Virus record (IMG/VR): IMGVR_UViG_3300032297_000260
Location: 1-44,146 of that record
Origin: a virus
Direction: 5' to 3' (one strand)
DNA: 44,146 nt
The translations under genes were made by a program, and so were the position numbers. Below the pieces are notes generated by a model. That model was given only the letters and a program-made list of their open reading frames with translations, had not been told where the DNA came from and searched no databases. This document shows, piece by piece, positions 1 through 44,146 of the stretch. How positions within the stretch are numbered: the first letter of the stretch is position 1; each line of letters starts with the position of its first letter.

Positions 1-457
1 CCTTAATTGTTGACAATGCTTCTTCCAAAGACACATACCGATCGCTGTGCTCTGCTACAAACCAAGTTGCAACACCGTTGACGTTGCGCAGGATGTATTC
101 GTATTCCTCATACTGGTGGTTGGCTTTGTAGTCCTCGAAGTCCTTGAACTTCTTGGCACTCGTACCGAGCTCACCGCGATCGCGTCCGTAGAAGGTACAC
201 ATATCTTCAGTCAGCTTAACGAAAGCTTCAACTTCTTCCTTAGGCAAGTCAAACTGGCTAAAGGCGTGCTTGGTACCGATCGTAGGACGCAGGCTAGACA
301 GGTCGCCCAAGTCAATCAAGTCACGCAAGATGAAAGGGTTGCTGTAGTTCTCAAACAAGATCTTGCCGTTGTGTTCGAGATAGCCGTCCCAGTGGCAATA
401 GACTTGCTGTACTGTACCGTCTGCGAATTCCAATGCGATAGTGCTTCGTGTTCCCAT
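1..457 (-). CDS. Conserved phage protein, 3' end beyond window
   Basis: The reading frame runs off the left edge, so only the first 152 residues are seen. It starts MGTRSTIALEFADG and has the run YCHWDGYLEHNG, an N-terminus I associate with a conserved protein of unknown function in T4-like and other large phages. The start is fixed by AGGAG six bases before the ATG at 457-455 and by a strong early promoter about 35 bases further upstream. It is soluble, with no membrane segment or signal peptide. It is the last gene seen of the minus-strand early block. No function can be assigned from the sequence. Confidence 0.85.
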   Translation of the reverse strand, partial: MGTRSTIALEFADGTVQQVYCHWDGYLEHNGKILFENYSNPFILRDLIDLGDLSSLRPTIGTKHAFSQFDLPKEEVEAFVKLTEDMCTFYGRDRGELGTSAKKFKDFEDYKANHQYEEYEYILRNVNGVATWFVAEHSDRYVSLEEALSTIK

Positions 458-491
458 TTTATGCTCCTAGTGTGTTGCTGTGTAAGTGTTA

Positions 492-520
492 ATTATAGCA
501 CGGTTTTACCATTCTGTCAA
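492..520 (-). promoter_or_regulatory. Early sigma70-type promoter
   Basis: On the minus strand it reads TTGACA, a 17-base spacer containing TGGTAAAACC, then TATAAT. It lies about 35 bases upstream of the conserved protein starting at 457. The end of the gene at 506-757 runs into it: the TAA stop of that gene is the TAA of TGGTAAAACC. Confidence 0.9.
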
Positions 521-757
521 CTGATAGTCTGCAATAACCCTATCCTCATCATGGTCATAAGACAGGAATACTTTAGTACTATCAGAACCGCCCTCTACAG
601 GAAAGACTGCCTGATAGCAGAACTGCCCGCCGTTGGTGATGCCCAGGAACTTGCAGGCCAAGAAGTTTGGACCCTTGTAGCCTGACAACTGTGCGGCTTT
701 GGTTAGATACTGCGGTGAATACGAAGTTAGAACTTCGATAGTTTCTGCTGTGATCAT
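506..757 (-). CDS. Small early phage protein, unknown
   Basis: Encodes 83 residues with no recognised domain. The start ATG at 757 follows AAGGAG by five bases. It lies 9 bases after the stop of the 72-residue gene at 767-985 and so is probably the second gene of that early unit. Its last codons and TAA stop lie inside the next early promoter (492-520). The residue mix suggests a small globular beta-rich protein, with many aromatic residues and no membrane segment. Function unknown. Confidence 0.75.
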   Translation of the reverse strand: MITAETIEVLTSYSPQYLTKAAQLSGYKGPNFLACKFLGITNGGQFCYQAVFPVEGGSDSTKVFLSYDHDEDRVIADYQLTEW

Positions 758-766
758 AGTTGCTCC

Positions 767-985
767 TTAACAGTCTGGGTCAAATGATTCCCACTCTTGG
801 GCTTCGTCGGGCTGGCCGTCTTCCTCGCAGTCGTGGACTTCAAGTGTCAGGTCGTTGATGATATCCTCTAAACGCTCAAAGGCTGTTTGACAACGATCGC
901 CTTCGAGGTTGTAGACGATAGTAGCGGCACGATCTAACAGCTCAACAACTTCGTCTAGCTTTGTTAGGTATTCGTCTCGGTCCAT
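767..985 (-). CDS. Acidic 72-aa early protein with DGQPDE-QEW tail
   Basis: A helical, acidic 72-residue protein. Residues 1-50 are heptad-like and may be helical. Residues 55-72 form a distinctive tail (DGQPDE at 56-61, QEW, FD, final DC) that recurs at the same position in the otherwise different 72-residue protein at 3023-3241, with 13 of 18 residues identical. AAGGAG sits five bases before the ATG and an early promoter (1013-1041) lies 28 bases upstream. The function is unknown. The shared tail suggests a common binding partner or a partial duplication. Confidence 0.8.
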   Translation of the reverse strand: MDRDEYLTKLDEVVELLDRAATIVYNLEGDRCQTAFERLEDIINDLTLEVHDCEEDGQPDEAQEWESFDPDC

Positions 986-1012
986 GTCTGCTCCTTGTTA
1001 GTGTATGTGTCT

Positions 1013-1041
1013 ATTATAGCAAGGTTTTACCAGTTTGTCAA
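1013..1041 (-). promoter_or_regulatory. Early sigma70-type promoter
   Basis: Minus strand TTGACA, a 17-base spacer with TGGTAAAACC, TATAAT; 28 bases before the ATG at 985. The stop codon of the gene at 1045-1266 lies just upstream of the -35. Confidence 0.9.
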
Positions 1042-1044
1042 CCA

Positions 1045-1266
1045 TTAGTAAAAAGATGTTGTAAATTCACAACGGCTGTAGATCATTTCCCTAACAGCGG
1101 TATCGTTGATCTCGCCAAACTGATCACGCTTCTGATCACCAATAACCCGCATGATCATCATAGTCTGCTTCCAATCAAGCCCTGCGGCCTTGGCCAGCTC
1201 TACAACCTTGTCTGCGACCAAGTTGCCCTGGTCTGTGAACATATCATAATCATTCATTTGTTGCAC
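1045..1266 (-). CDS. Small early phage protein, unknown
   Basis: About 70 residues, mostly predicted helical, no known domain. Two starts compete. GTG at 1266 has GGAGG five bases before it. ATG at 1257 overlaps the stop of the upstream gene (1250-1252) but is 14 bases from that GGAGG. I keep the GTG on spacing. It overlaps the end of the DUF1281-like gene and is probably translationally coupled to it. The stop abuts the next early promoter. Function unknown. Confidence 0.7.
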   Translation of the reverse strand: MQQMNDYDMFTDQGNLVADKVVELAKAAGLDWKQTMMIMRVIGDQKRDQFGEINDTAVREMIYSRCEFTTSFY

Positions 1267-1870
1267 TGAGGCCTCCGTCTAAGTCAATGTCAATGTTCTC
1301 GTCATCTTCTTCGTTCTCTGCTTCCCACTCTGCGGCACTCTCACTGATACCAAACGCCTCGTCCAATTCCACAGGCAATGTTTCGGCAATCTCAACACTA
1401 CTCAGGTCACCGTATTCGTAATAGTCGTCATCACCGTTGTCCCAAATGCCAGCAAAGGCCATACCTGACTCGCAATACATTGCACGGATACGGAAGCCCA
1501 TGTTCATCAACTTCTCGTAGGCAGCAATAGGAGGAGACCACGCACTGTCAAAGCCTAACATCAATCCGCCTGGGATGTCCTGTGCAGGGTTGCCGTCTGC
1601 ACCAATCTCCCACTTGGTGCCCCACTCGTTGACACAGAAGTCATACCAATTGCCATAACCGTATTTCTCGATGTTGGCTTTGGTCTTCTCTAGAAGCTTA
1701 GCCTGCTCGTCTGTATCACCAAACGATCCAGATACAGTATCACTTAACTCTTTAGGCACTGGGATGAACTCTTGTAGCAAGCCTTCACCGTTAAACGCAG
1801 AGCGAACACGCTCAAGCATCTTAGGGTCATCGTGGTAGATCTCTACCGAGTTGTTGCACCAATTAGGCAT
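1250..1870 (-). CDS. YubB/DUF1281-like ferredoxin-fold protein
   Basis: A 206-residue protein opening MPNWCNNSVEI, the hallmark of the DUF1281 / YubB ferredoxin-like family found on plasmids and phages. The central part holds the family-typical WGTKW and FDSAWSPP regions, where a Trp-Gly-Thr-Lys-Trp stretch precedes an aromatic core. Residues 175-206 are strongly acidic and look disordered. The family has no established biochemical role. The start at 1870 overlaps the last base of the stop of the 68-residue gene upstream, so the two are coupled. Placement in the early block suggests a role in host takeover, but that is inference. Confidence 0.85.
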   Translation of the reverse strand: MPNWCNNSVEIYHDDPKMLERVRSAFNGEGLLQEFIPVPKELSDTVSGSFGDTDEQAKLLEKTKANIEKYGYGNWYDFCVNEWGTKWEIGADGNPAQDIPGGLMLGFDSAWSPPIAAYEKLMNMGFRIRAMYCESGMAFAGIWDNGDDDYYEYGDLSSVEIAETLPVELDEAFGISESAAEWEAENEEDDENIDIDLDGGLSATNE

Positions 1871-2076
1871 TAGTAAGGTCCTTCCGAAAGTTCTGCAATC
1901 TCTTCATCAACGACACCAATGTCGATGATACGGGCTGTTTGGTCTTCGTTGCTGACGCCTTGAAAGGCTGTACGGAACGACTGGTACTCTGCAAGGAAGT
2001 CCAAGACATGAGCTTTCTCCCAGTCATCTGGCACTTCCAACTCTTGCCTTAGGATAGTTGTTACAAGAACTTTCAT
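1870..2076 (-). CDS. Small early phage protein, unknown
   Basis: Encodes 68 residues, beginning with a hydrophobic strand (MKVLVTTIL) and ending in an acidic helix. GGAG is seven bases before the ATG at 2076. It sits one base after the gene at 2078-2344 and shares its stop/start junction with the DUF1281-like gene. It is likely the second gene of the unit driven by the promoter at 2376-2404. No domain recognised. Confidence 0.75.
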   Translation of the reverse strand: MKVLVTTILRQELEVPDDWEKAHVLDFLAEYQSFRTAFQGVSNEDQTARIIDIGVVDEEIAELSEGPY

Positions 2077-2077
2077 C

Positions 2078-2344
2078 TTAGATCTCCGTTTCGTATTCGT
2101 AGAACTTAACAGCAGGGTCCAACTTCTTCAACTGTTTAGCCGCAGTCATCAGCTCCTTATATCTCCGATTGACCTCTGCGCGAGGAAGTTCCCCATCGCA
2201 GGTCAAGTTCTCAGGGCTAAGGGCCGCGTCAATCATATCTGCGACACGCTGACGACCACGAACTGTTTGAATCTCGTATTGCTCGCCTTTGAAGAATGAA
2301 TTCCAGTGATTCTTCTGTGCAATGAACTCTTGTAGTGCTTTCAT
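2078..2344 (-). CDS. Small early phage protein, unknown
   Basis: Encodes 88 residues, basic in the middle and probably helical. The start ATG at 2344 follows TAGGAG by five bases. It is the first gene after the promoter at 2376-2404 and heads a run of four genes (this one, then 1870-2076, 1250-1870 and 1045-1266). No recognised motif. Confidence 0.75.
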   Translation of the reverse strand: MKALQEFIAQKNHWNSFFKGEQYEIQTVRGRQRVADMIDAALSPENLTCDGELPRAEVNRRYKELMTAAKQLKKLDPAVKFYEYETEI

Positions 2345-2375
2345 CTTTGCTCCTAGTTGCGTTGTGTAAGCCTTA

Positions 2376-2404
2376 ATTATACAGTGGTTTTACCAGTTTG
2401 TCAA
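2376..2404 (-). promoter_or_regulatory. Early sigma70-type promoter
   Basis: Minus strand TTGACA, 17-base spacer with TGGTAAAACC, TATAAT; 32 bases before the ATG at 2344. The TGA stop of the upstream membrane-protein gene (2401-2403) lies inside its -35 hexamer. Confidence 0.9.
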
Positions 2405-2637
2405 CCAAATGCTTTGTATAACCCTACAAGCCCTATGGCTAATGATACAATGTTAACTACAGCCTGTGGCTTATTTGCCACACGGACAGCCCAGATCAAG
2501 AATGCCACAGTGCCCACAGCGAACACCAAAATATTGTAAGGGTAGACACTGGGACCAATTGCGTTCAGCACATGGCCTGCAATGATGGCCACAGCACCTA
2601 CCCACTGTAGCACTTCGTCTGTTCTTTTGTAGCTCAT
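2401..2637 (-). CDS. Small three-helix membrane protein
   Basis: Encodes 78 residues with about three hydrophobic segments (roughly residues 11-29, 33-50 and 59-76), so an inner-membrane protein. Its ATG overlaps the TGA of the 125-residue gene upstream (ATGA), implying coupled translation. Its own TGA is embedded in the -35 of the following promoter. It could change host membrane properties early in infection, or be a small holin-like or superinfection protein; neither is shown by the sequence. Confidence 0.7.
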   Translation of the reverse strand: MSYKRTDEVLQWVGAVAIIAGHVLNAIGPSVYPYNILVFAVGTVAFLIWAVRVANKPQAVVNIVSLAIGLVGLYKAFG

Positions 2638-3011
2638 ACACTAACGCCTTCACGCTCTAGTTCTTCGTTAATAGCCTGCAATTTACGCATCAAAGGCCAT
2701 ACTGCCTCTTTGGCCTCAACCATTGCTTCCCAGATCAAGTCTTCAGCCGTGCCGTCTGTCAGCACTTCTTTAGCGTCTTCGTACATGCAGCCGCCAATAC
2801 ATGCTGAGCCCATTTCGTACCCGTCAAGCATAACACGCACTCGCAACATGAACCAGTCCAGTACGCCACGATTGACCTTGTCTTCCATCTCTGCTATATC
2901 GTAGCAAGAGTCATCAAAACAATCGCGGACTGAGATGTCTTCCCAAGTCTTGTCTACAATAACAGTGAAGCCATTGCGCTCGTAGGTAGCCAGTTTATCG
3001 TAGTATCGCAT
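2634..3011 (-). CDS. Early phage protein, unknown
   Basis: Encodes 125 residues starting MRYYDKLATYERNGF. I place the start at 3011 because AAGGAG lies seven bases before it; a longer frame back to 3050 would run into the tail of the gene upstream. It is acidic, with Cys residues clustered at about 30-35 and 70-74 (CFDDSC, CIGGC), and could bind a metal, but no known finger pattern fits. It sits 11 bases after the gene at 3023-3241, in the same unit. Confidence 0.7.
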   Translation of the reverse strand: MRYYDKLATYERNGFTVIVDKTWEDISVRDCFDDSCYDIAEMEDKVNRGVLDWFMLRVRVMLDGYEMGSACIGGCMYEDAKEVLTDGTAEDLIWEAMVEAKEAVWPLMRKLQAINEELEREGVSV

Positions 3012-3022
3012 AGTCTTTCTCC

Positions 3023-3241
3023 TTAACAGTCTGCGTCGAAGTCTGCCCACTCTTGCATCTCATCGGGCTGGCCATCGTCCTCATCCTCATCCTCGTACTG
3101 TTCTTCGATGAACTCGTTAGCCTCCATCATGTCTTGCACATCATCTTCACTCATATACTTCAAGCAGGCATTGATAACAAGATCGCGATCAATAAGTCCA
3201 TCGTCAATCATTTCCAACAGCATGTTTGTATATTTCCGCAT
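3023..3241 (-). CDS. Conserved acidic early protein with DGQPDE-QEW tail
   Basis: A 72-residue protein whose N-terminal half (MLLEMIDDGLIDRD, then KYMSEDDVQDMME) resembles a small conserved protein of T4-like marine phages. Residues 43-56 are nearly all acidic. The C-terminal 18 residues repeat the tail of the 72-residue protein at 767-985, and DGQPDE falls at residues 56-61 in both. AAGGAG is five bases before the ATG, with an early promoter 28 bases further up. Function unknown; the charge could suit DNA mimicry or binding to host proteins, which is only a guess. Confidence 0.8.
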   Translation of the reverse strand: MRKYTNMLLEMIDDGLIDRDLVINACLKYMSEDDVQDMMEANEFIEEQYEDEDEDDGQPDEMQEWADFDADC

Positions 3242-3268
3242 ATCAGCTCCTTGTTAGTGTATGTGAGT

Positions 3269-3297
3269 ATTATAACATGGTTTTACCACTCTGTCAA
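3269..3297 (-). promoter_or_regulatory. Early sigma70-type promoter
   Basis: Minus strand TTGACA, 17-base spacer with TGGTAAAACC, TATAAT; 28 bases before the ATG at 3241. Confidence 0.9.
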
Positions 3298-3321
3298 CCA
3301 AAGACCCTTTCGGGTCTAGGG

Positions 3322-3594
3322 TCAAGCAGATTCGAGCATGTTAGCAGGCACCCTCCAAAGACCCTGCGGAGTACGGACTGTGACATACTTGATAGCAATC
3401 TTGTCTACTGTACCACGCAGGGTCATGCCTGTTTTAGAACTAGTGAACTGAACAGCGGAACCCAACGACAGGCTTCGTTTAGTCTGCTCAGTGAGGCGTG
3501 CCCGAGCAAACTTCACAGCATCGATGATCGAGCTCAGTTGCTCGTTAGTGAAGTTGCCTTGCAGAATCTCTGCATTGATAGTTTGAACTGACAT
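3322..3594 (-). CDS. Small early protein with SH3/KOW-like half
   Basis: Encodes 90 residues. The first 40 look helical. Residues 43-90 read like a small beta-barrel: GSAVQFTS, GMTLRGTVDKI, YVTVRTPQGLWRVPANML, in the style of KOW/SH3-type RNA- or protein-binding folds. AAGGAG is six bases before the ATG, under the promoter at 3622-3650. The fold is my inference from the pattern of Gly, Val and Thr; no family name is certain. Confidence 0.7.
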   Translation of the reverse strand: MSVQTINAEILQGNFTNEQLSSIIDAVKFARARLTEQTKRSLSLGSAVQFTSSKTGMTLRGTVDKIAIKYVTVRTPQGLWRVPANMLESA

Positions 3595-3621
3595 CGTTTG
3601 CTCCTTAGTGTGTAAGCCTTA

Positions 3622-3650
3622 ATTATAATTGGTTTTACCAACTCTGTCAA
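3622..3650 (-). promoter_or_regulatory. Early sigma70-type promoter
   Basis: Minus strand TTGACA, 17-base spacer with TGGTAAAACC shifted by one base, TATAAT; 28 bases before the ATG at 3594. The TGA stop of the gene at 3647-3796 is inside its -35. Confidence 0.88.
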
Positions 3651-3796
3651 TCAACAACCCTACGAAGACTAGGGTTACTGCGAACGACCTTGCGCCAATC
3701 CCACAGTGATTGAACATAGGCCTTGCGGCTCTGAGTAAACTTGGGATCACGCTTTGCGGCCCAAACTACGAAGTTGACCCGTTCTACAGTTGTCAT
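3647..3796 (-). CDS. Small basic protein, unknown
   Basis: Encodes 49 residues, strongly basic and Trp-rich (VVWAAKRDPKF, SLWDWRKVVR). I choose the ATG at 3796, whose first base is the last base of the TGA ending the upstream gene (TGATG); a longer frame to 3832 would lie inside that gene. The charge would suit nucleic-acid or membrane binding, but nothing specific is recognised. Its stop codon sits in the next promoter. Confidence 0.6.
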   Translation of the reverse strand: MTTVERVNFVVWAAKRDPKFTQSRKAYVQSLWDWRKVVRSNPSLRRVVD

Positions 3797-4077
3797 CACA
3801 TGCTCCAATAGAGTTCGCTTGAAGGATCGCATGAGCGGGGAGTGTCTGCAGGGATCTGCACATCTACGCCCGTCATTAGGTTCTTGACAGTCTTCATTGT
3901 AGGGAAGTACTCAAAGCGGTAGCCCTTGCTTGCAGGGTACAGCCAGTAGAGTCCATTGCACTCATGTCGCATAGCTTCCGCAGTACGACCTGCCCACACT
4001 GTAGTAGAGACCAAACGCTCGCCACTCTTGGTGCGCTTGTCTGCTTTATAAATGTACATGGTGTAGTCTTGTTTCAT
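3796..4077 (-). CDS. Small early phage protein, unknown
   Basis: Encodes 93 residues. Two ATGs are adjacent at 4080 and 4077. The second is chosen because its AAGGAG spacing is five bases, as in the neighbouring early genes, against two for the first. The sequence has a beta-rich start (YTMYIYKADKR, RLVSTTVWAGRTAEAM) and Tyr/Trp-rich middle (LYWLYPASKGYRFEYFP). It is probably a small single-domain protein of unknown role, followed by the coupled 49-residue gene. Confidence 0.75.
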   Translation of the reverse strand: MKQDYTMYIYKADKRTKSGERLVSTTVWAGRTAEAMRHECNGLYWLYPASKGYRFEYFPTMKTVKNLMTGVDVQIPADTPRSCDPSSELYWSM

Positions 4078-4099
4078 CATTGCTCCTTAGTGTGTGTCT

Positions 4100-4128
4100 A
4101 TTATAACATGGTTTTACCAGTTTGTCAA
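4100..4128 (-). promoter_or_regulatory. Early sigma70-type promoter
   Basis: Minus strand TTGACA, 17-base spacer with TGGTAAAACC, TATAAT; 23 bases before the ATG at 4077. The TGA of the GIY-YIG gene (4125-4127) lies inside the -35. Confidence 0.9.
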
Positions 4129-4463
4129 TCCCCACGAACATCTGTGTTCAATGCGGGCTTGATCATGCGGCGAAGCTCAACTTCACGCTTATGTGCCGCG
4201 GCCTTGCCTCGTATGACTTCATGCACATAGACCTCTATCTCACTCTTGTCACTCAACTTGCGAAGTTCCGCACACAGAAGCCAGTTCTTGTCTTCTGTCT
4301 TAGCGCGATAGAAGTGCTTTGCGGCACGGGCCAAAACACTCTTGTTCACAGTGCTGGCGGTCTTTGCAGTCACGCCTATGTAGTTCTTGCCATTCACGAC
4401 CAGCTCATATATTATATGATTGCGGTCTGTGCGCTTCTTGCGGAGTGTGTTTGTTGCTGTCAT
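4125..4463 (-). CDS. GIY-YIG nuclease-domain protein
   Basis: A 112-residue protein consisting of little more than one GIY-YIG domain: IIYEL at 17-21, NYIG at 27-30, Arg at 46 in an LARA helix, Glu at about 94-96 and the Asn of LNTD near 106. These match the Tyr, Arg, Glu and Asn expected of the fold. There is no DNA-binding module of the kind found in homing endonucleases, so it may be a free-standing nuclease for host DNA degradation or phage DNA processing. The chosen ATG at 4463 is only seven bases downstream of a perfect -10, with no room for a Shine-Dalgarno. Longer frames would start upstream of the promoter. Confidence 0.8.
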   Translation of the reverse strand: MTATNTLRKKRTDRNHIIYELVVNGKNYIGVTAKTASTVNKSVLARAAKHFYRAKTEDKNWLLCAELRKLSDKSEIEVYVHEVIRGKAAAHKREVELRRMIKPALNTDVRGD

Positions 4464-4469
4464 GTAGTG

Positions 4470-4498
4470 ATTATACAGTGGTTTTACCAAACAGTCAA
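4470..4498 (-). promoter_or_regulatory. Early promoter abutting the GIY-YIG start
   Basis: Minus strand TTGACT, 17-base spacer with TGGTAAAACC, TATAAT. Only CACTAC separates the -10 from the ATG, so transcription should begin at or one base before the start codon, giving a leaderless mRNA. Confidence 0.85.
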
Positions 4499-4538
4499 CC
4501 AAAGACCCGCAAAAAGATCTGTGTTCAAAAAGCCACAG

Positions 4539-4567
4539 TTGACGGCACTCCAATTTGAGCATATAAT
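4539..4567 (+). promoter_or_regulatory. Sigma70-type promoter
   Basis: Plus strand TTGACG, 17-base spacer, TATAAT; 28 bases before the ATG at 4595. It lacks the TGGTAAAACC spacer motif of the minus-strand early promoters and is back to back with the promoter at 4470-4498. Confidence 0.8.
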
Positions 4568-4594
4568 ACACGCATACACTAAAAAGGAGCTCAA

Positions 4595-4855
4595 ATGTCA
4601 AATATTAAAACAGCTAATATTGCAAAAGCTAAAATTGTTTATAATAAAACAAAAGAAACTTACAAAATCGTTTTTGCATTTAATGTACATATTAAAGAAA
4701 AAGATAATGGAGATATTGTACACATATTCCCTACACAAGCAAAATGCAATTATGTAAGCGGAGATATTGTATATGAAGAATTACAAAAAGATAAACTACG
4801 CATTATAGAAACTGCTAAAAAGCAAATGCGTACCGATTATGTAGAATTTGTTTAA
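4595..4855 (+). CDS. Small basic AT-rich protein, unknown
   Basis: Encodes 86 residues, Lys-rich and beta-patterned (AKIVYNKTKETYKIVFAF), with no known domain. AAGGAGCTCAA precedes the ATG. This gene and the 49-residue gene after it are visibly more AT-rich than the adjacent minus-strand early block, which hints at separate origin. It is the first gene of a two-gene unit with its own promoter that ends at the terminator at 5026-5053. Confidence 0.75.
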   Translation: MSNIKTANIAKAKIVYNKTKETYKIVFAFNVHIKEKDNGDIVHIFPTQAKCNYVSGDIVYEELQKDKLRIIETAKKQMRTDYVEFV

Positions 4856-4871
4856 TTAAAAAGGAGTTAAT

Positions 4872-5021
4872 ATGTTAGATTATAAACAGCGTTTAGATAA
4901 TATTATGTTGCAACTGCAAACTATTATCGATGAAGAATATGAAGATAATGATAATGTACAAGACGCATTTAATACGCTTGCAGTAGTATTAGATGAAGAA
5001 TATGCTCGTAGTAATATATAA
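4872..5021 (+). CDS. Small acidic protein, unknown
   Basis: Encodes 49 residues, acidic and helical (MLDYKQRLDNIMLQLQ, then DEEYEDNDNVQDAF). AAGGAG lies six bases before the ATG at 4872, and the gene starts 16 bases after the preceding stop. A rho-independent terminator follows five bases after its stop. No function can be assigned. Confidence 0.65.
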   Translation: MLDYKQRLDNIMLQLQTIIDEEYEDNDNVQDAFNTLAVVLDEEYARSNI

Positions 5022-5025
5022 TAAT

Positions 5026-5053
5026 AAAAGCGCCCAGGAGGCGCTTTTTATTT
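5026..5053. terminator. Bidirectional rho-independent terminator
   Basis: Stem AAAAGCGCC / GGCGCTTTT around the five-base loop CAGGA, with T-rich tails on both strands. It closes the plus-strand two-gene unit from the left and the minus-strand tRNA unit from the right. Confidence 0.85.
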
Positions 5054-5078
5054 GACCGGATTTTCGGATAATATTATC

Positions 5079-5156
5079 TGGTGGGCCCCCCGTGAGTCGA
5101 ACACGGCACCAATGGATTATGAGTCCACTGCTCTAACCAACATGAGCTAGGGGCCC
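5079..5156 (-). tRNA. tRNA with CAU anticodon (Met or lysidine-Ile)
   Basis: A 78-base cloverleaf with acceptor GGGCCCC/GGGGCCC, D arm GCTC/GAGC, anticodon loop CTCATAA, T arm CCGTG-TTCGACT-CACGG and an encoded CCA. The loop is shared by elongator tRNA-Met and by tRNA-Ile(CAU), which is modified to read AUA. The acceptor and D arm resemble the E. coli ileX type somewhat more, but the sequence alone does not settle it. Confidence 0.93.
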
Positions 5157-5163
5157 TTTAACT

Positions 5164-5249
5164 TGGTGCGACTGGCCGGAATCGAACCGGCACGCCATTA
5201 TAGCGAGAGATTTTAAGTCTCTTGTGTCTACCTATTTCACCACAGTCGC
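5164..5249 (-). tRNA. tRNA-Leu(UAA)
   Basis: An 86-base class II tRNA: acceptor GCGACTG/CAGTCGC, anticodon TAA in loop CTTAAAA, long variable arm (TCGCTATAATGGCG), T arm GCCGG-TTCGATT-CCGGC and an encoded CCA. It reads UUA, which is frequent in the AT-rich genes from 11.7 kb onward. It is in one unit with tRNA(CAU). Confidence 0.95.
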
Positions 5250-5257
5250 GATATTGA

Positions 5258-5353
5258 TTAAGATTTATTATGGTCCCGTATCTTATAATACAGTGTTTTA
5301 GCCGTAAACACAGCTATAAACCCTATTAGAAATGCTCGTATAATGCGCCACAT
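5258..5353 (-). CDS. 31-residue membrane peptide
   Basis: A short gene starting MWRIIRAFLIGF, with a hydrophobic segment over residues 5-17 followed by a basic tail. AGGAG sits six bases before the ATG at 5353, and a perfect early-type promoter is 29 bases upstream. It precedes tRNA-Leu by nine bases. Small one-helix peptides are common in phage early regions. It could alternatively be just the leader of the tRNA transcript, but the well-placed Shine-Dalgarno favours translation. Confidence 0.6.
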   Translation of the reverse strand: MWRIIRAFLIGFIAVFTAKTLYYKIRDHNKS

Positions 5354-5381
5354 TGCCTGCTCCTGTTTAGTGTATGTGTTA

Positions 5382-5410
5382 ATTATACACTGAAAATCAC
5401 TTGCTGTCAA
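5382..5410 (-). promoter_or_regulatory. Sigma70-type promoter of the tRNA unit
   Basis: Minus strand TTGACA, 17-base spacer, TATAAT, without the TGGTAAAACC motif. The TGA of the glycosyltransferase gene (5397-5399) lies in the spacer. It drives the 31-residue peptide and both tRNAs. Confidence 0.88.
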
Positions 5411-6122
5411 TGGGGAAATACTGCCAATCACTCAACAGCACGGGCGTTAGATCCATTTTACTGCGTTTGATAAACCATTTATCCCTGCAGATATCAAATG
5501 CATCAACCATATTGCTAAAGCATGAGTCGATCATATACAGCGATTCGGCCCCCTCTAAGACCTTGAGCCAATCGAATATATTATCAGTAAAGCCTGGGCG
5601 GATCTCTACTACCTGTACAGCGGGGTCAATGTCGCTGAAGTCTAGTTCTACTCTACGATCACTGCCCTCTAGGTGTACACATATATAACGATCCCTAGTA
5701 ACAGCCTGCTCGTATACAGCATCCTCTACAGCGGGGTCACGAGTAATACACTGTGGTAACAGCAGTTTATCTTTAAGTGCCATTCCCACCTTGGCATACT
5801 TGTATTGATCGAACTTTAATATAGGGAATATAGTTGGATCACTGAGCTCGGGCTGACTGCTTAGATACTGATACAAGCATATGATTTCATCTAGTTCACG
5901 ATACTTCAAGTTACCGTATGCATGAAAGTAAAAGAAGTTGCCGTGATGATCAGTCTTTAATGGGATCCAATTGACCCAGGGAGCAGCTTTGGTCATAGTG
6001 GGCATGAACTCCTCACATATGGGCCAGAACACTTCATGACCATCCTTGTGATAGTTGTATGCTATAGGGAGAGCTATGATCAAATCTCCCAGTCCTCTAC
6101 TTTGTATAATACCGATCTTCAT
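5397..6122 (-). CDS. Heptosyltransferase-like (GT9/GT-B) protein
   Basis: A 241-residue protein opening GIIQSRGLGDLIIALPIAYNYHK, the pattern of the first Rossmann strand and glycine-rich loop of ADP-heptosyltransferase-like (GT9) enzymes. The C-terminal half has YMIDSCFSNMVDAF, similar to the donor-site region where such enzymes have a D-S/T-x-x-x-H motif; here the His is not evident. At 241 residues it is shorter than bacterial heptosyltransferases (about 320-350), so it may be a compact phage version. AAGGA lies ten bases before the ATG. A likely role is sugar transfer in the modification of virion or host glycans. Confidence 0.7.
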   Translation of the reverse strand: MKIGIIQSRGLGDLIIALPIAYNYHKDGHEVFWPICEEFMPTMTKAAPWVNWIPLKTDHHGNFFYFHAYGNLKYRELDEIICLYQYLSSQPELSDPTIFPILKFDQYKYAKVGMALKDKLLLPQCITRDPAVEDAVYEQAVTRDRYICVHLEGSDRRVELDFSDIDPAVQVVEIRPGFTDNIFDWLKVLEGAESLYMIDSCFSNMVDAFDICRDKWFIKRSKMDLTPVLLSDWQYFPIDSK

Positions 6123-6492
6123 TTATATATAATCCTTTACAGCGGGGTCACACTATACACACAATAGTCTAGTGTAGAGCTATAGTATAACACATTAAGT
6201 ACATATTTAATACCGTGAAAAATGGTTCAAGAACAGTCTGAAAACGGTGGTAAAACCTGGGGTTCTAGCGTGAATCTAGACTGGTTTTATTTGGTTTTTA
6301 TGGTAAAATTTTTCAGACGGCCGTGGGGAAGAGAGGTAATGCTAGAATGGTGCCAACCATTTCTCCTCAAATATCAAAGGATATCCCATTATTCTACACC
6401 TTTTCTTTGGTCGCGCTTTCACAGTGAATACCAAAGTAATTCAGAGTTCTTTATGGATCCTTTTACCATGTGCCACTCTATACAGCGGGGTC
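5616..6492. repeat. Four dispersed copies of TACAGCGGGGTC
   Basis: The exact 12-mer is at 5616-5627 and 5727-5738 (within the GT9-like gene, encoding Asp-Pro-Ala-Val on the minus strand) and at 6138-6149 and 6481-6492 (non-coding). All four are in the same orientation on the plus strand. Confidence 0.8.
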
Positions 6493-6598
6493 TGTGTATA
6501 GTATACTATTGCTTATACTAGTGTTATTGTTCTAAGAGTTCTTTATATTATAAGTATTGTGACTAGTGTAGTCTTTGTTTGACTCACAGTTATACACA
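6123..6598. other. Gene-poor stretch between two divergent genes
   Basis: No convincing gene in 476 bases. It holds two copies of TACAGCGGGGTC, one isolated TGGTAAAACC (6248-6257) with no promoter around it, a TCTGAAAA / TTTTCAGA inverted pair about 60 bases apart, and repeated AGAGTTCTTTAT words (near 6443 and 6535). A 99-codon open frame (6222-6521) lacks a Shine-Dalgarno and known similarity. On the minus strand ATTAAATA at 6204-6211 could be a late promoter for the GT9-like gene. Confidence 0.5.
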
Positions 6599-7135
6599 AT
6601 GCTACTATATAAAAAAGTTCTTTTACCGCAGTTCGATACTATCGTATCTGAGTTGTCTAGGGCCATACCTGAGTCGTGGATTGTTGCAGAACGAGGGTTT
6701 GTTCCCTTTGATCACACAGTCAGTCCCGCATTAGTTCAAGCTCTTGATCAGTTGGGTCTTGTGGTCAATGAAGAATGGATCATTGTTATTCCTCCTGTTT
6801 TTAGCACTCAGTTACACATAGATTATTTCCGTCCCAGACCTCGTTTTCGCAGTAGTTTGAATATACCTTTATACAATTGTGGAGAGAGTCTCACAGAGTT
6901 TTATCGATGTAAGGGTCTGGGCACTGAGGTCAAGCACAACAATACCACTCAAAGTGATGGGATTCCGTTTATTCGTTATGAGTTAGATCAGGCGGAGTTG
7001 ATAGATCAGTACAGTCTAGACACAGCCTGCATATTAAACACACAAGTACCGCATCGAGTGGTAAATTGGGGACAAAGCAGTCGTGTGTGCATATCTCTGC
7101 GGTTTGCTCGTGAGATTGGGGATTTATGGCTTTGA
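6599..7135 (+). CDS. 2OG-Fe(II) oxygenase-like protein
   Basis: A 178-residue protein. The start is set at the ATG at 6599 (MLLYKKVLLPQF); a TTG 24 bases upstream is less likely. It has His73-x-Asp75 (LHIDYF), His152 (VPHRVVN) and Arg162 (SSRVCISLRF), the metal facial triad and 2-oxoglutarate-binding Arg of the 2OG-dependent dioxygenase / aspartyl-asparaginyl hydroxylase fold. Such small oxygenases are frequent in T4-like marine phages; their substrates are unknown. Its end overlaps the convergent gene at 7124 by 12 bases. Confidence 0.75.
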   Translation: MLLYKKVLLPQFDTIVSELSRAIPESWIVAERGFVPFDHTVSPALVQALDQLGLVVNEEWIIVIPPVFSTQLHIDYFRPRPRFRSSLNIPLYNCGESLTEFYRCKGLGTEVKHNNTTQSDGIPFIRYELDQAELIDQYSLDTACILNTQVPHRVVNWGQSSRVCISLRFAREIGDLWL

Positions 7136-8041
7136 CACCAAGTGATCGCCATGACTGCGATCTAGTCGGGGTCTTTTGAAGGCTGTTTTAAAGCCCAGTC
7201 GCAGTATGTGATTGTTCAATATGTCAAACTGTTGATCTGTGCAGTTTTGGAGGAATTGACGATGTACACCCAGTATTTCCAGACTGGGACTGTTTAATTT
7301 ACTCTGGATCTGTTGGGGTAATAGGCGTACAGCACTGCTCCATAACACAGTATAGTACAGCGGTGACCATTCAGGTACAGTGTCCAAGTCGGCCCTTTCT
7401 AGATAGCTATAGAACACCCAATCACTGAACATGCCCACACCATGCGCTCGATACCATGTTTTTAACAGTGCTTTGAGATCACAGTTCTTCAGGGTATTGT
7501 ATCGTACCACAGCGGGAGTTTCCACAGCTAGACAGTGAGTCAAGGGGTGTTGTCCCAACAGGCCCGCTAGGTATATGCTGTGTTCCCAGGCTCGACCCGC
7601 AGTGGCTTCTACGGGTACTCGTTGCCCACAGCCTATTTGACCATCCCAGCTAGATAGATCAGTGGGCTTGACAAAGAAGTTTTTGGTGTTGAGCACTAGA
7701 TAGTCTTGTTGGATTCGATCGTATATGGTAAATTGCAAGGGTTGAAATATCTTCCATCCATCACCGGGCTTCCGACCATTGGGCAGATCGGGCATCCAAG
7801 TCATGGTAAAAGTGTCGTGCAGTTGTTGTATGTTTTCCGGCCAAATGGGATATAGTATGTGTCTGCCATACAGTGGGTACAGCAACTTCATCCAGCGCAG
7901 TTGTCTATGAGCAGACACATTGAGATCAGTGAATATGACCCAGTGCGCCACGGGCTTGGTGACAAACAGCTCCATGCTTTCTATCTGCTGTATTAACTGT
8001 CGTAGATCTCGTCTACAGGTCACAGTTACTATGTTGTTCAT
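7124..8041 (-). CDS. Glycosyltransferase-like protein (DUF6492-like)
   Basis: A 305-residue protein beginning IVTVTCRRDLRQLIQQIESM, followed by a strand-helix pattern (WVIFTD, YGRHILYPIWP) and DYLVLNTKNFFVKP, where GT-A enzymes carry their DxD; here the motif is not intact. It resembles the DUF6492 group of predicted glycosyltransferases. The ATG shares its A with the TAA of the upstream gene (TAATG). It is the last gene of the four-gene minus-strand late unit that includes the holo-ACP synthase. The glycosyltransferase label is moderate. Confidence 0.55.
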   Translation of the reverse strand: MNNIVTVTCRRDLRQLIQQIESMELFVTKPVAHWVIFTDLNVSAHRQLRWMKLLYPLYGRHILYPIWPENIQQLHDTFTMTWMPDLPNGRKPGDGWKIFQPLQFTIYDRIQQDYLVLNTKNFFVKPTDLSSWDGQIGCGQRVPVEATAGRAWEHSIYLAGLLGQHPLTHCLAVETPAVVRYNTLKNCDLKALLKTWYRAHGVGMFSDWVFYSYLERADLDTVPEWSPLYYTVLWSSAVRLLPQQIQSKLNSPSLEILGVHRQFLQNCTDQQFDILNNHILRLGFKTAFKRPRLDRSHGDHLVSKP

Positions 8042-8271
8042 TACTTACGGTCCTTGCCCCAATTTGGATCTATTTGCTGCATCCGTTTGTGTATCTGTTC
8101 TGCTACTATGGTGTGATCATCAGCGGCCATGGCCAGCCAACCCATTAAGTAACCCATTTTGTACAGTATAACTTGATCTTTTTCCGTGAGCTCACTGATT
8201 TTGACCCTGTGATTCAGGATCTGTTCTATTAGATCTCGATAGTATTCTATGCGCTCTTTACGGCTGGACAT
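8041..8271 (-). CDS. Small helical protein, unknown
   Basis: Encodes 76 residues, charged at both ends with a mildly hydrophobic middle (YKMGYLMGWLAMAADDH), probably a helical bundle. It begins inside the end of the ACP synthase gene and runs to the start of the DUF6492-like gene, so it is translationally linked to both. No family recognised. Confidence 0.65.
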   Translation of the reverse strand: MSSRKERIEYYRDLIEQILNHRVKISELTEKDQVILYKMGYLMGWLAMAADDHTIVAEQIHKRMQQIDPNWGKDRK

Positions 8272-8555
8272 AGTAGTGCTACGGCTGTGACTAGATCACC
8301 CTCGTGACTTAGGCTTAGATGAATGGATTCACAACCCTGATATTGTGGAGCGGCTCCATGTGGGAATAGTATCTGTGTCTGACTCCAGTCTGGGCTACTG
8401 CCGCGGCATTTGATCACAGCTTCGTGGCAAGCCCACCATTTGGCCAGTTGCTTGGGCTCGGTGTATTCGTGATGGTATCGCTGGGCTATTCGAGCCCTAG
8501 TCTGAGCTCGCATGGCTGCAAATCGAGCAATATTGGTTAGATCTATGCCTATCAT
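8247..8555 (-). CDS. acpS: Holo-ACP synthase (4'-phosphopantetheinyl transferase, AcpS-like)
   Basis: A 102-residue protein. MIGIDLTNIARF at the start has the first Mg-binding Asp (Asp5) of AcpS, and KWWACHEAVIKC at 39-50 carries the second acidic ligand (Glu45). IHLSLSHEGDLVTAVA at 78-92 matches the conserved SxSH and AvA strand. AcpS transfers phosphopantetheine from CoA to the Ser of apo-ACP; an ACP gene lies at 41072-41314. The start at 8555 overlaps the TGA of the upstream gene (ATGA); a longer in-frame extension would lie inside that gene. It is slightly shorter than E. coli AcpS (126). It is in a late-type minus-strand unit. Confidence 0.85.
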   Translation of the reverse strand: MIGIDLTNIARFAAMRAQTRARIAQRYHHEYTEPKQLAKWWACHEAVIKCRGSSPDWSQTQILFPHGAAPQYQGCESIHLSLSHEGDLVTAVALLCPAVKSA

Positions 8556-9142
8556 TGATGCTCTGCGATTAATCTTGGGGTACTGCCCAGCTTTATTTCG
8601 ATAAATTGTGCAGTTTGATTGCCCTTGTTGGCCCATTGATGCCAAACTGTATCAGTGTTAAAGGTTATGGCTGTGGTAAAAGGCACAGTTTCCAGGACTG
8701 TGACTTGGCTCAGAGTAGTAGCGGGCATCAGCGGTATGTATTGCCCACGAGCCTTGAATCTATGCACTCCCGTGGCTCCATTGGGATTTAGTTCGTATGT
8801 GGTCCACTCTACTGAATCACAATTTCTCAAGGGTATCATGATACTGGGTCCTGCAATAGCTGGCCAACCTTGCTCATCTATAGGTAAGTTTTGCATTATA
8901 CCTTTGCGACTGCCCGCTATCATACTGTAAAAGACCACAACAGTGCCCTCGTTGGTATCGGGATCAAGGCCCGAAGATATACCCAATTCTGTGAATAAGT
9001 TAGGATTTGTCACAGGCCCCGAAACTGTGGTAACTGCATATTGCTCGTTATAATTGCTATGGAATCCCAAATAAGCACTGGCCAATTGGCAAACAATGGG
9101 ATGTGTTTCCGGAGTTACGGGGAAGTTTAATCTTGTAATCAT
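8552..9142 (-). CDS. Conserved phage protein, possibly degenerate 2OG-oxygenase fold
   Basis: A 196-residue protein with beta-rich C-terminal half: IPLRNCDSVEWTTYEL, later FNTDTVWHQWANKGNQTAQFIEIKL. That last part is laid out like the second His strand of 2OG oxygenases (N-T-x-x-x-H), but no H-x-D is present, so if related it has lost the metal site. No Shine-Dalgarno precedes the ATG; instead AATAAATA ends five bases before it, so its mRNA may be leaderless. It is the first gene of the unit that continues into AcpS. Confidence 0.55.
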   Translation of the reverse strand: MITRLNFPVTPETHPIVCQLASAYLGFHSNYNEQYAVTTVSGPVTNPNLFTELGISSGLDPDTNEGTVVVFYSMIAGSRKGIMQNLPIDEQGWPAIAGPSIMIPLRNCDSVEWTTYELNPNGATGVHRFKARGQYIPLMPATTLSQVTVLETVPFTTAITFNTDTVWHQWANKGNQTAQFIEIKLGSTPRLIAEHQ

Positions 9143-9147
9143 AGTGG

Positions 9148-9155
9148 TATTTATT
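9148..9155 (-). promoter_or_regulatory. T4-type late promoter (AATAAATA)
   Basis: Minus-strand AATAAATA ending five bases before the ATG at 9142. It is back to back with the plus-strand GTTAAATA at 9157-9164. Confidence 0.6.
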
Positions 9156-9156
9156 T

Positions 9157-9164
9157 GTTAAATA
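9157..9164 (+). promoter_or_regulatory. T4-type late promoter (GTTAAATA)
   Basis: Located 19 bases before the ATG at 9184, with AAGGAC in the leader as a possible ribosome site. Confidence 0.55.
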
Positions 9165-9183
9165 ACTGTCTAAGGACAAAACA

Positions 9184-9372
9184 ATGGCAGGTTATTTCCC
9201 CGCAACAGGATCAACAATTCAAATGGGTCGAGCCCGGGCAGCTCTATACAGTGGCAGCGCCAGTAATACAACCTACCTTCGTGCTGAATTGACTGCTTAT
9301 TATGGATTCAGTAGCGGACAGGTTGCTTTCAGTAGCACACTAGGTGGCCGCTACTATCCCTATACATATTAA
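9184..9372 (+). CDS. Small virion-type protein, Ser/Gly/Tyr-rich
   Basis: Encodes 62 residues: MAGYFPATGSTIQMGRARAAL, then AYYGFSSGQVAFSSTLGGRYYPYTY. The polar, Gly/Ser/Tyr-rich sequence and the SGQ-FSS-GG pattern resemble small tail or fibre-associated proteins of T4-like phages. It is expressed from a late-type promoter and sits at the head of the structural-type stretch. It has no enzyme motif. It could also be a substrate for the modifying enzymes downstream, but nothing in the sequence proves this. Confidence 0.6.
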   Translation: MAGYFPATGSTIQMGRARAALYSGSASNTTYLRAELTAYYGFSSGQVAFSSTLGGRYYPYTY

Positions 9373-9405
9373 TATCAGGAATCGTTTCTGGGGATTTTGT
9401 ACGCA

Positions 9406-9413
9406 GTTAAATA
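9406..9413 (+). promoter_or_regulatory. T4-type late promoter (GTTAAATA)
   Basis: Located 18 bases before the ATG at 9432; the short leader contains AGGAG. Confidence 0.6.
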
Positions 9414-9431
9414 CCCACAACAGGAGACGAT

Positions 9432-9947
9432 ATGGAAATCGCACAAGTAAGAGAACTACTACATTCTGTAAGCACAGAGCGCAGTGCTTGGGAATATAAA
9501 CACTTTGTATTAGAGCGCACAGCAGCCAATTGGCCCAGACAGGTTGTAACACAGCTAAAAGAACTAAGAACTATTCTAGATCTACAGCATGATATAAGCA
9601 TGGCCGCTTGGACGGCTGCTGGGCAGACTCGTAGAGACGAGTTAGACAAACAAAAAGCACAGATCGAAACTTGGTTAGATCAATTTGGTGAAGATGAGAT
9701 TCGTGAGGCCATTGCAGATTACGAAGATGCTGAAGCTGCCTATTGGCCACAAGAACTAGGCCGTAGGGCTGCTATTGACATGCTGAGTACAGGTCGTATC
9801 AGTAAAGAAGTAACAGAGTTGGCCTTGCTATTAGAAGAAGAGGCCTTCCGTGAATATGTACAGACTTGTGGAGACATTGCCAGCGCGGCCACAGTGACTA
9901 GCCAGGAAGTAGCCAATGCTACCCTGCCTGAGGAGTTGCCACGATGA
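9432..9947 (+). CDS. Helical phage protein, unknown
   Basis: A 171-residue protein, almost wholly helical and acidic (LDKQKAQIETWLDQF, EAIADYEDAEAAYW). AGGAG lies six bases before the ATG. It overlaps the following glycosyltransferase start by four bases (ATGA). Position between two virion-type genes and behind a late promoter suggests a structural or chaperone-like role. No family recognised. Confidence 0.65.
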   Translation: MEIAQVRELLHSVSTERSAWEYKHFVLERTAANWPRQVVTQLKELRTILDLQHDISMAAWTAAGQTRRDELDKQKAQIETWLDQFGEDEIREAIADYEDAEAAYWPQELGRRAAIDMLSTGRISKEVTELALLLEEEAFREYVQTCGDIASAATVTSQEVANATLPEELPR

Positions 9948-10738
9948 GTATGATGAACCGTAGGGCTGCACCTAGAGTTCAGACCCCAGTGACTAAGCCT
10001 GTAGACCCTGTGCAGGAAAACAAGGCCCTAGTAGAAAGGGTAGCGCAGGATAGGGCTAGAAATAATACGCCACCTCCAGCAGAAATCATACCCACCCCCA
10101 AAACTTCAACTGGCCCTGTACGACTGGCCATATGTGTACCCTGCAAAGATATGATGCATAGCGTGTTTAGTCATAACTTAACCAGCTTGATCAACTACAA
10201 CTTTCAAAAGGGTATAGAGACCCGAGTGTTCTATAATATGGGTACCTTAGTAGTTAACCAAAGGGCCAGCCTAGTCAAAATGGCCAAAGAGTGGGCGGCC
10301 ACCCATATCCTATGGTTAGACAGCGATATGAGCTTCCCATTCTATACAGCTTATAAACTATTGAGTCACAACACAGCGATAGCTGCCGGCAACTACCCTA
10401 CCCGTGTTCTACCCTATAAAACTGTGGCCTATACCAAACAGGGTGACTGGGATAGCTATTTACGGCATGGCCCCGATATCAACCCCCGTAAGGAACTTAT
10501 AGAAGTAGAGGGTATTGGCATGGGCTGTATGCTCACTGAAATGGGGGTATTTGACTCTATTGGTAAACCCTGGTTTAATATAGCCTATGATGAGCGTACA
10601 GATGATTATCTAGGCGAAGATATGGACTTCTGTATGCGTGCTAGAGACAAAGGGTACAAAGTTTTTGTAGATGATGTGTTAAGCAGACAAGTAAGTCATT
10701 TAGGAACCTACGCATATACGCACGACCTAGTCAAATAA
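9944..10738 (+). CDS. GT-A family 2-like glycosyltransferase
   Basis: A 264-residue protein. After a Pro-rich N-terminal tail of about 57 residues comes VRLAICVPCKDM, then ILWLDSDMSFP with the DxD metal motif at 126-128. A C-terminal GEDMDFCMRARDKGYKVFVDD follows, matching the ED-x-D/E acceptor-site motif of GT2 enzymes. It should transfer a sugar from a nucleotide-sugar. The Pro-rich tail may be a tether. Coupled (ATGA) to the 171-residue gene, it is placed directly before a virion-type protein, so fibre glycosylation is a reasonable guess. Confidence 0.8.
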   Translation: MSMMNRRAAPRVQTPVTKPVDPVQENKALVERVAQDRARNNTPPPAEIIPTPKTSTGPVRLAICVPCKDMMHSVFSHNLTSLINYNFQKGIETRVFYNMGTLVVNQRASLVKMAKEWAATHILWLDSDMSFPFYTAYKLLSHNTAIAAGNYPTRVLPYKTVAYTKQGDWDSYLRHGPDINPRKELIEVEGIGMGCMLTEMGVFDSIGKPWFNIAYDERTDDYLGEDMDFCMRARDKGYKVFVDDVLSRQVSHLGTYAYTHDLVK

Positions 10739-10744
10739 ACTTTG

Positions 10745-10752
10745 ACTAAATA
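10745..10752 (+). promoter_or_regulatory. T4-type late promoter (ACTAAATA)
   Basis: Located 25 bases before the ATG at 10778; AGGA is in the leader. It could feed the long run of coupled genes that follows. Confidence 0.5.
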
Positions 10753-10777
10753 ATTCTATATTGTTCTAGGATTTCAT

Positions 10778-11623
10778 ATGGCCGGAAGAGGCGTTTTCCC
10801 CAAAGTTACAGGTGATACAGTCTATATTGAAGATTATAATGATCTTCAATCTATTATTGCCGGCGTAAAGACTACTTATTACGGTGTGGCCTGTACCAGC
10901 AGTCAGCTCCCTGCTAATTCATTAATCAATGACCTAGAATGGAATAATTTACAGATAGATATTAACAGTTGTATTAAACATCAAACTGGTAGTAACACAG
11001 CTATCTCTACCAAGAATCAAGACGATATAGTCTATGCAATTGATACCAATGTATATAGCACTCAATCATCAATTGCTAACACTAATAAAGCATCTGTGTT
11101 CGCTGGTACACAATTAGCTTTGGTTAATCCAAGTGGTGGCTCTAGTACTAATAGCGGCGGATGGAATACTTCAGTTAATCATGTAGTTACAGTTACCTGG
11201 GCTAGTCTAGCCGATGCAACTTATTTCTTTAATTGCGGCGGATCTGTAACATGGCAGGCTAGTTATAGCGGAGGAAGTTCAGCTGCTAATACTAAAGATA
11301 AAGCATGGAAAGCCTTAATTGATTCAGTAGGTATGTTACAGTACACTAGAGCAGACTATCTTGCTGGCGGTACTAAAACATTTGGTCCTTTCTATGCAGG
11401 TGTATATGTATACACTGCAAACTATATCACAATTACAGCGGTAAAAAACAGTGATACACAATTAACTATTACCGTATTGTTAAACGATGCTAGTGGTCCC
11501 AATCTTTGGGGTACTGATGAAACAGTAGGAACTAGCATTACCAGCGCAGTTGGATATTACAAAAGTGTTGATGCTATTGTTAGTCCTTTTCCAAACGCAA
11601 TTACAACTACTAACAGCCTATAA
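10778..11623 (+). CDS. Virion structural-type protein
   Basis: A 281-residue protein. Its start, MAGRGVFPKVTGDTVYIEDYNDLQSI, resembles a class of small structural proteins in T4-like marine phages. The rest is rich in Ser, Thr, Asn, Gly and Tyr with short beta-repeat stretches, as in tail-fibre or baseplate-attached proteins. There is no signal peptide, membrane segment or catalytic motif. Base composition shifts within the gene from the more balanced left part of the window to the AT-rich right part. It may be an adhesin or decoration protein. Confidence 0.65.
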   Translation: MAGRGVFPKVTGDTVYIEDYNDLQSIIAGVKTTYYGVACTSSQLPANSLINDLEWNNLQIDINSCIKHQTGSNTAISTKNQDDIVYAIDTNVYSTQSSIANTNKASVFAGTQLALVNPSGGSSTNSGGWNTSVNHVVTVTWASLADATYFFNCGGSVTWQASYSGGSSAANTKDKAWKALIDSVGMLQYTRADYLAGGTKTFGPFYAGVYVYTANYITITAVKNSDTQLTITVLLNDASGPNLWGTDETVGTSITSAVGYYKSVDAIVSPFPNAITTTNSL

Positions 11624-11671
11624 TTAGATTCCGTACCCCTTACTTTAGATAATTAAAGGTAAAGGTGTACT

Positions 11672-12007
11672 ATGGAAACTCTAAATCTCGAGCAAGCACT
11701 TAGCTTTGCCAATTATCAAACTGTACTTAATCAACAAAGACAACAGCTTAAACAAAAGTTCTTAACTGATTGTATTATAGCATATAACGGTGGATTGTTT
11801 AAAATCAGTCCAGAATTTATTCTAGCTGTGCAAAATTTAGGTTCAAACTGGGTATTAGATCTTAACAACAATCCTGTGTTAATTGAGGATTTATCCAATT
11901 TTGTTACCGTAGCAAAAGATTCCTATCAATCAGCAATTGAGACATACGGTCAATCTTATCAAAAACTTAAAACAAAACGAAATGTCAAGGCGTTAGTTGA
12001 CCTATGA
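11672..12007 (+). CDS. Conserved phage protein, unknown
   Basis: A 111-residue protein. It begins with a helical, Gln-rich stretch (NYQTVLNQQRQQLKQKF), then AYNGGLFKISPEFILAVQNL. It resembles small proteins coded beside fibre genes in T4-like marine phages. AAAGG precedes the ATG by about nine bases. It begins the chain of coupled genes extending to 26090, overlapping the next start by four bases. It could be an assembly chaperone, but that is a guess from position. Confidence 0.6.
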   Translation: METLNLEQALSFANYQTVLNQQRQQLKQKFLTDCIIAYNGGLFKISPEFILAVQNLGSNWVLDLNNNPVLIEDLSNFVTVAKDSYQSAIETYGQSYQKLKTKRNVKALVDL

Positions 12008-12837
12008 GTCAAGGTATTTTACTTTTTGCTCATAATAATGAGCAACTTAATTATGGTTACCTAGCAGTTTGGCAGGCAAGATTGATTAAAAAATATTTGA
12101 ATAAACCTGTCACTTTGGTTACTGACAAGGCAACAATTTACGACCTTCATAATAAGAAACTATTCAGTAAAGAGTTGTTTGATAGTATAGTAATTAGTGA
12201 TGCTGAAACTGACCAAAAAAGGTTAGTTGGAACAGAATGGGTTCTATTTAAAAATGTAGATAGATGCAATGCATATGACCTTAGTCCTTACGATGAAACT
12301 ATTGTAATGGATACTGATATCTTGTTACAATCAGACAAGTTAAATTTGTTATGGAACAGCAATGCTGACCTGTTAGTATCTAAAGATGCATATGATGTGT
12401 TTGATCGAACATACCCTGAGTTTGACTACTTAAAAGAACACGGCATAGAATTTTATTGGGCAACTGAATTTTATTTTAAGAAATGTGAATCTTCTAAGTT
12501 GTTCTTTGATACTTGTAAAAGAGTCAAAGATAATTATGAATGGTATGCGATTCTATATGGTATGAACAATTCACCTATTCGTAACGATCATGTTTGGAGT
12601 ATTGCTCTACATGAATTAGGTGGAGCGCAACACGGTTCTTGGGCAGAAACAATTCCTCGAATACTAAGATTTTCAATTGATAGAGATACAATATTAAAAA
12701 TTAACGATGGTGTTACAATTGGAACATCATATAATGGAAAATCCTATGTTACCCAATTAACAGGACAGGATGTGCATCTCATGAACAAAATTCAACTAAT
12801 TGAAATCATTAAAAAAGAATTAGGAGTAGAAGAATGA
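12004..12837 (+). CDS. GT8-like glycosyltransferase
   Basis: A 277-residue protein with a GT-A layout. An opening strand (GILLFAHNN) is followed by NKPVTLVTDK and SPYDETIVMDTDILLQ, where Asp103-Thr-Asp105 is the DxD metal site. A His residue (HLMNK) lies near the C-terminus. The layout is like nucleotide-diphospho-sugar transferases of family 8. It is paralogous to the next gene, sharing the LSPYDET-DxD stretch. Coupled at both ends by four-base overlaps, it probably adds sugars to the same target as its neighbour. Confidence 0.7.
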   Translation: MSQGILLFAHNNEQLNYGYLAVWQARLIKKYLNKPVTLVTDKATIYDLHNKKLFSKELFDSIVISDAETDQKRLVGTEWVLFKNVDRCNAYDLSPYDETIVMDTDILLQSDKLNLLWNSNADLLVSKDAYDVFDRTYPEFDYLKEHGIEFYWATEFYFKKCESSKLFFDTCKRVKDNYEWYAILYGMNNSPIRNDHVWSIALHELGGAQHGSWAETIPRILRFSIDRDTILKINDGVTIGTSYNGKSYVTQLTGQDVHLMNKIQLIEIIKKELGVEE

Positions 12838-13622
12838 GTCGAGGGTATTTGATAATGGCACAAGGTAACTATCTTAATATGGCTATTGCCCTTGCTGAAA
12901 GTATTAAAAATACACAATCAACTGTTAATAATGTGAGTATCATTGTTGATTGTGTAACAACAGATCATCCAGCGGTTGACCAATTTATTATATTACAAAA
13001 AGATATTTCAGGAAGTGCCGAATGGAAAATTCATAATAGAGCATTCTTTTATGAACTTAGTCCATATGATGAAACTGTCATATTAGATGCTGATATGTTA
13101 TTCTTAGAAGATGTAAGTCATTGGTGGGATTATATGTCTAAGCATGAAATGTTATGTACTAATAAAGTAAGAACATATCGTAATCAATTAGTTACCGATA
13201 ATCCATACCGTAAAGCATTTGTCGGTAATGATCTTCCTAATGTTTACAGCGCATTTACATATTTTAAAAAAACAGAGCTAGCTAAATCAGTATTTGATTT
13301 AGTTGTTAGTATTATCACATACTGGGATGAGTGGACATTTAGATATACCCCTGAAGATAGACAACTACAACCTAGCTTAGATGTAGCATTGGCAATCGCT
13401 ATTAAAATTTTAGATATAGAAGATCAAGTAACAAGCGTACTTGAATTTCCTACATTTACACACATGAAGAGTGGATGCCAAGGTTGGAAAAATTATTCAG
13501 AAGATTGGAAAGTACACTTAGGATTATACAAGACTAACAGCGGCATTAGACTAGGTAATCATTTGCAATCAGGTATATTACATTATGTAGATAAGAATTT
13601 CTTGAAAGAGATCAATAAATGA
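12834..13622 (+). CDS. GT8-like glycosyltransferase, paralogue of previous
   Basis: A 262-residue protein with the same plan as its upstream neighbour: start GYLIMAQGNYLNMA, then ELSPYDETVILDADMLFL with Asp85-Ala-Asp87. Overall similarity is confined mainly to the sugar-nucleotide half; the acceptor half differs. It overlaps the next gene by four bases. The pair probably arose by duplication and may act in sequence on one glycan. Confidence 0.7.
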   Translation: MSRGYLIMAQGNYLNMAIALAESIKNTQSTVNNVSIIVDCVTTDHPAVDQFIILQKDISGSAEWKIHNRAFFYELSPYDETVILDADMLFLEDVSHWWDYMSKHEMLCTNKVRTYRNQLVTDNPYRKAFVGNDLPNVYSAFTYFKKTELAKSVFDLVVSIITYWDEWTFRYTPEDRQLQPSLDVALAIAIKILDIEDQVTSVLEFPTFTHMKSGCQGWKNYSEDWKVHLGLYKTNSGIRLGNHLQSGILHYVDKNFLKEINK

Positions 13623-14164
13623 AATATGTATATTACGAACTAGGGACTGGATCAATTAAGATGATCAGTCCCGTTAAAGAAGAATCTTCAGAATACCCTT
13701 ATATAGAAGTAGAAGAAGATGCCATTGAAGATATATTTTCAGGAAAGAAAAAAGCAATTGACCATTTTGTTAAACCTAGTTCTAAGACATCGAATACAGG
13801 ATTAATTATTGCCAAAAAGAAAGATATTGTAACTTGGAAAAGTATTAATGATTGGCTCTACATGATACCTAACGAGAACGAATTTTATGAAATGCATGTA
13901 TTACAAGACATTGCCAACAAGCAAATTACAATTAATCTAACAGATAATGCAAAGATTTGGTGGAAAGGAAATAATTTTTTTCAGAAGAAGTACTTCTTGT
14001 TCTCTGCATGTATAGAAGGTGATCCTCACTTCATGACTTGGTACAAAATGATTCCTAGTGAAGAACTGTTAAACACTGTTTCATTTGAATATAGTGGCAA
14101 CGACAATATTAGATTTTATACACATAGATATTTTGAAAGTTATATACATGAGCAACATACTTAA
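13619..14164 (+). CDS. Unknown protein in glycosyltransferase run
   Basis: A 181-residue protein, mixed alpha/beta, with an acidic stretch (YIEVEEDAIEDIF) and a C-terminal half rich in aromatic residues (WWKGNNFFQKKYFLF). No motif is recognised. It overlaps its upstream neighbour by four bases and the following gene by 17. Position suggests a partner of the glycosyltransferases. Confidence 0.6.
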   Translation: MKYVYYELGTGSIKMISPVKEESSEYPYIEVEEDAIEDIFSGKKKAIDHFVKPSSKTSNTGLIIAKKKDIVTWKSINDWLYMIPNENEFYEMHVLQDIANKQITINLTDNAKIWWKGNNFFQKKYFLFSACIEGDPHFMTWYKMIPSEELLNTVSFEYSGNDNIRFYTHRYFESYIHEQHT

Positions 14165-15086
14165 TCTTGCAGAAGTTGACTGCATATATTTGAGCTACGA
14201 CGAACCAAACGCAGAAAAGAACTATGCCGATCTATTAAACAAGGCCCCGTGGGCTAAAAGAGTACACGGTGTTAAAGGCAGTGACGAAGCACATAAAGCG
14301 TGTGCTCGTTTAAGCGAAACAGATCGTTTTATTACTGTAGATGGCGACAATATTGTTGACCCTAAGTTCTTTGATGTAAGTATAGACTTAGACAAGATTG
14401 CTAATGGTGTAGACAAACAGTTTAGTTGGTGCGGCAAGAATAACATCAACGGATTAGTATATGGTAATGGTGGTTTGAAATGTTGGACTAAAGACTTTGT
14501 ACTCAACATGAAAACACACGAAGCGGCTGAAAGTGAACAAGGGCAGGTTGACTTCTGTTGGGAAAACAACTATACTCAAATGGTAGGCCTTTACTCTATG
14601 GTACACAATAATGCAAGCCCATTACAGGCATGGAGAGCTGGATTCCGTGAAGGAGTAAAGCTGACTCTTGATAATGGATTGAAACAGAAACTAATCAATC
14701 CTAAGAAACAAATTGTACGCCGTAACTATCAACGACTATTAATTTGGCAGTCAGTTGGTGCAGATGTAGAAAACGGACTTTGGGCAATATATGGTGCAAG
14801 GTTAGGTGTGTACCTAACAAACTGTACTGATTGGAATCATGTAGATGTACGAGACTTTGAATATCTTAATGAAATGTTTGCACTTGAACAACAATCTATT
14901 AACGAGTCAAACATACGAGAACATATTGCACTACTAGGTGAAAAGATTAGATTGCATTTGAATATGCCTGTAGCCGACTTAGATGAAACACAAAGCCGCT
15001 TCTTTAAAGATGTTTGGGTCAATCCTCCTAGACTAGAGTCTACCGTACGAGAGCAAGATACAGATTGGGATATATTAGAACTATGA
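14148..15086 (+). CDS. Phage GT-A-like glycosyltransferase
   Basis: A 312-residue protein; the start is set at ATG 14148, inside the end of the preceding gene. It has VDCIYLSYDEPNAEKNY, then APWAKRVHGVKG and RFITVDGDN with a DxD-like Asp-Gly-Asp at 65-67. A C-terminal domain contains WRAGFREGVKL. The same SYDEPNA...RVxGVKG...VDGD arrangement forms the C-terminal domain of the next gene, and it resembles a glycosyltransferase-like family in T4-like cyanophages. Catalysis is inferred from this layout only. Confidence 0.65.
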   Translation: MSNILNLAEVDCIYLSYDEPNAEKNYADLLNKAPWAKRVHGVKGSDEAHKACARLSETDRFITVDGDNIVDPKFFDVSIDLDKIANGVDKQFSWCGKNNINGLVYGNGGLKCWTKDFVLNMKTHEAAESEQGQVDFCWENNYTQMVGLYSMVHNNASPLQAWRAGFREGVKLTLDNGLKQKLINPKKQIVRRNYQRLLIWQSVGADVENGLWAIYGARLGVYLTNCTDWNHVDVRDFEYLNEMFALEQQSINESNIREHIALLGEKIRLHLNMPVADLDETQSRFFKDVWVNPPRLESTVREQDTDWDILEL

Positions 15087-17092
15087 ATATTATACCTAAA
15101 GAGTTAGTAGAAACAGTCAAGTGGGAAGAGCGCAAAGAAGACTATGATCAAGCAATGTTTGAGCTTGGTAAAGGTCTTGATCTCTTTTATGTAGTTAATC
15201 CCGAACTTCCTGAGTTTTATATTAACGCAATAGACAAAGAATATAGATCATCTAGGTGTGTATTATGGAAACATAATGATATCTGGGTTGTTAAACAGTT
15301 TCACAAAGATTGGACTCCGGCGCACGGCTGGACAATTAAAGAGTTACCTAATCTGCCTAAACAACATTGGAAAGTTAATCCAGATATAGATCCAACTGTC
15401 CTATTTGAAAATGATCCATTTAATAATTACAAGATAGGCCTTTGGGACTTAACATATAAACACACATGGTATCTTGATCCCAAGTATGATCCGGAAGGAA
15501 ATAAGATTTGGGTATATGAGTGTGTAACTGATTGGCTAGATACAGGTAACAAAGACCTTGAGATTATTCCAAAGTTAACTATCACTCACAATAAAGAGTA
15601 CAATCATATTAGATTTGATTACGGTGAGTTTGTCCCCGCTTATTATGACTTAAAGTACGAACATGTTTGGTATATAGATCCCAAATATACACAAGGACAG
15701 AAAGTATGGGCAAAGAGTGTATCGGCGTCTGTGATTAGTGATGGTACAAAAGATATGGGAATTGTTACTCCTGATCTTCCTAAACAAATATGGCATGTGA
15801 ATCCGGATGTTGATGCAGATGTTGTATTCGCCAATGATCCTAAAGATAAGTTTGTTATACCTATTTGGGATATTAACTTTAGTCATGTATGGTATCTAGA
15901 TCCTAAGTATTCTATTGCAGATGAAAAGGTATGGCTGTACAAATGTGAAACTGATTTTACATTTGAAGGCACAAAAGATATGGGATACCTTACGCCTGAT
16001 CTAATTATAGAACAGAATCCGTTGTTAGATGGAGTGACATTTGAATTAGATCCTATAAGTTTATTAGATTTAAAATATGAAAACATTTGGAATCTAGATG
16101 AAGTATACGGTGCGTGGAAAGACATGTGGGCTATTAATATTAAGCCGGCATGGAAGAACACAGAAGGAATTAAGTACAGAGGTTCTATTAGTCCTAACTT
16201 TAAATTATCTTTCAATACTGAGATCCCAGATTTACGATTTAATGTAGACTATAAGATTCCATACCCTGACTTCAAATACGAACATATATGGTATCTAGAT
16301 CCTAAGTATTCTATCGGTAAAAAAGTATGGCTAGCAAGTTTGTCAGCAGTAGAGCATACAGCAGGTGTTAAGGACATGGGCTATGCTATACCAGACATTG
16401 CCGAACAATTAGATGTAATCTTTATCAGCTACAACGAGCCAAATGCAGATGCTAACTGGCAACGAGTATTAGAGAAAGCTCCTAATGCTAAACGAGTAGA
16501 TGGTGTTAAAGGTATCTTTGAAGCACACAAAGCAGCCGCAATGGTTGCAAAGAGTGATATGTTCTATGTTGTTGACGGTGATGCTTACTTGACTGATGAA
16601 TGGCAGTTTGATTTTAGTCCTAATATCTTTGATAGAGATTGTGTGCATGTCTATAGAGCAATGAATCCTATTAACGATTTAACATACGGGTATGGTGGCG
16701 TAAAACTATTTCCTCGCAAGTTACTTTTAGAGGCAACTAACTGGAAAGTAGATATGACTACTAGTATTGCCAGAAAGTTAAAAGTGCTTAGAACAGTTAG
16801 TAATGTTTCCGCATTTAATACAGATGAAATTAGTACCTGGCGTAGTGCGTTCCGTGAATGTGCTAAGTTGGCAGCAGGCACAATTGACAACCAAGTTAGT
16901 GCAGAAACAGAACGCAGATTAAAACTATGGACAAGCAAAGGTACCGATAGGAAGTTTGGTAAGTATGCTATCGCAGGAGCGAAAGCTGGCATGGCATTTG
17001 GCCTTAAGAACAAATTAGACGATAAGTTAATGCAACAAATAAACGACAGACAATGGTTAGAGACACAATTTAAAAATGCAAAATTACATTAA
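15083..17092 (+). CDS. Multi-repeat protein fused to GT-A-like domain
   Basis: A 669-residue protein; the start is at the ATGA overlap with the upstream gene. Residues up to about 440 carry five copies of a 65-80 residue module centred on D-(L/I/F)-x-Y-x-H-x-W-Y-(L/I)-D-P-K-Y, followed by KVW and often GTKDMG. The fourth copy has diverged (WNLDEVY). Residues about 442-669 are the SYNEPNA...RVDGVKG...VVDGD domain, paralogous to the preceding gene, with FRECAKL near the end. Two modules share a 28-base identical DNA run, pointing to recent duplication. The repeats may bind a glycan or a repetitive fibre while the last domain acts on it. Confidence 0.7.
   Translation: MNIIPKELVETVKWEERKEDYDQAMFELGKGLDLFYVVNPELPEFYINAIDKEYRSSRCVLWKHNDIWVVKQFHKDWTPAHGWTIKELPNLPKQHWKVNPDIDPTVLFENDPFNNYKIGLWDLTYKHTWYLDPKYDPEGNKIWVYECVTDWLDTGNKDLEIIPKLTITHNKEYNHIRFDYGEFVPAYYDLKYEHVWYIDPKYTQGQKVWAKSVSASVISDGTKDMGIVTPDLPKQIWHVNPDVDADVVFANDPKDKFVIPIWDINFSHVWYLDPKYSIADEKVWLYKCETDFTFEGTKDMGYLTPDLIIEQNPLLDGVTFELDPISLLDLKYENIWNLDEVYGAWKDMWAINIKPAWKNTEGIKYRGSISPNFKLSFNTEIPDLRFNVDYKIPYPDFKYEHIWYLDPKYSIGKKVWLASLSAVEHTAGVKDMGYAIPDIAEQLDVIFISYNEPNADANWQRVLEKAPNAKRVDGVKGIFEAHKAAAMVAKSDMFYVVDGDAYLTDEWQFDFSPNIFDRDCVHVYRAMNPINDLTYGYGGVKLFPRKLLLEATNWKVDMTTSIARKLKVLRTVSNVSAFNTDEISTWRSAFRECAKLAAGTIDNQVSAETERRLKLWTSKGTDRKFGKYAIAGAKAGMAFGLKNKLDDKLMQQINDRQWLETQFKNAKLH
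15888..16314 (+). repeat. 28-base identical run in two protein modules
   Basis: Bases 15888-15915 and 16287-16314 are identical over 28 positions and encode the same part (WYLDPKYSI) of modules three and five in the repeat protein. Neighbouring modules use different codons for the same residues. Confidence 0.85.
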
Positions 17093-18383
17093 GAATTTAG
17101 ACGAAGCACTACCTACATTTTGTGCCACTCCTTTTGTTAGCATAATGGTTAACACAGATGCCACAGTGAGATATTGCTGTATGGTTAAAGGTGCGTTGAA
17201 CAAGATTAAAAAGCCAGACGGCTCAGTATATACAATTAACGAACCGTTTATTAAAGAAGCATGGAACAGTAAAGACATGCAGGACATCCGAATGTCTATG
17301 GTATCTGGACAACAAGTAGAAGGATGTAGTACTTGCTACCTACAAGAAGCCAGCGGCCGTGTTAGTAATAGACAACACAGCAATCAAGAGTGGGCAGGCA
17401 GACTAGGCACAACTAAGATTGATAAGTTGATTGATGATGCTATTCTTAATAATGGCATCCTTGAAAACAACATTGCCTATTTAGATCTACGATTAGGCAA
17501 CCTTTGCAATTTAAAATGTAGAATGTGCAATCCATATAACAGTACACAGATTGCCAAAGAACATATCGAATTAGAAAAGAAAGATGCCGCATATAAAGTT
17601 GTTTGGGCTAATACATTTGGCAAGTTCAACGAAAAGATTATGGATGTGCAAGAATGGTTTGATCAAGATATGCTATGGGATCAAGTTATTGCCCTAATTC
17701 CTAGCCTGCATAAAGTCTACATGACAGGAGGTGAGCCTACCTTAATTGAGAACAACTTTAGATTTATGCAAGCCTGTATCGATCAAGGACGCACTGACAT
17801 TGTATTATTCTTTAATACAAACTGTACAAACATTAATAAGAAGTTCTTATCTTTGATTAGTCAGTTTAAACAAGTTAACATTAACGCAAGTATGGATGGG
17901 GTTGGCATTGTTAATGAATATATTCGTGCTCCTAGTAAGTGGAGTCAGATTAGTGCTAACATCGAAAAGCTAGCACAAATGCCTAATGTGGTATTAGGTG
18001 TTACTCCTACAGTACAGGTATATAATGTATTCAATCTAGTTGACACCCTTGAATGGGTTGACGAACTTAATCAAAAGTATAATTCAAATACATTTGTTGA
18101 CTTCTTAATCAATGTACATCCACATCAACTTGCTGTGGGCATACTTCCTGATGATATTCGTAAGGATGCTGCTGATAGATTAATTGCTTACAACTCAACA
18201 GGCAAGCATGAGTTAACTGTTAATAGCATTGCAGGCATTATTGGACTATTACAACGACCTAGAGATGAAGACTGGCAGTACCAACAAAAGGAATTAAAAG
18301 TGTATACACTGAGCTTAGATAAAGAAAGAGATCAAAACATTGCCGATGTTGATGCTCGTATTGCGGAGTTTGTAAATGAGTAA
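17076..18383 (+). CDS. Radical SAM protein with N-terminal twitch-like domain (1 of 4)
   Basis: A 435-residue protein. The N-terminal region has FC-x-x-PF (Cys16), a Cys pair (34-35) and EGC-x-x-CY (84, 87), resembling a twitch/SPASM-type auxiliary Fe-S module placed before the core. The radical SAM motif C-x3-C-x2-C is at 144, 148 and 151 (LCNLKCRMC), followed by TGGEPT for SAM binding and SMDGVG. It should cleave SAM to a 5'-deoxyadenosyl radical; the substrate is unknown. The start at 17076 lies 17 bases inside the previous gene and has no Shine-Dalgarno, so it depends on coupling. Annotated relatives occur in T4-like marine phages. Confidence 0.88.
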   Translation: MQNYIKNLDEALPTFCATPFVSIMVNTDATVRYCCMVKGALNKIKKPDGSVYTINEPFIKEAWNSKDMQDIRMSMVSGQQVEGCSTCYLQEASGRVSNRQHSNQEWAGRLGTTKIDKLIDDAILNNGILENNIAYLDLRLGNLCNLKCRMCNPYNSTQIAKEHIELEKKDAAYKVVWANTFGKFNEKIMDVQEWFDQDMLWDQVIALIPSLHKVYMTGGEPTLIENNFRFMQACIDQGRTDIVLFFNTNCTNINKKFLSLISQFKQVNINASMDGVGIVNEYIRAPSKWSQISANIEKLAQMPNVVLGVTPTVQVYNVFNLVDTLEWVDELNQKYNSNTFVDFLINVHPHQLAVGILPDDIRKDAADRLIAYNSTGKHELTVNSIAGIIGLLQRPRDEDWQYQQKELKVYTLSLDKERDQNIADVDARIAEFVNE

Positions 18384-19620
18384 GTCTAAAACATTCTGCA
18401 TCTTACCTTGGATACATGCCGCTACATACACAGACGGCAGCGCATTGCTTTGCTGTGTGGCCAAATCAGATAGAGAAACTAATCTAAACAACATGACAAT
18501 GAAGGAAGCATGGAACAGTCATATGTTTAAAGATGCTAGACTAAAAATGTTGCGTGGGGAAGAAGTTAGTAATTGCCATCACTGTTATGCTGAAGAAGAA
18601 GTAGGCATGCATAGTCACAGGCTAGTTGAAAACTATGTTTGGTATAAGAAGTTAGGTAAAGAATACTTAGACGATCTTGTTGCAAAAACAAAACAAGATG
18701 GTAGTGTTGACCACGACTTCATTACGCTAGATCTACGATTAGGCAATACCTGTAATTTACAATGTATCATGTGCCGCCCTGTCGATAGTAGTAAATGGGT
18801 CAAGCACGCCAACATCCTTAAGGACGAATTAACAACAGAAGTCAAATGGGATTGGAAACACAAGGTAGAAGATTACAGCGTAAAGAATTTTGAATGGTAC
18901 AAAGATGCAGAGTTCTTGGAAAGTTTCTATGCCAATGCTGGCGGAATCAAACACATCATTTTTGGTGGTGGTGAACCGTTGTATATCAAAGAACACAAAG
19001 AGATTATTAAACAGTTAGTTGATCGTGGACATAGCAAAGATATTGAACTTCGTTATCATACCAACGGTACTATTTGGGATCAAGAAGTTGCAGACCTGTG
19101 GACACAATTTAAACGAGTCGAAGTAATGATTAGTCTAGATGGAGTAGGAGAAGTAAACGATTACATTCGTTACCCTGCAGATTGGCCTACAATTGAAAAG
19201 AATCTAGCCCTGTATGATAATACACCGGATATGATTGATCCTAAAATTTTATGTACAGTACAGGCAATGAACATTGACCACCTGCCTGAGTTTGCAGATT
19301 GGTTGTTAGACAAGAACTATAAGAAAATTAGTAAGAAGTCGCAGGATGGAATATTCCATCCAGGTATATTACATTATCCGCAATACCTAAGTCCTAAAGT
19401 ATTACCTGCTGCCGTCAAAGAAAGAATAACATTAAAGCTAGCAGAGTATGCTAATAAACATTTAGATAATGCACACATTCAAAAGTTTAAACAACTAACT
19501 GAACTAATGAATAGTGAAGACTTGAGTTTTATGTTTAATCAGACAATGGAATACATAAACAAATTAGATCAACTACGATCAAGCGATAGTACTTTTTTCA
19601 GGACAGTAATAAATGGATGA
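18376..19620 (+). CDS. Radical SAM protein with N-terminal twitch-like domain (2 of 4)
   Basis: A 414-residue paralogue of the preceding gene. Auxiliary cysteines are C8 (FCILPW), C26-C27 and C67/C70 (NCHHCY). The radical SAM cysteines are 126, 130 and 133 (TCNLQCIMC), with FGGGEPL and SLDGVG. GGAG is seven bases before the ATG, which overlaps the previous gene by eight bases. The paralogues keep all eight cysteines but differ elsewhere, so they probably act on different positions or substrates. Confidence 0.88.
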   Translation: MSKSKTFCILPWIHAATYTDGSALLCCVAKSDRETNLNNMTMKEAWNSHMFKDARLKMLRGEEVSNCHHCYAEEEVGMHSHRLVENYVWYKKLGKEYLDDLVAKTKQDGSVDHDFITLDLRLGNTCNLQCIMCRPVDSSKWVKHANILKDELTTEVKWDWKHKVEDYSVKNFEWYKDAEFLESFYANAGGIKHIIFGGGEPLYIKEHKEIIKQLVDRGHSKDIELRYHTNGTIWDQEVADLWTQFKRVEVMISLDGVGEVNDYIRYPADWPTIEKNLALYDNTPDMIDPKILCTVQAMNIDHLPEFADWLLDKNYKKISKKSQDGIFHPGILHYPQYLSPKVLPAAVKERITLKLAEYANKHLDNAHIQKFKQLTELMNSEDLSFMFNQTMEYINKLDQLRSSDSTFFRTVING

Positions 19621-20971
19621 TAGCATTAACGATCTAAGAAAAGAAATTCTAAAGAGCGAAACATTTTGTTTCTATCCTTTCTTAGAATTAAGCACAAACC
19701 CAGCAGGACATTTAAAACCTTGCTGTTATTATAGCAATGTACTGTTTAAAGGTGATGAAGGCGATTACACCAACATCTATAGTATCACTAAGAATAGTAC
19801 GCTTGAAGAAGCATGGAATTCTCGTCCTATGATTGAGATTAGAAGGCAGCTAGTAGAAGGTGAAGTCAATAAGAACTGTGATACCTGCTATAGAGATGGC
19901 CCTGCAAGTATGCGTGTCAGAAGTATTGGCGAATACAAAAACAATGCTGAAGTATTGACTAAAGTACAAGATACAATTTTAAACGGATACGAAACACCTT
20001 ATTTGCCTAGTAGGTTAGAATTAAAGCCCAGCAATCTTTGTAATTTGAAATGTGTAATGTGTAACAGTTATGATTCTACTCAAGTTGCAAAAGAATTAGT
20101 TGAACTATCGAACAAGTTTAAAGGCATTAATGTTAAGACTGGCCGATTCATTAGTATTAATCTAGAACAGCCTGGTATTACTGAAACACATGCAGCATTT
20201 GAAGATGTAGAAGTTCCCGACTGGTCAGATAACGACGAGCTATGGAATAGTTTTACTAAAATTGCTCCAGGATTAGAACATTTAAGTTTTGCTGGTGGTG
20301 AGCCTACTTTAATTCCGTTTGTACAAAAAGTATTAGATTACTGTGTAGAACAAGACTATGCAAAGAATATTAAAATCAGTGTCGCTAGTAATTTTACAAA
20401 CATGAATAAAAACTTCTTAGAAGTTATGCCTAAATTTAAAAGGTTTGAAATTATTGCAAGTATTGATGGCATTGGCCTAGTTAATGACTACTGTAGATAT
20501 CCTAGCAAATGGAGTCAGATCTCGAGTAATTATGAAAAGACAAAACAATTAACTAAACATTCTAATGTTAAGATAATGACAAACATAACAGTTAACTTTT
20601 TAAATGTTATGAATTTAGATCAATTATTGTATTGGATTGAAGACCAAGCAGACCGATATCCTTATTTCCGCGAATATCCGTATAATATAAATTTAATTTG
20701 GTCTCCTAACGATCAACGAATCGAACATTTACCTAATCACCTTAAAGAGATTGCCATTCAACGACTAGAAAAATATAAGTCAACAAGCAGTATATTAAAA
20801 GAATTTCCAGGAATGGTTTCTAGAATTGATTTAGTATTAAATGAGTTAAAAAAACAAGGTAGCGAGTACGAACTAGAACAGTTTAAGAAAAGACTCAAAG
20901 TTTTAGATGAACATAGAGGAATTAATGTAGTAGACTATATTCCAGACTTAGGAGATGCCTTTAATGAATAA
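19613..20971 (+). CDS. Radical SAM protein with N-terminal twitch-like domain (3 of 4)
   Basis: A 452-residue paralogue. Auxiliary cysteines are C19 (FCFYPF), C37-C38 and C89/C92 (NCDTCY). The radical SAM motif is C143-x3-C147-x2-C150 (LCNLKCVMC), with AGGEPT and SIDGIG. It is closest to copy 1 in the stretches around the cluster (CNSYDSTQVAKELVEL against CNPYNSTQIAKEHIEL). The start overlaps the previous stop region by eight bases. Confidence 0.88.
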   Translation: MDDSINDLRKEILKSETFCFYPFLELSTNPAGHLKPCCYYSNVLFKGDEGDYTNIYSITKNSTLEEAWNSRPMIEIRRQLVEGEVNKNCDTCYRDGPASMRVRSIGEYKNNAEVLTKVQDTILNGYETPYLPSRLELKPSNLCNLKCVMCNSYDSTQVAKELVELSNKFKGINVKTGRFISINLEQPGITETHAAFEDVEVPDWSDNDELWNSFTKIAPGLEHLSFAGGEPTLIPFVQKVLDYCVEQDYAKNIKISVASNFTNMNKNFLEVMPKFKRFEIIASIDGIGLVNDYCRYPSKWSQISSNYEKTKQLTKHSNVKIMTNITVNFLNVMNLDQLLYWIEDQADRYPYFREYPYNINLIWSPNDQRIEHLPNHLKEIAIQRLEKYKSTSSILKEFPGMVSRIDLVLNELKKQGSEYELEQFKKRLKVLDEHRGINVVDYIPDLGDAFNE

Positions 20972-22070
20972 ATCTATCTGTGCTTACCCTTGGAATGCAA
21001 CAGCAATACGACCAAATGGTATTGTCATTCCTTGTTGCAGGTATCCACACATAGATGACAGCAATAGCAATGTACTTTCTGTTGAACCTAGAAATTCTAA
21101 CCATTGGAATAATCTACGACAAGATATGTTAGAAGGTAAAGAAATTGCAGGATGTATAAGTTGTTATCAAGATGAGGCAACTGGAATAGATAGTATGAGA
21201 ACAACTAGTCTTAAGAATTTTATTCCTATTAATAAAGAAATAGAAAAATTAACAAGACTAGAAGTATCTTTTAGCAACTTATGTAATCTTGCATGTGCTC
21301 ATTGTTCTTCCTTCTTTTCAAGCAAATGGTATTCTGAAGATGTAAAAGCTGGCCGCAAGGAAAAATCAGGATATATTGAAAATAGTTTTAATTTTAACAA
21401 TTGGGATTTATCCAAATTAACTGATCTTAAAATTATTGGCGGCGAACCATTTATGGAACAAAAACAATTTGTTTCATTAATGAACAGTATCGATTTATCA
21501 AAAATAGAATTACAGATATGTACCAATGGTACAATATTACCTGGACCTGAATTAAAAGGTTTAATAGAGAAATGTAAAAAAGTTTATCTATGTGTTAGCC
21601 TAGATGGTATTGGCTCTGTTAATGATTGGTATCGTTGGCCGAGTAAATTTAACGAGGTTGTAGAAAATATGAAGAAATTTGAACAATGGTGGGGCGGATC
21701 TTCTAATATTATTTTTATAGTTCATCATGTTATTAACGCTATTAATGTTATTGACTTACCAAAATTTATTAGTTTTATAAATGATAATTTTTCTAGATGG
21801 ATTATTGAGTGGGACTGGATTCGATGGCCAGAATGGCAAGAATTATCAGTACTGCCTGAAATAATTAAAGTTAAACTAATTGAAGAATTTAAACAGAAAG
21901 AAGAAAGTTTTAATTCTAAGCATACTCAAAATCCTTATGCTTCTACGATTAGCAGATTATTAGAAAATCGTTCAACATCATGGGAAACTGCTATAGTTAA
22001 GATGTTCAATATATCAACAGAAAGACAATTAGATTTTCTTTCTATGGTACCTAATTTTAAAAATATATGA
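20964..22070 (+). CDS. Radical SAM protein with N-terminal twitch-like domain (4 of 4)
   Basis: A 368-residue paralogue, the shortest. Cysteines are C6 (ICAYPW), C24-C25, C64/C67 (GCISCY), then radical SAM C107-x3-C111-x2-C114 (LCNLACAHC), with IGGEPF and SLDGIG. The start at 20964 has AGGAG nine bases upstream; an ATG at 20955 directly abuts that site and is less likely. It overlaps the previous gene by eight bases and the next by four. Confidence 0.87.
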   Translation: MNKSICAYPWNATAIRPNGIVIPCCRYPHIDDSNSNVLSVEPRNSNHWNNLRQDMLEGKEIAGCISCYQDEATGIDSMRTTSLKNFIPINKEIEKLTRLEVSFSNLCNLACAHCSSFFSSKWYSEDVKAGRKEKSGYIENSFNFNNWDLSKLTDLKIIGGEPFMEQKQFVSLMNSIDLSKIELQICTNGTILPGPELKGLIEKCKKVYLCVSLDGIGSVNDWYRWPSKFNEVVENMKKFEQWWGGSSNIIFIVHHVINAINVIDLPKFISFINDNFSRWIIEWDWIRWPEWQELSVLPEIIKVKLIEEFKQKEESFNSKHTQNPYASTISRLLENRSTSWETAIVKMFNISTERQLDFLSMVPNFKNI

Positions 22071-22996
22071 AAATTCTAAAAGTAATATTTTTAGACAAGT
22101 TTGATAAAACACATTCCTTATATTATAGGATCTATGATACTGACTTAGCAAATCGCTGGATGAAATTAATTGAAACAAACAAGTCACAAAAGAAGAAATT
22201 GTTTAATAAATTTACCAATCAGATTTACTCTGACTTGCCTGAAGTAACTGAGAATTTGAATAAAATAGTTACTGATATTAATAAACGATACGATCAACAA
22301 TTACCAATATATGATACGCTAGATACTGACAAGTTAAACTATCTACACGAACAATTTGAAGTATATGGAGATAGAGTTGAAGAGTTTTCTAAGAATAAAA
22401 CTTGGACTGATGAATTGCATCAATTATTTTTAAGATTAAATGATGCAATTCATTTAACAGAGGATGTATTAAAGACTAAATCTAGGGATTGGCCCAGCTT
22501 TGCTATGTTGTACGATTATATTCCTCAAGAACATCATTTACCAATTAACGAAGAAGATAAGTTCTTACTTCGGCCTAACCTACAATGGGGCAAAATATAC
22601 CTAGGATATAATACGCTAGGGAAAGATTGGCTTAAAGTACAATGTGATAACGATATAGAAGTTGTTGAGAGAGATCAAGTTAGACCACAAGAACGATTTG
22701 CTGCTGAAAGCTGGTTAAACTTTGGTCCCGATCAAGATTACAATACTTCTATGATGCGTTTCTATCAGTGGTATAAAGGTTTGCCTGAAGACTTACAAGC
22801 TAAAGTACCTATGTATAATCACTATCAATTAAACTTAGGTAGATTTATTTTAGGCGAACTAATTATTGATGAGTACTTTCTATCATTTCACAACAATGAA
22901 GAAGATTGGCACACACCTAGACATCAATGTAAAATTGATTGGTGCATGAAAGTTTTTACAACATTTAGATCCTTACAGGATATTAGTTTTATATGA
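22067..22996 (+). CDS. Unknown protein following radical SAM genes
   Basis: A 309-residue protein, helical and charged in its first half (NKSQKKKLFNKF, LNKIVTDINKRY), with a more ordered second half containing GKIYLGYNTLGKDW, PQERFAAESWLNFG and a final His/Trp-rich stretch (FHNNEEDWHTPRHQCKIDW). No known catalytic motif. It is coupled by four-base overlaps to the radical SAM gene before it and the oxygenase after it, so it is probably a partner in the same process. Confidence 0.65.
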   Translation: MKILKVIFLDKFDKTHSLYYRIYDTDLANRWMKLIETNKSQKKKLFNKFTNQIYSDLPEVTENLNKIVTDINKRYDQQLPIYDTLDTDKLNYLHEQFEVYGDRVEEFSKNKTWTDELHQLFLRLNDAIHLTEDVLKTKSRDWPSFAMLYDYIPQEHHLPINEEDKFLLRPNLQWGKIYLGYNTLGKDWLKVQCDNDIEVVERDQVRPQERFAAESWLNFGPDQDYNTSMMRFYQWYKGLPEDLQAKVPMYNHYQLNLGRFILGELIIDEYFLSFHNNEEDWHTPRHQCKIDWCMKVFTTFRSLQDISFI

Positions 22997-23664
22997 ACGC
23001 AGAACTATTACAATTTGTAGAAGCCAACGGTAAGTTTAATTGGAGACCTGATCCAAAAAACTATCCTGCTAATCTTTGGAATAGTGATTGGCCATTTGTT
23101 ACATATGAAAAGACTATAGATCCATTTTTCGTACAAATGGAGCTTGAGAAGATTGATCATTTGTTTGTAGAACATCGATCAAAGGATAGTTACGGACACA
23201 GTGGTTGGAGTTCAATCACTCTACACGGCATAGACTACAACAAAACAGAACACTTTGATAGGTATGGTTTTACCAATGAAGCAGATGCAAATTATCAATG
23301 GACTAGTATATGCAATCAAATACCATACATAACCAATGTAATTAAGAATCTGCCGTTTTGTGATTATGGTCGTATACGGATCATGAGACTCGCCCCTGGA
23401 GGTTTCGTAATGCCACATAAAGATGGTAATGGTAGAACATTTGGACCTTTTAATTTTGCTCTTACCAATCCTGTAGGATGTAAGTTTATATTTGAAGGTT
23501 ATGGAGTTGTTCCATTTGCCCAAGGCCGCGGTTGTATGCTAGACTTAGGAATACGACATGCAGTCTTTAATGAATCTGATCAGAATAGGTATCATGTTAT
23601 TGTACATGGTAGTCCTACTAGTAAGTTTTATCAAGGAATGATGAGTTCAATTGCACACCTATGA
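22993..23664 (+). CDS. 2OG-Fe(II) / aspartyl-asparaginyl hydroxylase-like oxygenase
   Basis: A 223-residue protein. GRIRIMRLAPGGFVMPHKDG carries His142-x-Asp144; the distal His189 (RHAVFNES) and Arg199 (NRYHVIVHG) complete the iron and 2-oxoglutarate site. The order and spacing fit the aspartyl/asparaginyl beta-hydroxylase family. It would hydroxylate a protein side chain or small molecule using O2 and 2-oxoglutarate. It is coupled by ATGA overlaps on both sides, placing it in the same unit as the radical SAM enzymes. Confidence 0.8.
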   Translation: MNAELLQFVEANGKFNWRPDPKNYPANLWNSDWPFVTYEKTIDPFFVQMELEKIDHLFVEHRSKDSYGHSGWSSITLHGIDYNKTEHFDRYGFTNEADANYQWTSICNQIPYITNVIKNLPFCDYGRIRIMRLAPGGFVMPHKDGNGRTFGPFNFALTNPVGCKFIFEGYGVVPFAQGRGCMLDLGIRHAVFNESDQNRYHVIVHGSPTSKFYQGMMSSIAHL

Positions 23665-25022
23665 ACATAGTTACTGAGTATCTAACTAACACAAATAAAT
23701 TAGCTATCTGTATATTTCCTGCAGATACATGTAACCATGAGCAGTTGATGGATAAAATGATATCTTATACTATGTTCTATGCGTTAAGATTCAGAAGCAT
23801 AATTGATCACATTGATATTGTGTACGCTGACAGTATAGACGATGCACTACAAACATTCACGAAGTATAATCATATTTTGTTTATAGCCGCAGGTGTTCGG
23901 ATATATGATTCAAGTATTTTGATTGATGTTAACAATGTTATAAATGACAATCCTAAGTACATGGCCGCCGCACATATTTTAGAATGGGGCAATGACTGGT
24001 ATGAACTGCATCACCAATTTGTGTTAGTCAATATTAAAAACTGGCAGGCTGCTGGTAAACCTGTATACGGTGGTTGGAAACCTGATGTTGACATATTACC
24101 TGCTATACAGCGAAGTAAAGAAAACTTTCACGATGATTATACACCTCTTTGGATTAAACCTACTGGAGAACACATGTGGATTTATCACGAGAAGCAAGGA
24201 TGGAACTTTATTGGAGAAGCTCTAATGAACGGATTTGAAATAGTTAATTGGTCTAAACAAATTAGAGATAAGCGAACTTATTATTATCCAGAGACTAATA
24301 GTGATTTGTTTTACAATTGTTTAATGAATAGACAACATCATGTTGACATTACAAATCCTAATCAAAGAAAGTTAATTAACGAAACAATAGGCATTGCAGA
24401 TCAAGTATGGGTACTGAACAGCGAAGATATGGATATAATGAGTAACGGAGAAAGATATGACTTGGTTGCTCTACCTGCTAGTGGTTTTAAATATTTAGAT
24501 ATTTTTAAAAGTAATGCGTTAAAGAACAACGGAAAGATTATTATATACGATTTTAATCAAGATAGTTTAGACTGGATTGAAACAATATACAAGTCTACCT
24601 CAACTGATTTTAGATCTATTGTTGCATCATTTCCTAACCATAGTGAACTAAAATGGTACGGTATTAAGAATCCTCCTATACTAACAATTGATGGTGCGTT
24701 ATGCAATGAGTTTCTAAGAGATTTCCAATTAACAATAGATTATTTTGGTGGTAGAAAGTTATTCTTAAAATATCTAGAGCAATTTAGAAATGCAGATGTA
24801 TTGTTTGTTAAAACAGATTTGCTGTATAATAATACTAACCTAATAGATACAATTGGAACAGGAAAGTCTATGCTACACATATCTAATATATTTGCTACAG
24901 ACTTTATCAATGCACGACTCGGATTAGACGAAATGGGCAAACTATACAGTAAGTTTAGGTCGTCGTTGAGTAAAAATACACGAGTGATAGGACTCACACC
25001 TTATAATGAATTTTGCAGTTAA
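23661..25022 (+). CDS. Two-part unknown protein, nucleotide-sugar or SAM fold likely
   Basis: A 453-residue protein. The first ~200 residues resemble a GT-A layout (HIDIVYADSIDDAL, YNHILFIAAGVRIYD, where a DxD would stand but is missing). The second half has YDLVALPASGFKYLDIFKSNALKNNGKIIIYDFN, similar to the SAM-binding half of a methyltransferase. Neither half has its full catalytic set. Overlaps the next gene by 17 bases and is probably functionally tied to the methyltransferase there. Confidence 0.55.
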   Translation: MNIVTEYLTNTNKLAICIFPADTCNHEQLMDKMISYTMFYALRFRSIIDHIDIVYADSIDDALQTFTKYNHILFIAAGVRIYDSSILIDVNNVINDNPKYMAAAHILEWGNDWYELHHQFVLVNIKNWQAAGKPVYGGWKPDVDILPAIQRSKENFHDDYTPLWIKPTGEHMWIYHEKQGWNFIGEALMNGFEIVNWSKQIRDKRTYYYPETNSDLFYNCLMNRQHHVDITNPNQRKLINETIGIADQVWVLNSEDMDIMSNGERYDLVALPASGFKYLDIFKSNALKNNGKIIIYDFNQDSLDWIETIYKSTSTDFRSIVASFPNHSELKWYGIKNPPILTIDGALCNEFLRDFQLTIDYFGGRKLFLKYLEQFRNADVLFVKTDLLYNNTNLIDTIGTGKSMLHISNIFATDFINARLGLDEMGKLYSKFRSSLSKNTRVIGLTPYNEFCS

Positions 25023-25557
25023 CAAAGATGCGTTCAGTAGTGGACAAATAGGCAGTAAGCTATGGTTATGCCAAGAATTAGAAAATTTAAGATGGACATC
25101 TGATCTAACCTACATCTATGCAGGTTGGTATGGTATTACTGCCTTTTTACTATTGTCTAGGGGAAAGTTTCGAGTAGGTAAAATTAGAAGTTTAGATATT
25201 GATCCATCTGCACAAGAAGTGGCTGATATGGTTAACGAAAATTGGGTTATCGATGATTGGAAGTTTAAAGCATTTACACAAGATTGTAACAACTTTGAAG
25301 GACAGTACGGTGACTTAATTATTAATACAAGTACCGAGCACTTTGAGAGTATGGAATGGTTTGATAAGATACCCAATGGAACACGAGTTATTCTTCAAGG
25401 TAATAACATGCCGCATGATGATCATCATGTACATTCAGTAACACTTAACGATTTTGCACAGAAGTATCCGTTGACAAATACTGTATATCTTGGAGAAAAA
25501 CACTTTACATACCCTAGCTGGAGCTTTATTAGGTATATGGTAATGGGATACAAATGA
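25006..25557 (+). CDS. SAM-dependent methyltransferase-like protein
   Basis: A 183-residue protein. LTYIYAGWYGITAFLLLSRG is a variant of methyltransferase motif I, followed by KIRSLDIDPSAQEVADMV with the acidic residue after strand 2, and GDLIINTSTEHF as motif IV. The Gly-rich loop is reduced compared with the classic GxGxG. It would methylate an unknown acceptor. The start lies within the end of the previous gene. Confidence 0.65.
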   Translation: MNFAVNKDAFSSGQIGSKLWLCQELENLRWTSDLTYIYAGWYGITAFLLLSRGKFRVGKIRSLDIDPSAQEVADMVNENWVIDDWKFKAFTQDCNNFEGQYGDLIINTSTEHFESMEWFDKIPNGTRVILQGNNMPHDDHHVHSVTLNDFAQKYPLTNTVYLGEKHFTYPSWSFIRYMVMGYK

Positions 25558-26090
25558 TTAATAAATTGTCCTTTATAGCAGACTTAGAACAAGTTAAGAA
25601 TGATCTTGCTTTAGTATTAACATACACTGAGTGGGGAGAAGACAACCAAATTTCTTTGAAGCATAGGACGGGTGCAATTAATACATGGAAAGACGGTATC
25701 GGTAGCTTATATGATAAAACTTCTCGGTCTGATACAGCACACGAAAAGGACTTCACTGAATACAATGAACACCTTCCTGAATATACATTAAACCTACTCA
25801 AAGATTTTTCTCAATCACAAGGATTTGAATTGGGTAGAGTTCGTTATATGCGTCAGCTATCTAAGCGAGGGTTAAGTGTACATAAGGACACTAGCAAGCG
25901 ATACCATTTAGCTATACAAACTAATGAATTTTCGTATTTTGGATTTGGGTTAGATAAAGGACCAGTTAAGGCGTTCTGTTATCATATTCCTGCAGACAGT
26001 AATTTTTACATGGTTGATACAACTAAACAGCATTTTGTATATAATGGTGGATGGGAAGACAGAGTACATTTGGTTATTTGTCCTGCATGA
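25554..26090 (+). CDS. 2OG-Fe(II) / aspartyl-asparaginyl hydroxylase-like oxygenase
   Basis: A 178-residue protein. RVRYMRQLSKRGLSVHKDTSKRYHLA carries His110-x-Asp112; His160 (TTKQHFVYNGG) and Arg170 (EDRVHLVIC) complete the site. It has the same layout as the oxygenase at 22993 but is shorter. It is the last gene of the coupled chain that began at 11672; the next gene has its own late-type promoter 9 bases after this stop. Confidence 0.78.
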   Translation: MINKLSFIADLEQVKNDLALVLTYTEWGEDNQISLKHRTGAINTWKDGIGSLYDKTSRSDTAHEKDFTEYNEHLPEYTLNLLKDFSQSQGFELGRVRYMRQLSKRGLSVHKDTSKRYHLAIQTNEFSYFGFGLDKGPVKAFCYHIPADSNFYMVDTTKQHFVYNGGWEDRVHLVICPA

Positions 26091-26099
26091 CTGCTACCT

Positions 26100-26107
26100 C
26101 TTAAATA
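26100..26107 (+). promoter_or_regulatory. T4-type late promoter (CTTAAATA) close to start
   Basis: Ends four bases before the ATG at 26112, which has no Shine-Dalgarno. It marks the start of the PP-loop/Rieske unit, the only break in coupling between 11.7 and 29.8 kb. Confidence 0.5.
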
Positions 26108-26111
26108 TCTC

Positions 26112-26990
26112 ATGAAACACAGTATAGAAGACGGACGCTATTGCATAGAATTAGAAACAGAAGGGTTTATCCCTGCTTTTGAAAAGCAAAGTTTCTATAA
26201 GGACGCACGACAGTTATTAGATAAAGAAAAAGACATTCCGGCTGTAATGTTTAGCGGCGGACTTGATAGCCAAATTGTAGTTAAAAGTCTAATGGCAAAT
26301 AATGCAGAGTTTGAGTGCTTCTTTATGTACAGGCCAGGCGCTAACGAAACCGAGCTAGAAAACGCTCGCTTGTGTCAGAAACGATGGGGTTTCAGATTGA
26401 ACATCATCGATATAGACCCAGTTGCTGACTTTCAAAGTTATCAACAACTAATGCCTGCGGCAGATATTACTGGATATTCTTACTGTCTATATCACAGCTT
26501 CACTAAACAGATTCCGGATACATTCTCTTTAATACAAGGTACTGCACCGTATCTAATATTATGGAGAGGTAAGACTGAACTAGAAGTTATCTTCTCTTAT
26601 TATGATAGCATCGAACAGAACAGACGGGTAATTGATCACACAGCAGGCAAACCTAGGCATATACATTTTCCGTACACTGATAAGCTACACTGTATGATGA
26701 TGTCTAACCAATATGTTAACCATTTACGGAATTGCTTTGACTACTATGCCTTCCAGTATAATGATATGTTAGACAAATACAGTATTTGGGACAATTGCTT
26801 TAAGCCGTTAATACATAGTCATATATGGGGAGACGAACTAATCTATTTTCCTAAGAAGCATGGTATGGAAAATATGTATTGGGCTACCCATAGTATTCCA
26901 CCTGGCCGTAAAATCTTTATGAAGCATATTGACTACGAAAATTTGTTTAAGACAACTACCGGAACACAAAAGTTTTATGAAGCTAGATGA
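26112..26990 (+). CDS. PP-loop ATP pyrophosphatase (1 of 3)
   Basis: A 292-residue protein. VMFSGGLDSQ at 46-54 is the SGGxDS PP-loop of N-type ATP pyrophosphatases (asparagine synthetase B C-domain, QueC, TtuA, ExsB type). It would adenylate a carboxylate or similar group using ATP. No glutaminase domain and no zinc-binding cysteine set were found, so it is neither a complete asparagine synthetase nor an evident QueC. It overlaps the next gene by 14 bases. Confidence 0.8.
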   Translation: MKHSIEDGRYCIELETEGFIPAFEKQSFYKDARQLLDKEKDIPAVMFSGGLDSQIVVKSLMANNAEFECFFMYRPGANETELENARLCQKRWGFRLNIIDIDPVADFQSYQQLMPAADITGYSYCLYHSFTKQIPDTFSLIQGTAPYLILWRGKTELEVIFSYYDSIEQNRRVIDHTAGKPRHIHFPYTDKLHCMMMSNQYVNHLRNCFDYYAFQYNDMLDKYSIWDNCFKPLIHSHIWGDELIYFPKKHGMENMYWATHSIPPGRKIFMKHIDYENLFKTTTGTQKFYEAR

Positions 26991-28131
26991 TAACATTTAT
27001 TCAGTTAAGGGTAAGCTATTTTCAAATAAGGTAGATGCTTTACGATATGCTACTGAAATTAACTGTGAACGATCAGATATCAAATACTATTATCATAACG
27101 ATGTTTGGGAAAAGTTTGATAGATCGTTACTAGGTAAAATTAGTTTAAACGAATTGTATAGACAAAGAGCGCAGCAGATTAGAGATAGTTATGATTATTT
27201 GATCTTATACTATTCAGGCGGCTGCGACAGCGACAACATTCTTAAAACATTCCTTAACAATAATATTCCACTAGATGAGATTGTAATAAAGTGGCCAAAG
27301 AAACTCATTGGCAGCAGTATATATGTACCTAATACTGTTGATAAGACTGCAAGAAATTTTGTTAGTGAATGGGATTTTGTATTAGAAAAAGAACTAAAAT
27401 GGTTGGCTGAAAACTATCCTAAAATTAAAATTACAATTGTAGATTATGTAGAAGATATTAAAAAAGGATACTTCAACGAAGATTTATTCCTTAAACAAAA
27501 TCATATGCATAGTGCTCTTAATTTTTTAAGGATGCAGACATTTACGGATTCTGAATTAAATCCTAAAGGTAGGGTTGCAGGCATAGTAGGGTTAGATAAA
27601 CCTATTATTTGTAAACATAAAGATAACGCATATATGTATTTTATAGATGCTATATTGTGCCAGCATCCTCCTGCAGACGGAACCTATCGAGAAAACTTTT
27701 ATTGGAGTCCTGACTTTCCTTTACTTGGATTCGAAATGGCATACCAAGTGTTCAATTTCTTTAAAGTTAATCCGTTATATCAGAGCTTAGTTCCTAATAT
27801 TACATGGGAATACTTAACAGATGAAGTAGGTTGGGATAATATTATACAATACTATAACATTATCAAACCTGTAATATACCCAGATTGGAACATGGCTAAA
27901 TTCCAAGCAGAGAAACCTGCACAGGGATATAGAGCAGATAAAGACTTCTGGTTCTATGAAAGTCCTGAGTTTAAAACGCCCAAAGACGAATGGCAATATC
28001 ACTATGACTCTCAAATGAGTGTTATAGCTAATAAATTTTGTGTAGTTGATGCAACAGGTAAGAAGACAGCATACCGACAAGTAAGGACTCCGTTATATCA
28101 AATAGGAAACTGGAATGCCGGCATTAGGTAA
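26977..28131 (+). CDS. PP-loop ATP pyrophosphatase (2 of 3)
   Basis: A 384-residue protein; the start is at 26977, inside the previous gene. LILYYSGGCDSDN holds SGGCDS at 80-85. The ~75-residue N-terminal part has no glutaminase-type Cys2. The second half is Trp/Tyr-rich (PDWNMAKFQ, YRADKDFWFYESPEF). It is a longer paralogue of its two neighbours and should activate a carboxyl or related group by adenylation. Confidence 0.78.
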   Translation: MKLDDNIYSVKGKLFSNKVDALRYATEINCERSDIKYYYHNDVWEKFDRSLLGKISLNELYRQRAQQIRDSYDYLILYYSGGCDSDNILKTFLNNNIPLDEIVIKWPKKLIGSSIYVPNTVDKTARNFVSEWDFVLEKELKWLAENYPKIKITIVDYVEDIKKGYFNEDLFLKQNHMHSALNFLRMQTFTDSELNPKGRVAGIVGLDKPIICKHKDNAYMYFIDAILCQHPPADGTYRENFYWSPDFPLLGFEMAYQVFNFFKVNPLYQSLVPNITWEYLTDEVGWDNIIQYYNIIKPVIYPDWNMAKFQAEKPAQGYRADKDFWFYESPEFKTPKDEWQYHYDSQMSVIANKFCVVDATGKKTAYRQVRTPLYQIGNWNAGIR

Positions 28132-28984
28132 AGACAACTGGCTACATTATAACTTTGGCGGATCATCTTTAAGGATAGATCCTAAATCTGACCTTGAGGT
28201 TGTTATTACAAAGAAAGCTAATAAACAAGTTTTATTCCACGATGCTAGAAAGATAGTTGCTGATGATATTGCAATAGTTGCAGGCAATCGTAAAATATTT
28301 GTAGGTCTTAGTGGCGGAATCGACAGCGAAATTGTTGCACAAAGTTTCTACGATTTAGGTATTGAAATACAACCTATCATCACAGATATTAAATGGTATA
28401 ACCAACATGTTAACTATCATGACACATGGTATGCACATAGGTGGTGTAACGAAAGAAACATTAAACCTATTGTGTTTAATTACTCTATTAGCGAGTTACT
28501 TTCTGAAAGTCTACGACTAGCAACACAATTAAGAACTAGAAAACTATATCCTTTGTTAAATGTAATTAATTCACAGTTTGCAAAAAGCCATGGGGGTGTA
28601 TTTGTAAACGGACAAGCATTGATTGAGTACTATCCAGAACATACGCTAGACTACATTAAAGACATGCAAGGGCTTAGTGATGGCTGGTTAATACATGAAT
28701 GTGATTTCTATGTAGATATGGAAGATACAGGATATCACCCATATAACTTCTTGAGTTGGACTCCTGAAATAGTCTTGTCTATTATTTCAGCAAGAGATTT
28801 TGATTTAAATAGTGAAGACAACAAGGCTAATCTAACAGGATTATTGCCTAGACCTAAGTTAGGAATGCCAGATCTAGCGTTACACTACTATCATGAGTCA
28901 ATGGTAAAACAACGACAACTATATGGAACAAGTGAAATATTCCATTTTGGAACACATGATCAATTATTAAAAAAGTTATTATGA
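28115..28984 (+). CDS. PP-loop ATP pyrophosphatase (3 of 3)
   Basis: A 289-residue protein. KIFVGLSGGIDSEIVAQ holds SGGIDS at 66-71. The region PIITDIKWYNQHVNYHDTWYAHRWC follows as in asparagine-synthetase-like proteins, where substrate specificity lies. It overlaps the previous stop by 17 bases and the Rieske gene by four. Three successive enzymes of this class next to an oxygenase suggest repeated amide, amidine or similar bond formation on one scaffold. Confidence 0.8.
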   Translation: MPALGKDNWLHYNFGGSSLRIDPKSDLEVVITKKANKQVLFHDARKIVADDIAIVAGNRKIFVGLSGGIDSEIVAQSFYDLGIEIQPIITDIKWYNQHVNYHDTWYAHRWCNERNIKPIVFNYSISELLSESLRLATQLRTRKLYPLLNVINSQFAKSHGGVFVNGQALIEYYPEHTLDYIKDMQGLSDGWLIHECDFYVDMEDTGYHPYNFLSWTPEIVLSIISARDFDLNSEDNKANLTGLLPRPKLGMPDLALHYYHESMVKQRQLYGTSEIFHFGTHDQLLKKLL

Positions 28985-29787
28985 AAGAAATACATTTTTT
29001 AGCACACACAACAGAATTAGATACAGATGCAGTTAAGCCTGTTTCACAATTAGATAACAAATTACTTGTAAAAGGTGATACTATACAGTTGTTTAACAAT
29101 ATATGTCCCCATCAGCTTAGTCGCATTTGCTCTAAAAAACAAAACGAATTAAAATGTCAGTTTCATGGATGGACTTGGGATCTTAATGGTAACGGAGATA
29201 TTAATTTAAAAGGTACTCCTGTCTTTAAAGATAACGGACTACTATTCACTGATAATATTTCTATTAAAGAGTTTGCAGGACTACATATTGAACAGTATAA
29301 ACTAGTTTCAGAACGAGTAGACATAGTTAACGCTGATTGGAAAAATATTGTAGATTTGTTTTTAGATGTTGACCATATTCCTATAGTACATAAAGGCGTA
29401 TATGAGCAAATAGGAATAACAGACAAAGCTAAAATTGACTGGTCTTACCACGACTGGGGCAATGTGCAAACAGTTCATAATGAAAATAATAAACTAGTTG
29501 CAATATGGGCCATGGTATACCCATACTCGATGATAGAATGGCAAGCAGGTTCATTATTTGTAACAGTCTGTAAACCAATTGGAGATAGTACCGCAGTTAC
29601 GGTATTCAAATATACTGATCCTAATACTAGCTACTATCAAGGTAACTCTAGAATATTTGAAGCAGCTTGGTCTCAAGATAAGAATCAAGCAGAGAATATT
29701 ATAATGTTTCCAAAAGTATCAGACGATGCACAAAAAATGCATTTTAGAAATTACCTAACAATTCACCGGCATCTGCTAAATCTTTAA
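28981..29787 (+). CDS. Rieske non-heme iron oxygenase
   Basis: A 268-residue protein. The Rieske 2Fe-2S site is C42-P-H44 (NNICPH) and C59-Q-F-H62 (CQFHGWTW). The mononuclear iron motif D125-x3-D129-x2-H132-x4-H137 is perfect (DVDHIPIVH). It is shorter than most bacterial Rieske oxygenases (about 350-450). No reductase or ferredoxin is seen nearby, so electrons would have to come from the host. The reaction could be hydroxylation, demethylation or desaturation. Its 3' end overlaps the convergent gene by 44 bases. Confidence 0.85.
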   Translation: MKEIHFLAHTTELDTDAVKPVSQLDNKLLVKGDTIQLFNNICPHQLSRICSKKQNELKCQFHGWTWDLNGNGDINLKGTPVFKDNGLLFTDNISIKEFAGLHIEQYKLVSERVDIVNADWKNIVDLFLDVDHIPIVHKGVYEQIGITDKAKIDWSYHDWGNVQTVHNENNKLVAIWAMVYPYSMIEWQAGSLFVTVCKPIGDSTAVTVFKYTDPNTSYYQGNSRIFEAAWSQDKNQAENIIMFPKVSDDAQKMHFRNYLTIHRHLLNL

Positions 29788-30424
29788 TCTTTAGGTGTTT
29801 TTCAAAATGTTTAAGTCTGAGCTCAGGCTTCATTGCCACTTGAAAAATGCTTATTGACTTTGTTCTAGGCATTATAGGATTTTCTGCTACCAATACCTTA
29901 TCAATAGGAGTGATAGGTTTTTGATCAGGATGGATGATATTATGTAACAAAAAATTGTATCTGTTATATAATCCGTCTTGGTCGACATCTACATTTTTTT
30001 TAGCTCTAGCAGCAGCTAAGGCTGCAGAAAGTTTAGTCACTACAAAGAAATCTAGTTGATTATGACTTTCAAATAGTTCAGTCGCTAGTTTAGTTAAGAG
30101 AAGTACTCCATTAGAAGATAAAAAATAGTTGCTACCTTTAGTCGCTTCTACAAATTTAATAAATCCAAAAGGATGCCCCTCAGGTGACAATACAATTGAG
30201 TAAGATAGCAATTTGTTAGTTTCTGTTGACCTACACCCTAGAACATAATGATCTTTTTTTAAACCTTTTAGTAGGAACCTCATTGTGGCAGGAAATCTTG
30301 TGTTATAGGCCCTATTCTTTTCAACATTATGTATTTTAGGCTGACTTAAATGAATTGATTCGATGTCAGCATAATCTTCCACAGTGCAGATGTATGCTCG
30401 TTGATTATTGAGTAGTAGTTCCAT
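29744..30424 (-). CDS. Unknown protein, possibly GNAT-like
   Basis: A 226-residue alpha/beta protein. The stretch MRFLLKGLKKDHYVLGCRSTETNKLLSYSIVL followed by GFIKFVEATKGSNYFLSSNG has the strand order of N-acetyltransferase folds, but the acetyl-CoA loop (Q/RxxGxG/A) is not clear. TATAAATA ends eight bases before the ATG and there is no Shine-Dalgarno. It overlaps the Rieske gene tail to tail. Confidence 0.55.
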   Translation of the reverse strand: MELLLNNQRAYICTVEDYADIESIHLSQPKIHNVEKNRAYNTRFPATMRFLLKGLKKDHYVLGCRSTETNKLLSYSIVLSPEGHPFGFIKFVEATKGSNYFLSSNGVLLLTKLATELFESHNQLDFFVVTKLSAALAAARAKKNVDVDQDGLYNRYNFLLHNIIHPDQKPITPIDKVLVAENPIMPRTKSISIFQVAMKPELRLKHFEKHLKIKDLADAGELLGNF

Positions 30425-30426
30425 TA

Positions 30427-30434
30427 GATAAATA
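30427..30434 (+). promoter_or_regulatory. T4-type late promoter (GATAAATA)
   Basis: Located 16 bases before the ATG at 30451. It interleaves with the minus-strand TATAAATA at 30433-30440. Confidence 0.45.
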
Positions 30435-30440
30435 TTTATA
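30433..30440 (-). promoter_or_regulatory. T4-type late promoter (TATAAATA) close to start
   Basis: An exact T4 late consensus on the minus strand, ending eight bases before the ATG at 30424. Confidence 0.65.
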
Positions 30441-30450
30441 AATTAAAACT

Positions 30451-30918
30451 ATGCAAATTACATTCTTAATGATCAAATATCAATTCACTAGCCCCCTAGA
30501 TGGATCGTACTTCTCTGACTTCACTAAATTTTTAGATATTGAAACTGACGAAGAAGGCCAAACAATAGCAATTGAGTTCTTATCTAAATCTGCAGAATTA
30601 ATTGATAGTCTATCAGAACATCGTCCTTACCCTATAATGACTAATCAAAAAATATATGTTAACCCTACCTCTCCTACAGAATGCTATACTGGATTAGGGT
30701 TTGTAGATTTTAACGACTACGAAAATATATTTAAAGCGTCACCTCACTACAATGATTTTCGAACAGCATTTGTAAATCTTCAAAACAAGTTCCAAATAAC
30801 CGAAGTTGAGACTAAACAGGCAGTTGTAGAAGTAGAATGGTTTGATAACAGTCAAATGTATTTAGGCCTTCCTGTTAATTGGTTAGAAGCAGCCGAGTTG
30901 TTTAATTCTGTTGCTTAA
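30451..30918 (+). CDS. Unknown acidic protein
   Basis: A 155-residue acidic protein (FLDIETDEEGQTIAIEFL, VVEVEWFDNSQMYLGLP) with no recognised motif. A second in-frame ATG at 30469 (MIKYQF) is an alternative start; neither has a Shine-Dalgarno. It stands alone between two minus-strand genes, and its end overlaps the oxygenase gene by 17 bases. Confidence 0.55.
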   Translation: MQITFLMIKYQFTSPLDGSYFSDFTKFLDIETDEEGQTIAIEFLSKSAELIDSLSEHRPYPIMTNQKIYVNPTSPTECYTGLGFVDFNDYENIFKASPHYNDFRTAFVNLQNKFQITEVETKQAVVEVEWFDNSQMYLGLPVNWLEAAELFNSVA

Positions 30919-31645
30919 TACTAGTTGACCAGTCGTTTGCAAAGATTGCCTGTTTATGAAATTTGTAAGCTGATCTAACAACCAGGTCATTAAACTTTTT
31001 ATCTAGTTTTTTATCTCTTAGTTTGGTATCATCCCCGGCGGTTCCGAGTAAGATAGCTATTCTTTCAGACTTAACTGTATTAATAATTGAATGTGCTGCC
31101 CGTAAATTATTAAGATAAAAAGGTTGTCTAGGATGAATATTTTCAGCAACAACGGCTTTATGAATTAATCTAGGGTCATCTTTTGTAAAGTTTGTACCTA
31201 TGATATCTTCGCTAGGTATATTTGGATATGCTTCTTTTATAAGTATTTCATTCTCTTTATAACTTTCATTAAGCACATAAAATCGTAACCCTAACAAATC
31301 AGGATCTGCGTGCCAGAATCCTACTCCTAGTGTACTATCTCTAATAGGTAATATTGCTAACACTATTATTTCGTCTTCGGCTATTTCAAAAGTTTCTATT
31401 GCATATTTGGCTAACTCAGGAAATTCTTTATCAAAATTGTTTTGCCAGCTATATAACTTAGCAAAGGTAAAATCCCAAGGATACTTGTCCCCTTTACTGT
31501 TATGAGCTTGTACAACTCCTTCTGTAAGATCAAGCAAATTAGTTTGAGGATAAGTCTTTTTAATCCAATTTCTTAATTTTGCTATATCTATTTCTGGACA
31601 AGGCGGTAAGTCTAACGGAGTATATAATATATCAATAGCGTTCAT
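30902..31645 (-). CDS. 2OG-Fe(II) oxygenase-like protein
   Basis: A 247-residue protein. GVGFWHADPDLLGLRFYVL has His112-x-Asp114; LRAAHSIINT has His185 and KSERIAILLG has Arg195. These fit the iron and 2-oxoglutarate ligands. CTTAAATA ends six bases before the ATG, with GGA in between. It sits back to back with the desaturase pair, each with its own late-type promoter. The substrate is unknown; lipid or glycan is possible from context. Confidence 0.7.
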   Translation of the reverse strand: MNAIDILYTPLDLPPCPEIDIAKLRNWIKKTYPQTNLLDLTEGVVQAHNSKGDKYPWDFTFAKLYSWQNNFDKEFPELAKYAIETFEIAEDEIIVLAILPIRDSTLGVGFWHADPDLLGLRFYVLNESYKENEILIKEAYPNIPSEDIIGTNFTKDDPRLIHKAVVAENIHPRQPFYLNNLRAAHSIINTVKSERIAILLGTAGDDTKLRDKKLDKKFNDLVVRSAYKFHKQAIFANDWSTSIKQQN

Positions 31646-31651
31646 ATGTCC

Positions 31652-31659
31652 TATTTAAG
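31652..31659 (-). promoter_or_regulatory. T4-type late promoter (CTTAAATA) close to start
   Basis: Minus strand, ending six bases before the ATG at 31645. Confidence 0.5.
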
Positions 31660-31661
31660 TG

Positions 31662-31669
31662 TGTAAATA
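31662..31669 (+). promoter_or_regulatory. T4-type late promoter (TGTAAATA)
   Basis: Located 16 bases before the ATG at 31686; AAGGA is six bases before that ATG. It drives the desaturase pair. Confidence 0.55.
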
Positions 31670-31685
31670 CCAGTAAGGATATAAA

Positions 31686-32435
31686 ATGTTTTCAGCTACT
31701 AAAAATTCTCTCATCGCATATCAAATATTAGCCCACATGGCATTTGTGGCCATGTTATTTTATGGATCAATAACTACTTGGTCAATTGCTATTGCAATAT
31801 ATTTCTTTATTGCAACTATAGGAGGAACGGTTACTTACCATCGTTTACTATCTCACAAATCATTTAAGCCTCAAAAATGGTTTTCCTATTTTGGACCAAT
31901 CGTAGGAGCTATAGGTGGCAATGGTTCAGGTATTGCCTGGGTTGCTATTCATAGAGAACATCATAGGTATACGGACACAGAAAAAGATCCACATAGCCCT
32001 ATATATAAAAGCTTCTTTAGAATTCAATTTTTAAGTATGTGTGATATTCCTAATATTAGATATGTCCCTGACCTGTTGCGTTCTAAGTTCCATATGTGGA
32101 TACATACAAATTACTGGCTTATCAACCTTGTTTATGTTGCTATTCTTTATATGATAGACCCTTGGGCAGTTGTATATGCTTATTTTGTTCCCACACTAAT
32201 GGTATGGCATGCTGGGAGTTTTATTAATACTGTTAATCATACTATTGGTTATCGACCTAATGAAACTACTGATACAAGCACCAATAACTTATTCACAGGT
32301 TACTTAGTCTCAGGCGAAGGTTGGCACAACGGCCATCATGCATTTCCTGCAAATGCAAAATTTGGTAAAAAGTGGTGGGAGTTTGATCTAGGTTGGCAAG
32401 TGATCAAACTAGTAAGGTCTAATGAAACTAGCTGA
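31686..32435 (+). CDS. Membrane fatty-acid desaturase, acyl-CoA delta-9 type (1 of 2)
   Basis: A 249-residue membrane protein with all three histidine boxes of the acyl-CoA/lipid desaturase family: H52-RLLS-H57, H89-RE-HH (89-93) and H214-NG-HH (214-218), plus NTVNH near 185. Hydrophobic segments lie at about 10-45 and 143-175. It should insert a cis double bond in an acyl chain at the cytoplasmic membrane, using a di-iron centre and host electrons. It overlaps its paralogue by 14 bases. AAGGA precedes the start. Confidence 0.88.
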   Translation: MFSATKNSLIAYQILAHMAFVAMLFYGSITTWSIAIAIYFFIATIGGTVTYHRLLSHKSFKPQKWFSYFGPIVGAIGGNGSGIAWVAIHREHHRYTDTEKDPHSPIYKSFFRIQFLSMCDIPNIRYVPDLLRSKFHMWIHTNYWLINLVYVAILYMIDPWAVVYAYFVPTLMVWHAGSFINTVNHTIGYRPNETTDTSTNNLFTGYLVSGEGWHNGHHAFPANAKFGKKWWEFDLGWQVIKLVRSNETS

Positions 32436-33180
32436 TATTTTTAAGCCATCTATTAAACTGTTACTGTTAAATCAGTTTATTACCTATTGTGTGTTTGTCT
32501 ACTTTTTATTTACAGGTACAAGTACTGAGTGGCTAATTGTATTTGCTATCTATCTTTTTAGAGTGACAATAGGAGCAACAATTACTCTACATAGATTACT
32601 ATCACATCGATCTTTTATTGCTCCTAAGTGGTTTGAATATGTTGGAAGTATTATTGCAACTTATGGTGGAGGAGTATCGACTATTGGATGGGTTGCAATT
32701 CATCGAGAGCACCATAAATTCTCTGATACCGATCGTGATCCGCACAGTCCTAATCATCTACACCCTCTTGCTGTGCAATTTCGAGCCGGGTTGAAAGTTC
32801 CCAGTATAAAATATGTACCAGATTTACTAAGGTCGAAGTTTCATGTAACAATAAATCAATATCATTGGGCAATCACATCATTGATATTTCTATCTATACT
32901 AGCAATAGATCCTAGAGCTTTAGTATTTGCATACTTTGTCCCTAATCTAATATACTGGCACTCTGGAGGATTAATTAACACAATTAACCATATGTGGGGC
33001 TATCGAACTTATCAAACTAAAGATTCTAGTACTAATAATTGGTTAACTGGATATCTAGTAGCAGGAGAAGGTTGGCACAACAATCATCACAATGCCGCTT
33101 CTAGTCCTAAGTTTGGAGAGAAATGGTGGGAGTTTGATCTAGGATGGCAAGTAATTAAACTGATTCAGAAGAATCCCTAA
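32422..33180 (+). CDS. Membrane fatty-acid desaturase, acyl-CoA delta-9 type (2 of 2)
   Basis: A 252-residue paralogue: H57-RLLS-H62, H94-RE-HH (94-98), H219-NN-HH (219-223), and NTINH at about 186-190. The two share long stretches such as YVPDLLRSKFH and KWWEFDLGWQVIKL, but the membrane segments differ, so they may introduce double bonds at different positions. It is coupled to the first copy and overlaps the convergent methyltransferase by 26 bases. Confidence 0.88.
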   Translation: MKLADIFKPSIKLLLLNQFITYCVFVYFLFTGTSTEWLIVFAIYLFRVTIGATITLHRLLSHRSFIAPKWFEYVGSIIATYGGGVSTIGWVAIHREHHKFSDTDRDPHSPNHLHPLAVQFRAGLKVPSIKYVPDLLRSKFHVTINQYHWAITSLIFLSILAIDPRALVFAYFVPNLIYWHSGGLINTINHMWGYRTYQTKDSSTNNWLTGYLVAGEGWHNNHHNAASSPKFGEKWWEFDLGWQVIKLIQKNP

Positions 33181-33700
33181 TCCATTCAGCGTAGATTCTA
33201 TTTTGTGTGTCCCACTGACACTCCATTAATCTAAATCCAAATTTTTCTGCTAGTCTAACATGTTCTGCAATAGACCAAGGGTAAAATTGAATCTGTTTAC
33301 ATTCTTCGTTACTATGGTCTTGCAGTCCCGGATTACATCTCCAATATATTCTGCAATTAGATTGTAACAGAGACACAACTTTAGCAATCTGTCTCTCAAT
33401 ATCTTCAACTGTACCAAAGTTAATACTTCCTAGACAAAAAGCAACATCGAACTTTTGATCCGTGCTAAATTCATCTATCGTACATTTAACATCAGCTTGA
33501 TCAAATGCCGGGTCAATTCCTATTAAGTTAGGAATAAGTCCCTTAAAAGGGTTTGCTCCGCACCCTACATCAATAACAGATTCACCGGGTTTTACTTTGT
33601 CAATTAAGAACTTCCCTGTCTTATTAAATTTAGATAAGTCACCGTTTTTACGATGCCATATTGTACCGAAATAATAATTTAAATAATCCTGATCTACCAT
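33155..33700 (-). CDS. SAM-dependent methyltransferase
   Basis: A 181-residue class I methyltransferase: motif I SVIDVGCGANPFKG at 41-54, GIDPAFDQADVKC after strand 2, and FDVAFCLGSINF as motif IV. The start is set at ATG 33700; the longer open frame to 33877 runs across the promoter region and into the opposite gene. ATTAAATA lies 22 bases upstream on this strand. The acceptor is unknown. Confidence 0.78.
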   Translation of the reverse strand: MVDQDYLNYYFGTIWHRKNGDLSKFNKTGKFLIDKVKPGESVIDVGCGANPFKGLIPNLIGIDPAFDQADVKCTIDEFSTDQKFDVAFCLGSINFGTVEDIERQIAKVVSLLQSNCRIYWRCNPGLQDHSNEECKQIQFYPWSIAEHVRLAEKFGFRLMECQWDTQNRIYAEWIRDSSESV

Positions 33701-33702
33701 AT

Positions 33703-33710
33703 AATAAATA
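33703..33710 (+). promoter_or_regulatory. T4-type late promoter (AATAAATA)
   Basis: Located 18 bases before the ATG at 33729; drives the five sulfotransferase-like genes and the binding-protein gene. Confidence 0.55.
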
Positions 33711-33722
33711 CCATAATAAGAG

Positions 33723-33730
33723 TATTTAAT
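33723..33730 (-). promoter_or_regulatory. T4-type late promoter (ATTAAATA)
   Basis: Minus strand, 22 bases before the methyltransferase ATG at 33700. It overlaps the start codon of the plus-strand gene at 33729. Confidence 0.45.
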
Positions 33731-34319
33731 GAAACATCCAGACCGCATATTTTTTACAGGAGTGCCCGGCAGTAGATGGAGTGGTATTGCACAGAAGATC
33801 GAAGAGATCAAATGGATGAATACCAGCGACAGAACGCCCGACAGAGAATATACACACGGGCAATTTACCGGACACAAAGGAGCCTACTTTGGAAAAAGTA
33901 TGGAACTACATCCAATTCTTGATACTAGCTACATTGATCAAGCATGGTTAACACTAGGAGGTTGTAAACTAGTTAAGAGCCACAACTGGGCATACAACTT
34001 AGATGATGTGTACGATTTTTGTAAAAAGAATAACAGTTGGTTAATGTTAGTCTATCGTCCTGATCAGGCTAGCTTCCATTGGTGGAAGGAAGCAGGCGGC
34101 TTTGATATTAAGTATCCATGTTACGATGAATACACTGACGATAACACTATGCAAGAGCAAATTTCTATCCAAAATTCAAATATCCTAAAGTTTTCTTTTA
34201 AATATGATCTTACATGGAATCATTTTAATCCGTGGTGGGTGAGAGAAAATCTAGGTGCAAAGATTGAATTTGAAAAAAAATCAAATTGGGAAGATATTTT
34301 AGTGAGTATTATTAAATGA
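33729..34319 (+). CDS. Sulfotransferase-like protein
   Basis: A 196-residue protein. FFTGVPGSRWSGIAQ near the start is a P-loop-like phosphosulfate-binding loop. LVKSHNWAYNL and NNSWLMLVYRPDQASFHWW are laid out like the K-x-H and 3'-phosphate (R...S) motifs of PAPS-dependent sulfotransferases. A role in sulfating a glycan or lipid is inferred from these patterns only. It heads a six-gene unit, with overlaps of four bases up to the fifth gene. Confidence 0.6.
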   Translation: MKHPDRIFFTGVPGSRWSGIAQKIEEIKWMNTSDRTPDREYTHGQFTGHKGAYFGKSMELHPILDTSYIDQAWLTLGGCKLVKSHNWAYNLDDVYDFCKKNNSWLMLVYRPDQASFHWWKEAGGFDIKYPCYDEYTDDNTMQEQISIQNSNILKFSFKYDLTWNHFNPWWVRENLGAKIEFEKKSNWEDILVSIIK

Positions 34320-35077
34320 CGCAACAAGTCTATGTGGTCGCATTTACAAACGGAAGCTGCGGGTCCTTTATACTTGCACTTATCGAGCGATTAACAAACC
34401 TTAAGAGTAAAATACCCTTCTTGATTGGTCAGTGGGCAAATGCTCACAAACTAGTATCTAATCGAGGTATCGACGACAATTTGAGTAATAGAATAGCCAA
34501 CTATCCAGGAGATTCAGGATTATGGTGGGACCTTTTAAAAATTACAGCATCTCCTAATCAAAACATTTACATTACTTCTCATTTTTATGATCCAGTATCC
34601 ATACTTAGAAACTTTCCATCGTCTAAAGTGTTTGTAATAACACATACAGCTGAAGATGCTAAGGAAATTGCAATAAACAATTTTTTTAAATCTATTGTTG
34701 CAGAATGGAATTCATCTCGAGCTAGAGCTGTACAAGAAAATTATAAATGGGTGAGAGATATTGCACCACATCTGTTTACTTCTAAATATGGAACTCCTCC
34801 TAACCAGTTAAATAAGAAGGAGATGAATGCTGTTGTAGAAATACTTAGAGGTGAAACAATTAGACACGGAATGCATATGGTTACTATTCCGGAGCAGTAT
34901 CGAGACAGCATTGTAGAAATAAAATACAGAGATATATTTGACAAGCCTGAAAAAGTACTAGAAATTATATCTCAACATATTGGATATAATATCACTGATT
35001 TTGTTCGCGAACAATATACAACTTACCTTAACAAACAAGCAGAATTTAAACGGAAAACACAAGAGATATTAACATGA
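34316..35077 (+). CDS. Sulfotransferase-like / P-loop family protein (tandem 1 of 4)
   Basis: A 253-residue protein. VVAFTNGSCGSFILALIERL is a P-loop-like opening; YITSHFYDP and KVFVITHTAEDAKEIAINNFFK follow. The C-terminal IVEIKYRDIFDKPEKVLEIIS has the Y-x-D-I...P-x-x-V-L pattern of sulfotransferase C-termini. It is the first of four tandem paralogues with ATGA junctions. The family assignment rests on overall layout; catalytic residues are not certain. Confidence 0.55.
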   Translation: MTQQVYVVAFTNGSCGSFILALIERLTNLKSKIPFLIGQWANAHKLVSNRGIDDNLSNRIANYPGDSGLWWDLLKITASPNQNIYITSHFYDPVSILRNFPSSKVFVITHTAEDAKEIAINNFFKSIVAEWNSSRARAVQENYKWVRDIAPHLFTSKYGTPPNQLNKKEMNAVVEILRGETIRHGMHMVTIPEQYRDSIVEIKYRDIFDKPEKVLEIISQHIGYNITDFVREQYTTYLNKQAEFKRKTQEILT

Positions 35078-35844
35078 CGAACCATCATCGAACTTATGTA
35101 GTTGCATTTTCAAATGGTAGTAGCGGATCTATGCTTCTTGCACTTATCGAACGATTAACAAACCCAGAAATTACTAGACCTTTTTGGTTTACGAAATGGG
35201 GTAATGCTCATTTATGCACGGTGCGTCCGGGAATTGTGTTTGATTTTGATAAAGTAAAGTTTAACGGACACGCAGACGAATCAAACGATTGGTGGGGCGG
35301 AGTAGTTCCTATTGTCGATGTTAGTCAACCTCTTTACATACAGAGTCATTTTTATGATCCGCCGACTATACTTAATCGTTTCCCGAATGCAAAAATATTT
35401 GTAATAACTCATACTGACAGCGATAGTAGAGAAATTGCAATTAATAGTGTTTTTAAGTTCATGATCGGAGAGTGGAATGGGCGGTCTAGCGAATTAGCAA
35501 GACGAGTATACGATTGGATAAGAGGAAACTGTCCTCATTTGTTTACCTCATCTAAGGACATACCGCCTGAAAAATTAACCAAAACAGAACTAAATGGACT
35601 AGTAGAAATATACAGAGGGGACTTATTCCGTAGAGCAATGCATATGGTTACTATTCCGGAAGAATATAAAGATATCGTTGTAGAAATAAAATACAGAGAT
35701 ATAATAGACAACCCTGAAAAAGTTTTAGATACACTTTCTCAGGCAACAGGGTACGAAGTTACCGACTTTGTAAGGGCGCAATACACAGCGTACCTTGACA
35801 AGCATAGAGAATTCAAGCAAACAACACAGGAGCTTTTAACATGA
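35074..35844 (+). CDS. Sulfotransferase-like / P-loop family protein (tandem 2 of 4)
   Basis: A 256-residue paralogue very close to the previous gene: VVAFSNGSSGSMLLALIERLTNP, SHFYDPPTIL, FVITHTDSDSREIAIN, RAMHMVTIPEEY and VEIKYRDIIDNPEKVL all recur. The closeness of the pair points to a recent duplication. ATGA overlaps join both ends. Confidence 0.55.
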   Translation: MTNHHRTYVVAFSNGSSGSMLLALIERLTNPEITRPFWFTKWGNAHLCTVRPGIVFDFDKVKFNGHADESNDWWGGVVPIVDVSQPLYIQSHFYDPPTILNRFPNAKIFVITHTDSDSREIAINSVFKFMIGEWNGRSSELARRVYDWIRGNCPHLFTSSKDIPPEKLTKTELNGLVEIYRGDLFRRAMHMVTIPEEYKDIVVEIKYRDIIDNPEKVLDTLSQATGYEVTDFVRAQYTAYLDKHREFKQTTQELLT

Positions 35845-36572
35845 CACAACCGATATACATAGTAATACACCCAATGGGTGCAGGCGGATACTTTCTTAGA
35901 GCAATGCTAGAAAGGATGCTGAGACCCGATGACGAGATCCCAATTTGGCATAGTGCTCATAATAATGCATTAAGTGCAATAAACAAATCTGGATTTGATT
36001 ATAACTGGACACGAGCATCTGGGATAGGTCAAACGGTTGATTTTTTTGAAAATGTGATTATATCGTTTCCTGACCCTGAACCAGTTGTAATGGGCTGGCG
36101 CAGTCTAAATTGGGATGCAATGCTTTCAAGATTCCCTGACGCTAAAGTAATAATATTGGGATTTGACGAGGATGATGTTCCCCAACTAGCAATAAATCAC
36201 TTTTGGAAATTCTTTGTAGATGAATATAACGGTGGTGCCCGTGATCCATTTATTGATGTAAGAAATTCTATTCCAGCTATTTTTACTTCTGCAGAAAGTG
36301 TTAGACCAGAAAACTTAACTGACGAAGAAAAGGCAAAATTAACAAAGTGGCTACAGAGTATAGTAATAAGCCAAGGTGGAATGGTATACACAGTACCTGA
36401 ACAGTATCAATCACAAGCTATTATTATCAAGTACAAGGATATTCTAGGAAACAAGGATAAAGTAATCTCTCAGCTAGAAGCAATTACTGGTACAACAGCT
36501 TCTGACTTTATTAAAGGTCAGTACGATCAATATTTGATTAGAGAGGCGGCATATTTGGAGAGCATTCAGTGA
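35841..36572 (+). CDS. Sulfotransferase-like / P-loop family protein (tandem 3 of 4)
   Basis: A 243-residue, more diverged paralogue: IVIHPMGAGGYFLRAMLERML replaces the opening loop, and IIIKYKDILGNKDKVISQLEAITG keeps the C-terminal pattern. The SHFYDP segment has become MGWRSLNWDAM. It may have a different acceptor. It overlaps both neighbours by four bases. Confidence 0.5.
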   Translation: MTQPIYIVIHPMGAGGYFLRAMLERMLRPDDEIPIWHSAHNNALSAINKSGFDYNWTRASGIGQTVDFFENVIISFPDPEPVVMGWRSLNWDAMLSRFPDAKVIILGFDEDDVPQLAINHFWKFFVDEYNGGARDPFIDVRNSIPAIFTSAESVRPENLTDEEKAKLTKWLQSIVISQGGMVYTVPEQYQSQAIIIKYKDILGNKDKVISQLEAITGTTASDFIKGQYDQYLIREAAYLESIQ

Positions 36573-37318
36573 TCCAGCAAGGGTATTTTATTTGTTATGC
36601 TCCGGGAACTTCCGGAGCTTTCATTTCATCACTAGTTGGACAAATAGTTAATTCTACAACTAAAAAGTTTGTATACTCAGACCACGGCAATTCACATACT
36701 AACTTGTCTGATTCAAATGGCGGATTAGATTGGGCGTTGGCACCTACACCTACTACAAGTGAGTACTTTTATAAGAATTTATTCACTTATAACAGTGGTA
36801 GGCCTATTGTGATATCAAATCATCTTCACCCAGCCTGGGAAACTATTGCTAAACGATGGCCTACTTTTAAGATGATATTAATCACACATTCAATAGACGA
36901 TCTTGATGAAATTGCTGCAAGTTTGTTTTACAAATATTATGTAGATGATTTTGATTCGGTTTCTAATAAGGCGTTCAAAGATGTAATACAGACGCATAGT
37001 CGAGTATTTGGCCGAGAAGTTGCCCACCCTAATGAATTAACCGAAAGTGAAAAACGGTTGTTTATGAAAATCATTGTGTTCCATAAAATTACAGATGGTT
37101 ACATTCATCCAACAGTTCCCCCAGAGTATACAGCAAATACTCTTCTACTGCCTTATAGAGAAATTATATCTAACAAAGATCTAGTATTAGACAAATTATC
37201 TACTTTTCTAGAAAAGCCAATACCAGAAGCAACAAAAGATAATTACGATGCGTACATGATGTACCAACGAAAACTAGAAAGAGAGAAAATGACATGGTTA
37301 AAACCATTCGACTTATAA
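36569..37318 (+). CDS. Sulfotransferase-like / P-loop family protein (tandem 4 of 4)
   Basis: A 249-residue paralogue beginning at a GTG that overlaps the previous TGA (GTGA). YFICYAPGTSGAFISSLVGQIV is the opening loop; VISNHLHPAWETI, MILITHSIDDLDEIA and LLLPYREIISNKDLVLDKLS follow. It is the most diverged of the four. Its end overlaps the binding-protein gene by 25 bases. Confidence 0.5.
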   Translation: MIQQGYFICYAPGTSGAFISSLVGQIVNSTTKKFVYSDHGNSHTNLSDSNGGLDWALAPTPTTSEYFYKNLFTYNSGRPIVISNHLHPAWETIAKRWPTFKMILITHSIDDLDEIAASLFYKYYVDDFDSVSNKAFKDVIQTHSRVFGREVAHPNELTESEKRLFMKIIVFHKITDGYIHPTVPPEYTANTLLLPYREIISNKDLVLDKLSTFLEKPIPEATKDNYDAYMMYQRKLEREKMTWLKPFDL

Positions 37319-38262
37319 TTTTATCATTATTATTGACCGCAGTTAACGCATTTGCCTGGCAACCAACAAAACCAATTAGAGTTATCTTAGGATTTACACC
37401 TGGATCAGGTAACGAAGTAAGTTTCAGAGGTGTTGAAGCTGTTCTACAAAAGCAGTACCCTAATTTAAATTTTATTATAGAGCATAGACCAGGCGTAGAT
37501 TCCATTCTTGCTACAAACTACTTTGCAAAATTACCTGCTGACGGCTATGCAATTAGTATTCCTAGCGAACAGGGTACTTTTGTTACAGCAGAGGTATGGA
37601 ATAAAAAGGCAATGGAGTTTGATCCATTTGAATTTGAATTTGTAACTTCTATTGCACAGAGCCCATTAGCCCTAGTTGCCAGTGTAAACAGTCCTGTTAA
37701 TACAGTTAATGAACTGATTGAAACACTTAAGAAGCCAAATAGAGATATTAATTTCGCTGTTGGGGGAGGTGCTCATAAAGTAGCATATGAATTCTTAACA
37801 GAAACAATTAAAGCAAACGACACTAAAATACAAGCTGTACAATACAAAGGCCCTAATCCTGCTGTACTAGCTGTTGCTTCTAATCAAACAGAGTTTGGAA
37901 TCATGCCCGTTGCAATTGCTCAACCATTAATTACAGGTGGCAGGGTAAAGTTAATTGCACTTGCTGGTGATAAGAAGCTTTCAGCTTATCCAAATACTCC
38001 GTTACTAAAAGATTTTGTTCCTGGTCTAGTAGTTAACGCCGGTTGGGTAATTGTATTGCCCAAGGGAACTCCTAAAGAAATCGTTAATTGGTATGTAAAT
38101 GCATTTGTACCTGCTATCAGGAGTGCTGAAGCTAAAGTGTATTTTGATAACAATTTAATGATTGTTAATGAAAATCAACTCGGACCTGAAAAAGCAAAGA
38201 ACGCAATGATTAATTTACGAGACAAATGGCAACCAATTGTCCGTAAAATGAAAGTGGATTAA
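37294..38262 (+). CDS. TctC/Bug-family periplasmic solute-binding protein
   Basis: A 322-residue protein with a Sec signal peptide (MVKTIRLIILSLLLTAVNAFA, cleavage likely after residue 21). The mature part opens WQPTKPIRVILGFTPGSGNEVSFRG and has EHRPGVDSILATNYFAKLPADGYAI, INFAVGGGAHKVAYEFL and ITGGRVKLIALAGDKKLSAYPNTPLL, all typical of tripartite tricarboxylate transporter binding proteins. These bind carboxylated small molecules in the periplasm and deliver them to TctAB. No transporter membrane subunits are present, so the host must supply them, or the protein acts alone. Full length, not truncated. Confidence 0.9.
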   Translation: MVKTIRLIILSLLLTAVNAFAWQPTKPIRVILGFTPGSGNEVSFRGVEAVLQKQYPNLNFIIEHRPGVDSILATNYFAKLPADGYAISIPSEQGTFVTAEVWNKKAMEFDPFEFEFVTSIAQSPLALVASVNSPVNTVNELIETLKKPNRDINFAVGGGAHKVAYEFLTETIKANDTKIQAVQYKGPNPAVLAVASNQTEFGIMPVAIAQPLITGGRVKLIALAGDKKLSAYPNTPLLKDFVPGLVVNAGWVIVLPKGTPKEIVNWYVNAFVPAIRSAEAKVYFDNNLMIVNENQLGPEKAKNAMINLRDKWQPIVRKMKVD

Positions 38263-39176
38263 ATGTCGGTACGCTGTTCTATATAGAACTTACCGCTGTC
38301 TATAAATTCTTTAGGAGTGATGTAGGACCAATCGAAAGTTTTGTGTCCTCTCATTCCTAATTCTTTCTTAAACGAATCTGTAAACTTACCTTCTATACGA
38401 AGTGTAATCCTGCTCTCAGTTTCCGCATCTACACCGTGCAAATCTGTTTCATTAAACCAATAAGCATATGAATTTTCTTTTAGATAGTACTTTTCTTTTG
38501 TATTAGGATCGTACAAGAAGAATGGTCTCGGCTGCATGTCTAGTTGTATGTTGATAAAGTTTACATCGTGATTACAAGGATAAAAGTCTCTATGTATGAA
38601 CACATCTGTATTGGGCTGGCTCTTAAATGCAATTACATATCCTATATGTTCAAAAGGCAATGATTCTGCAAGACGAATCAAAGTAGGACATTCCTTTTCA
38701 ACCCATGGAAACCAACTACTAGGTTTAGACTTATCAAAGTAATCAGCAGTGTAGTTTCTAAACATTGCAATACCTTCCCACCTCTTTGTTATGCCAAAGT
38801 GTTCTTGTATGTGCATCTTAATATCTCGTTTCTTATCAAACTGATCGAGGTCATAGTCTGGCCAGTACTTGTCTAAGTTAGCAAGATAACTGTCAGCACA
38901 TCGTTGTCCGTTGATCTCTTCAGGAAAGATGCCATTCTGAATTAGATAATTGTATTGTATACTAGAAGACTGTTCTATTTCTTCTTTGACTATAGGAACA
39001 ATGTTTTGATCTACATACCTGTTAAGACTAGCAATCTTAACTCCGTTTGGACCGACTCCCATAATAGGTAAGTTACAGTGTTTAAAGGACCACAATGCAG
39101 GAAATTGTTTGTGCCTTAAAGGATACTCAAATGAAAAGTCCTTCTCACCAAACTGTCCTTCGTTTACATAGTACAT
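38259..39176 (-). CDS. 2OG-Fe(II) / aspartyl-asparaginyl hydroxylase-like oxygenase
   Basis: A 305-residue protein. HIGYVIAFKSQPNTDVFIHRDFYP carries His195-x-Asp197; DLHGVDAETESRITLRIEG carries His247 and Arg256, completing the iron and 2-oxoglutarate site. The ATG at 39176 is preferred to a TTG at 39191; both lie inside the end of the upstream gene. The long N-terminal part (about 170 residues) is unique among the window's oxygenases. It overlaps the binding-protein gene tail to tail by four bases. Confidence 0.72.
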   Translation of the reverse strand: MYYVNEGQFGEKDFSFEYPLRHKQFPALWSFKHCNLPIMGVGPNGVKIASLNRYVDQNIVPIVKEEIEQSSSIQYNYLIQNGIFPEEINGQRCADSYLANLDKYWPDYDLDQFDKKRDIKMHIQEHFGITKRWEGIAMFRNYTADYFDKSKPSSWFPWVEKECPTLIRLAESLPFEHIGYVIAFKSQPNTDVFIHRDFYPCNHDVNFINIQLDMQPRPFFLYDPNTKEKYYLKENSYAYWFNETDLHGVDAETESRITLRIEGKFTDSFKKELGMRGHKTFDWSYITPKEFIDSGKFYIEQRTDI

Positions 39177-39775
39177 TCTAAACTGTTCCAATCAAATGTA
39201 TAGTCCGGATCAAGGTATTGATAGATAACATTTTGTAGTGTGTTGTTAATAATAATAGGGTATTCTAACATCTTTAAATTAGTATATGCTGTTTCTTTAA
39301 AAAAGTCTAGTTTATTCTGTAACAGTACATTTAACTTTCCTTTCTTAACTATTTTAAAGATGGTCTTAGTGTTATGAGCATCAAACAGCCACAACACACA
39401 TTTTCCATTTCGTTTTAGTATAGCTTTAATCTGGTACGGAACGATATAACTACTAATAAGAACATTATTTCGATGTTCTTTGTGTATTAGAGTTCTAGCT
39501 CCAGATATCCAGATATCTGAATTAAACTCCGTTTGATTATATCCGCTGATACCTACAAGATCATCGTTGAAGTATAGTAAACAAAGTCCACCTTGGGCTT
39601 TTGAAAACCTTTTTTCTTTAAACATCACATCATACCAATTATTTTTAGGTTGGTCCAAATTGTGGTGTTGGTAAAGATAATTGGAACTATCTCCGTTTTC
39701 GTCACAGAATTGCACGATTTGGAATATATCCAACTCAGAAATGCTGTCCGAAAAAACTTCTTTGATTGTGTACAT
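39164..39775 (-). CDS. GNAT-like acetyltransferase candidate
   Basis: A 203-residue protein. GGLCLLYFNDDLVGISGYNQTEFNSDIWISGARTLIHKEHRNNVLISSYIVPYQIKAIL matches the strand 4 - helix 3 part of a GNAT fold: an exposed strand ending in a turn, then a basic loop before a helix. It ends with neighbours typical of such folds (CVLWLFDAHN). TATAAATA ends seven bases before the ATG, with no Shine-Dalgarno. It is coupled to the oxygenase gene by a 13-base overlap. Confidence 0.6.
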   Translation of the reverse strand: MYTIKEVFSDSISELDIFQIVQFCDENGDSSNYLYQHHNLDQPKNNWYDVMFKEKRFSKAQGGLCLLYFNDDLVGISGYNQTEFNSDIWISGARTLIHKEHRNNVLISSYIVPYQIKAILKRNGKCVLWLFDAHNTKTIFKIVKKGKLNVLLQNKLDFFKETAYTNLKMLEYPIIINNTLQNVIYQYLDPDYTFDWNSLECTM

Positions 39776-39782
39776 TGGTAGA

Positions 39783-39790
39783 TATTTATA
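39783..39790 (-). promoter_or_regulatory. T4-type late promoter (TATAAATA) close to start
   Basis: An exact T4 late consensus, ending seven bases before the ATG at 39775. Confidence 0.65.
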
Positions 39791-39806
39791 TGCGTACTTT
39801 ATAAGG

Positions 39807-39835
39807 TTGACAAAACCAAAGTACTGTGCTATAAT
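39807..39835 (+). promoter_or_regulatory. Sigma70-type promoter upstream of lysis gene
   Basis: TTGACA, 17-base spacer, TATAAT. It is followed by a leader of about 95 bases before the ATG at 39936. The spacer lacks TGGTAAAACC, though the mirrored TTTTACCA is found in the leader at 39906-39913. Confidence 0.75.
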
Positions 39836-39935
39836 AAACGCTGTTGTGTAGAATTGACTATTTTAAGCCACATACTGCTTATCTAAAGTTAATTAGACAT
39901 AACTATTTTACCACTAACGAAAGAGGAGGTCTTAA

Positions 39936-40511
39936 ATGACTGAATATACGCTAGAAAGGGAACAAGCGCAAGTAGATATGACTGCCATAGTGCAGGCAAC
40001 CAAAGTTCTACTAATGGCGCTAGCACTGATGTTTTCAGTGCTCATGCTCAAATGGGTAGTTGTTGACAAGCTCGACAAATATGAACCTGTTGAGAGTTCT
40101 CAAATTACAACAGCAATGCGAGAAAGGCAATTAGCCTGTCTTGCCACAAACATTTATTACGAGGCAGGTAATCAGCCTTTTGAAGGCAAAGTAGCCGTAG
40201 CACAGGTAACAATAAACAGAACCGAAAGCGGACAATACCCGGCCGATATTTGCAAAACTATCTACCAAAAGAACATTGTCTATGAAAAAGTTCTTTGCCA
40301 ATTTAGTTGGGTATGCGACAGGACTGTTACAGCTAGAGCCATCAATAACGCCACCTTTAAAGAAAGTGAAGAAGTTGCCAAAAAAGTTCTACTAGAAGGA
40401 TTCCGTTTACCTAGTTTAAAGGATGCAATGTATTTCCATGGGGATTACATTAATCCAGGATGGAAACGAGAAAAGATTACAAAAATTGGAAACCACATTT
40501 TTTACAAATAA
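39936..40511 (+). CDS. SleB-like cell-wall hydrolase, candidate endolysin
   Basis: A 191-residue protein with an N-terminal membrane anchor (about 23-44) and a Hydrolase_2/SleB domain: ACLATNIYYEAGNQPFEGKVAVAQVTINR, with the catalytic Glu at 76, and CQFSWVCD further on. It cleaves peptidoglycan glycan strands. The uncleaved anchor and periplasmic catalytic domain fit a signal-anchor-type phage endolysin. AGGAGG is eight bases before the ATG. The next gene is a small membrane protein, as in a lysis cassette. Confidence 0.85.
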   Translation: MTEYTLEREQAQVDMTAIVQATKVLLMALALMFSVLMLKWVVVDKLDKYEPVESSQITTAMRERQLACLATNIYYEAGNQPFEGKVAVAQVTINRTESGQYPADICKTIYQKNIVYEKVLCQFSWVCDRTVTARAINNATFKESEEVAKKVLLEGFRLPSLKDAMYFHGDYINPGWKREKITKIGNHIFYK

Positions 40512-40520
40512 GGACTTGAC

Positions 40521-40841
40521 ATGAAATTTATTGGAATTATCTCTAATCTAGTTAACTTTGTTTTTACATTCTTCAAAGAGCATCTTGGTCATATCAGTGC
40601 CCATACTCTAGGTTGGATTACCATTGTGCTACTACACTTTTCAGCTGTTCCTACTTTGCTTGCTATTATTCTAGCACAAAGTGACAAGCTGCCTCCTTAT
40701 GATCTCATGCTATTTGTATGGGCCGCTTTAACTACATTGTTCTTCAAAAGCCTAATTGAGAAGAACTTCTTGTATGTTTCTACAATTTGTTTGGGATTTA
40801 TTGCCCAAGTTGTAATGTTGGGAATGATCATATTCAAATAA
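40521..40841 (+). CDS. Small membrane protein, candidate holin
   Basis: A 106-residue protein with about three hydrophobic segments (30-52, 64-80 and 84-105) and a FKEHLGHISAHTLGW stretch. Close relatives appear to be common in T4-like marine phages as membrane proteins of unknown role. It lies nine bases after the SleB-type gene, which makes a holin or lysis regulator plausible. No functional assay is implied by sequence. Confidence 0.6.
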   Translation: MKFIGIISNLVNFVFTFFKEHLGHISAHTLGWITIVLLHFSAVPTLLAIILAQSDKLPPYDLMLFVWAALTTLFFKSLIEKNFLYVSTICLGFIAQVVMLGMIIFK

Positions 40842-40844
40842 ATA
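40837..40844 (+). promoter_or_regulatory. T4-type late promoter (AATAAATA) close to start
   Basis: Overlaps the TAA stop of the membrane protein and ends five bases before the ATG at 40850, which has no Shine-Dalgarno. Confidence 0.5.
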
Positions 40845-40849
40845 AATGC

Positions 40850-41071
40850 ATGAGAGCATTTGAATTTATATCTGAAAAAACTGACCCTTCAGTTTGTCGT
40901 AGCCCTAAACGCTTAGGCAGGAGTGATCATAGCTCTTGTGTAAGCCAAGGGCTACGCCCACATAATTCCAAGGGAAAAGGCCATACAGATGGCCATGGTA
41001 ATTACTTAAAAGGTAAAAAAGCTAAATCAGTCCACTACGGCGGCTCGGTAAAGGACTACGACGGCAAGTAA
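40850..41071 (+). CDS. Small basic Gly/Ser/His-rich phage protein
   Basis: A 73-residue protein, low-complexity and basic: CRSPKRLGRSD, SQGLRPHNSKGKGHTDGHGNYLKGKKAKSVHYGG. The layout resembles small basic proteins of T4-like cyanophages, with SQGLR and GKKAKS motifs. It is probably nucleic-acid-binding or disordered. The start at 40850 is chosen because the longer frame extends into the upstream gene. Its stop is part of a 16-base palindrome shared with the convergent ACP gene. Confidence 0.65.
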   Translation: MRAFEFISEKTDPSVCRSPKRLGRSDHSSCVSQGLRPHNSKGKGHTDGHGNYLKGKKAKSVHYGGSVKDYDGK

Positions 41072-41082
41072 TTACTTGCTTT
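41064..41082. repeat. Palindrome GCAAGTAATTACTTGC at convergent stops
   Basis: A perfect 16-base palindrome contains the TAA stop codons of both convergent genes back to back. It lacks a loop and T-tract, so it is a weak candidate for a terminator. Confidence 0.6.
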
Positions 41083-41314
41083 CGATCATTAGTTTAATTT
41101 TAGCAATTGCATCCTTAACGATAAGAAATTCTTCAGTGCTTTTATCGTTAATTTCAATACCAAACTCGTCTTCTAACTCTACAATCATTTCTACTACAGA
41201 AATGCTATCAACATCAAGATCTTTTACTAAATGTGCATTGTCAGTTAACTGATCCATTTCTAAATCAAAACATTCGCACATAATTTCTTTGATTCGTTTT
41301 TCTAAGTTATCCAT
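41072..41314 (-). CDS. acpP: Acyl carrier protein
   Basis: An 80-residue acidic, helical protein: KDLDVDSISVVEMIVELEDEFGIEI matches the helix 2 region of ACP, with Ser37 in the DS motif as phosphopantetheine site (DSI instead of the usual DSL). The total length and EEFLIVKDAIAKI C-terminal helix fit. It carries acyl groups as thioesters; a phage-encoded synthase (8247-8555) could activate it. The start at 41314 is one base after the IscA gene's stop; AGGG precedes it. No ketosynthase or thioesterase was found in this window. Confidence 0.9.
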   Translation of the reverse strand: MDNLEKRIKEIMCECFDLEMDQLTDNAHLVKDLDVDSISVVEMIVELEDEFGIEINDKSTEEFLIVKDAIAKIKLMIESK

Positions 41315-41315
41315 A

Positions 41316-41642
41316 TTATACCCTAAATGATTCTCCGCATCCGCAACGATCTCTTTCGTTGGGGTTCCTAAATTCAAATCCTTCATTTAATCCGTTTTTG
41401 GCCCAGTCTATTATTGTGCCGTTCATATATACTTTATCTCTAAGAGAGACTAATATTATAAATTCTGGGTAAACAATTCTATCAACTGTAGGATCGAACT
41501 TATCTTCGTTTACATATTCTAACACATAAGCAAGACCTGAGCAACCTGTAGTTTTTACACCTACTTTTATTCCTACGCCCGACCGTCTTTTTCGAAGTAG
41601 TTCGATTATTTTTTGTTTTGCAATTTCAGTAACTGTGATCAT
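41316..41642 (-). CDS. A-type Fe-S carrier (IscA/HesB family)
   Basis: A 108-residue protein. GVKTTGCSGLAYVLEY carries Cys34, and RCGCGESF carries Cys100 and Cys102, the three-cysteine set of IscA/SufA/ErpA. It would receive and hand on Fe-S clusters in the cytoplasm. Relatives occur in T4-like marine phages. GGTAAATA ends seven bases before the ATG, without a Shine-Dalgarno. It precedes the ACP gene. Four radical SAM enzymes and a Rieske protein in the window are possible clients. Confidence 0.88.
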   Translation of the reverse strand: MITVTEIAKQKIIELLRKRRSGVGIKVGVKTTGCSGLAYVLEYVNEDKFDPTVDRIVYPEFIILVSLRDKVYMNGTIIDWAKNGLNEGFEFRNPNERDRCGCGESFRV

Positions 41643-41649
41643 GACAGGG

Positions 41650-41657
41650 TATTTACC
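41650..41657 (-). promoter_or_regulatory. T4-type late promoter (GGTAAATA) close to start
   Basis: Minus strand, ending seven bases before the ATG at 41642. Shares bases with the plus-strand CGTAAATA. Confidence 0.5.
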
Positions 41658-41664
41658 GTAAATA
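41657..41664 (+). promoter_or_regulatory. T4-type late promoter (CGTAAATA) close to start
   Basis: Ends five bases before the ATG at 41670, through the same AATGC linker as the promoter at 40837-40844. Confidence 0.5.
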
Positions 41665-41669
41665 AATGC

Positions 41670-42506
41670 ATGAGCAAAATTGTTTTACTAAGTTATAACG
41701 GCGGTAGTTGCGGAGAGTTCCTGTCATTACAAATATCTAAAGATGAAAATTATTATCCATTAACAGTTGAGCATATCACAAAAGAGAACAGATGGATATT
41801 AGTCAGCCCGTTAGAAAAATACAAAATTAATTTAAAGACTCCTTGGCTTAGAGGTAATACTGGGTCAGTTAGTAATGATATATCTGATAGAATTGATCAG
41901 GAGATGTCAGAGAAACATTTATTAATTCCAACACATATATATGAGACAGAAAATAGAACTAACCTAAGACGATTACATCGAATAAGATTACAATCAAGAG
42001 ATTGGAACTTGTTTTTCTTTACACTTTTATGGATTAAGAATTATACAAAGCCTATTCCACTCATTAACAATATTATTGATGACGATTTGTTATTCTCATT
42101 AAAAGTATCTAAAAATAAAGAATTAGCAAATGTAATGCTTGATCGAATAAAATCTCGAGGGTTATACTATGGATTTGAAAGACCCGCAACTCGTCACGGA
42201 ATGATTAATCTAAATGATATTATAGGCAAAGAATTCTTAGATCAATTAAAAGTAAATTGCATGTCTGTCCCAGGTTGGACACCCTTAACAGTTGATTACT
42301 TACTGTTAAATCCAAAAGATCATGTAGAAGAATGGAGAAGTGCATTTGATATGAAGCAGTGTATGGATATCGGTGCCATTGAAGAGTATCATGCAACGAA
42401 TGTAAAATTGTTTGAAGACAACTTAAACATGCCATATAGAGAATATCAGAAAAATTGGAAAATTCTTTTAGCTGAGTGGGTTAAAACCAAAACGGATTAT
42501 ATATAA
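41670..42506 (+). CDS. Sulfotransferase-like / P-loop family protein
   Basis: A 278-residue protein. The start at 41670 (MSKIVLLSYNGGSCGEFLSLQIS) is preferred to an upstream frame inside the opposite gene. Its N-terminal loop resembles the TNGSCGSF loop of the tandem family at 34316-37318, so it is probably a sixth, distant member. LLIPTHIY and a long helical C-terminal region follow. No Shine-Dalgarno. Its stop shares an A with the next start (TAATG). Confidence 0.5.
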   Translation: MSKIVLLSYNGGSCGEFLSLQISKDENYYPLTVEHITKENRWILVSPLEKYKINLKTPWLRGNTGSVSNDISDRIDQEMSEKHLLIPTHIYETENRTNLRRLHRIRLQSRDWNLFFFTLLWIKNYTKPIPLINNIIDDDLLFSLKVSKNKELANVMLDRIKSRGLYYGFERPATRHGMINLNDIIGKEFLDQLKVNCMSVPGWTPLTVDYLLLNPKDHVEEWRSAFDMKQCMDIGAIEEYHATNVKLFEDNLNMPYREYQKNWKILLAEWVKTKTDYI

Positions 42507-42742
42507 TGAACTATCGAGCATTAAAGAATCGTTGGATTGAAGTTAAAGGCGAGTTAGCCTTTGATCCGGGAACTAACGGATCAATTGTTATTCCAAATAA
42601 CAACGACAAGGTATTTGTACACTGGACTAACGAAAACGGCAAGTTAGTGAGTACTTACACTATAACCTACGCAACACTTATCCAAAAATCCTGCAAATTG
42701 ATATCCAAAGATGCAGTTCGATTACAGATTATTGAGCTATAA
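42506..42742 (+). CDS. Small protein, unknown
   Basis: A 78-residue, beta-rich protein (RWIEVKGELAFDPGTNGSIVIPNNN, KVFVHWTNENGKLVSTYTITYATL) with no recognised domain. It is coupled to the preceding gene by a one-base overlap, and its stop is four bases before the -35 of the promoter at 42746. Confidence 0.65.
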   Translation: MNYRALKNRWIEVKGELAFDPGTNGSIVIPNNNDKVFVHWTNENGKLVSTYTITYATLIQKSCKLISKDAVRLQIIEL

Positions 42743-42745
42743 TGC

Positions 42746-42774
42746 TTGACAAACTGGTAAAATTGCTGTATAAT
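42746..42774 (+). promoter_or_regulatory. Early promoter of the SWIM/ligase unit
   Basis: TTGACA, 17-base spacer containing TGGTAAAA (then TTG, not CC), TATAAT; 29 bases before the ATG at 42803. Same class as the seven minus-strand promoters at 0.5-4.5 kb. Confidence 0.88.
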
Positions 42775-42802
42775 TAACACATCAACAGCAAACAAGTATA
42801 TT

Positions 42803-43129
42803 ATGGAAGCACTGTTAGAAACTACAGATTGGGGTAAAGGCATTACCTCTAACCATACCTATCTGCTTGACGGTAACAATCTAGTTGCCTATATTAAAAA
42901 GGGCGAGACTGCTCCTTTTTATTTTAAAAACCCTCTCAAGGGCTTTGACAAACGAGGCCGCAAGTTTGTCGTTGTTAAGCCTAACCCTTTCAAAGTAAAG
43001 AAAGAGGTTAGCACTATTGCTGTGCAAGGCAGCAAAGGCCAAACTTATTATGTTGATCCAGAGGCTAAGACTTGCACTTGCCCTGGCTTTCAATTCCGTG
43101 GAAACTGTAAACATTTGGAGACCGTATGA
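42803..43129 (+). CDS. SWIM zinc-finger protein
   Basis: A 108-residue protein. The C-terminal C91-T-C93...C102-K-H104 (CTCPGFQFRGNCKH) is a SWIM-type zinc finger (C-x-C-x(n)-C-x-H), used for DNA or protein binding. The first 70 residues are of unknown fold. The gene overlaps the ligase start by ATGA, suggesting a joint role in DNA replication, repair or recombination. The start has no strong Shine-Dalgarno. Confidence 0.85.
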   Translation: MEALLETTDWGKGITSNHTYLLDGNNLVAYIKKGETAPFYFKNPLKGFDKRGRKFVVVKPNPFKVKKEVSTIAVQGSKGQTYYVDPEAKTCTCPGFQFRGNCKHLETV

Positions 43130-44146
43130 GTAATTGTGATCGCATTATTACCAGTCTAGAGGATCACCCTAGCCGCCTTAACAAGGAAGCAATCCTAGAA
43201 GCAGAAAAGGATAATGCAGAACTGTTTGAAGGCTTTCAGCTAGCCCTGAGCCCTTTTATTACATTTGGTGTAAAGAAAGTTCCTACACATGGAGGCCCAG
43301 ATGGGCAAGGGCTTCCCTGGGAAGCATTTAAAGAACTGTGCCATTTGCTAAGTACTCGCCAACTAACTGGCGATGATGCTCGTTCAGCAATTGAACTGGC
43401 GCTGTCTGCTAGTACACAAACTCAATGGAACAATTGGTATCGTCGTATCCTTATCAAGGATCTTCGTTGTGGCGTAAGTGAAAAGACTGTAAACAAAGTT
43501 AAAAAGAATGCTGTACCGTTGTTTGAGTGCATGTTAGCTCACGACGGTGCCAATCACGAAAGTAAAGTATCTGGCAAGAAACTGCTAGAGCCAAAGCTGG
43601 ACGGTGTTCGTGTACTTACAGTTATTAACATGGAAAGCCGTACAGTAACAATGTACAGTCGTAACGGCAAAGTACTAGAAAACTTTAATCACATCTCAGA
43701 TGGCTTGCTGGCTAATATTGATGATTTTGAACGCAGTTTTGTATTAGACGGCGAAATTATCAGTACCAGTTTCCAAGCTCTAATGAAACAAGTACACCGT
43801 AAGAGTGATGTCAAAGCCAATGATGCTGTGCTTATGTTGTTCGATATCTTGCCACTAAGCGAGTTCTTAGATGGTCAATCCACTTTGGGTCAGCGCCGCC
43901 GCAGTAACTTCCTTAAGAACTTTAAAGGTATTTTGGATAAAGTTGGCAATATTGGCATTGTTCCACAAAAAGAAGTCGATCTTGATAGTTATATTGGTGA
44001 ACTCGAATTTAAAGAGTTTAATAAAGAAGCTATTGACAACGGCTACGAAGGCATTATGATCAAAGATATTGATGCCAAATATGTGTGTAAACGAAATGTA
44101 GCATGGCTAAAACAAAAGCCATTCATCGAAGTTTCATTGGAGGTAA
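43126..44146 (+). CDS. ATP-dependent DNA ligase, 3' end beyond window
   Basis: The first 340 residues of a DNA ligase. The nucleotidyl-transfer motif is LLEPKLDGVRV with the adenylated Lys at 157 (K-L-D-G). SRNGK, then VLDGEIIS, GYEGIMIKD and WLKQKP fit motifs Ia, III, IV and V of ATP-dependent ligases. The N-terminal 150 residues are a DNA-binding-like helical region (DLRCGVSEKTVNKV), as in T4-type gp30 ligases. It seals nicks during phage replication. No stop occurs before the right edge. Confidence 0.92.
   Translation, partial: MSNCDRIITSLEDHPSRLNKEAILEAEKDNAELFEGFQLALSPFITFGVKKVPTHGGPDGQGLPWEAFKELCHLLSTRQLTGDDARSAIELALSASTQTQWNNWYRRILIKDLRCGVSEKTVNKVKKNAVPLFECMLAHDGANHESKVSGKKLLEPKLDGVRVLTVINMESRTVTMYSRNGKVLENFNHISDGLLANIDDFERSFVLDGEIISTSFQALMKQVHRKSDVKANDAVLMLFDILPLSEFLDGQSTLGQRRRSNFLKNFKGILDKVGNIGIVPQKEVDLDSYIGELEFKEFNKEAIDNGYEGIMIKDIDAKYVCKRNVAWLKQKPFIEVSLEV

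Follow-up and report, generated by a model that had tools for sequence, protein, structure and literature searches.

Acyl carrier protein, AcpS-type transferase and desaturase genes in a fragment of an uncultured phage genome and in its relatives

Acyl carriers and acyl-modifying enzymes in described systems

According to the passages on Roseobacter prophages with acpP, fabF and fabG (PMC8224337), these prophages carry acyl carrier protein (ACP) and ketosynthase genes, as the cluster phages presented below do. However, they keep the fabG-acpP-fabF order of E. coli, unlike the cluster phages, and the passages mention no AcpS, desaturase, Rieske, PP-loop or GNAT gene. Prochlorococcus phage P-HM2 and Eneladusvirus (PMC7760394) also encode an ACP, as the DNA analysed here does, and in them AcpS has been neither annotated nor found nearby. 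On the other hand, lipid desaturases of the same Pfam family as those described in this work occur in cyanophages and in the pelagiphage Mosig EXVC030M, although the Mosig region examined reveals no link with ACP or AcpS, in contrast to the cluster phages. The cyanophage lipid desaturases were reportedly described by Roitman in 2018 (cited in PMC8224337), and adjustment of the host membrane has reportedly been proposed as their role.

Outside phages, the jamaicamide (JamB/JamC) and bacterial polyyne clusters contain a membrane desaturase whose substrate chain is tethered to a dedicated ACP. These clusters load the chain with an AMP-ligase, whereas none was found in the 15 phage contigs searched. 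The N-acyl synthases LuxI and FeeM have a GNAT-related fold, use an acyl-ACP donor and form an amide product, FeeM with a partner ACP; the likeness of the phage GNAT proteins to them is one of fold kind only. Finally, the NCBIfam models AmcE, AmcF and AmcB of the cispentacin cluster match the FabZ-like, ketosynthase-like and ACP components of the phages below cut-off, but for the dehydratase and the ketosynthase they are outscored by the FabZ and FabF models.

Carrier, transferase and desaturase genes of the window

The window, that is, the whole 44-kb stretch of DNA analysed, is a fragment of an uncultured phage genome, and the coordinates of its genes are window positions. Its GC content steps from 0.41-0.48 to 0.31-0.38, from which a chimera was suspected. 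This was ruled out because a 102-kb relative (G001) has matches to the window at both ends, to genes on either side of the step. G001 also has the same set of genes, namely AcpS, ACP and two desaturases. A first-pass annotation of the window had reported an ACP, an AcpS-like transferase and two tandem desaturases between them, all of which are present as judged by family scores, the AcpS fold and the His boxes. For none of the four can chance account for the combined length of the ORF, family match, fold and conservation, and all are therefore real genes.

The ACP (41072-41314, minus strand) has 80 amino acids, and its attachment serine lies within the motif DVDSIS. It matches PF00550 with an E-value of 3e-10 and 40.5 bits (cut-off 20.8) and the NCBIfam ACP model with an E-value of 4e-17, and its dN/dS is 0.15 in comparison with a contig 91-96% identical. 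The two membrane fatty-acid desaturases, encoded on the plus strand at 31686-32435 and 32422-33180 by genes overlapping by 14 bp, match PF00487 (cut-off 29.7 bits) with 68 bits (E 1e-18) and 56 bits (E 5e-15), respectively. Their translations contain the three His boxes HRLLSH, HREHH and HNGHH/HNNHH, and a dN/dS of 0.016 for each, against the same contig, reveals strong constraint. The tandem pair is also found in G016, G017, L092 and L095. The usual substrates of membrane desaturases are lipids or acyl-CoA.

The transferase gene (8247-8555, minus strand) encodes 102 amino acids of a short, divergent subtype of AcpS-type 4'-phosphopantetheinyl transferase, common to the window and G001. Its match to PF01648 (23.5 bits) is slightly below the Pfam cut-off of 25, and that to the NCBIfam holo-ACP synthase model NF000832 (E 7e-10) is also below the model cut-off; a two-sequence AcpS profile reached the AcpS of M. 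tuberculosis with an E-value of 1e-6. The structure predicted by AF2 has a pLDDT of 90.5, and its 50 best fold matches in the PDB were all AcpS or phosphopantetheinyl transferases (probability 1.00, TM up to 0.77). The protein retains D5, R11, E45, K49, S83 and H84, and an alignment of 15 phage AcpS proteins showed D5, E45, K49 and H84, which we take to be the catalytic Asp, Glu, Lys and His, to be invariant. The GTG motif after the catalytic Lys is present as GTG or GKG in the other 13 of these proteins and is replaced by GSS/GSP in those of the window and G001; that of the window is also devoid of one loop. Since the motif and the loop are missing, activity is not assured. It could be thought that this AcpS is only a remnant, in decay or turned to another use, and that the host AcpS activates the ACP, as the short form without the motif and the phages that have a lone ACP and do without AcpS would suggest. 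Nevertheless, G001 has kept the short form, at 53% identity and without loss of the catalytic residues, and in the window the ORF is intact, its start overlapping as ATGA the stop of an upstream gene of unknown family (8552-9142, minus strand), and the AcpS fold is predicted with confidence, so a remnant appears quite improbable.

The statement of the first-pass annotation that the phage has both the carrier and its activating enzyme is thus borne out by the identification of AcpS and ACP in the window. As the two genes lie 32 kb apart, we infer their pairing, and AcpS would be the enzyme that activates the phage ACP. It is plausible that this frees the carrier from the specificity of the host AcpS. 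Having both is unusual in phages, because a search by ACP similarity gave 40 other phage ACP loci, and none of them had AcpS in the flanking DNA covered (up to 8 kb on each side). When 22 whole contigs were tested, each one with AcpS also had an ACP. The window AcpS gave no match in sequenced phages, and the literature searched contained no phage AcpS. The AcpS of a relative did match Listeria, Staphylococcus and Enterococcus 'phage' records and Microcystis phage MaAM05, the only one of these whose neighbouring genes were inspected; none was counted, the MaAM05 match being set aside because its neighbours (glyS, smc, secDF) look bacterial. Ketosynthase matches in similarly labelled records were likewise not counted.

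Other genes of the window deserve mention. A PP-loop ATPase-like protein (28115-28984, plus strand), with weak NAD-synthetase/TtuA matches only, is distantly related to the PP-loop protein of the relatives' cluster. The Rieske oxygenase (28981-29787, plus strand) is 43-45% identical to the Rieske proteins of that cluster, and its gene is not present in the near-identical contig G002. Four radical SAM enzymes are encoded in the window besides the Rieske protein. An endolysin gene is located at 39936-40511, about 0.6 kb from the ACP gene.

The vicinity of the endolysin would fit an ACP that is a virion or lysis-associated protein, and Eneladusvirus particles have been found by LC-MS/MS to contain ACP, whose gene lies near a spanin-like gene (PMC7760394). 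However, this explanation leaves AcpS and the biosynthetic cluster of the relatives without an account, and in G001 the ACP is far from the endolysin, all of which makes it very improbable. On its other side, the ACP gene of the window has its ATG one base past the stop of an IscA/HesB-like Fe-S protein gene directly upstream (41316-41642, minus strand). The carrier might therefore serve Fe-S assembly with the IscA-like protein, feeding the radical SAM enzymes and the Rieske protein, since several Fe-S enzymes are nearby and in L095 an IscA-like gene is one gene away from an ACP gene (ACP1). We regard this as quite improbable, because the adjacency is not kept in G001, where an IscU-like and two IscA-like genes (35118-36131) stand at the same locus without ACP and the ACP is located 34 kb away among GNAT genes. 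L095 is the sole cluster contig, of those checked, in which ACP and an IscA-like gene are near each other.

The acyl cluster of related phages

Nine distinct IMG/VR phage contigs contain together AcpS, a GNAT-fold acyltransferase (U180), FabZ, a second carrier (ACP2) and a FabF-like ketosynthase, to which a desaturase, ACP1 and a PP-loop enzyme are usually added; ACP1, the desaturase beside U180, the PP-loop gene and the Rieske gene are each absent from some cluster contigs. Four further contigs have a version without the ketosynthase. The ketosynthase, dehydratase and ACP were identified by Pfam on G016. The ketosynthase residues C148, H285 and H320 are invariant, and the dehydratase reaches 151 bits with the FabZ model, whose cut-off is 113. 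U180 has no Pfam match, and its profile found nothing useful among PDB sequences, but its predicted structure (pLDDT 92.6) has GNAT N-acyltransferases as all of its best PDB matches (probability 1.00, TM about 0.4-0.6). In one profile scan it was nearly absent from cellular genomes, being found in a single 3.5-kb contig of a MAG labelled Actinomycetota. Neither sequenced phage isolates nor the literature searched yielded a cluster of this kind.

The earlier observation that there is no ketosynthase, acyltransferase or thioesterase holds for the 44-kb fragment only, which has no U180, ketosynthase or FabZ, while the clusters of the relatives carry a ketosynthase, FabZ and a GNAT-fold acyltransferase. 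The conclusion drawn from it, against a fatty-acid synthase, is unsupported as stated, given that relatives of the same phage group hold AcpS and ACP within a chain-building cluster. The search for acyltransferases and condensation enzymes then proposed gave a ketosynthase in the relatives, none (PF02801) in the window or G001, and a candidate GNAT acyltransferase in the window (39164-39775, minus strand). This candidate was assigned through relatives only, those in L118 and L120 directly adjoining a desaturase gene. In G001 the ACP gene overlaps by 4 bp a GNAT gene (PF00583, E 6e-11), a second GNAT-like gene follows, and a desaturase lies 1.6 kb ahead of the ACP. The earlier idea that acyl groups are passed to some other molecule agrees with the link to GNAT.

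It has to be considered whether the desaturases merely adjust the host membrane, as separate cargo unlinked to ACP and AcpS. Desaturases do occur in phages without a nearby ACP, such as Pelagibacter phage Mosig, U180-desaturase pairs are found without ACP or AcpS in L097-L111, and the window desaturases are 8 kb from the ACP and 23 kb from AcpS. Nevertheless, 11 cluster contigs have ACP1 beside a desaturase gene, the two genes overlapping convergently by 14-33 bp, whereas a desaturase is near only 2 of the 40 other phage ACP loci, and we consider separate cargo unlikely.

Proposed pathway and its implications

The best overall explanation, which stands about an even chance of being right, is that the window comes from a large, T4-related phage carrying its own acyl-carrier module, which would make an N-acylated product. 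From the genes, their families, their conservation and their clustering in relatives we infer each chemical step, what the product is and that AcpS acts on this ACP. AcpS would load the phage ACP with phosphopantetheine taken from CoA, giving a carrier dedicated to the phage. The acyl chain on it would come from host fatty-acid synthesis, aided in the relatives by the phage ketosynthase and FabZ; loading and reduction would be host-supplied, since AMP-ligase is absent and a short-chain reductase is found in only two of the same 15 contigs. The chain would be altered by the membrane desaturases and, in some members, by the Rieske oxygenase, and the GNAT-fold acyltransferase would pass it to an amine to form an N-acylated small molecule, lipid or protein. 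Several points speak against this reading: the distance between AcpS and ACP in the window, the absence there of U180, ketosynthase and FabZ, the motif and loop missing from its AcpS, and the usual substrates of membrane desaturases. In addition, most GNATs use acetyl-CoA, and the predicted GNAT fold by itself does not establish acyl-ACP as the donor.

The conserved cluster of the relatives, with ketosynthase, dehydratase and acyltransferase, suggests that phages of this group, while infecting, probably assemble acyl chains or modify them on a carrier of their own. More tentatively, large lytic phages may hold a phage-specific cluster, with its own carriers and activating enzyme, yielding an N-acylated product in infection, of which the window phage would have a scattered version. 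Phage auxiliary genes mostly encode a lone enzyme that strengthens some pathway of the host. If the proposal is true, the conserved set held in diverged phages, with a carrier and the enzyme that activates it, enzymes that build and modify the chain, and an acyltransferase, would constitute a viral acyl-tailoring pathway, and raise the testable question of why these phages bring AcpS while others with a lone ACP do not. The outcome of such a pathway could be a changed host envelope, a signal or toxin, or decorated virions.

Carrier, activase and desaturase genes in one phage genome

The window carries genes for an acyl carrier protein (ACP; 41072-41314, minus strand) and two desaturases (31686-32435 and 32422-33180, plus strand), all above the Pfam cut-off, together with AcpS, the 4'-phosphopantetheinyl transferase that would activate ACP (8247-8555, minus strand), which falls just below the Pfam cut-off and matches the NCBIfam holo-ACP synthase (E 7e-10). 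This set, proposed in the first-pass annotation, is borne out by open reading frames, Pfam, NCBIfam and the AcpS fold model (pLDDT 90.5), whose first 50 PDB matches are AcpS/PPTase structures only. The enzyme belongs to a short subtype, common to the phage contig G001 (53%), in which D5, R11, E45, K49, S83 and H84 are kept and the GTG motif and a loop are lacking. Ketosynthase, FabZ and U180 (the putative acyltransferase family of the relatives' cluster) were not found within the 44-kb window, and may be encoded beyond its ends or be missing from the phage; their lack, the altered AcpS and the 32 kb separating AcpS from ACP are the weakest links for the window.

This IMG/VR virus record (44,146 bp) has a step at about 10-12 kb, with a GC content of 0.41-0.48 before it and 0.31-0.38 after it. 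G001 (102,544 bp) has collinear matches to the left of the step (5397-6122, 45%), over the step itself (10778-17092) and towards the right-hand end of the window (39936-44146, mostly 50-75%); the window is therefore taken as one genome. A second contig, G002 (29,786 bp), spans 11659-42188 at 91-96% identity, and dN/dS against it is 0.016 for each desaturase and 0.15 for ACP. Positions 28975-29734, almost exactly the Rieske gene, are absent from G002; this gene is thus regarded as optional cargo, and the alignment indicates that close relatives have gained or lost it. In sequence, the Rieske protein comes closest to SxtDIOX/SxtT (E 6e-9).

Other features were recorded in the window. An intergenic element repeated within 462-5413 (copies at about 462, 983, 2346, 3239, 3622, 4070, 4470 and 5352) shows, on the minus strand, a TTGACA-like and a TATAAT-like hexamer with about 17 nt between them ahead of small minus-strand genes, and resembles a family of early promoters. 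Radical SAM-type genes form a tandem of four (17076-22070; two by Pfam, the others homologous by BLAST), with several relatives in G001. A TctC-type tripartite tricarboxylate transporter receptor protein (37294-38262; dN/dS 0.012 against G002), unusual as phage cargo, has relatives in several U180 contigs. Four consecutive genes (34316-37318) encode similar proteins of about 250 aa, sulfotransferase-like by eye; the first, the only one tested, gave no Pfam match. At the locus of the window's IscA-like and ACP genes, G001 has one IscU-like and two IscA-like genes (35118-36131).

The ketosynthase cluster of related phages

IMG/VR was searched with AcpS, ketosynthase and U180, and all retrieved loci were then surveyed with profiles. 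AcpS, U180, FabZ, the second cluster ACP (ACP2) and ketosynthase occur together in nine distinct contigs (G016, G017, L088/L090, L091, L092/L093, L094, L095, L116 and L119). Pairwise identities among cluster members, 54-94% for ketosynthase and 38-85% for AcpS, indicate mostly diverged lineages and not copies of one contig. L094 and L119 are without the first ACP (ACP1) and without a desaturase beside U180, each having one desaturase about 4 kb from the remaining set; the cluster PP-loop gene (PP-loop A) is missing from L095, the cluster of G017 is in two halves 11 kb apart, and Rieske genes occur only in G016, L088, L092 and L116. U180, desaturase, ACP1 and AcpS are present in L085, L086, L109 and L112 (near-copies L113 and L114), in whose examined stretches ketosynthase was not found. 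In most of L097-L111, L109 excepted, U180 is accompanied by a desaturase or PP-loop gene, without ACP or AcpS.

The longest cluster contig measures 364,554 bp, and one U180 contig 399,796 bp. The DNA ligases of the window and G001 share 75% identity, and the window enzyme shares 54-59% with its counterparts in the cluster contigs G016, L119 and L092; G016 encodes a T4-type clamp loader with 57% identity to its counterpart in PA5oct-type jumbo phages.

Pfam identifies the G016 ketosynthase (PF00109/PF02801), FabZ (PF07977), AcpS (PF01648) and both ACPs (PF00550), and all nine ketosynthase sequences compared keep C148, H285 and H320. Pfam gives no meaningful match for U180; its model (24 sequences, pLDDT 92.6) finds as best PDB matches only N-acetyl/acyltransferases (probability 1.00, modest TM-scores of about 0.4-0.6), and by this predicted fold it is GNAT-like. 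L118 and L120-L123 have, next to a desaturase, a U180 fusion with a second domain, about 390 aa in all. Searches of 15 contigs found no AMP-ligase, and just two contigs have a short-chain reductase, so the stretches examined do not encode a complete synthase.

Association of ACP with AcpS, GNAT and desaturase genes

AcpS is present in 11 of 22 contigs tested whole, ACP accompanies it in 11/11, and five have ACP without AcpS; these figures are not an unbiased rate, because most contigs entered the set through searches for AcpS, ketosynthase or U180. In a less biased set of 40 loci, collected on ACP similarity alone and not counting the cluster loci L042 and L043, the examined stretches contained AcpS in none and a desaturase in only two. 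In G001 the ACP gene shares 4 bp with a GNAT gene, and a GNAT-like gene follows ACP. The window protein at 39164-39775 has a relative (E 8e-15) in L120:18771-19394, which is narrowly above the GNAT cut-off and adjoins a desaturase; the ACP-GNAT-desaturase link thus recurs in different gene orders.

Precedents and proposed pathway

Phage ACPs, phage desaturases and a prophage acpP-fabF-fabG are already published. The literature searched yielded neither a phage AcpS nor an AcpS-ketosynthase-U180-type cluster, and no credible match turned up among sequenced phage isolates, both being weak evidence from a limited library. The public record L125 (MW495066.1, Microcystis phage MaAM05) has a stretch with glyS, smc, scpA/B and secDF, and looks like mislabelled bacterial sequence. 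We file the set as a putative variant, so far unreported in the literature searched, of auxiliary metabolic cargo.

JamB/JamC are a precedent for an ACP-dedicated membrane desaturase, and LuxI and FeeM for GNAT-like enzymes using acyl-ACP. In the proposed pathway, AcpS would activate the phage ACP, host fatty-acid synthesis would load it, desaturase and oxygenase would modify the chain, and the GNAT enzyme would pass it to an amine.

Follow-up and report, generated by a model that had tools for sequence, protein, structure and literature searches.

Tandem radical SAM enzymes with an N-terminal auxiliary module as a possible variable tail of a viral glycosylation operon

RESULTS

Four tandem radical SAM enzymes behind a glycosyltransferase operon

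The window, by which we mean the whole stretch of DNA analyzed, is a 44,146-base IMG/VR virus record that represents a fragment and not a complete virus. It encodes four tandem radical SAM enzymes, rSAM A to D. The best explanation that we can offer for them, which we hold tentatively and put at somewhat below an even chance, is that they make up a variable tail, devoted to radical tailoring, of a viral operon for glycosylation, and that the Ser/Thr-rich protein encoded at the head of the same gene block is the client. More generally, what these enzymes decorate is probably a surface protein or a surface sugar.

The four ORFs lie on the plus strand and overlap serially by 8, 8, and 17 bases: rSAM A (17076 to 18383), rSAM B (18376 to 19620), rSAM C (19613 to 20971), and rSAM D (20955 to 22070). 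Each matches essentially the full profile of the NCBIfam model NF033640, "N_Twi_rSAM," with 359, 376, 317, and 235 bits, respectively, above its curated cutoff of 170 bits. Eight cysteines are invariant in their alignment (C16, C34, C35, C84, C87, C144, C148, and C151 in rSAM A numbering), the last three forming the C-x3-C-x2-C core motif, while B, C, and D share only 26 to 34% identity with A. The alignment and the profile scores thus bear out the preliminary description of four tandem enzymes that keep eight cysteines in a given order and differ elsewhere. The Pfam SPASM domain (PF13186) was matched ahead of the radical core, at residues 16 to 88 of A, 8 to 71 of B, and 19 to 93 of C; the corresponding score of D (18.7) is below the gathering score of 21.5. 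For the Pfam Radical_SAM domain (PF04055), A and B score above the gathering score, and C and D fall just under it (26.8 versus 29.5). These matches support the claim of a SPASM/twitch-type module at the N terminus. The auxiliary-module-first layout is therefore present, but it loses its novelty: because A to D pass NF033640 and the SPASM match precedes the core, the layout is that of a subfamily whose architecture has already been named. From the conserved N-terminal cysteines, an auxiliary Fe-S cluster is predicted in all four enzymes.

N-terminal-twitch enzymes are real and widespread in viruses. A profile scan of viral contigs gave at least 585 confirmed relatives, with arrays of five or more on several contigs, and 80 loci were kept; these had been ordered by their similarity to A, which builds the presence of A, but not that of B or the partners or the gene order, into the set. 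Among 303 unique viral ORFs of at least 300 amino acids, the core cysteine triplet was aligned in all 303. All eight cysteines were aligned in 158 of the 173 ORFs scoring at least 300 bits, in 36 of 55 scoring 150 to 300 bits, and in none of the 75 weaker ones, in which the N-terminal five are mostly absent as a set. Since the eight-cysteine set is confined to the higher scorers, the N-terminal cysteines are a trait of the N_Twi family and not of any radical SAM enzyme. This count is wider than alignment A8, whose 75 sequences were hand-picked from 180 nonredundant ones, high scorers first, so that its invariance is partly chosen. Among 50,697 phage records, rSAM B had three matches at an E value of ≤1e-5: a marine virus of 7,955 bases and the Vibrio phages K566 and K567, the latter two being the only named phages in culture that were matched. 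K566 carries six NF033640 matches, two of them above the cutoff. The window as a whole had no nucleotide match among phage isolates, and the proteins encoded at 10778, 14085, 12834, and 22067 had none there at 1e-5.

An AF2 model of rSAM B (pLDDT, 95.0) was compared with known structures. The nearest solved folds found by Foldseek were CteB, SkfB, BlsE, and anSME, and VIA-align returned Z scores of 11.8 to 13.3 against SPASM enzymes (BlsE, 13.3; anSME, 13.2). The VIA-align matches mainly cover residues 84 to 382 and hardly extend to the N-terminal module, so the structural comparison proposed earlier succeeds for the core fold and says little about the module itself. As far as the model goes, SPASM enzymes that act on peptides or sugars have the closest folds, which we count in favor of the glycosylation client.

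A conserved operon head with a Ser/Thr-rich protein

Upstream of rSAM A and on the same strand, the conserved block is headed by a Ser/Thr/Gly-rich, Cys- and Lys-poor protein (10778 to 11623), the proposed client, followed by a small companion protein (11672 to 12007). Two paralogous GT8-like glycosyltransferases come next, the first (12004 to 12837) with a DTD motif and the second (12834 to 13622) with a DAD motif and a family profile that matches glycogenin (E value, 2e-5 over ~100 positions). The slot after this pair is taken by a protein at 13619 to 14164, and then come a GT-A-like protein (14085 to 15086; likely start, 14148) and a protein with a second GT-A-like domain and N-terminal W-Y-L-D-P-K-Y repeats (15065 to 17092), which is a blastp paralogue of the former and whose relatives reach at most 1107 amino acids. 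Glycos_transf_2 was matched weakly in 3 of 14 relatives of the 14085 protein, for which a PDB profile search gave nothing useful; a 14085-like gene adjoins radical SAM genes in genome contigs too.

The constancy of this arrangement was assessed in 80 viral loci chosen by the 12834 glycosyltransferase alone, not by the presence of radical SAM genes. Where enough sequence was available, a 10778-like gene lay upstream in 67 of 68 loci, the companion was found in all 68, and a 14085-like gene was found in all 65; the family in the slot directly after the glycosyltransferase pair recurred in 67 of the 80. An N_Twi radical SAM gene lay within 8 kb downstream in 62 of 65 loci, the number within that distance ranging from none to four, with longer arrays elsewhere. 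Family conservation per slot was 0.73 to 1.0 from position −3 to +2 and about 0.2 past +5. When loci were selected by the 10778 protein and had at least 6 kb downstream, glycosyltransferases were present in 19 of 19 and radical SAM genes in 9 of 19, which identifies the protein and the glycosyltransferases as the fixed part and the radical enzymes as a variable extension. That the head genes and an N_Twi enzyme are near-constant in loci not chosen for the latter is an argument for the Ser/Thr-rich client.

Among 123 relatives of the 10778 protein, Thr (13%), Ser (10%), Gly, and Ala are abundant and Cys (0.3%) and Lys (2%) scarce, a composition that we count toward a protein client. Searches of PHROGs, Pfam, and the PDB gave no usable match and no direct sign that it is a modified or virion protein, which counts against its role as client. 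In many loci the genes preceding it are presumably structural, and 28 of the 80 loci carry what we take to be a UDP-sugar-dehydrogenase-like family.

Nearly the same gene order occurs in a bacterial contig, L140 (JABGUH010000022.1; 139,884 bases), from a Bdellovibrionales metagenome-assembled genome. Relatives of the 10778 (E value, 3.8e-28), 11672 (E value, 1e-23), 12004, 12834, and 14085 genes stand there in the order of the window, together with two N_Twi radical SAM genes; the slot of 13619 holds a 163-amino-acid ORF missed by the 13619 profile. The block is followed by a split radical SAM core and a stand-alone SPASM, and the block itself is situated past ORFs that we take to be phenylalanyl-tRNA synthetase and ribosome-related genes. 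This order beside presumed housekeeping genes again speaks for the client. Against it, the Bdellovibrionales copy is one case, lies near the contig end, and coincides with a GC drop from ~0.47 to 0.36; a 10778-like gene was found in no other genome of the 129 in the class of L140. The block is probably a single, acquired case, although the contig may alternatively be chimeric.

Downstream partners

Directly behind rSAM D and on the same strand, a cyclophilin-like barrel with a helical insert is predicted at 22067 to 22996 (AF2 pLDDT, 90.9); VIA-align against cyclophilins gave Z scores of ~9 to 10.6 over ~120 to 148 residues (top, 10.6 over 137), and Foldseek alone found nothing at an E value of ≤1e-3. 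Two aspartyl/asparaginyl hydroxylase (AspH)-type 2OG oxygenases with HKD motifs follow on the plus strand at 22993 to 23664 (PF05118; E value, 5e-11; 43.1 bits) and 25554 to 26090 (E value, 6e-6; 26.7 bits), both above the gathering score of 22.6. Between them on that strand lie a protein (23661 to 25022) whose relative in locus L020 forms a fusion with a B12-binding radical SAM protein, and a protein that recurs in radical SAM loci (25006 to 25557; 33 blastp relatives in 32 loci). PDB profile searches with the 22067, 23661, and 25006 proteins gave no useful match. The PF05118 matches, the glycogenin match of the 12004/12834 pair, and the weak Glycos_transf_2 matches in the 14085 family support the earlier reading that the radical enzymes are coupled to 2OG oxygenases and glycosyltransferases. 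In locus L032 a 22067-like protein is fused to an AspH domain, which hints at a protein client. Among the 19 viral groups that hold both A and B, a 22067-like gene occurs in 14 and an AspH-type oxygenase in 13.

Old paralogues shared with Bdellovibrionota

A genome scan found 76 loci with relatives of these enzymes, 56 of them labeled Bdellovibrionota, which are predatory bacteria. A FastTree phylogeny built from 186 sequences places bacterial members with each of A, B, and C, A falling in a clade with Bdellovibrionota and C in a starred clade with loci L024, L103, and L169. D forms a long, uncertain branch, with a near twin in L008 and one clear relative in L024 (54%). Both A and B occur in 39 loci, which collapse at 85% identity into 27 groups; 19 of these are viral, and genome contigs supply the other 8 (seven labeled Bdellovibrionota and one labeled only "bacterium"). 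In 33 loci A immediately precedes B, two loci show the opposite order, and in a few of the 39 the two are near each other without adjacency. L103 and L104 have C as well, and a third radical SAM enzyme with the full N-terminal SPASM motif stands alongside the pair in part of the loci, viral as well as bacterial. A recent tandem duplication is ruled out by the 23 to 31% identity between A and B and by their separate clades with bacterial members. Judged by their sequences, A to D are old paralogues with no recent amplification, and A and B are ancient partners. That these two old, separate lineages remain neighbors both in viruses and in Bdellovibrionota lends indirect support to the proposal of successive steps on one substrate.

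A census of the class to which one Bdellovibrionales genome belongs found scores above the NF033640 cutoff in 39 of 118 genomes; in a control phylum the seed was the only such genome among 115. Without the known positives (in the class, the center and two more seeds) the counts are 36 of 115 and 0 of 114, with ~14 candidates scored per genome. The richest genome holds 33 matches, 19 above the cutoff. The virus and bacterium labels on the tree require 32 changes, at least 21 of them forced by starred branches, and because these counts demand so many changes, exchange between viruses and bacteria, whatever its direction, must have been repeated.

The eight bacterial A-B groups were searched for the viral partners, including 22067-like and AspH-type genes, and showed none of them within flanks of up to 10 kb, a span that, like the incompleteness of some viral loci, makes such absences provisional. 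Since these groups stand without the viral partners, A and B must have a substrate in bacteria too, which weighs against the Ser/Thr-rich client. In a census of bacterial neighbors (146 of 150 near and 118 of 148 far proteins given), GT2 accounted for 7 of 146 near and 3 of 118 far proteins, and Epimerase was not among the 25 near families shown and made up 3 of 118 far proteins. A glycan setting near the bacterial copies is not strongly favored; the neighbors are unspecific.

DISCUSSION

If the Ser/Thr-rich 10778 protein is the client, the glycosyltransferases would build a short glycan on it, and it would probably be a virion or fiber surface protein. In each radical enzyme the core [4Fe-4S] cluster would bring about hydrogen atom abstraction, and the N-terminal auxiliary cluster may serve electron transfer or binding; each enzyme would alter sugars or glycosylated residues differently, with A and B catalyzing consecutive steps. 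Hydroxylation and presentation of this client protein might then fall to the AspH-type oxygenases and the cyclophilin-like protein, and the virion would end up with a surface of variable chemistry, of use for host recognition or hiding. Glycogenin is a protein glycosyltransferase, and its likeness to the 12834 family is counted toward a protein client. It must be borne in mind that phage synteny can be retained by descent.

The main rival, which we consider possible though distinctly less probable, is that the glycosyltransferases and radical enzymes remodel the host envelope, modifying lipopolysaccharide O-chains or lipid A and thereby blocking superinfection, with the AspH-type enzymes acting on lipid A like LpxO, which belongs to the PF05118 family. 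The radical SAM array of phage K566 lies near an annotated PagP and an LpxC relative (E value, 6.5e-19), and the stretch of K566 searched holds these lipid A genes instead of the 10778-like client and glycosyltransferase families, neither of which was found there; this also counts against the Ser/Thr-rich client. (An ORF between the K566 radical SAM genes was tested as a glycosyltransferase, and the assignment was unsupported.) An N_Twi enzyme is fused to a Wzt-type O-antigen transporter in locus L155, another adjoins ORFs that we take to be Wzm/Wzt in L162, and the window itself encodes a fatty-acid desaturase. The mostly GT8 glycosyltransferases of the Pelagimyophage host recognition cluster, which also contains radical SAM cassettes, have likewise been read as envelope modifiers (PMC7029224). 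Envelope remodeling leaves unexplained the Ser/Thr-rich protein that heads the block in nearly every locus, and it gains little from the weak GT2 enrichment near the bacterial copies.

Polytheonamide-type proteusin pathways are the model for peptide maturation by radical SAM enzymes, 2OG enzymes, and glycosyltransferases, and a similar RiPP-like maturation of a short ribosomal peptide would suit the SPASM module, the folds nearest to RiPP maturases, and the AspH and B12-radical SAM partners. We nevertheless regard it as unlikely, since the small ORFs within 4 kb of the radical SAM genes yielded no lasting precursor candidate, in agreement with the first impression that no obvious precursor is present. 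The 62-amino-acid protein at 9184, which had been suggested as a precursor, was rejected: blastp found homologues of it in only 6 of the 82 other loci, and these six are closely related to the window. A conserved "DPFIY" mini-protein was likewise rejected: it looked promising in 13 loci, and in an independent scan an N_Twi enzyme accompanied it in only 8 of 80; its companion in 78 of the 80 is what we take to be a carbamoyltransferase-like gene family. A 74-amino-acid protein from the list of radical SAM neighbors was not found in the window. Among the three substrates put forward at the outset (9184, 10778 to 11623, and 11672 to 12007), the data favor 10778 to 11623, as a full-length client rather than as a RiPP precursor.

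A secreted metabolite, either a small molecule or a carbamoylated sugar, seems slightly less probable still. Genes that we take to be carbamoyltransferase-like occur in 11 loci from viruses and 13 from genome contigs, some of them immediately next to an N_Twi enzyme, and aminotransferase and sulfotransferase domains are fused to one in L157; such carbamoyltransferase-like genes are, however, common in phages of this kind without radical SAM genes, and export genes were not recognized in the window. Two PP-loop proteins with a weak QueC/TilS likeness, at 26112 and 28115, suggest hypermodification of DNA or RNA bases. We consider it very improbable, as hardly any of the loci compared carries these genes apart from the window and L008, its twin.

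A bolder extension of the Ser/Thr-rich client, which we advance as a speculation with perhaps a modest chance of being right, is that a modular radical SAM assembly line is common to tailed phages whose hosts are aquatic bacteria and to the predatory Bdellovibrionota, and that in it N-terminal-SPASM paralogues, one to many and long maintained in their order, write a variable, radical-made pattern on a glycosylated adhesin or fiber that meets the prey cell. It would be a chemical counterpart of tail-fiber variation.

What is new here is an operon head that stays fixed, the ancient partnership of A and B, their connection with Bdellovibrionota, and a concrete candidate client; the architecture was known by name. 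An enzyme subfamily thereby gains a genomic setting, a candidate client, an ordered pair, and bacterial relatives, and with them a testable question. Were the Ser/Thr-rich client confirmed, phages would apply radical chemistry to a glycoprotein surface; were envelope remodeling confirmed, they would carry new superinfection-related envelope tools. Either outcome would be useful to enzymologists, as we found no account of the function of N-terminal-twitch enzymes or of Bdellovibrio radical SAM arrays in the portions of the literature consulted, including parts of PMC7029224 and PMC7150976.

Among known systems, the N_Twi enzymes resemble the SPASM maturases SkfB, CteB, and anSME and the sugar-acting BlsE in their core fold and SPASM-type cysteines. 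In those four enzymes the auxiliary module comes after the core, and in the N_Twi enzymes it precedes it. The NF033640 model supplies a name for this architecture only, whereas the window presents several ancient paralogues in fixed order behind a glycosyltransferase operon. The likeness of the 12834 family to glycogenin/GT8 is one of sequence profile and, in the DTD and DAD of the pair, of the DXD motif. A close genomic parallel in kind is the Pelagimyophage host recognition cluster, an island of variable content close to tail-fiber genes that holds glycosyltransferases and radical SAM cassettes (PMC7029224). It shares with the window the joint presence of glycosyltransferases and radical SAM cassettes; in the portion consulted the cassettes receive a passing mention, and the analysis of the window adds the constant head, the two paired paralogues, and the relatives in bacteria.

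Gene content around the radical SAM array

At the start of the island (window 10000-12000), the GC content drops from about 0.46 to 0.32, and the skew changes too. Upstream of the array, window 15065-17092 encodes a GT-A-like protein carrying "WYLDPKY" repeats at its N-terminal end, the relatives of which range in length from about 220 to 1107 aa. Downstream, PP-loop-like proteins, one weakly QueC-like and one weakly TilS-like, are followed by a Rieske oxygenase (window 26112-29787). Apart from the window and L008, its near twin, these genes were found in scarcely any of the compared loci. Two tandem paralogous ORFs were observed at 31686-33180, the first being a fatty-acid desaturase (PF00487) and the second its paralogue by blastp. 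At 34316-37318, four paralogues lie in tandem, each about 250 aa long, and one of them gave a weak Sulfotransfer_1 match.

Related viral and bacterial loci

Two small conserved proteins recur among these loci. A protein of 34-56 aa with the C-terminal end "(K/R)LKxLRKxDPFIY" is common across viral contigs (L040:12056-12172, L156:11936-12040, L007:5703-5822, and 80 further loci, L175-L254); in 78 of these 80, it is accompanied by a gene family that we recognized from sequence as carbamoyltransferase-like. The other, of 71-76 aa, is strongly conserved ("ATNNNIxQFNxQAHHNSQxWYxAVIxWY..YGxLPSK") and present in 15 radical SAM loci (L051:3858-4082 and L118:8669-8893, among others).

In the Bdellovibrionia genome G004, 33 matches to the N_Twi_rSAM profile NF033640 were found, 19 of them above the curated cut-off (example locus, L152). 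Elsewhere, a separate radical SAM core is directly followed by a stand-alone SPASM-like small protein (L066:4184-4573, L085:6235-6573, L106:11861-12265, and L257:11142-11513); these are naturally split enzymes. Such pairs were found in viruses and in one Bdellovibrionales genome.

Finally, the cultivated Vibrio phage K566 (L006) carries lipid A genes, namely, PagP by annotation and an LpxC relative (E value, 6.5e-19), at L006:21978-23244, 3-4 kb past a radical SAM array.

Follow-up and report, generated by a model that had tools for sequence, protein, structure and literature searches.

Genes at the locus

The window, by which we mean the whole 44,146-nt stretch of viral DNA analysed, carries on its plus strand, between positions 26112 and 29787, four open reading frames that form one overlapping run. 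The first three encode PP-loop proteins of the families PP1, PPb and PPa, respectively: P1 (26112..26990; 292 aa; SGGLDS); P2 (26977..28131; 384 aa counted from the ATG at 26977, the mechanical reading frame beginning at TTG 26929; SGGCDS); and P3 (28115..28984; 289 aa; SGGIDS). The fourth encodes a Rieske non-haem iron oxygenase of 268 aa (28981..29787), and its start overlaps the P3 stop (ATGA). The three PP-loop motifs, described earlier as lying in successive genes, are all the SGGxD[ST] occurrences in the window's six frames. Relative to the nearest contig, dN/dS is 0.017 for P1, 0.048 for P2, and 0.073 for P3; such strong purifying selection means that these PP-loop genes are not chance reading frames. 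All four genes are genuine and uninterrupted.

A preliminary description of this DNA also gave the run its own late-type promoter. No such promoter precedes P1: chance alone would give 6.8 copies of the motif TATAAATA in the window, which has two, each on the minus strand and away from 26112, and the sequence preceding 26112, which abuts the P1 ATG, is CTTAAATATCTC. On these grounds the promoter was rejected, and a separate transcription unit is unsupported. Only 21 nt separate P1 from the upstream stop (26090) on the same strand, so the gene run extends upstream instead of beginning at P1.

That upstream gene (25554..26090, plus strand; PF05118, 5.6e-6) encodes one of two Asp/Asn-hydroxylase-family 2-oxoglutarate oxygenases, the other lying at 22993..23664 (plus strand; PF05118, 5.2e-11). 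Four tandem N-terminal-twitch radical SAM proteins are encoded at 17076..22070 (plus strand; NF033640, all four above the curated 170 bits), and two fatty-acid-desaturase-family proteins at 31686..33180 (plus strand; PF00487, 1.2e-18 and 5.2e-15). Sulfotransferase-like and glycosyltransferase-like genes lie in the same variable island. Desaturases recur beside the Rieske/PP-loop genes: for 15 of 49 Rieske genes, one lies no more than three genes away.

PP-loop proteins

P1, P2, and P3 represent three different phage families. All three are short, no possible start places Cys at residue 2, and neither Pfam nor the sequences reveal a glutaminase domain, as had been noted. The motif SGGxDS is invariant in the PPa alignment (54 rows), as is S-G-G-x-D in the PPb alignment (22 rows).

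P1 scores 13.8 bits with PF00733 (gathering score, 21), which has no match to P2 or P3, and a sequence-only PPa profile ranks NAD synthetase first (1.3e-9), not asparagine synthetase. The AlphaFold2 model of P3 (pLDDT 90.0, pTM 0.90) most closely resembles 11 PDB entries of asparagine, beta-lactam, and carbapenam synthetases (Z 13.8-12.3, with rmsd 4.2-4.8 over 234-251 aligned residues), followed by TsnB9 (Z 10.7) and then by NAD synthetase and LarE (Z at most 9.9). The 12 best entries for the P2 model (pLDDT 84.6) also are asparagine-synthetase-type enzymes (Z 10.6-8.3), the next class reaching Z 7.5; Foldseek gave no match below 1e-3 for this model. In predicted fold, P3 and P2 thus correspond to the synthetase half of the asparagine, beta-lactam, and carbapenam synthetases and lack the half that holds the glutaminase. 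Judged from the models, the fold shared with asparagine synthetase B and its beta-lactam and carbapenam relatives (PF00733) spans nearly all of P3 and most of P2, with SGGxDS intact; the difference lies in the absence of an N-terminal glutaminase-type domain from phage proteins of about 290-384 aa. We infer that P1, too, is a stand-alone carboxylate-activating synthetase.

Other PP-loop enzymes must be weighed. That these are sulfur-transfer or tRNA-modifying enzymes of the LarE, TtuA, MnmA, or TilS type is very improbable. Such enzymes do appear among the Foldseek matches of the P3 and P2 models, and weak NCBIfam and Pfam matches name TilS, MnmA, and LarE; however, these matches all fall far below curated cut-offs, the VIA Z scores lie 2-4 units below those of the asparagine-synthetase-type enzymes, and no CxxC pair is visible by eye in the sequences. 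QueC, QatC, and Cap9 have the PP-loop in common with the phage proteins, but the matches are weak (0.0053 in Pfam and 0.0027 in PADLOC, both for P1; 0.018 for Cap9 with the PPa profile) and far below cut-offs. Against the curated QueC model TIGR00364, P1 scores 18.9 of the required 150.3 bits, and P2 and P3 have no match. QueC carries a C-terminal zinc-binding Cys cluster; none was seen when the P1, P2, and P3 sequences were read by eye. Defence-system models returned weak matches only: QueC for P1 (0.0027) and viperin for a radical SAM protein (7.9e-7).

The Rieske oxygenase

The small oxygenase with an iron motif, as first described, stands: both CxH-x14-CxxH and DxxHxxxxH are present, and the protein exceeds the Pfam gathering scores for PF00355 (35.1 versus 20.3) and PF00848 (27.3 versus 24.9). 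The 2Fe-2S ligands C42, H44, C59, and H62 are invariant in a 12-row alignment, and the mononuclear iron site residues D129, H132, H137, and D233 in the five closest rows, D233 being the distal Asp of that site. Identity to the window protein within the phage family ranges from 17 to 45%.

The best PDB-sequence profile matches are carnitine monooxygenase CntA (3.5e-16) and the saxitoxin enzymes SxtDIOX/SxtT (2.4e-16). These share the ligand spacing of the phage protein but are longer (334-391 aa versus 268), and no reductase gene is recognised near the phage gene. A Pfam scan of 41 window proteins found no partner reductase or ferredoxin, which the host may supply.

A recurring pair

An IMG/VR scan with a Rieske-only alignment yielded 48 contigs. 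In 47 of these a PP-loop gene lies within three genes of the Rieske gene, usually overlapping it and on the same strand, a figure that covers this Rieske subfamily and not all phage Rieske proteins, since PP-loop motifs had first led to the loci that supplied the query sequences. The lone exception is truncated by the contig end. As background, a PP-loop gene is nearby for 14 of 1518 genes at loci found via the radical SAM family. PPa directly adjoins the Rieske gene on the same strand for 40 of 50 Rieske genes (49 loci), with overlaps mostly of 8-19 nt, and may stand before or after it, the order varying between loci. Starting instead from PPa genes found by a PP-motif scan, just 24 of 78 have a Rieske neighbour.

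At 90% non-redundancy 32 Rieske/PPa pairs remain, including many of one lineage, the FolE type (see below). The distance matrices of the two proteins correlate (r=0.79; 0 of 2000 permutations), a correlation that can stem from shared phage descent. Among the paired proteins, the Rieske motifs CxH..CxxH and DxxHxxxxH are present in 45/45 and 44/45, respectively, and SGGxDS in all 45 PPa proteins. The preliminary description had held that inactive PP-loops, or unrelated partners in other genomes, would tell against it; by its motif no PP-loop is inactive among the pairs examined, and other phages show the P3 family next to the Rieske protein again and again instead of unrelated partners.

The search for the four-gene set itself gave a different answer. 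The closest contig has P1, P2, and P3 but no Rieske gene; the other three can thus do without the oxidation step, and the four genes do not form one obligatory pathway. Four genes as one conserved operon were therefore rejected; conservation is limited to the last pair. P2's family has another habitual partner, a TctC or DctP solute-binding protein (15/23 and 17/26 genes), which is a secreted carboxylate-binding protein. In the window a TctC-type gene lies about 9 kb from P2 (37294..38262, plus strand; PF03401, 1.6e-24), its product having a signal-peptide-like N-terminus by eye; in other phages, genes of its family usually lie next to those of P2's family. The original observation is thus confirmed in part.

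These features could mean that the four genes have no common pathway and are separate cargo shuffled together in a hypervariable island, as the Rieske-free closest contig, the TctC/DctP partners of P2's family, and the variable order of PPa and Rieske genes suggest. For the four genes together this is unlikely: 47 of 48 loci and the gene overlaps contradict it as regards the Rieske gene and P3's family. With respect to that pair, P1 and P2 may be such separate cargo.

Pattern scans of 84,980 cellular genomes found no PPa or Rieske relatives; such scans miss distant relatives, so absence from cells is not proven. A tblastn search of INPHARED (50,697 deposited phages) found nothing for P1, P2, P3, the window Rieske protein, or another PPa; a second Rieske query matched two Acinetobacter-labelled records (22% identity, 6e-3), distant and generically Rieske. 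In the literature within the search's reach, which left out most subscription journals, we found no account joining phage, Rieske, and PP-loop proteins, none of a Rieske protein as a viral auxiliary metabolic gene, with or without a fatty acid desaturase, and none of an asparagine synthetase together with a desaturase among phage auxiliary metabolic genes. Among the matches listed for Rieske oxygenases in bacteriophages and metagenomes, titles and opening abstract lines held nothing on the topic.

Neighbourhoods and related systems

Of the 48 Rieske loci, 21 also carry FolE, QueD, or QueE, for the most part arranged FolE, Rieske, PPa, QueD, QueE, and with QueE-like and QueD-like PHROG matches. 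This suggests a role in 7-deazaguanine DNA modification: the synthetase would replace QueC on 7-carboxy-7-deazaguanine, and the oxygenase would modify the base further. No QueC match at E<=1e-3 occurs in four FolE-type records (G002, G003, G004, and G005). Moreover, among records of at least 50 kb, QueD (PF01242) is found in 18 of 22 that bear the Rieske gene versus 2 of 28 Rieske-free controls (Fisher p 6e-8; the controls are 30 records minus L013 and L035, both without QueD). The PPa-only records, scored as lacking a Rieske gene on the retrieved loci only, have QueD in 3 of 14.

The proposal, strong-looking by QueD, then weakened. QueE is not enriched (6/22 Rieske-bearing and 5/14 PPa-only records versus 6/13 controls, drawn from the same 28, plus one borderline at 7.3e-4). 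Nor is a TGT-like family (9/22 versus 8/28), which its DSGGFQ motif marks as a putative transglycosylase and which has no match in Pfam TGT, PHROG, or PDB. Beyond the FolE type, QueD is mostly found in a single shared block of synteny, distant from the Rieske gene, which makes its enrichment largely a matter of phage lineage. Finally, none of the three pathway families matches the window, and the modelled P3 fold is nearer the asparagine-synthetase-type enzymes. We consider a deazaguanine role quite unlikely.

Chemical parallels are ArtA (a nitrile synthetase), TsnB9 (a hydroxyamidotransferase), and PesC, all alike in asparagine-synthetase-type or PP-loop ATP-dependent C-N chemistry; the P3 model matches ArtA at Z 8.6 and TsnB9 at Z 10.7. 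These are cellular natural-product enzymes, and the accessible portions of their descriptions reveal no Rieske partner. The PesC (nitrilobacillin) pathway also includes iron oxygenases, and its asparagine-synthetase-like enzymes target the C-termini of peptides once aspartate has been hydroxylated (PMC13060819). The island might by analogy tailor a ribosomal peptide or protein, as for lasso peptides and nitrilobacillins, through its four twitch-domain radical SAM proteins, two PF05118 hydroxylases, asparagine-synthetase-type folds, and Rieske oxygenase. Yet radical SAM genes are present at few of the 48 Rieske loci, loci found through radical SAM have a PP-loop gene near merely 14 of 1518 genes, and no precursor peptide was identified, without a dedicated search. 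Peptide tailoring accordingly seems improbable.

In gene content the island, within this 44-kb fragment, resembles the cargo of the pelagimyophage host-recognition cluster, for which the accessible part of the published account lists radical SAM cassettes, LPS-type genes, a stearoyl-CoA desaturase, speH, and a 2-oxoglutarate oxygenase (PMC7029224). The word Rieske is absent from that part.

A model for the P3/Rieske pair

The explanation we favour, tentatively and at somewhat less than even confidence, is that P3 and the Rieske oxygenase form a two-enzyme tailoring module, and that P1 and P2 are further enzymes of the same kind collected in the island. Each PP-loop protein would be a free-standing asparagine-synthetase-type synthetase that uses ATP to convert a carboxylate to an acyl-adenylate; attack by an amine would then yield an amide, a lactam, or a similar C-N bond. 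Ammonia or a ready-made amine would serve, since the proteins lack a glutaminase. The Rieske oxygenase, drawing electrons from a host reductase, would hydroxylate the compound handled by the synthetase, or oxidise it in some other way, either ahead of the coupling or following it.

During infection this product would most likely serve to decorate lipid or sugar of the host envelope, given that the variable island holds radical SAM, sulfotransferase-like, glycosyltransferase-like, desaturase, and 2-oxoglutarate hydroxylase genes. An envelope role gives no explanation for the 21 of 48 Rieske loci whose FolE/QueD/QueE neighbourhood is without desaturases. In this model the chemistry on carboxylates, the amine donor, the order in which the steps occur, and the target all are drawn by inference.

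The preliminary description had proposed that amines or amides are attached in sequence and the product then oxidised. ATP-driven attachment combined with oxidation draws support from the predicted P3 and P2 folds and from the pairing of P3's family with the oxygenase; the ordered sequence does not, because P1, P2, and P3 belong to three families whose usual partners differ in part. As a whole, the earlier interpretation is partly supported.

A broader version, possible but doubtful, is that the Rieske/PPa pair performs an undescribed virus-borne step that builds an oxidised amide-type group (amide, lactam, hydroxamate, or nitrile) on an envelope component, nucleobase, or metabolite. This step would have spread in large uncultured aquatic phages and be unknown from cells, and TctC-type binding proteins with P2-type ligases would form a parallel carboxylate-capture arm.

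Phages carry enzyme cargo, and the recurring partnership of P3's family with the Rieske oxygenase points to a piece of virus-borne chemistry so far undescribed. An oxygenase/synthetase two-gene unit, seen in 47 of 48 contigs retrieved with the oxygenase by itself and undetected in deposited phages or cells by the searches used, is an unusually sharp target. If its product is an envelope decoration, the pair would constitute a new route to superinfection exclusion; if a nucleobase, a new DNA hypermodification; and if a peptide, a phage RiPP-like system.

Four overlapping genes without a late promoter

The window spans an entire IMG/VR virus record (44,146 bases), which is probably a piece of a larger phage. 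The four genes named in the preliminary description are genuine: P1 (26112-26990), P2 (26977-28131), and P3 (28115-28984), each encoding a PP-loop protein, and the Rieske oxygenase gene (28981-29787) are mutually overlapping open reading frames, all on the plus strand. SGGxD[ST] occurs exactly three times across the six frames of the window, once in each PP-loop gene, and the Rieske protein contains the complete iron-ligand set and exceeds both Pfam gathering scores. Relative to the nearest contig, dN/dS is 0.017 for P1, 0.048 for P2, and 0.073 for P3.

The late promoter postulated before P1 is absent. Only CTTAAATATCTC precedes the ATG in the 21 nt separating P1 from the upstream gene, so the run from P1 to the Rieske gene continues the upstream genes. 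The window contains two copies of TATAAATA, each on the minus strand (30433-30440 and 39783-39790), about 8-9 nt upstream of the starts of two minus-strand genes (30424-29744 and 39775-39164); these sites look like T4-type late promoters of those two genes. In the closest contig (L003), the first site recurs at 12755-12762, again upstream of the ortholog.

A conserved Rieske and PP-loop pair

An IMG/VR scan based on an alignment of Rieske proteins alone retrieved 48 contigs. In 47 of these, the Rieske gene has a PP-loop gene no more than three genes away; the 48th contig ends directly after its Rieske gene. As background, loci retrieved with the radical SAM family contain 1518 non-PP genes, of which 14 have a PP-loop gene this close. 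The partner is usually PPa, the family of P3, which directly adjoins 40 of 50 Rieske genes (window included) on the same strand, downstream in 35 and upstream in 5, with an overlap of mostly 8-19 nt. Among the remaining ten, PPa is adjacent on the opposite strand (one case) or two genes off on the opposite strand (four); four are near PP1 or PPb only, and one is near no PP-loop gene. At 90% non-redundancy, 32 Rieske/PPa pairs remain. Distances among Rieske proteins and among their PPa partners are correlated (r=0.79; 0 of 2000 permutations), as shared descent could also produce. In the converse direction the association weakens: a PP-motif scan yielded 78 PPa genes, and 24 of them have a Rieske gene within three genes. 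In one locus (L155; record G028, 107895-108701, minus strand), the Rieske match reads through a single TGA, which may reflect sequencing error, decay, or recoding.

The four-gene set holds only in part. Its last pair is conserved, but the contig closest to the window has P1, P2, and P3 (81-95% protein identity) and the same flanks without the Rieske gene. The last two genes are thus the conserved unit, a dispensable one. P3 is much more diverged from that contig (81% identity) than P1 and P2 (94-95%), exactly beside the point of Rieske presence or absence; recombination at this boundary is possible.

Genomic neighbors

Membership of the Rieske/PPa pair in the 7-deazaguanine pathway is retained as a rival explanation. 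FolE, QueD, or QueE occurs in 21 of 48 Rieske loci (L169-L192), typically in the order FolE-Rieske-PPa-QueD-QueE, and among records of at least 50 kb QueD is present in 18 of 22 with Rieske versus 2 of 28 without (3 of 14 with PPa only). However, QueE is not enriched (6 of 22 Rieske-bearing, 5 of 14 PPa-only, and 6 of 13 controls plus one borderline), nor is a TGT-like family (9 of 22 versus 8 of 28 Rieske-free); Pfam TGT is found in 0 of 49; and in phages not of the FolE type, QueD falls mostly inside one syntenic block common to them. We therefore attribute most of the QueD signal to phage lineage. Three FolE-type islands (L169, L173, L178) encode a TGT-like protein with DSGGFQ, and four FolE-type records gave no QueC match.

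Other partners also recur. A TctC-/DctP-type solute-binding protein lies within three genes of PPb, the family of P2, in 15 of 23 cases (own scan) or 17 of 26 (PP-motif scan); in the window, a TctC-type protein with a signal-peptide-like start (37294-38262) lies about 9 kb downstream of P2. Of 49 Rieske genes, 15 have a desaturase-family gene no more than three genes away. Some contigs carry clusters of as many as seven PP-loop genes, together with AdoMet decarboxylase, Rieske, and desaturase genes, as in L128 (3531-14804, about 11 kb: seven PP-loop genes, two TctC, and one each of AdoMet decarboxylase-like, Rieske, and desaturase).

Upstream of the run are four tandem N-terminal-twitch radical SAM proteins (17076-22070; NF033640), two Asp/Asn-hydroxylase-family proteins, putative glycosyltransferase-like genes (weak matches, partly judged by eye), and, further away, an AcpS-like protein (8247-8645, minus strand; just below the Pfam cut-off). 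The radical SAM proteins share 25-35% identity with the first of the four, and relatives occupy at least 585 stretches of IMG/VR contigs. A 675-residue protein (15065-17092) containing repeats of the form ...HxWYLDPKY...KVWA... has no match in Pfam or PHROG. Downstream are two desaturases, possible sulfotransferase-like genes (weak matches), an acyl carrier protein (41072-41386, minus strand), and an A-type iron-sulfur carrier (41316-41642, minus strand). In gene content alone, the island resembles pelagimyophage host-recognition clusters, which, according to PMC7029224, combine radical SAM cassettes with LPS genes; freshwater pelagimyophages there carry stearoyl-CoA desaturase, speH, and 2OG oxygenase.

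Enzyme class and proposed function

Against family libraries, P1-P3 give weak, contradictory matches under the cut-offs; clustering places them in three distinct phage families (PP1, PPb, and PPa). AlphaFold2 models (pLDDT 90.0 for P3, 84.6 for P2) most closely resemble the synthetase half of asparagine synthetase B and of beta-lactam and carbapenam synthetases (Z 13.8-12.3 for P3, 10.6-8.3 for P2), but lack the glutaminase half. TsnB9, a member of this class, scores 10.7 and 8.5; the next structural class scores 9.9 and 7.5. The PPa sequence profile points less clearly to this class, ranking NAD synthetase first (1.3e-9). Foldseek found nothing below 1e-3 for the P2 model, and the BFVD models closest to P3 are uncharacterised proteins from uncultured phages.

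Among 50,697 deposited phage records, no relative of PPa was detected and Rieske had only a generic match (22%); in 84,980 cellular genomes, neither the PPa nor the Rieske pattern scan gave a match, and literature searches returned nothing combining phage, Rieske, and PP-loop synthetase. The enzyme classes are already known; their pairing in phages appears new within these searches.

Folds and motifs suggest the enzyme classes of the pair, and the gene pairing leads us to propose joint action on one compound. The synthetase would convert a carboxylate and ATP to acyl-AMP and PPi, whereupon an amine would attack; the Rieske oxygenase would oxidise the same compound using O2, with a host reductase supplying the electrons. 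Comparable combinations of chemistry are known from other systems: asparagine-synthetase-like tailoring enzymes yield amides, lactams, and nitriles, including on peptides with iron-oxygenase partners (PMC13060819). The substrate, the order of steps, and a possible envelope target are our inference.
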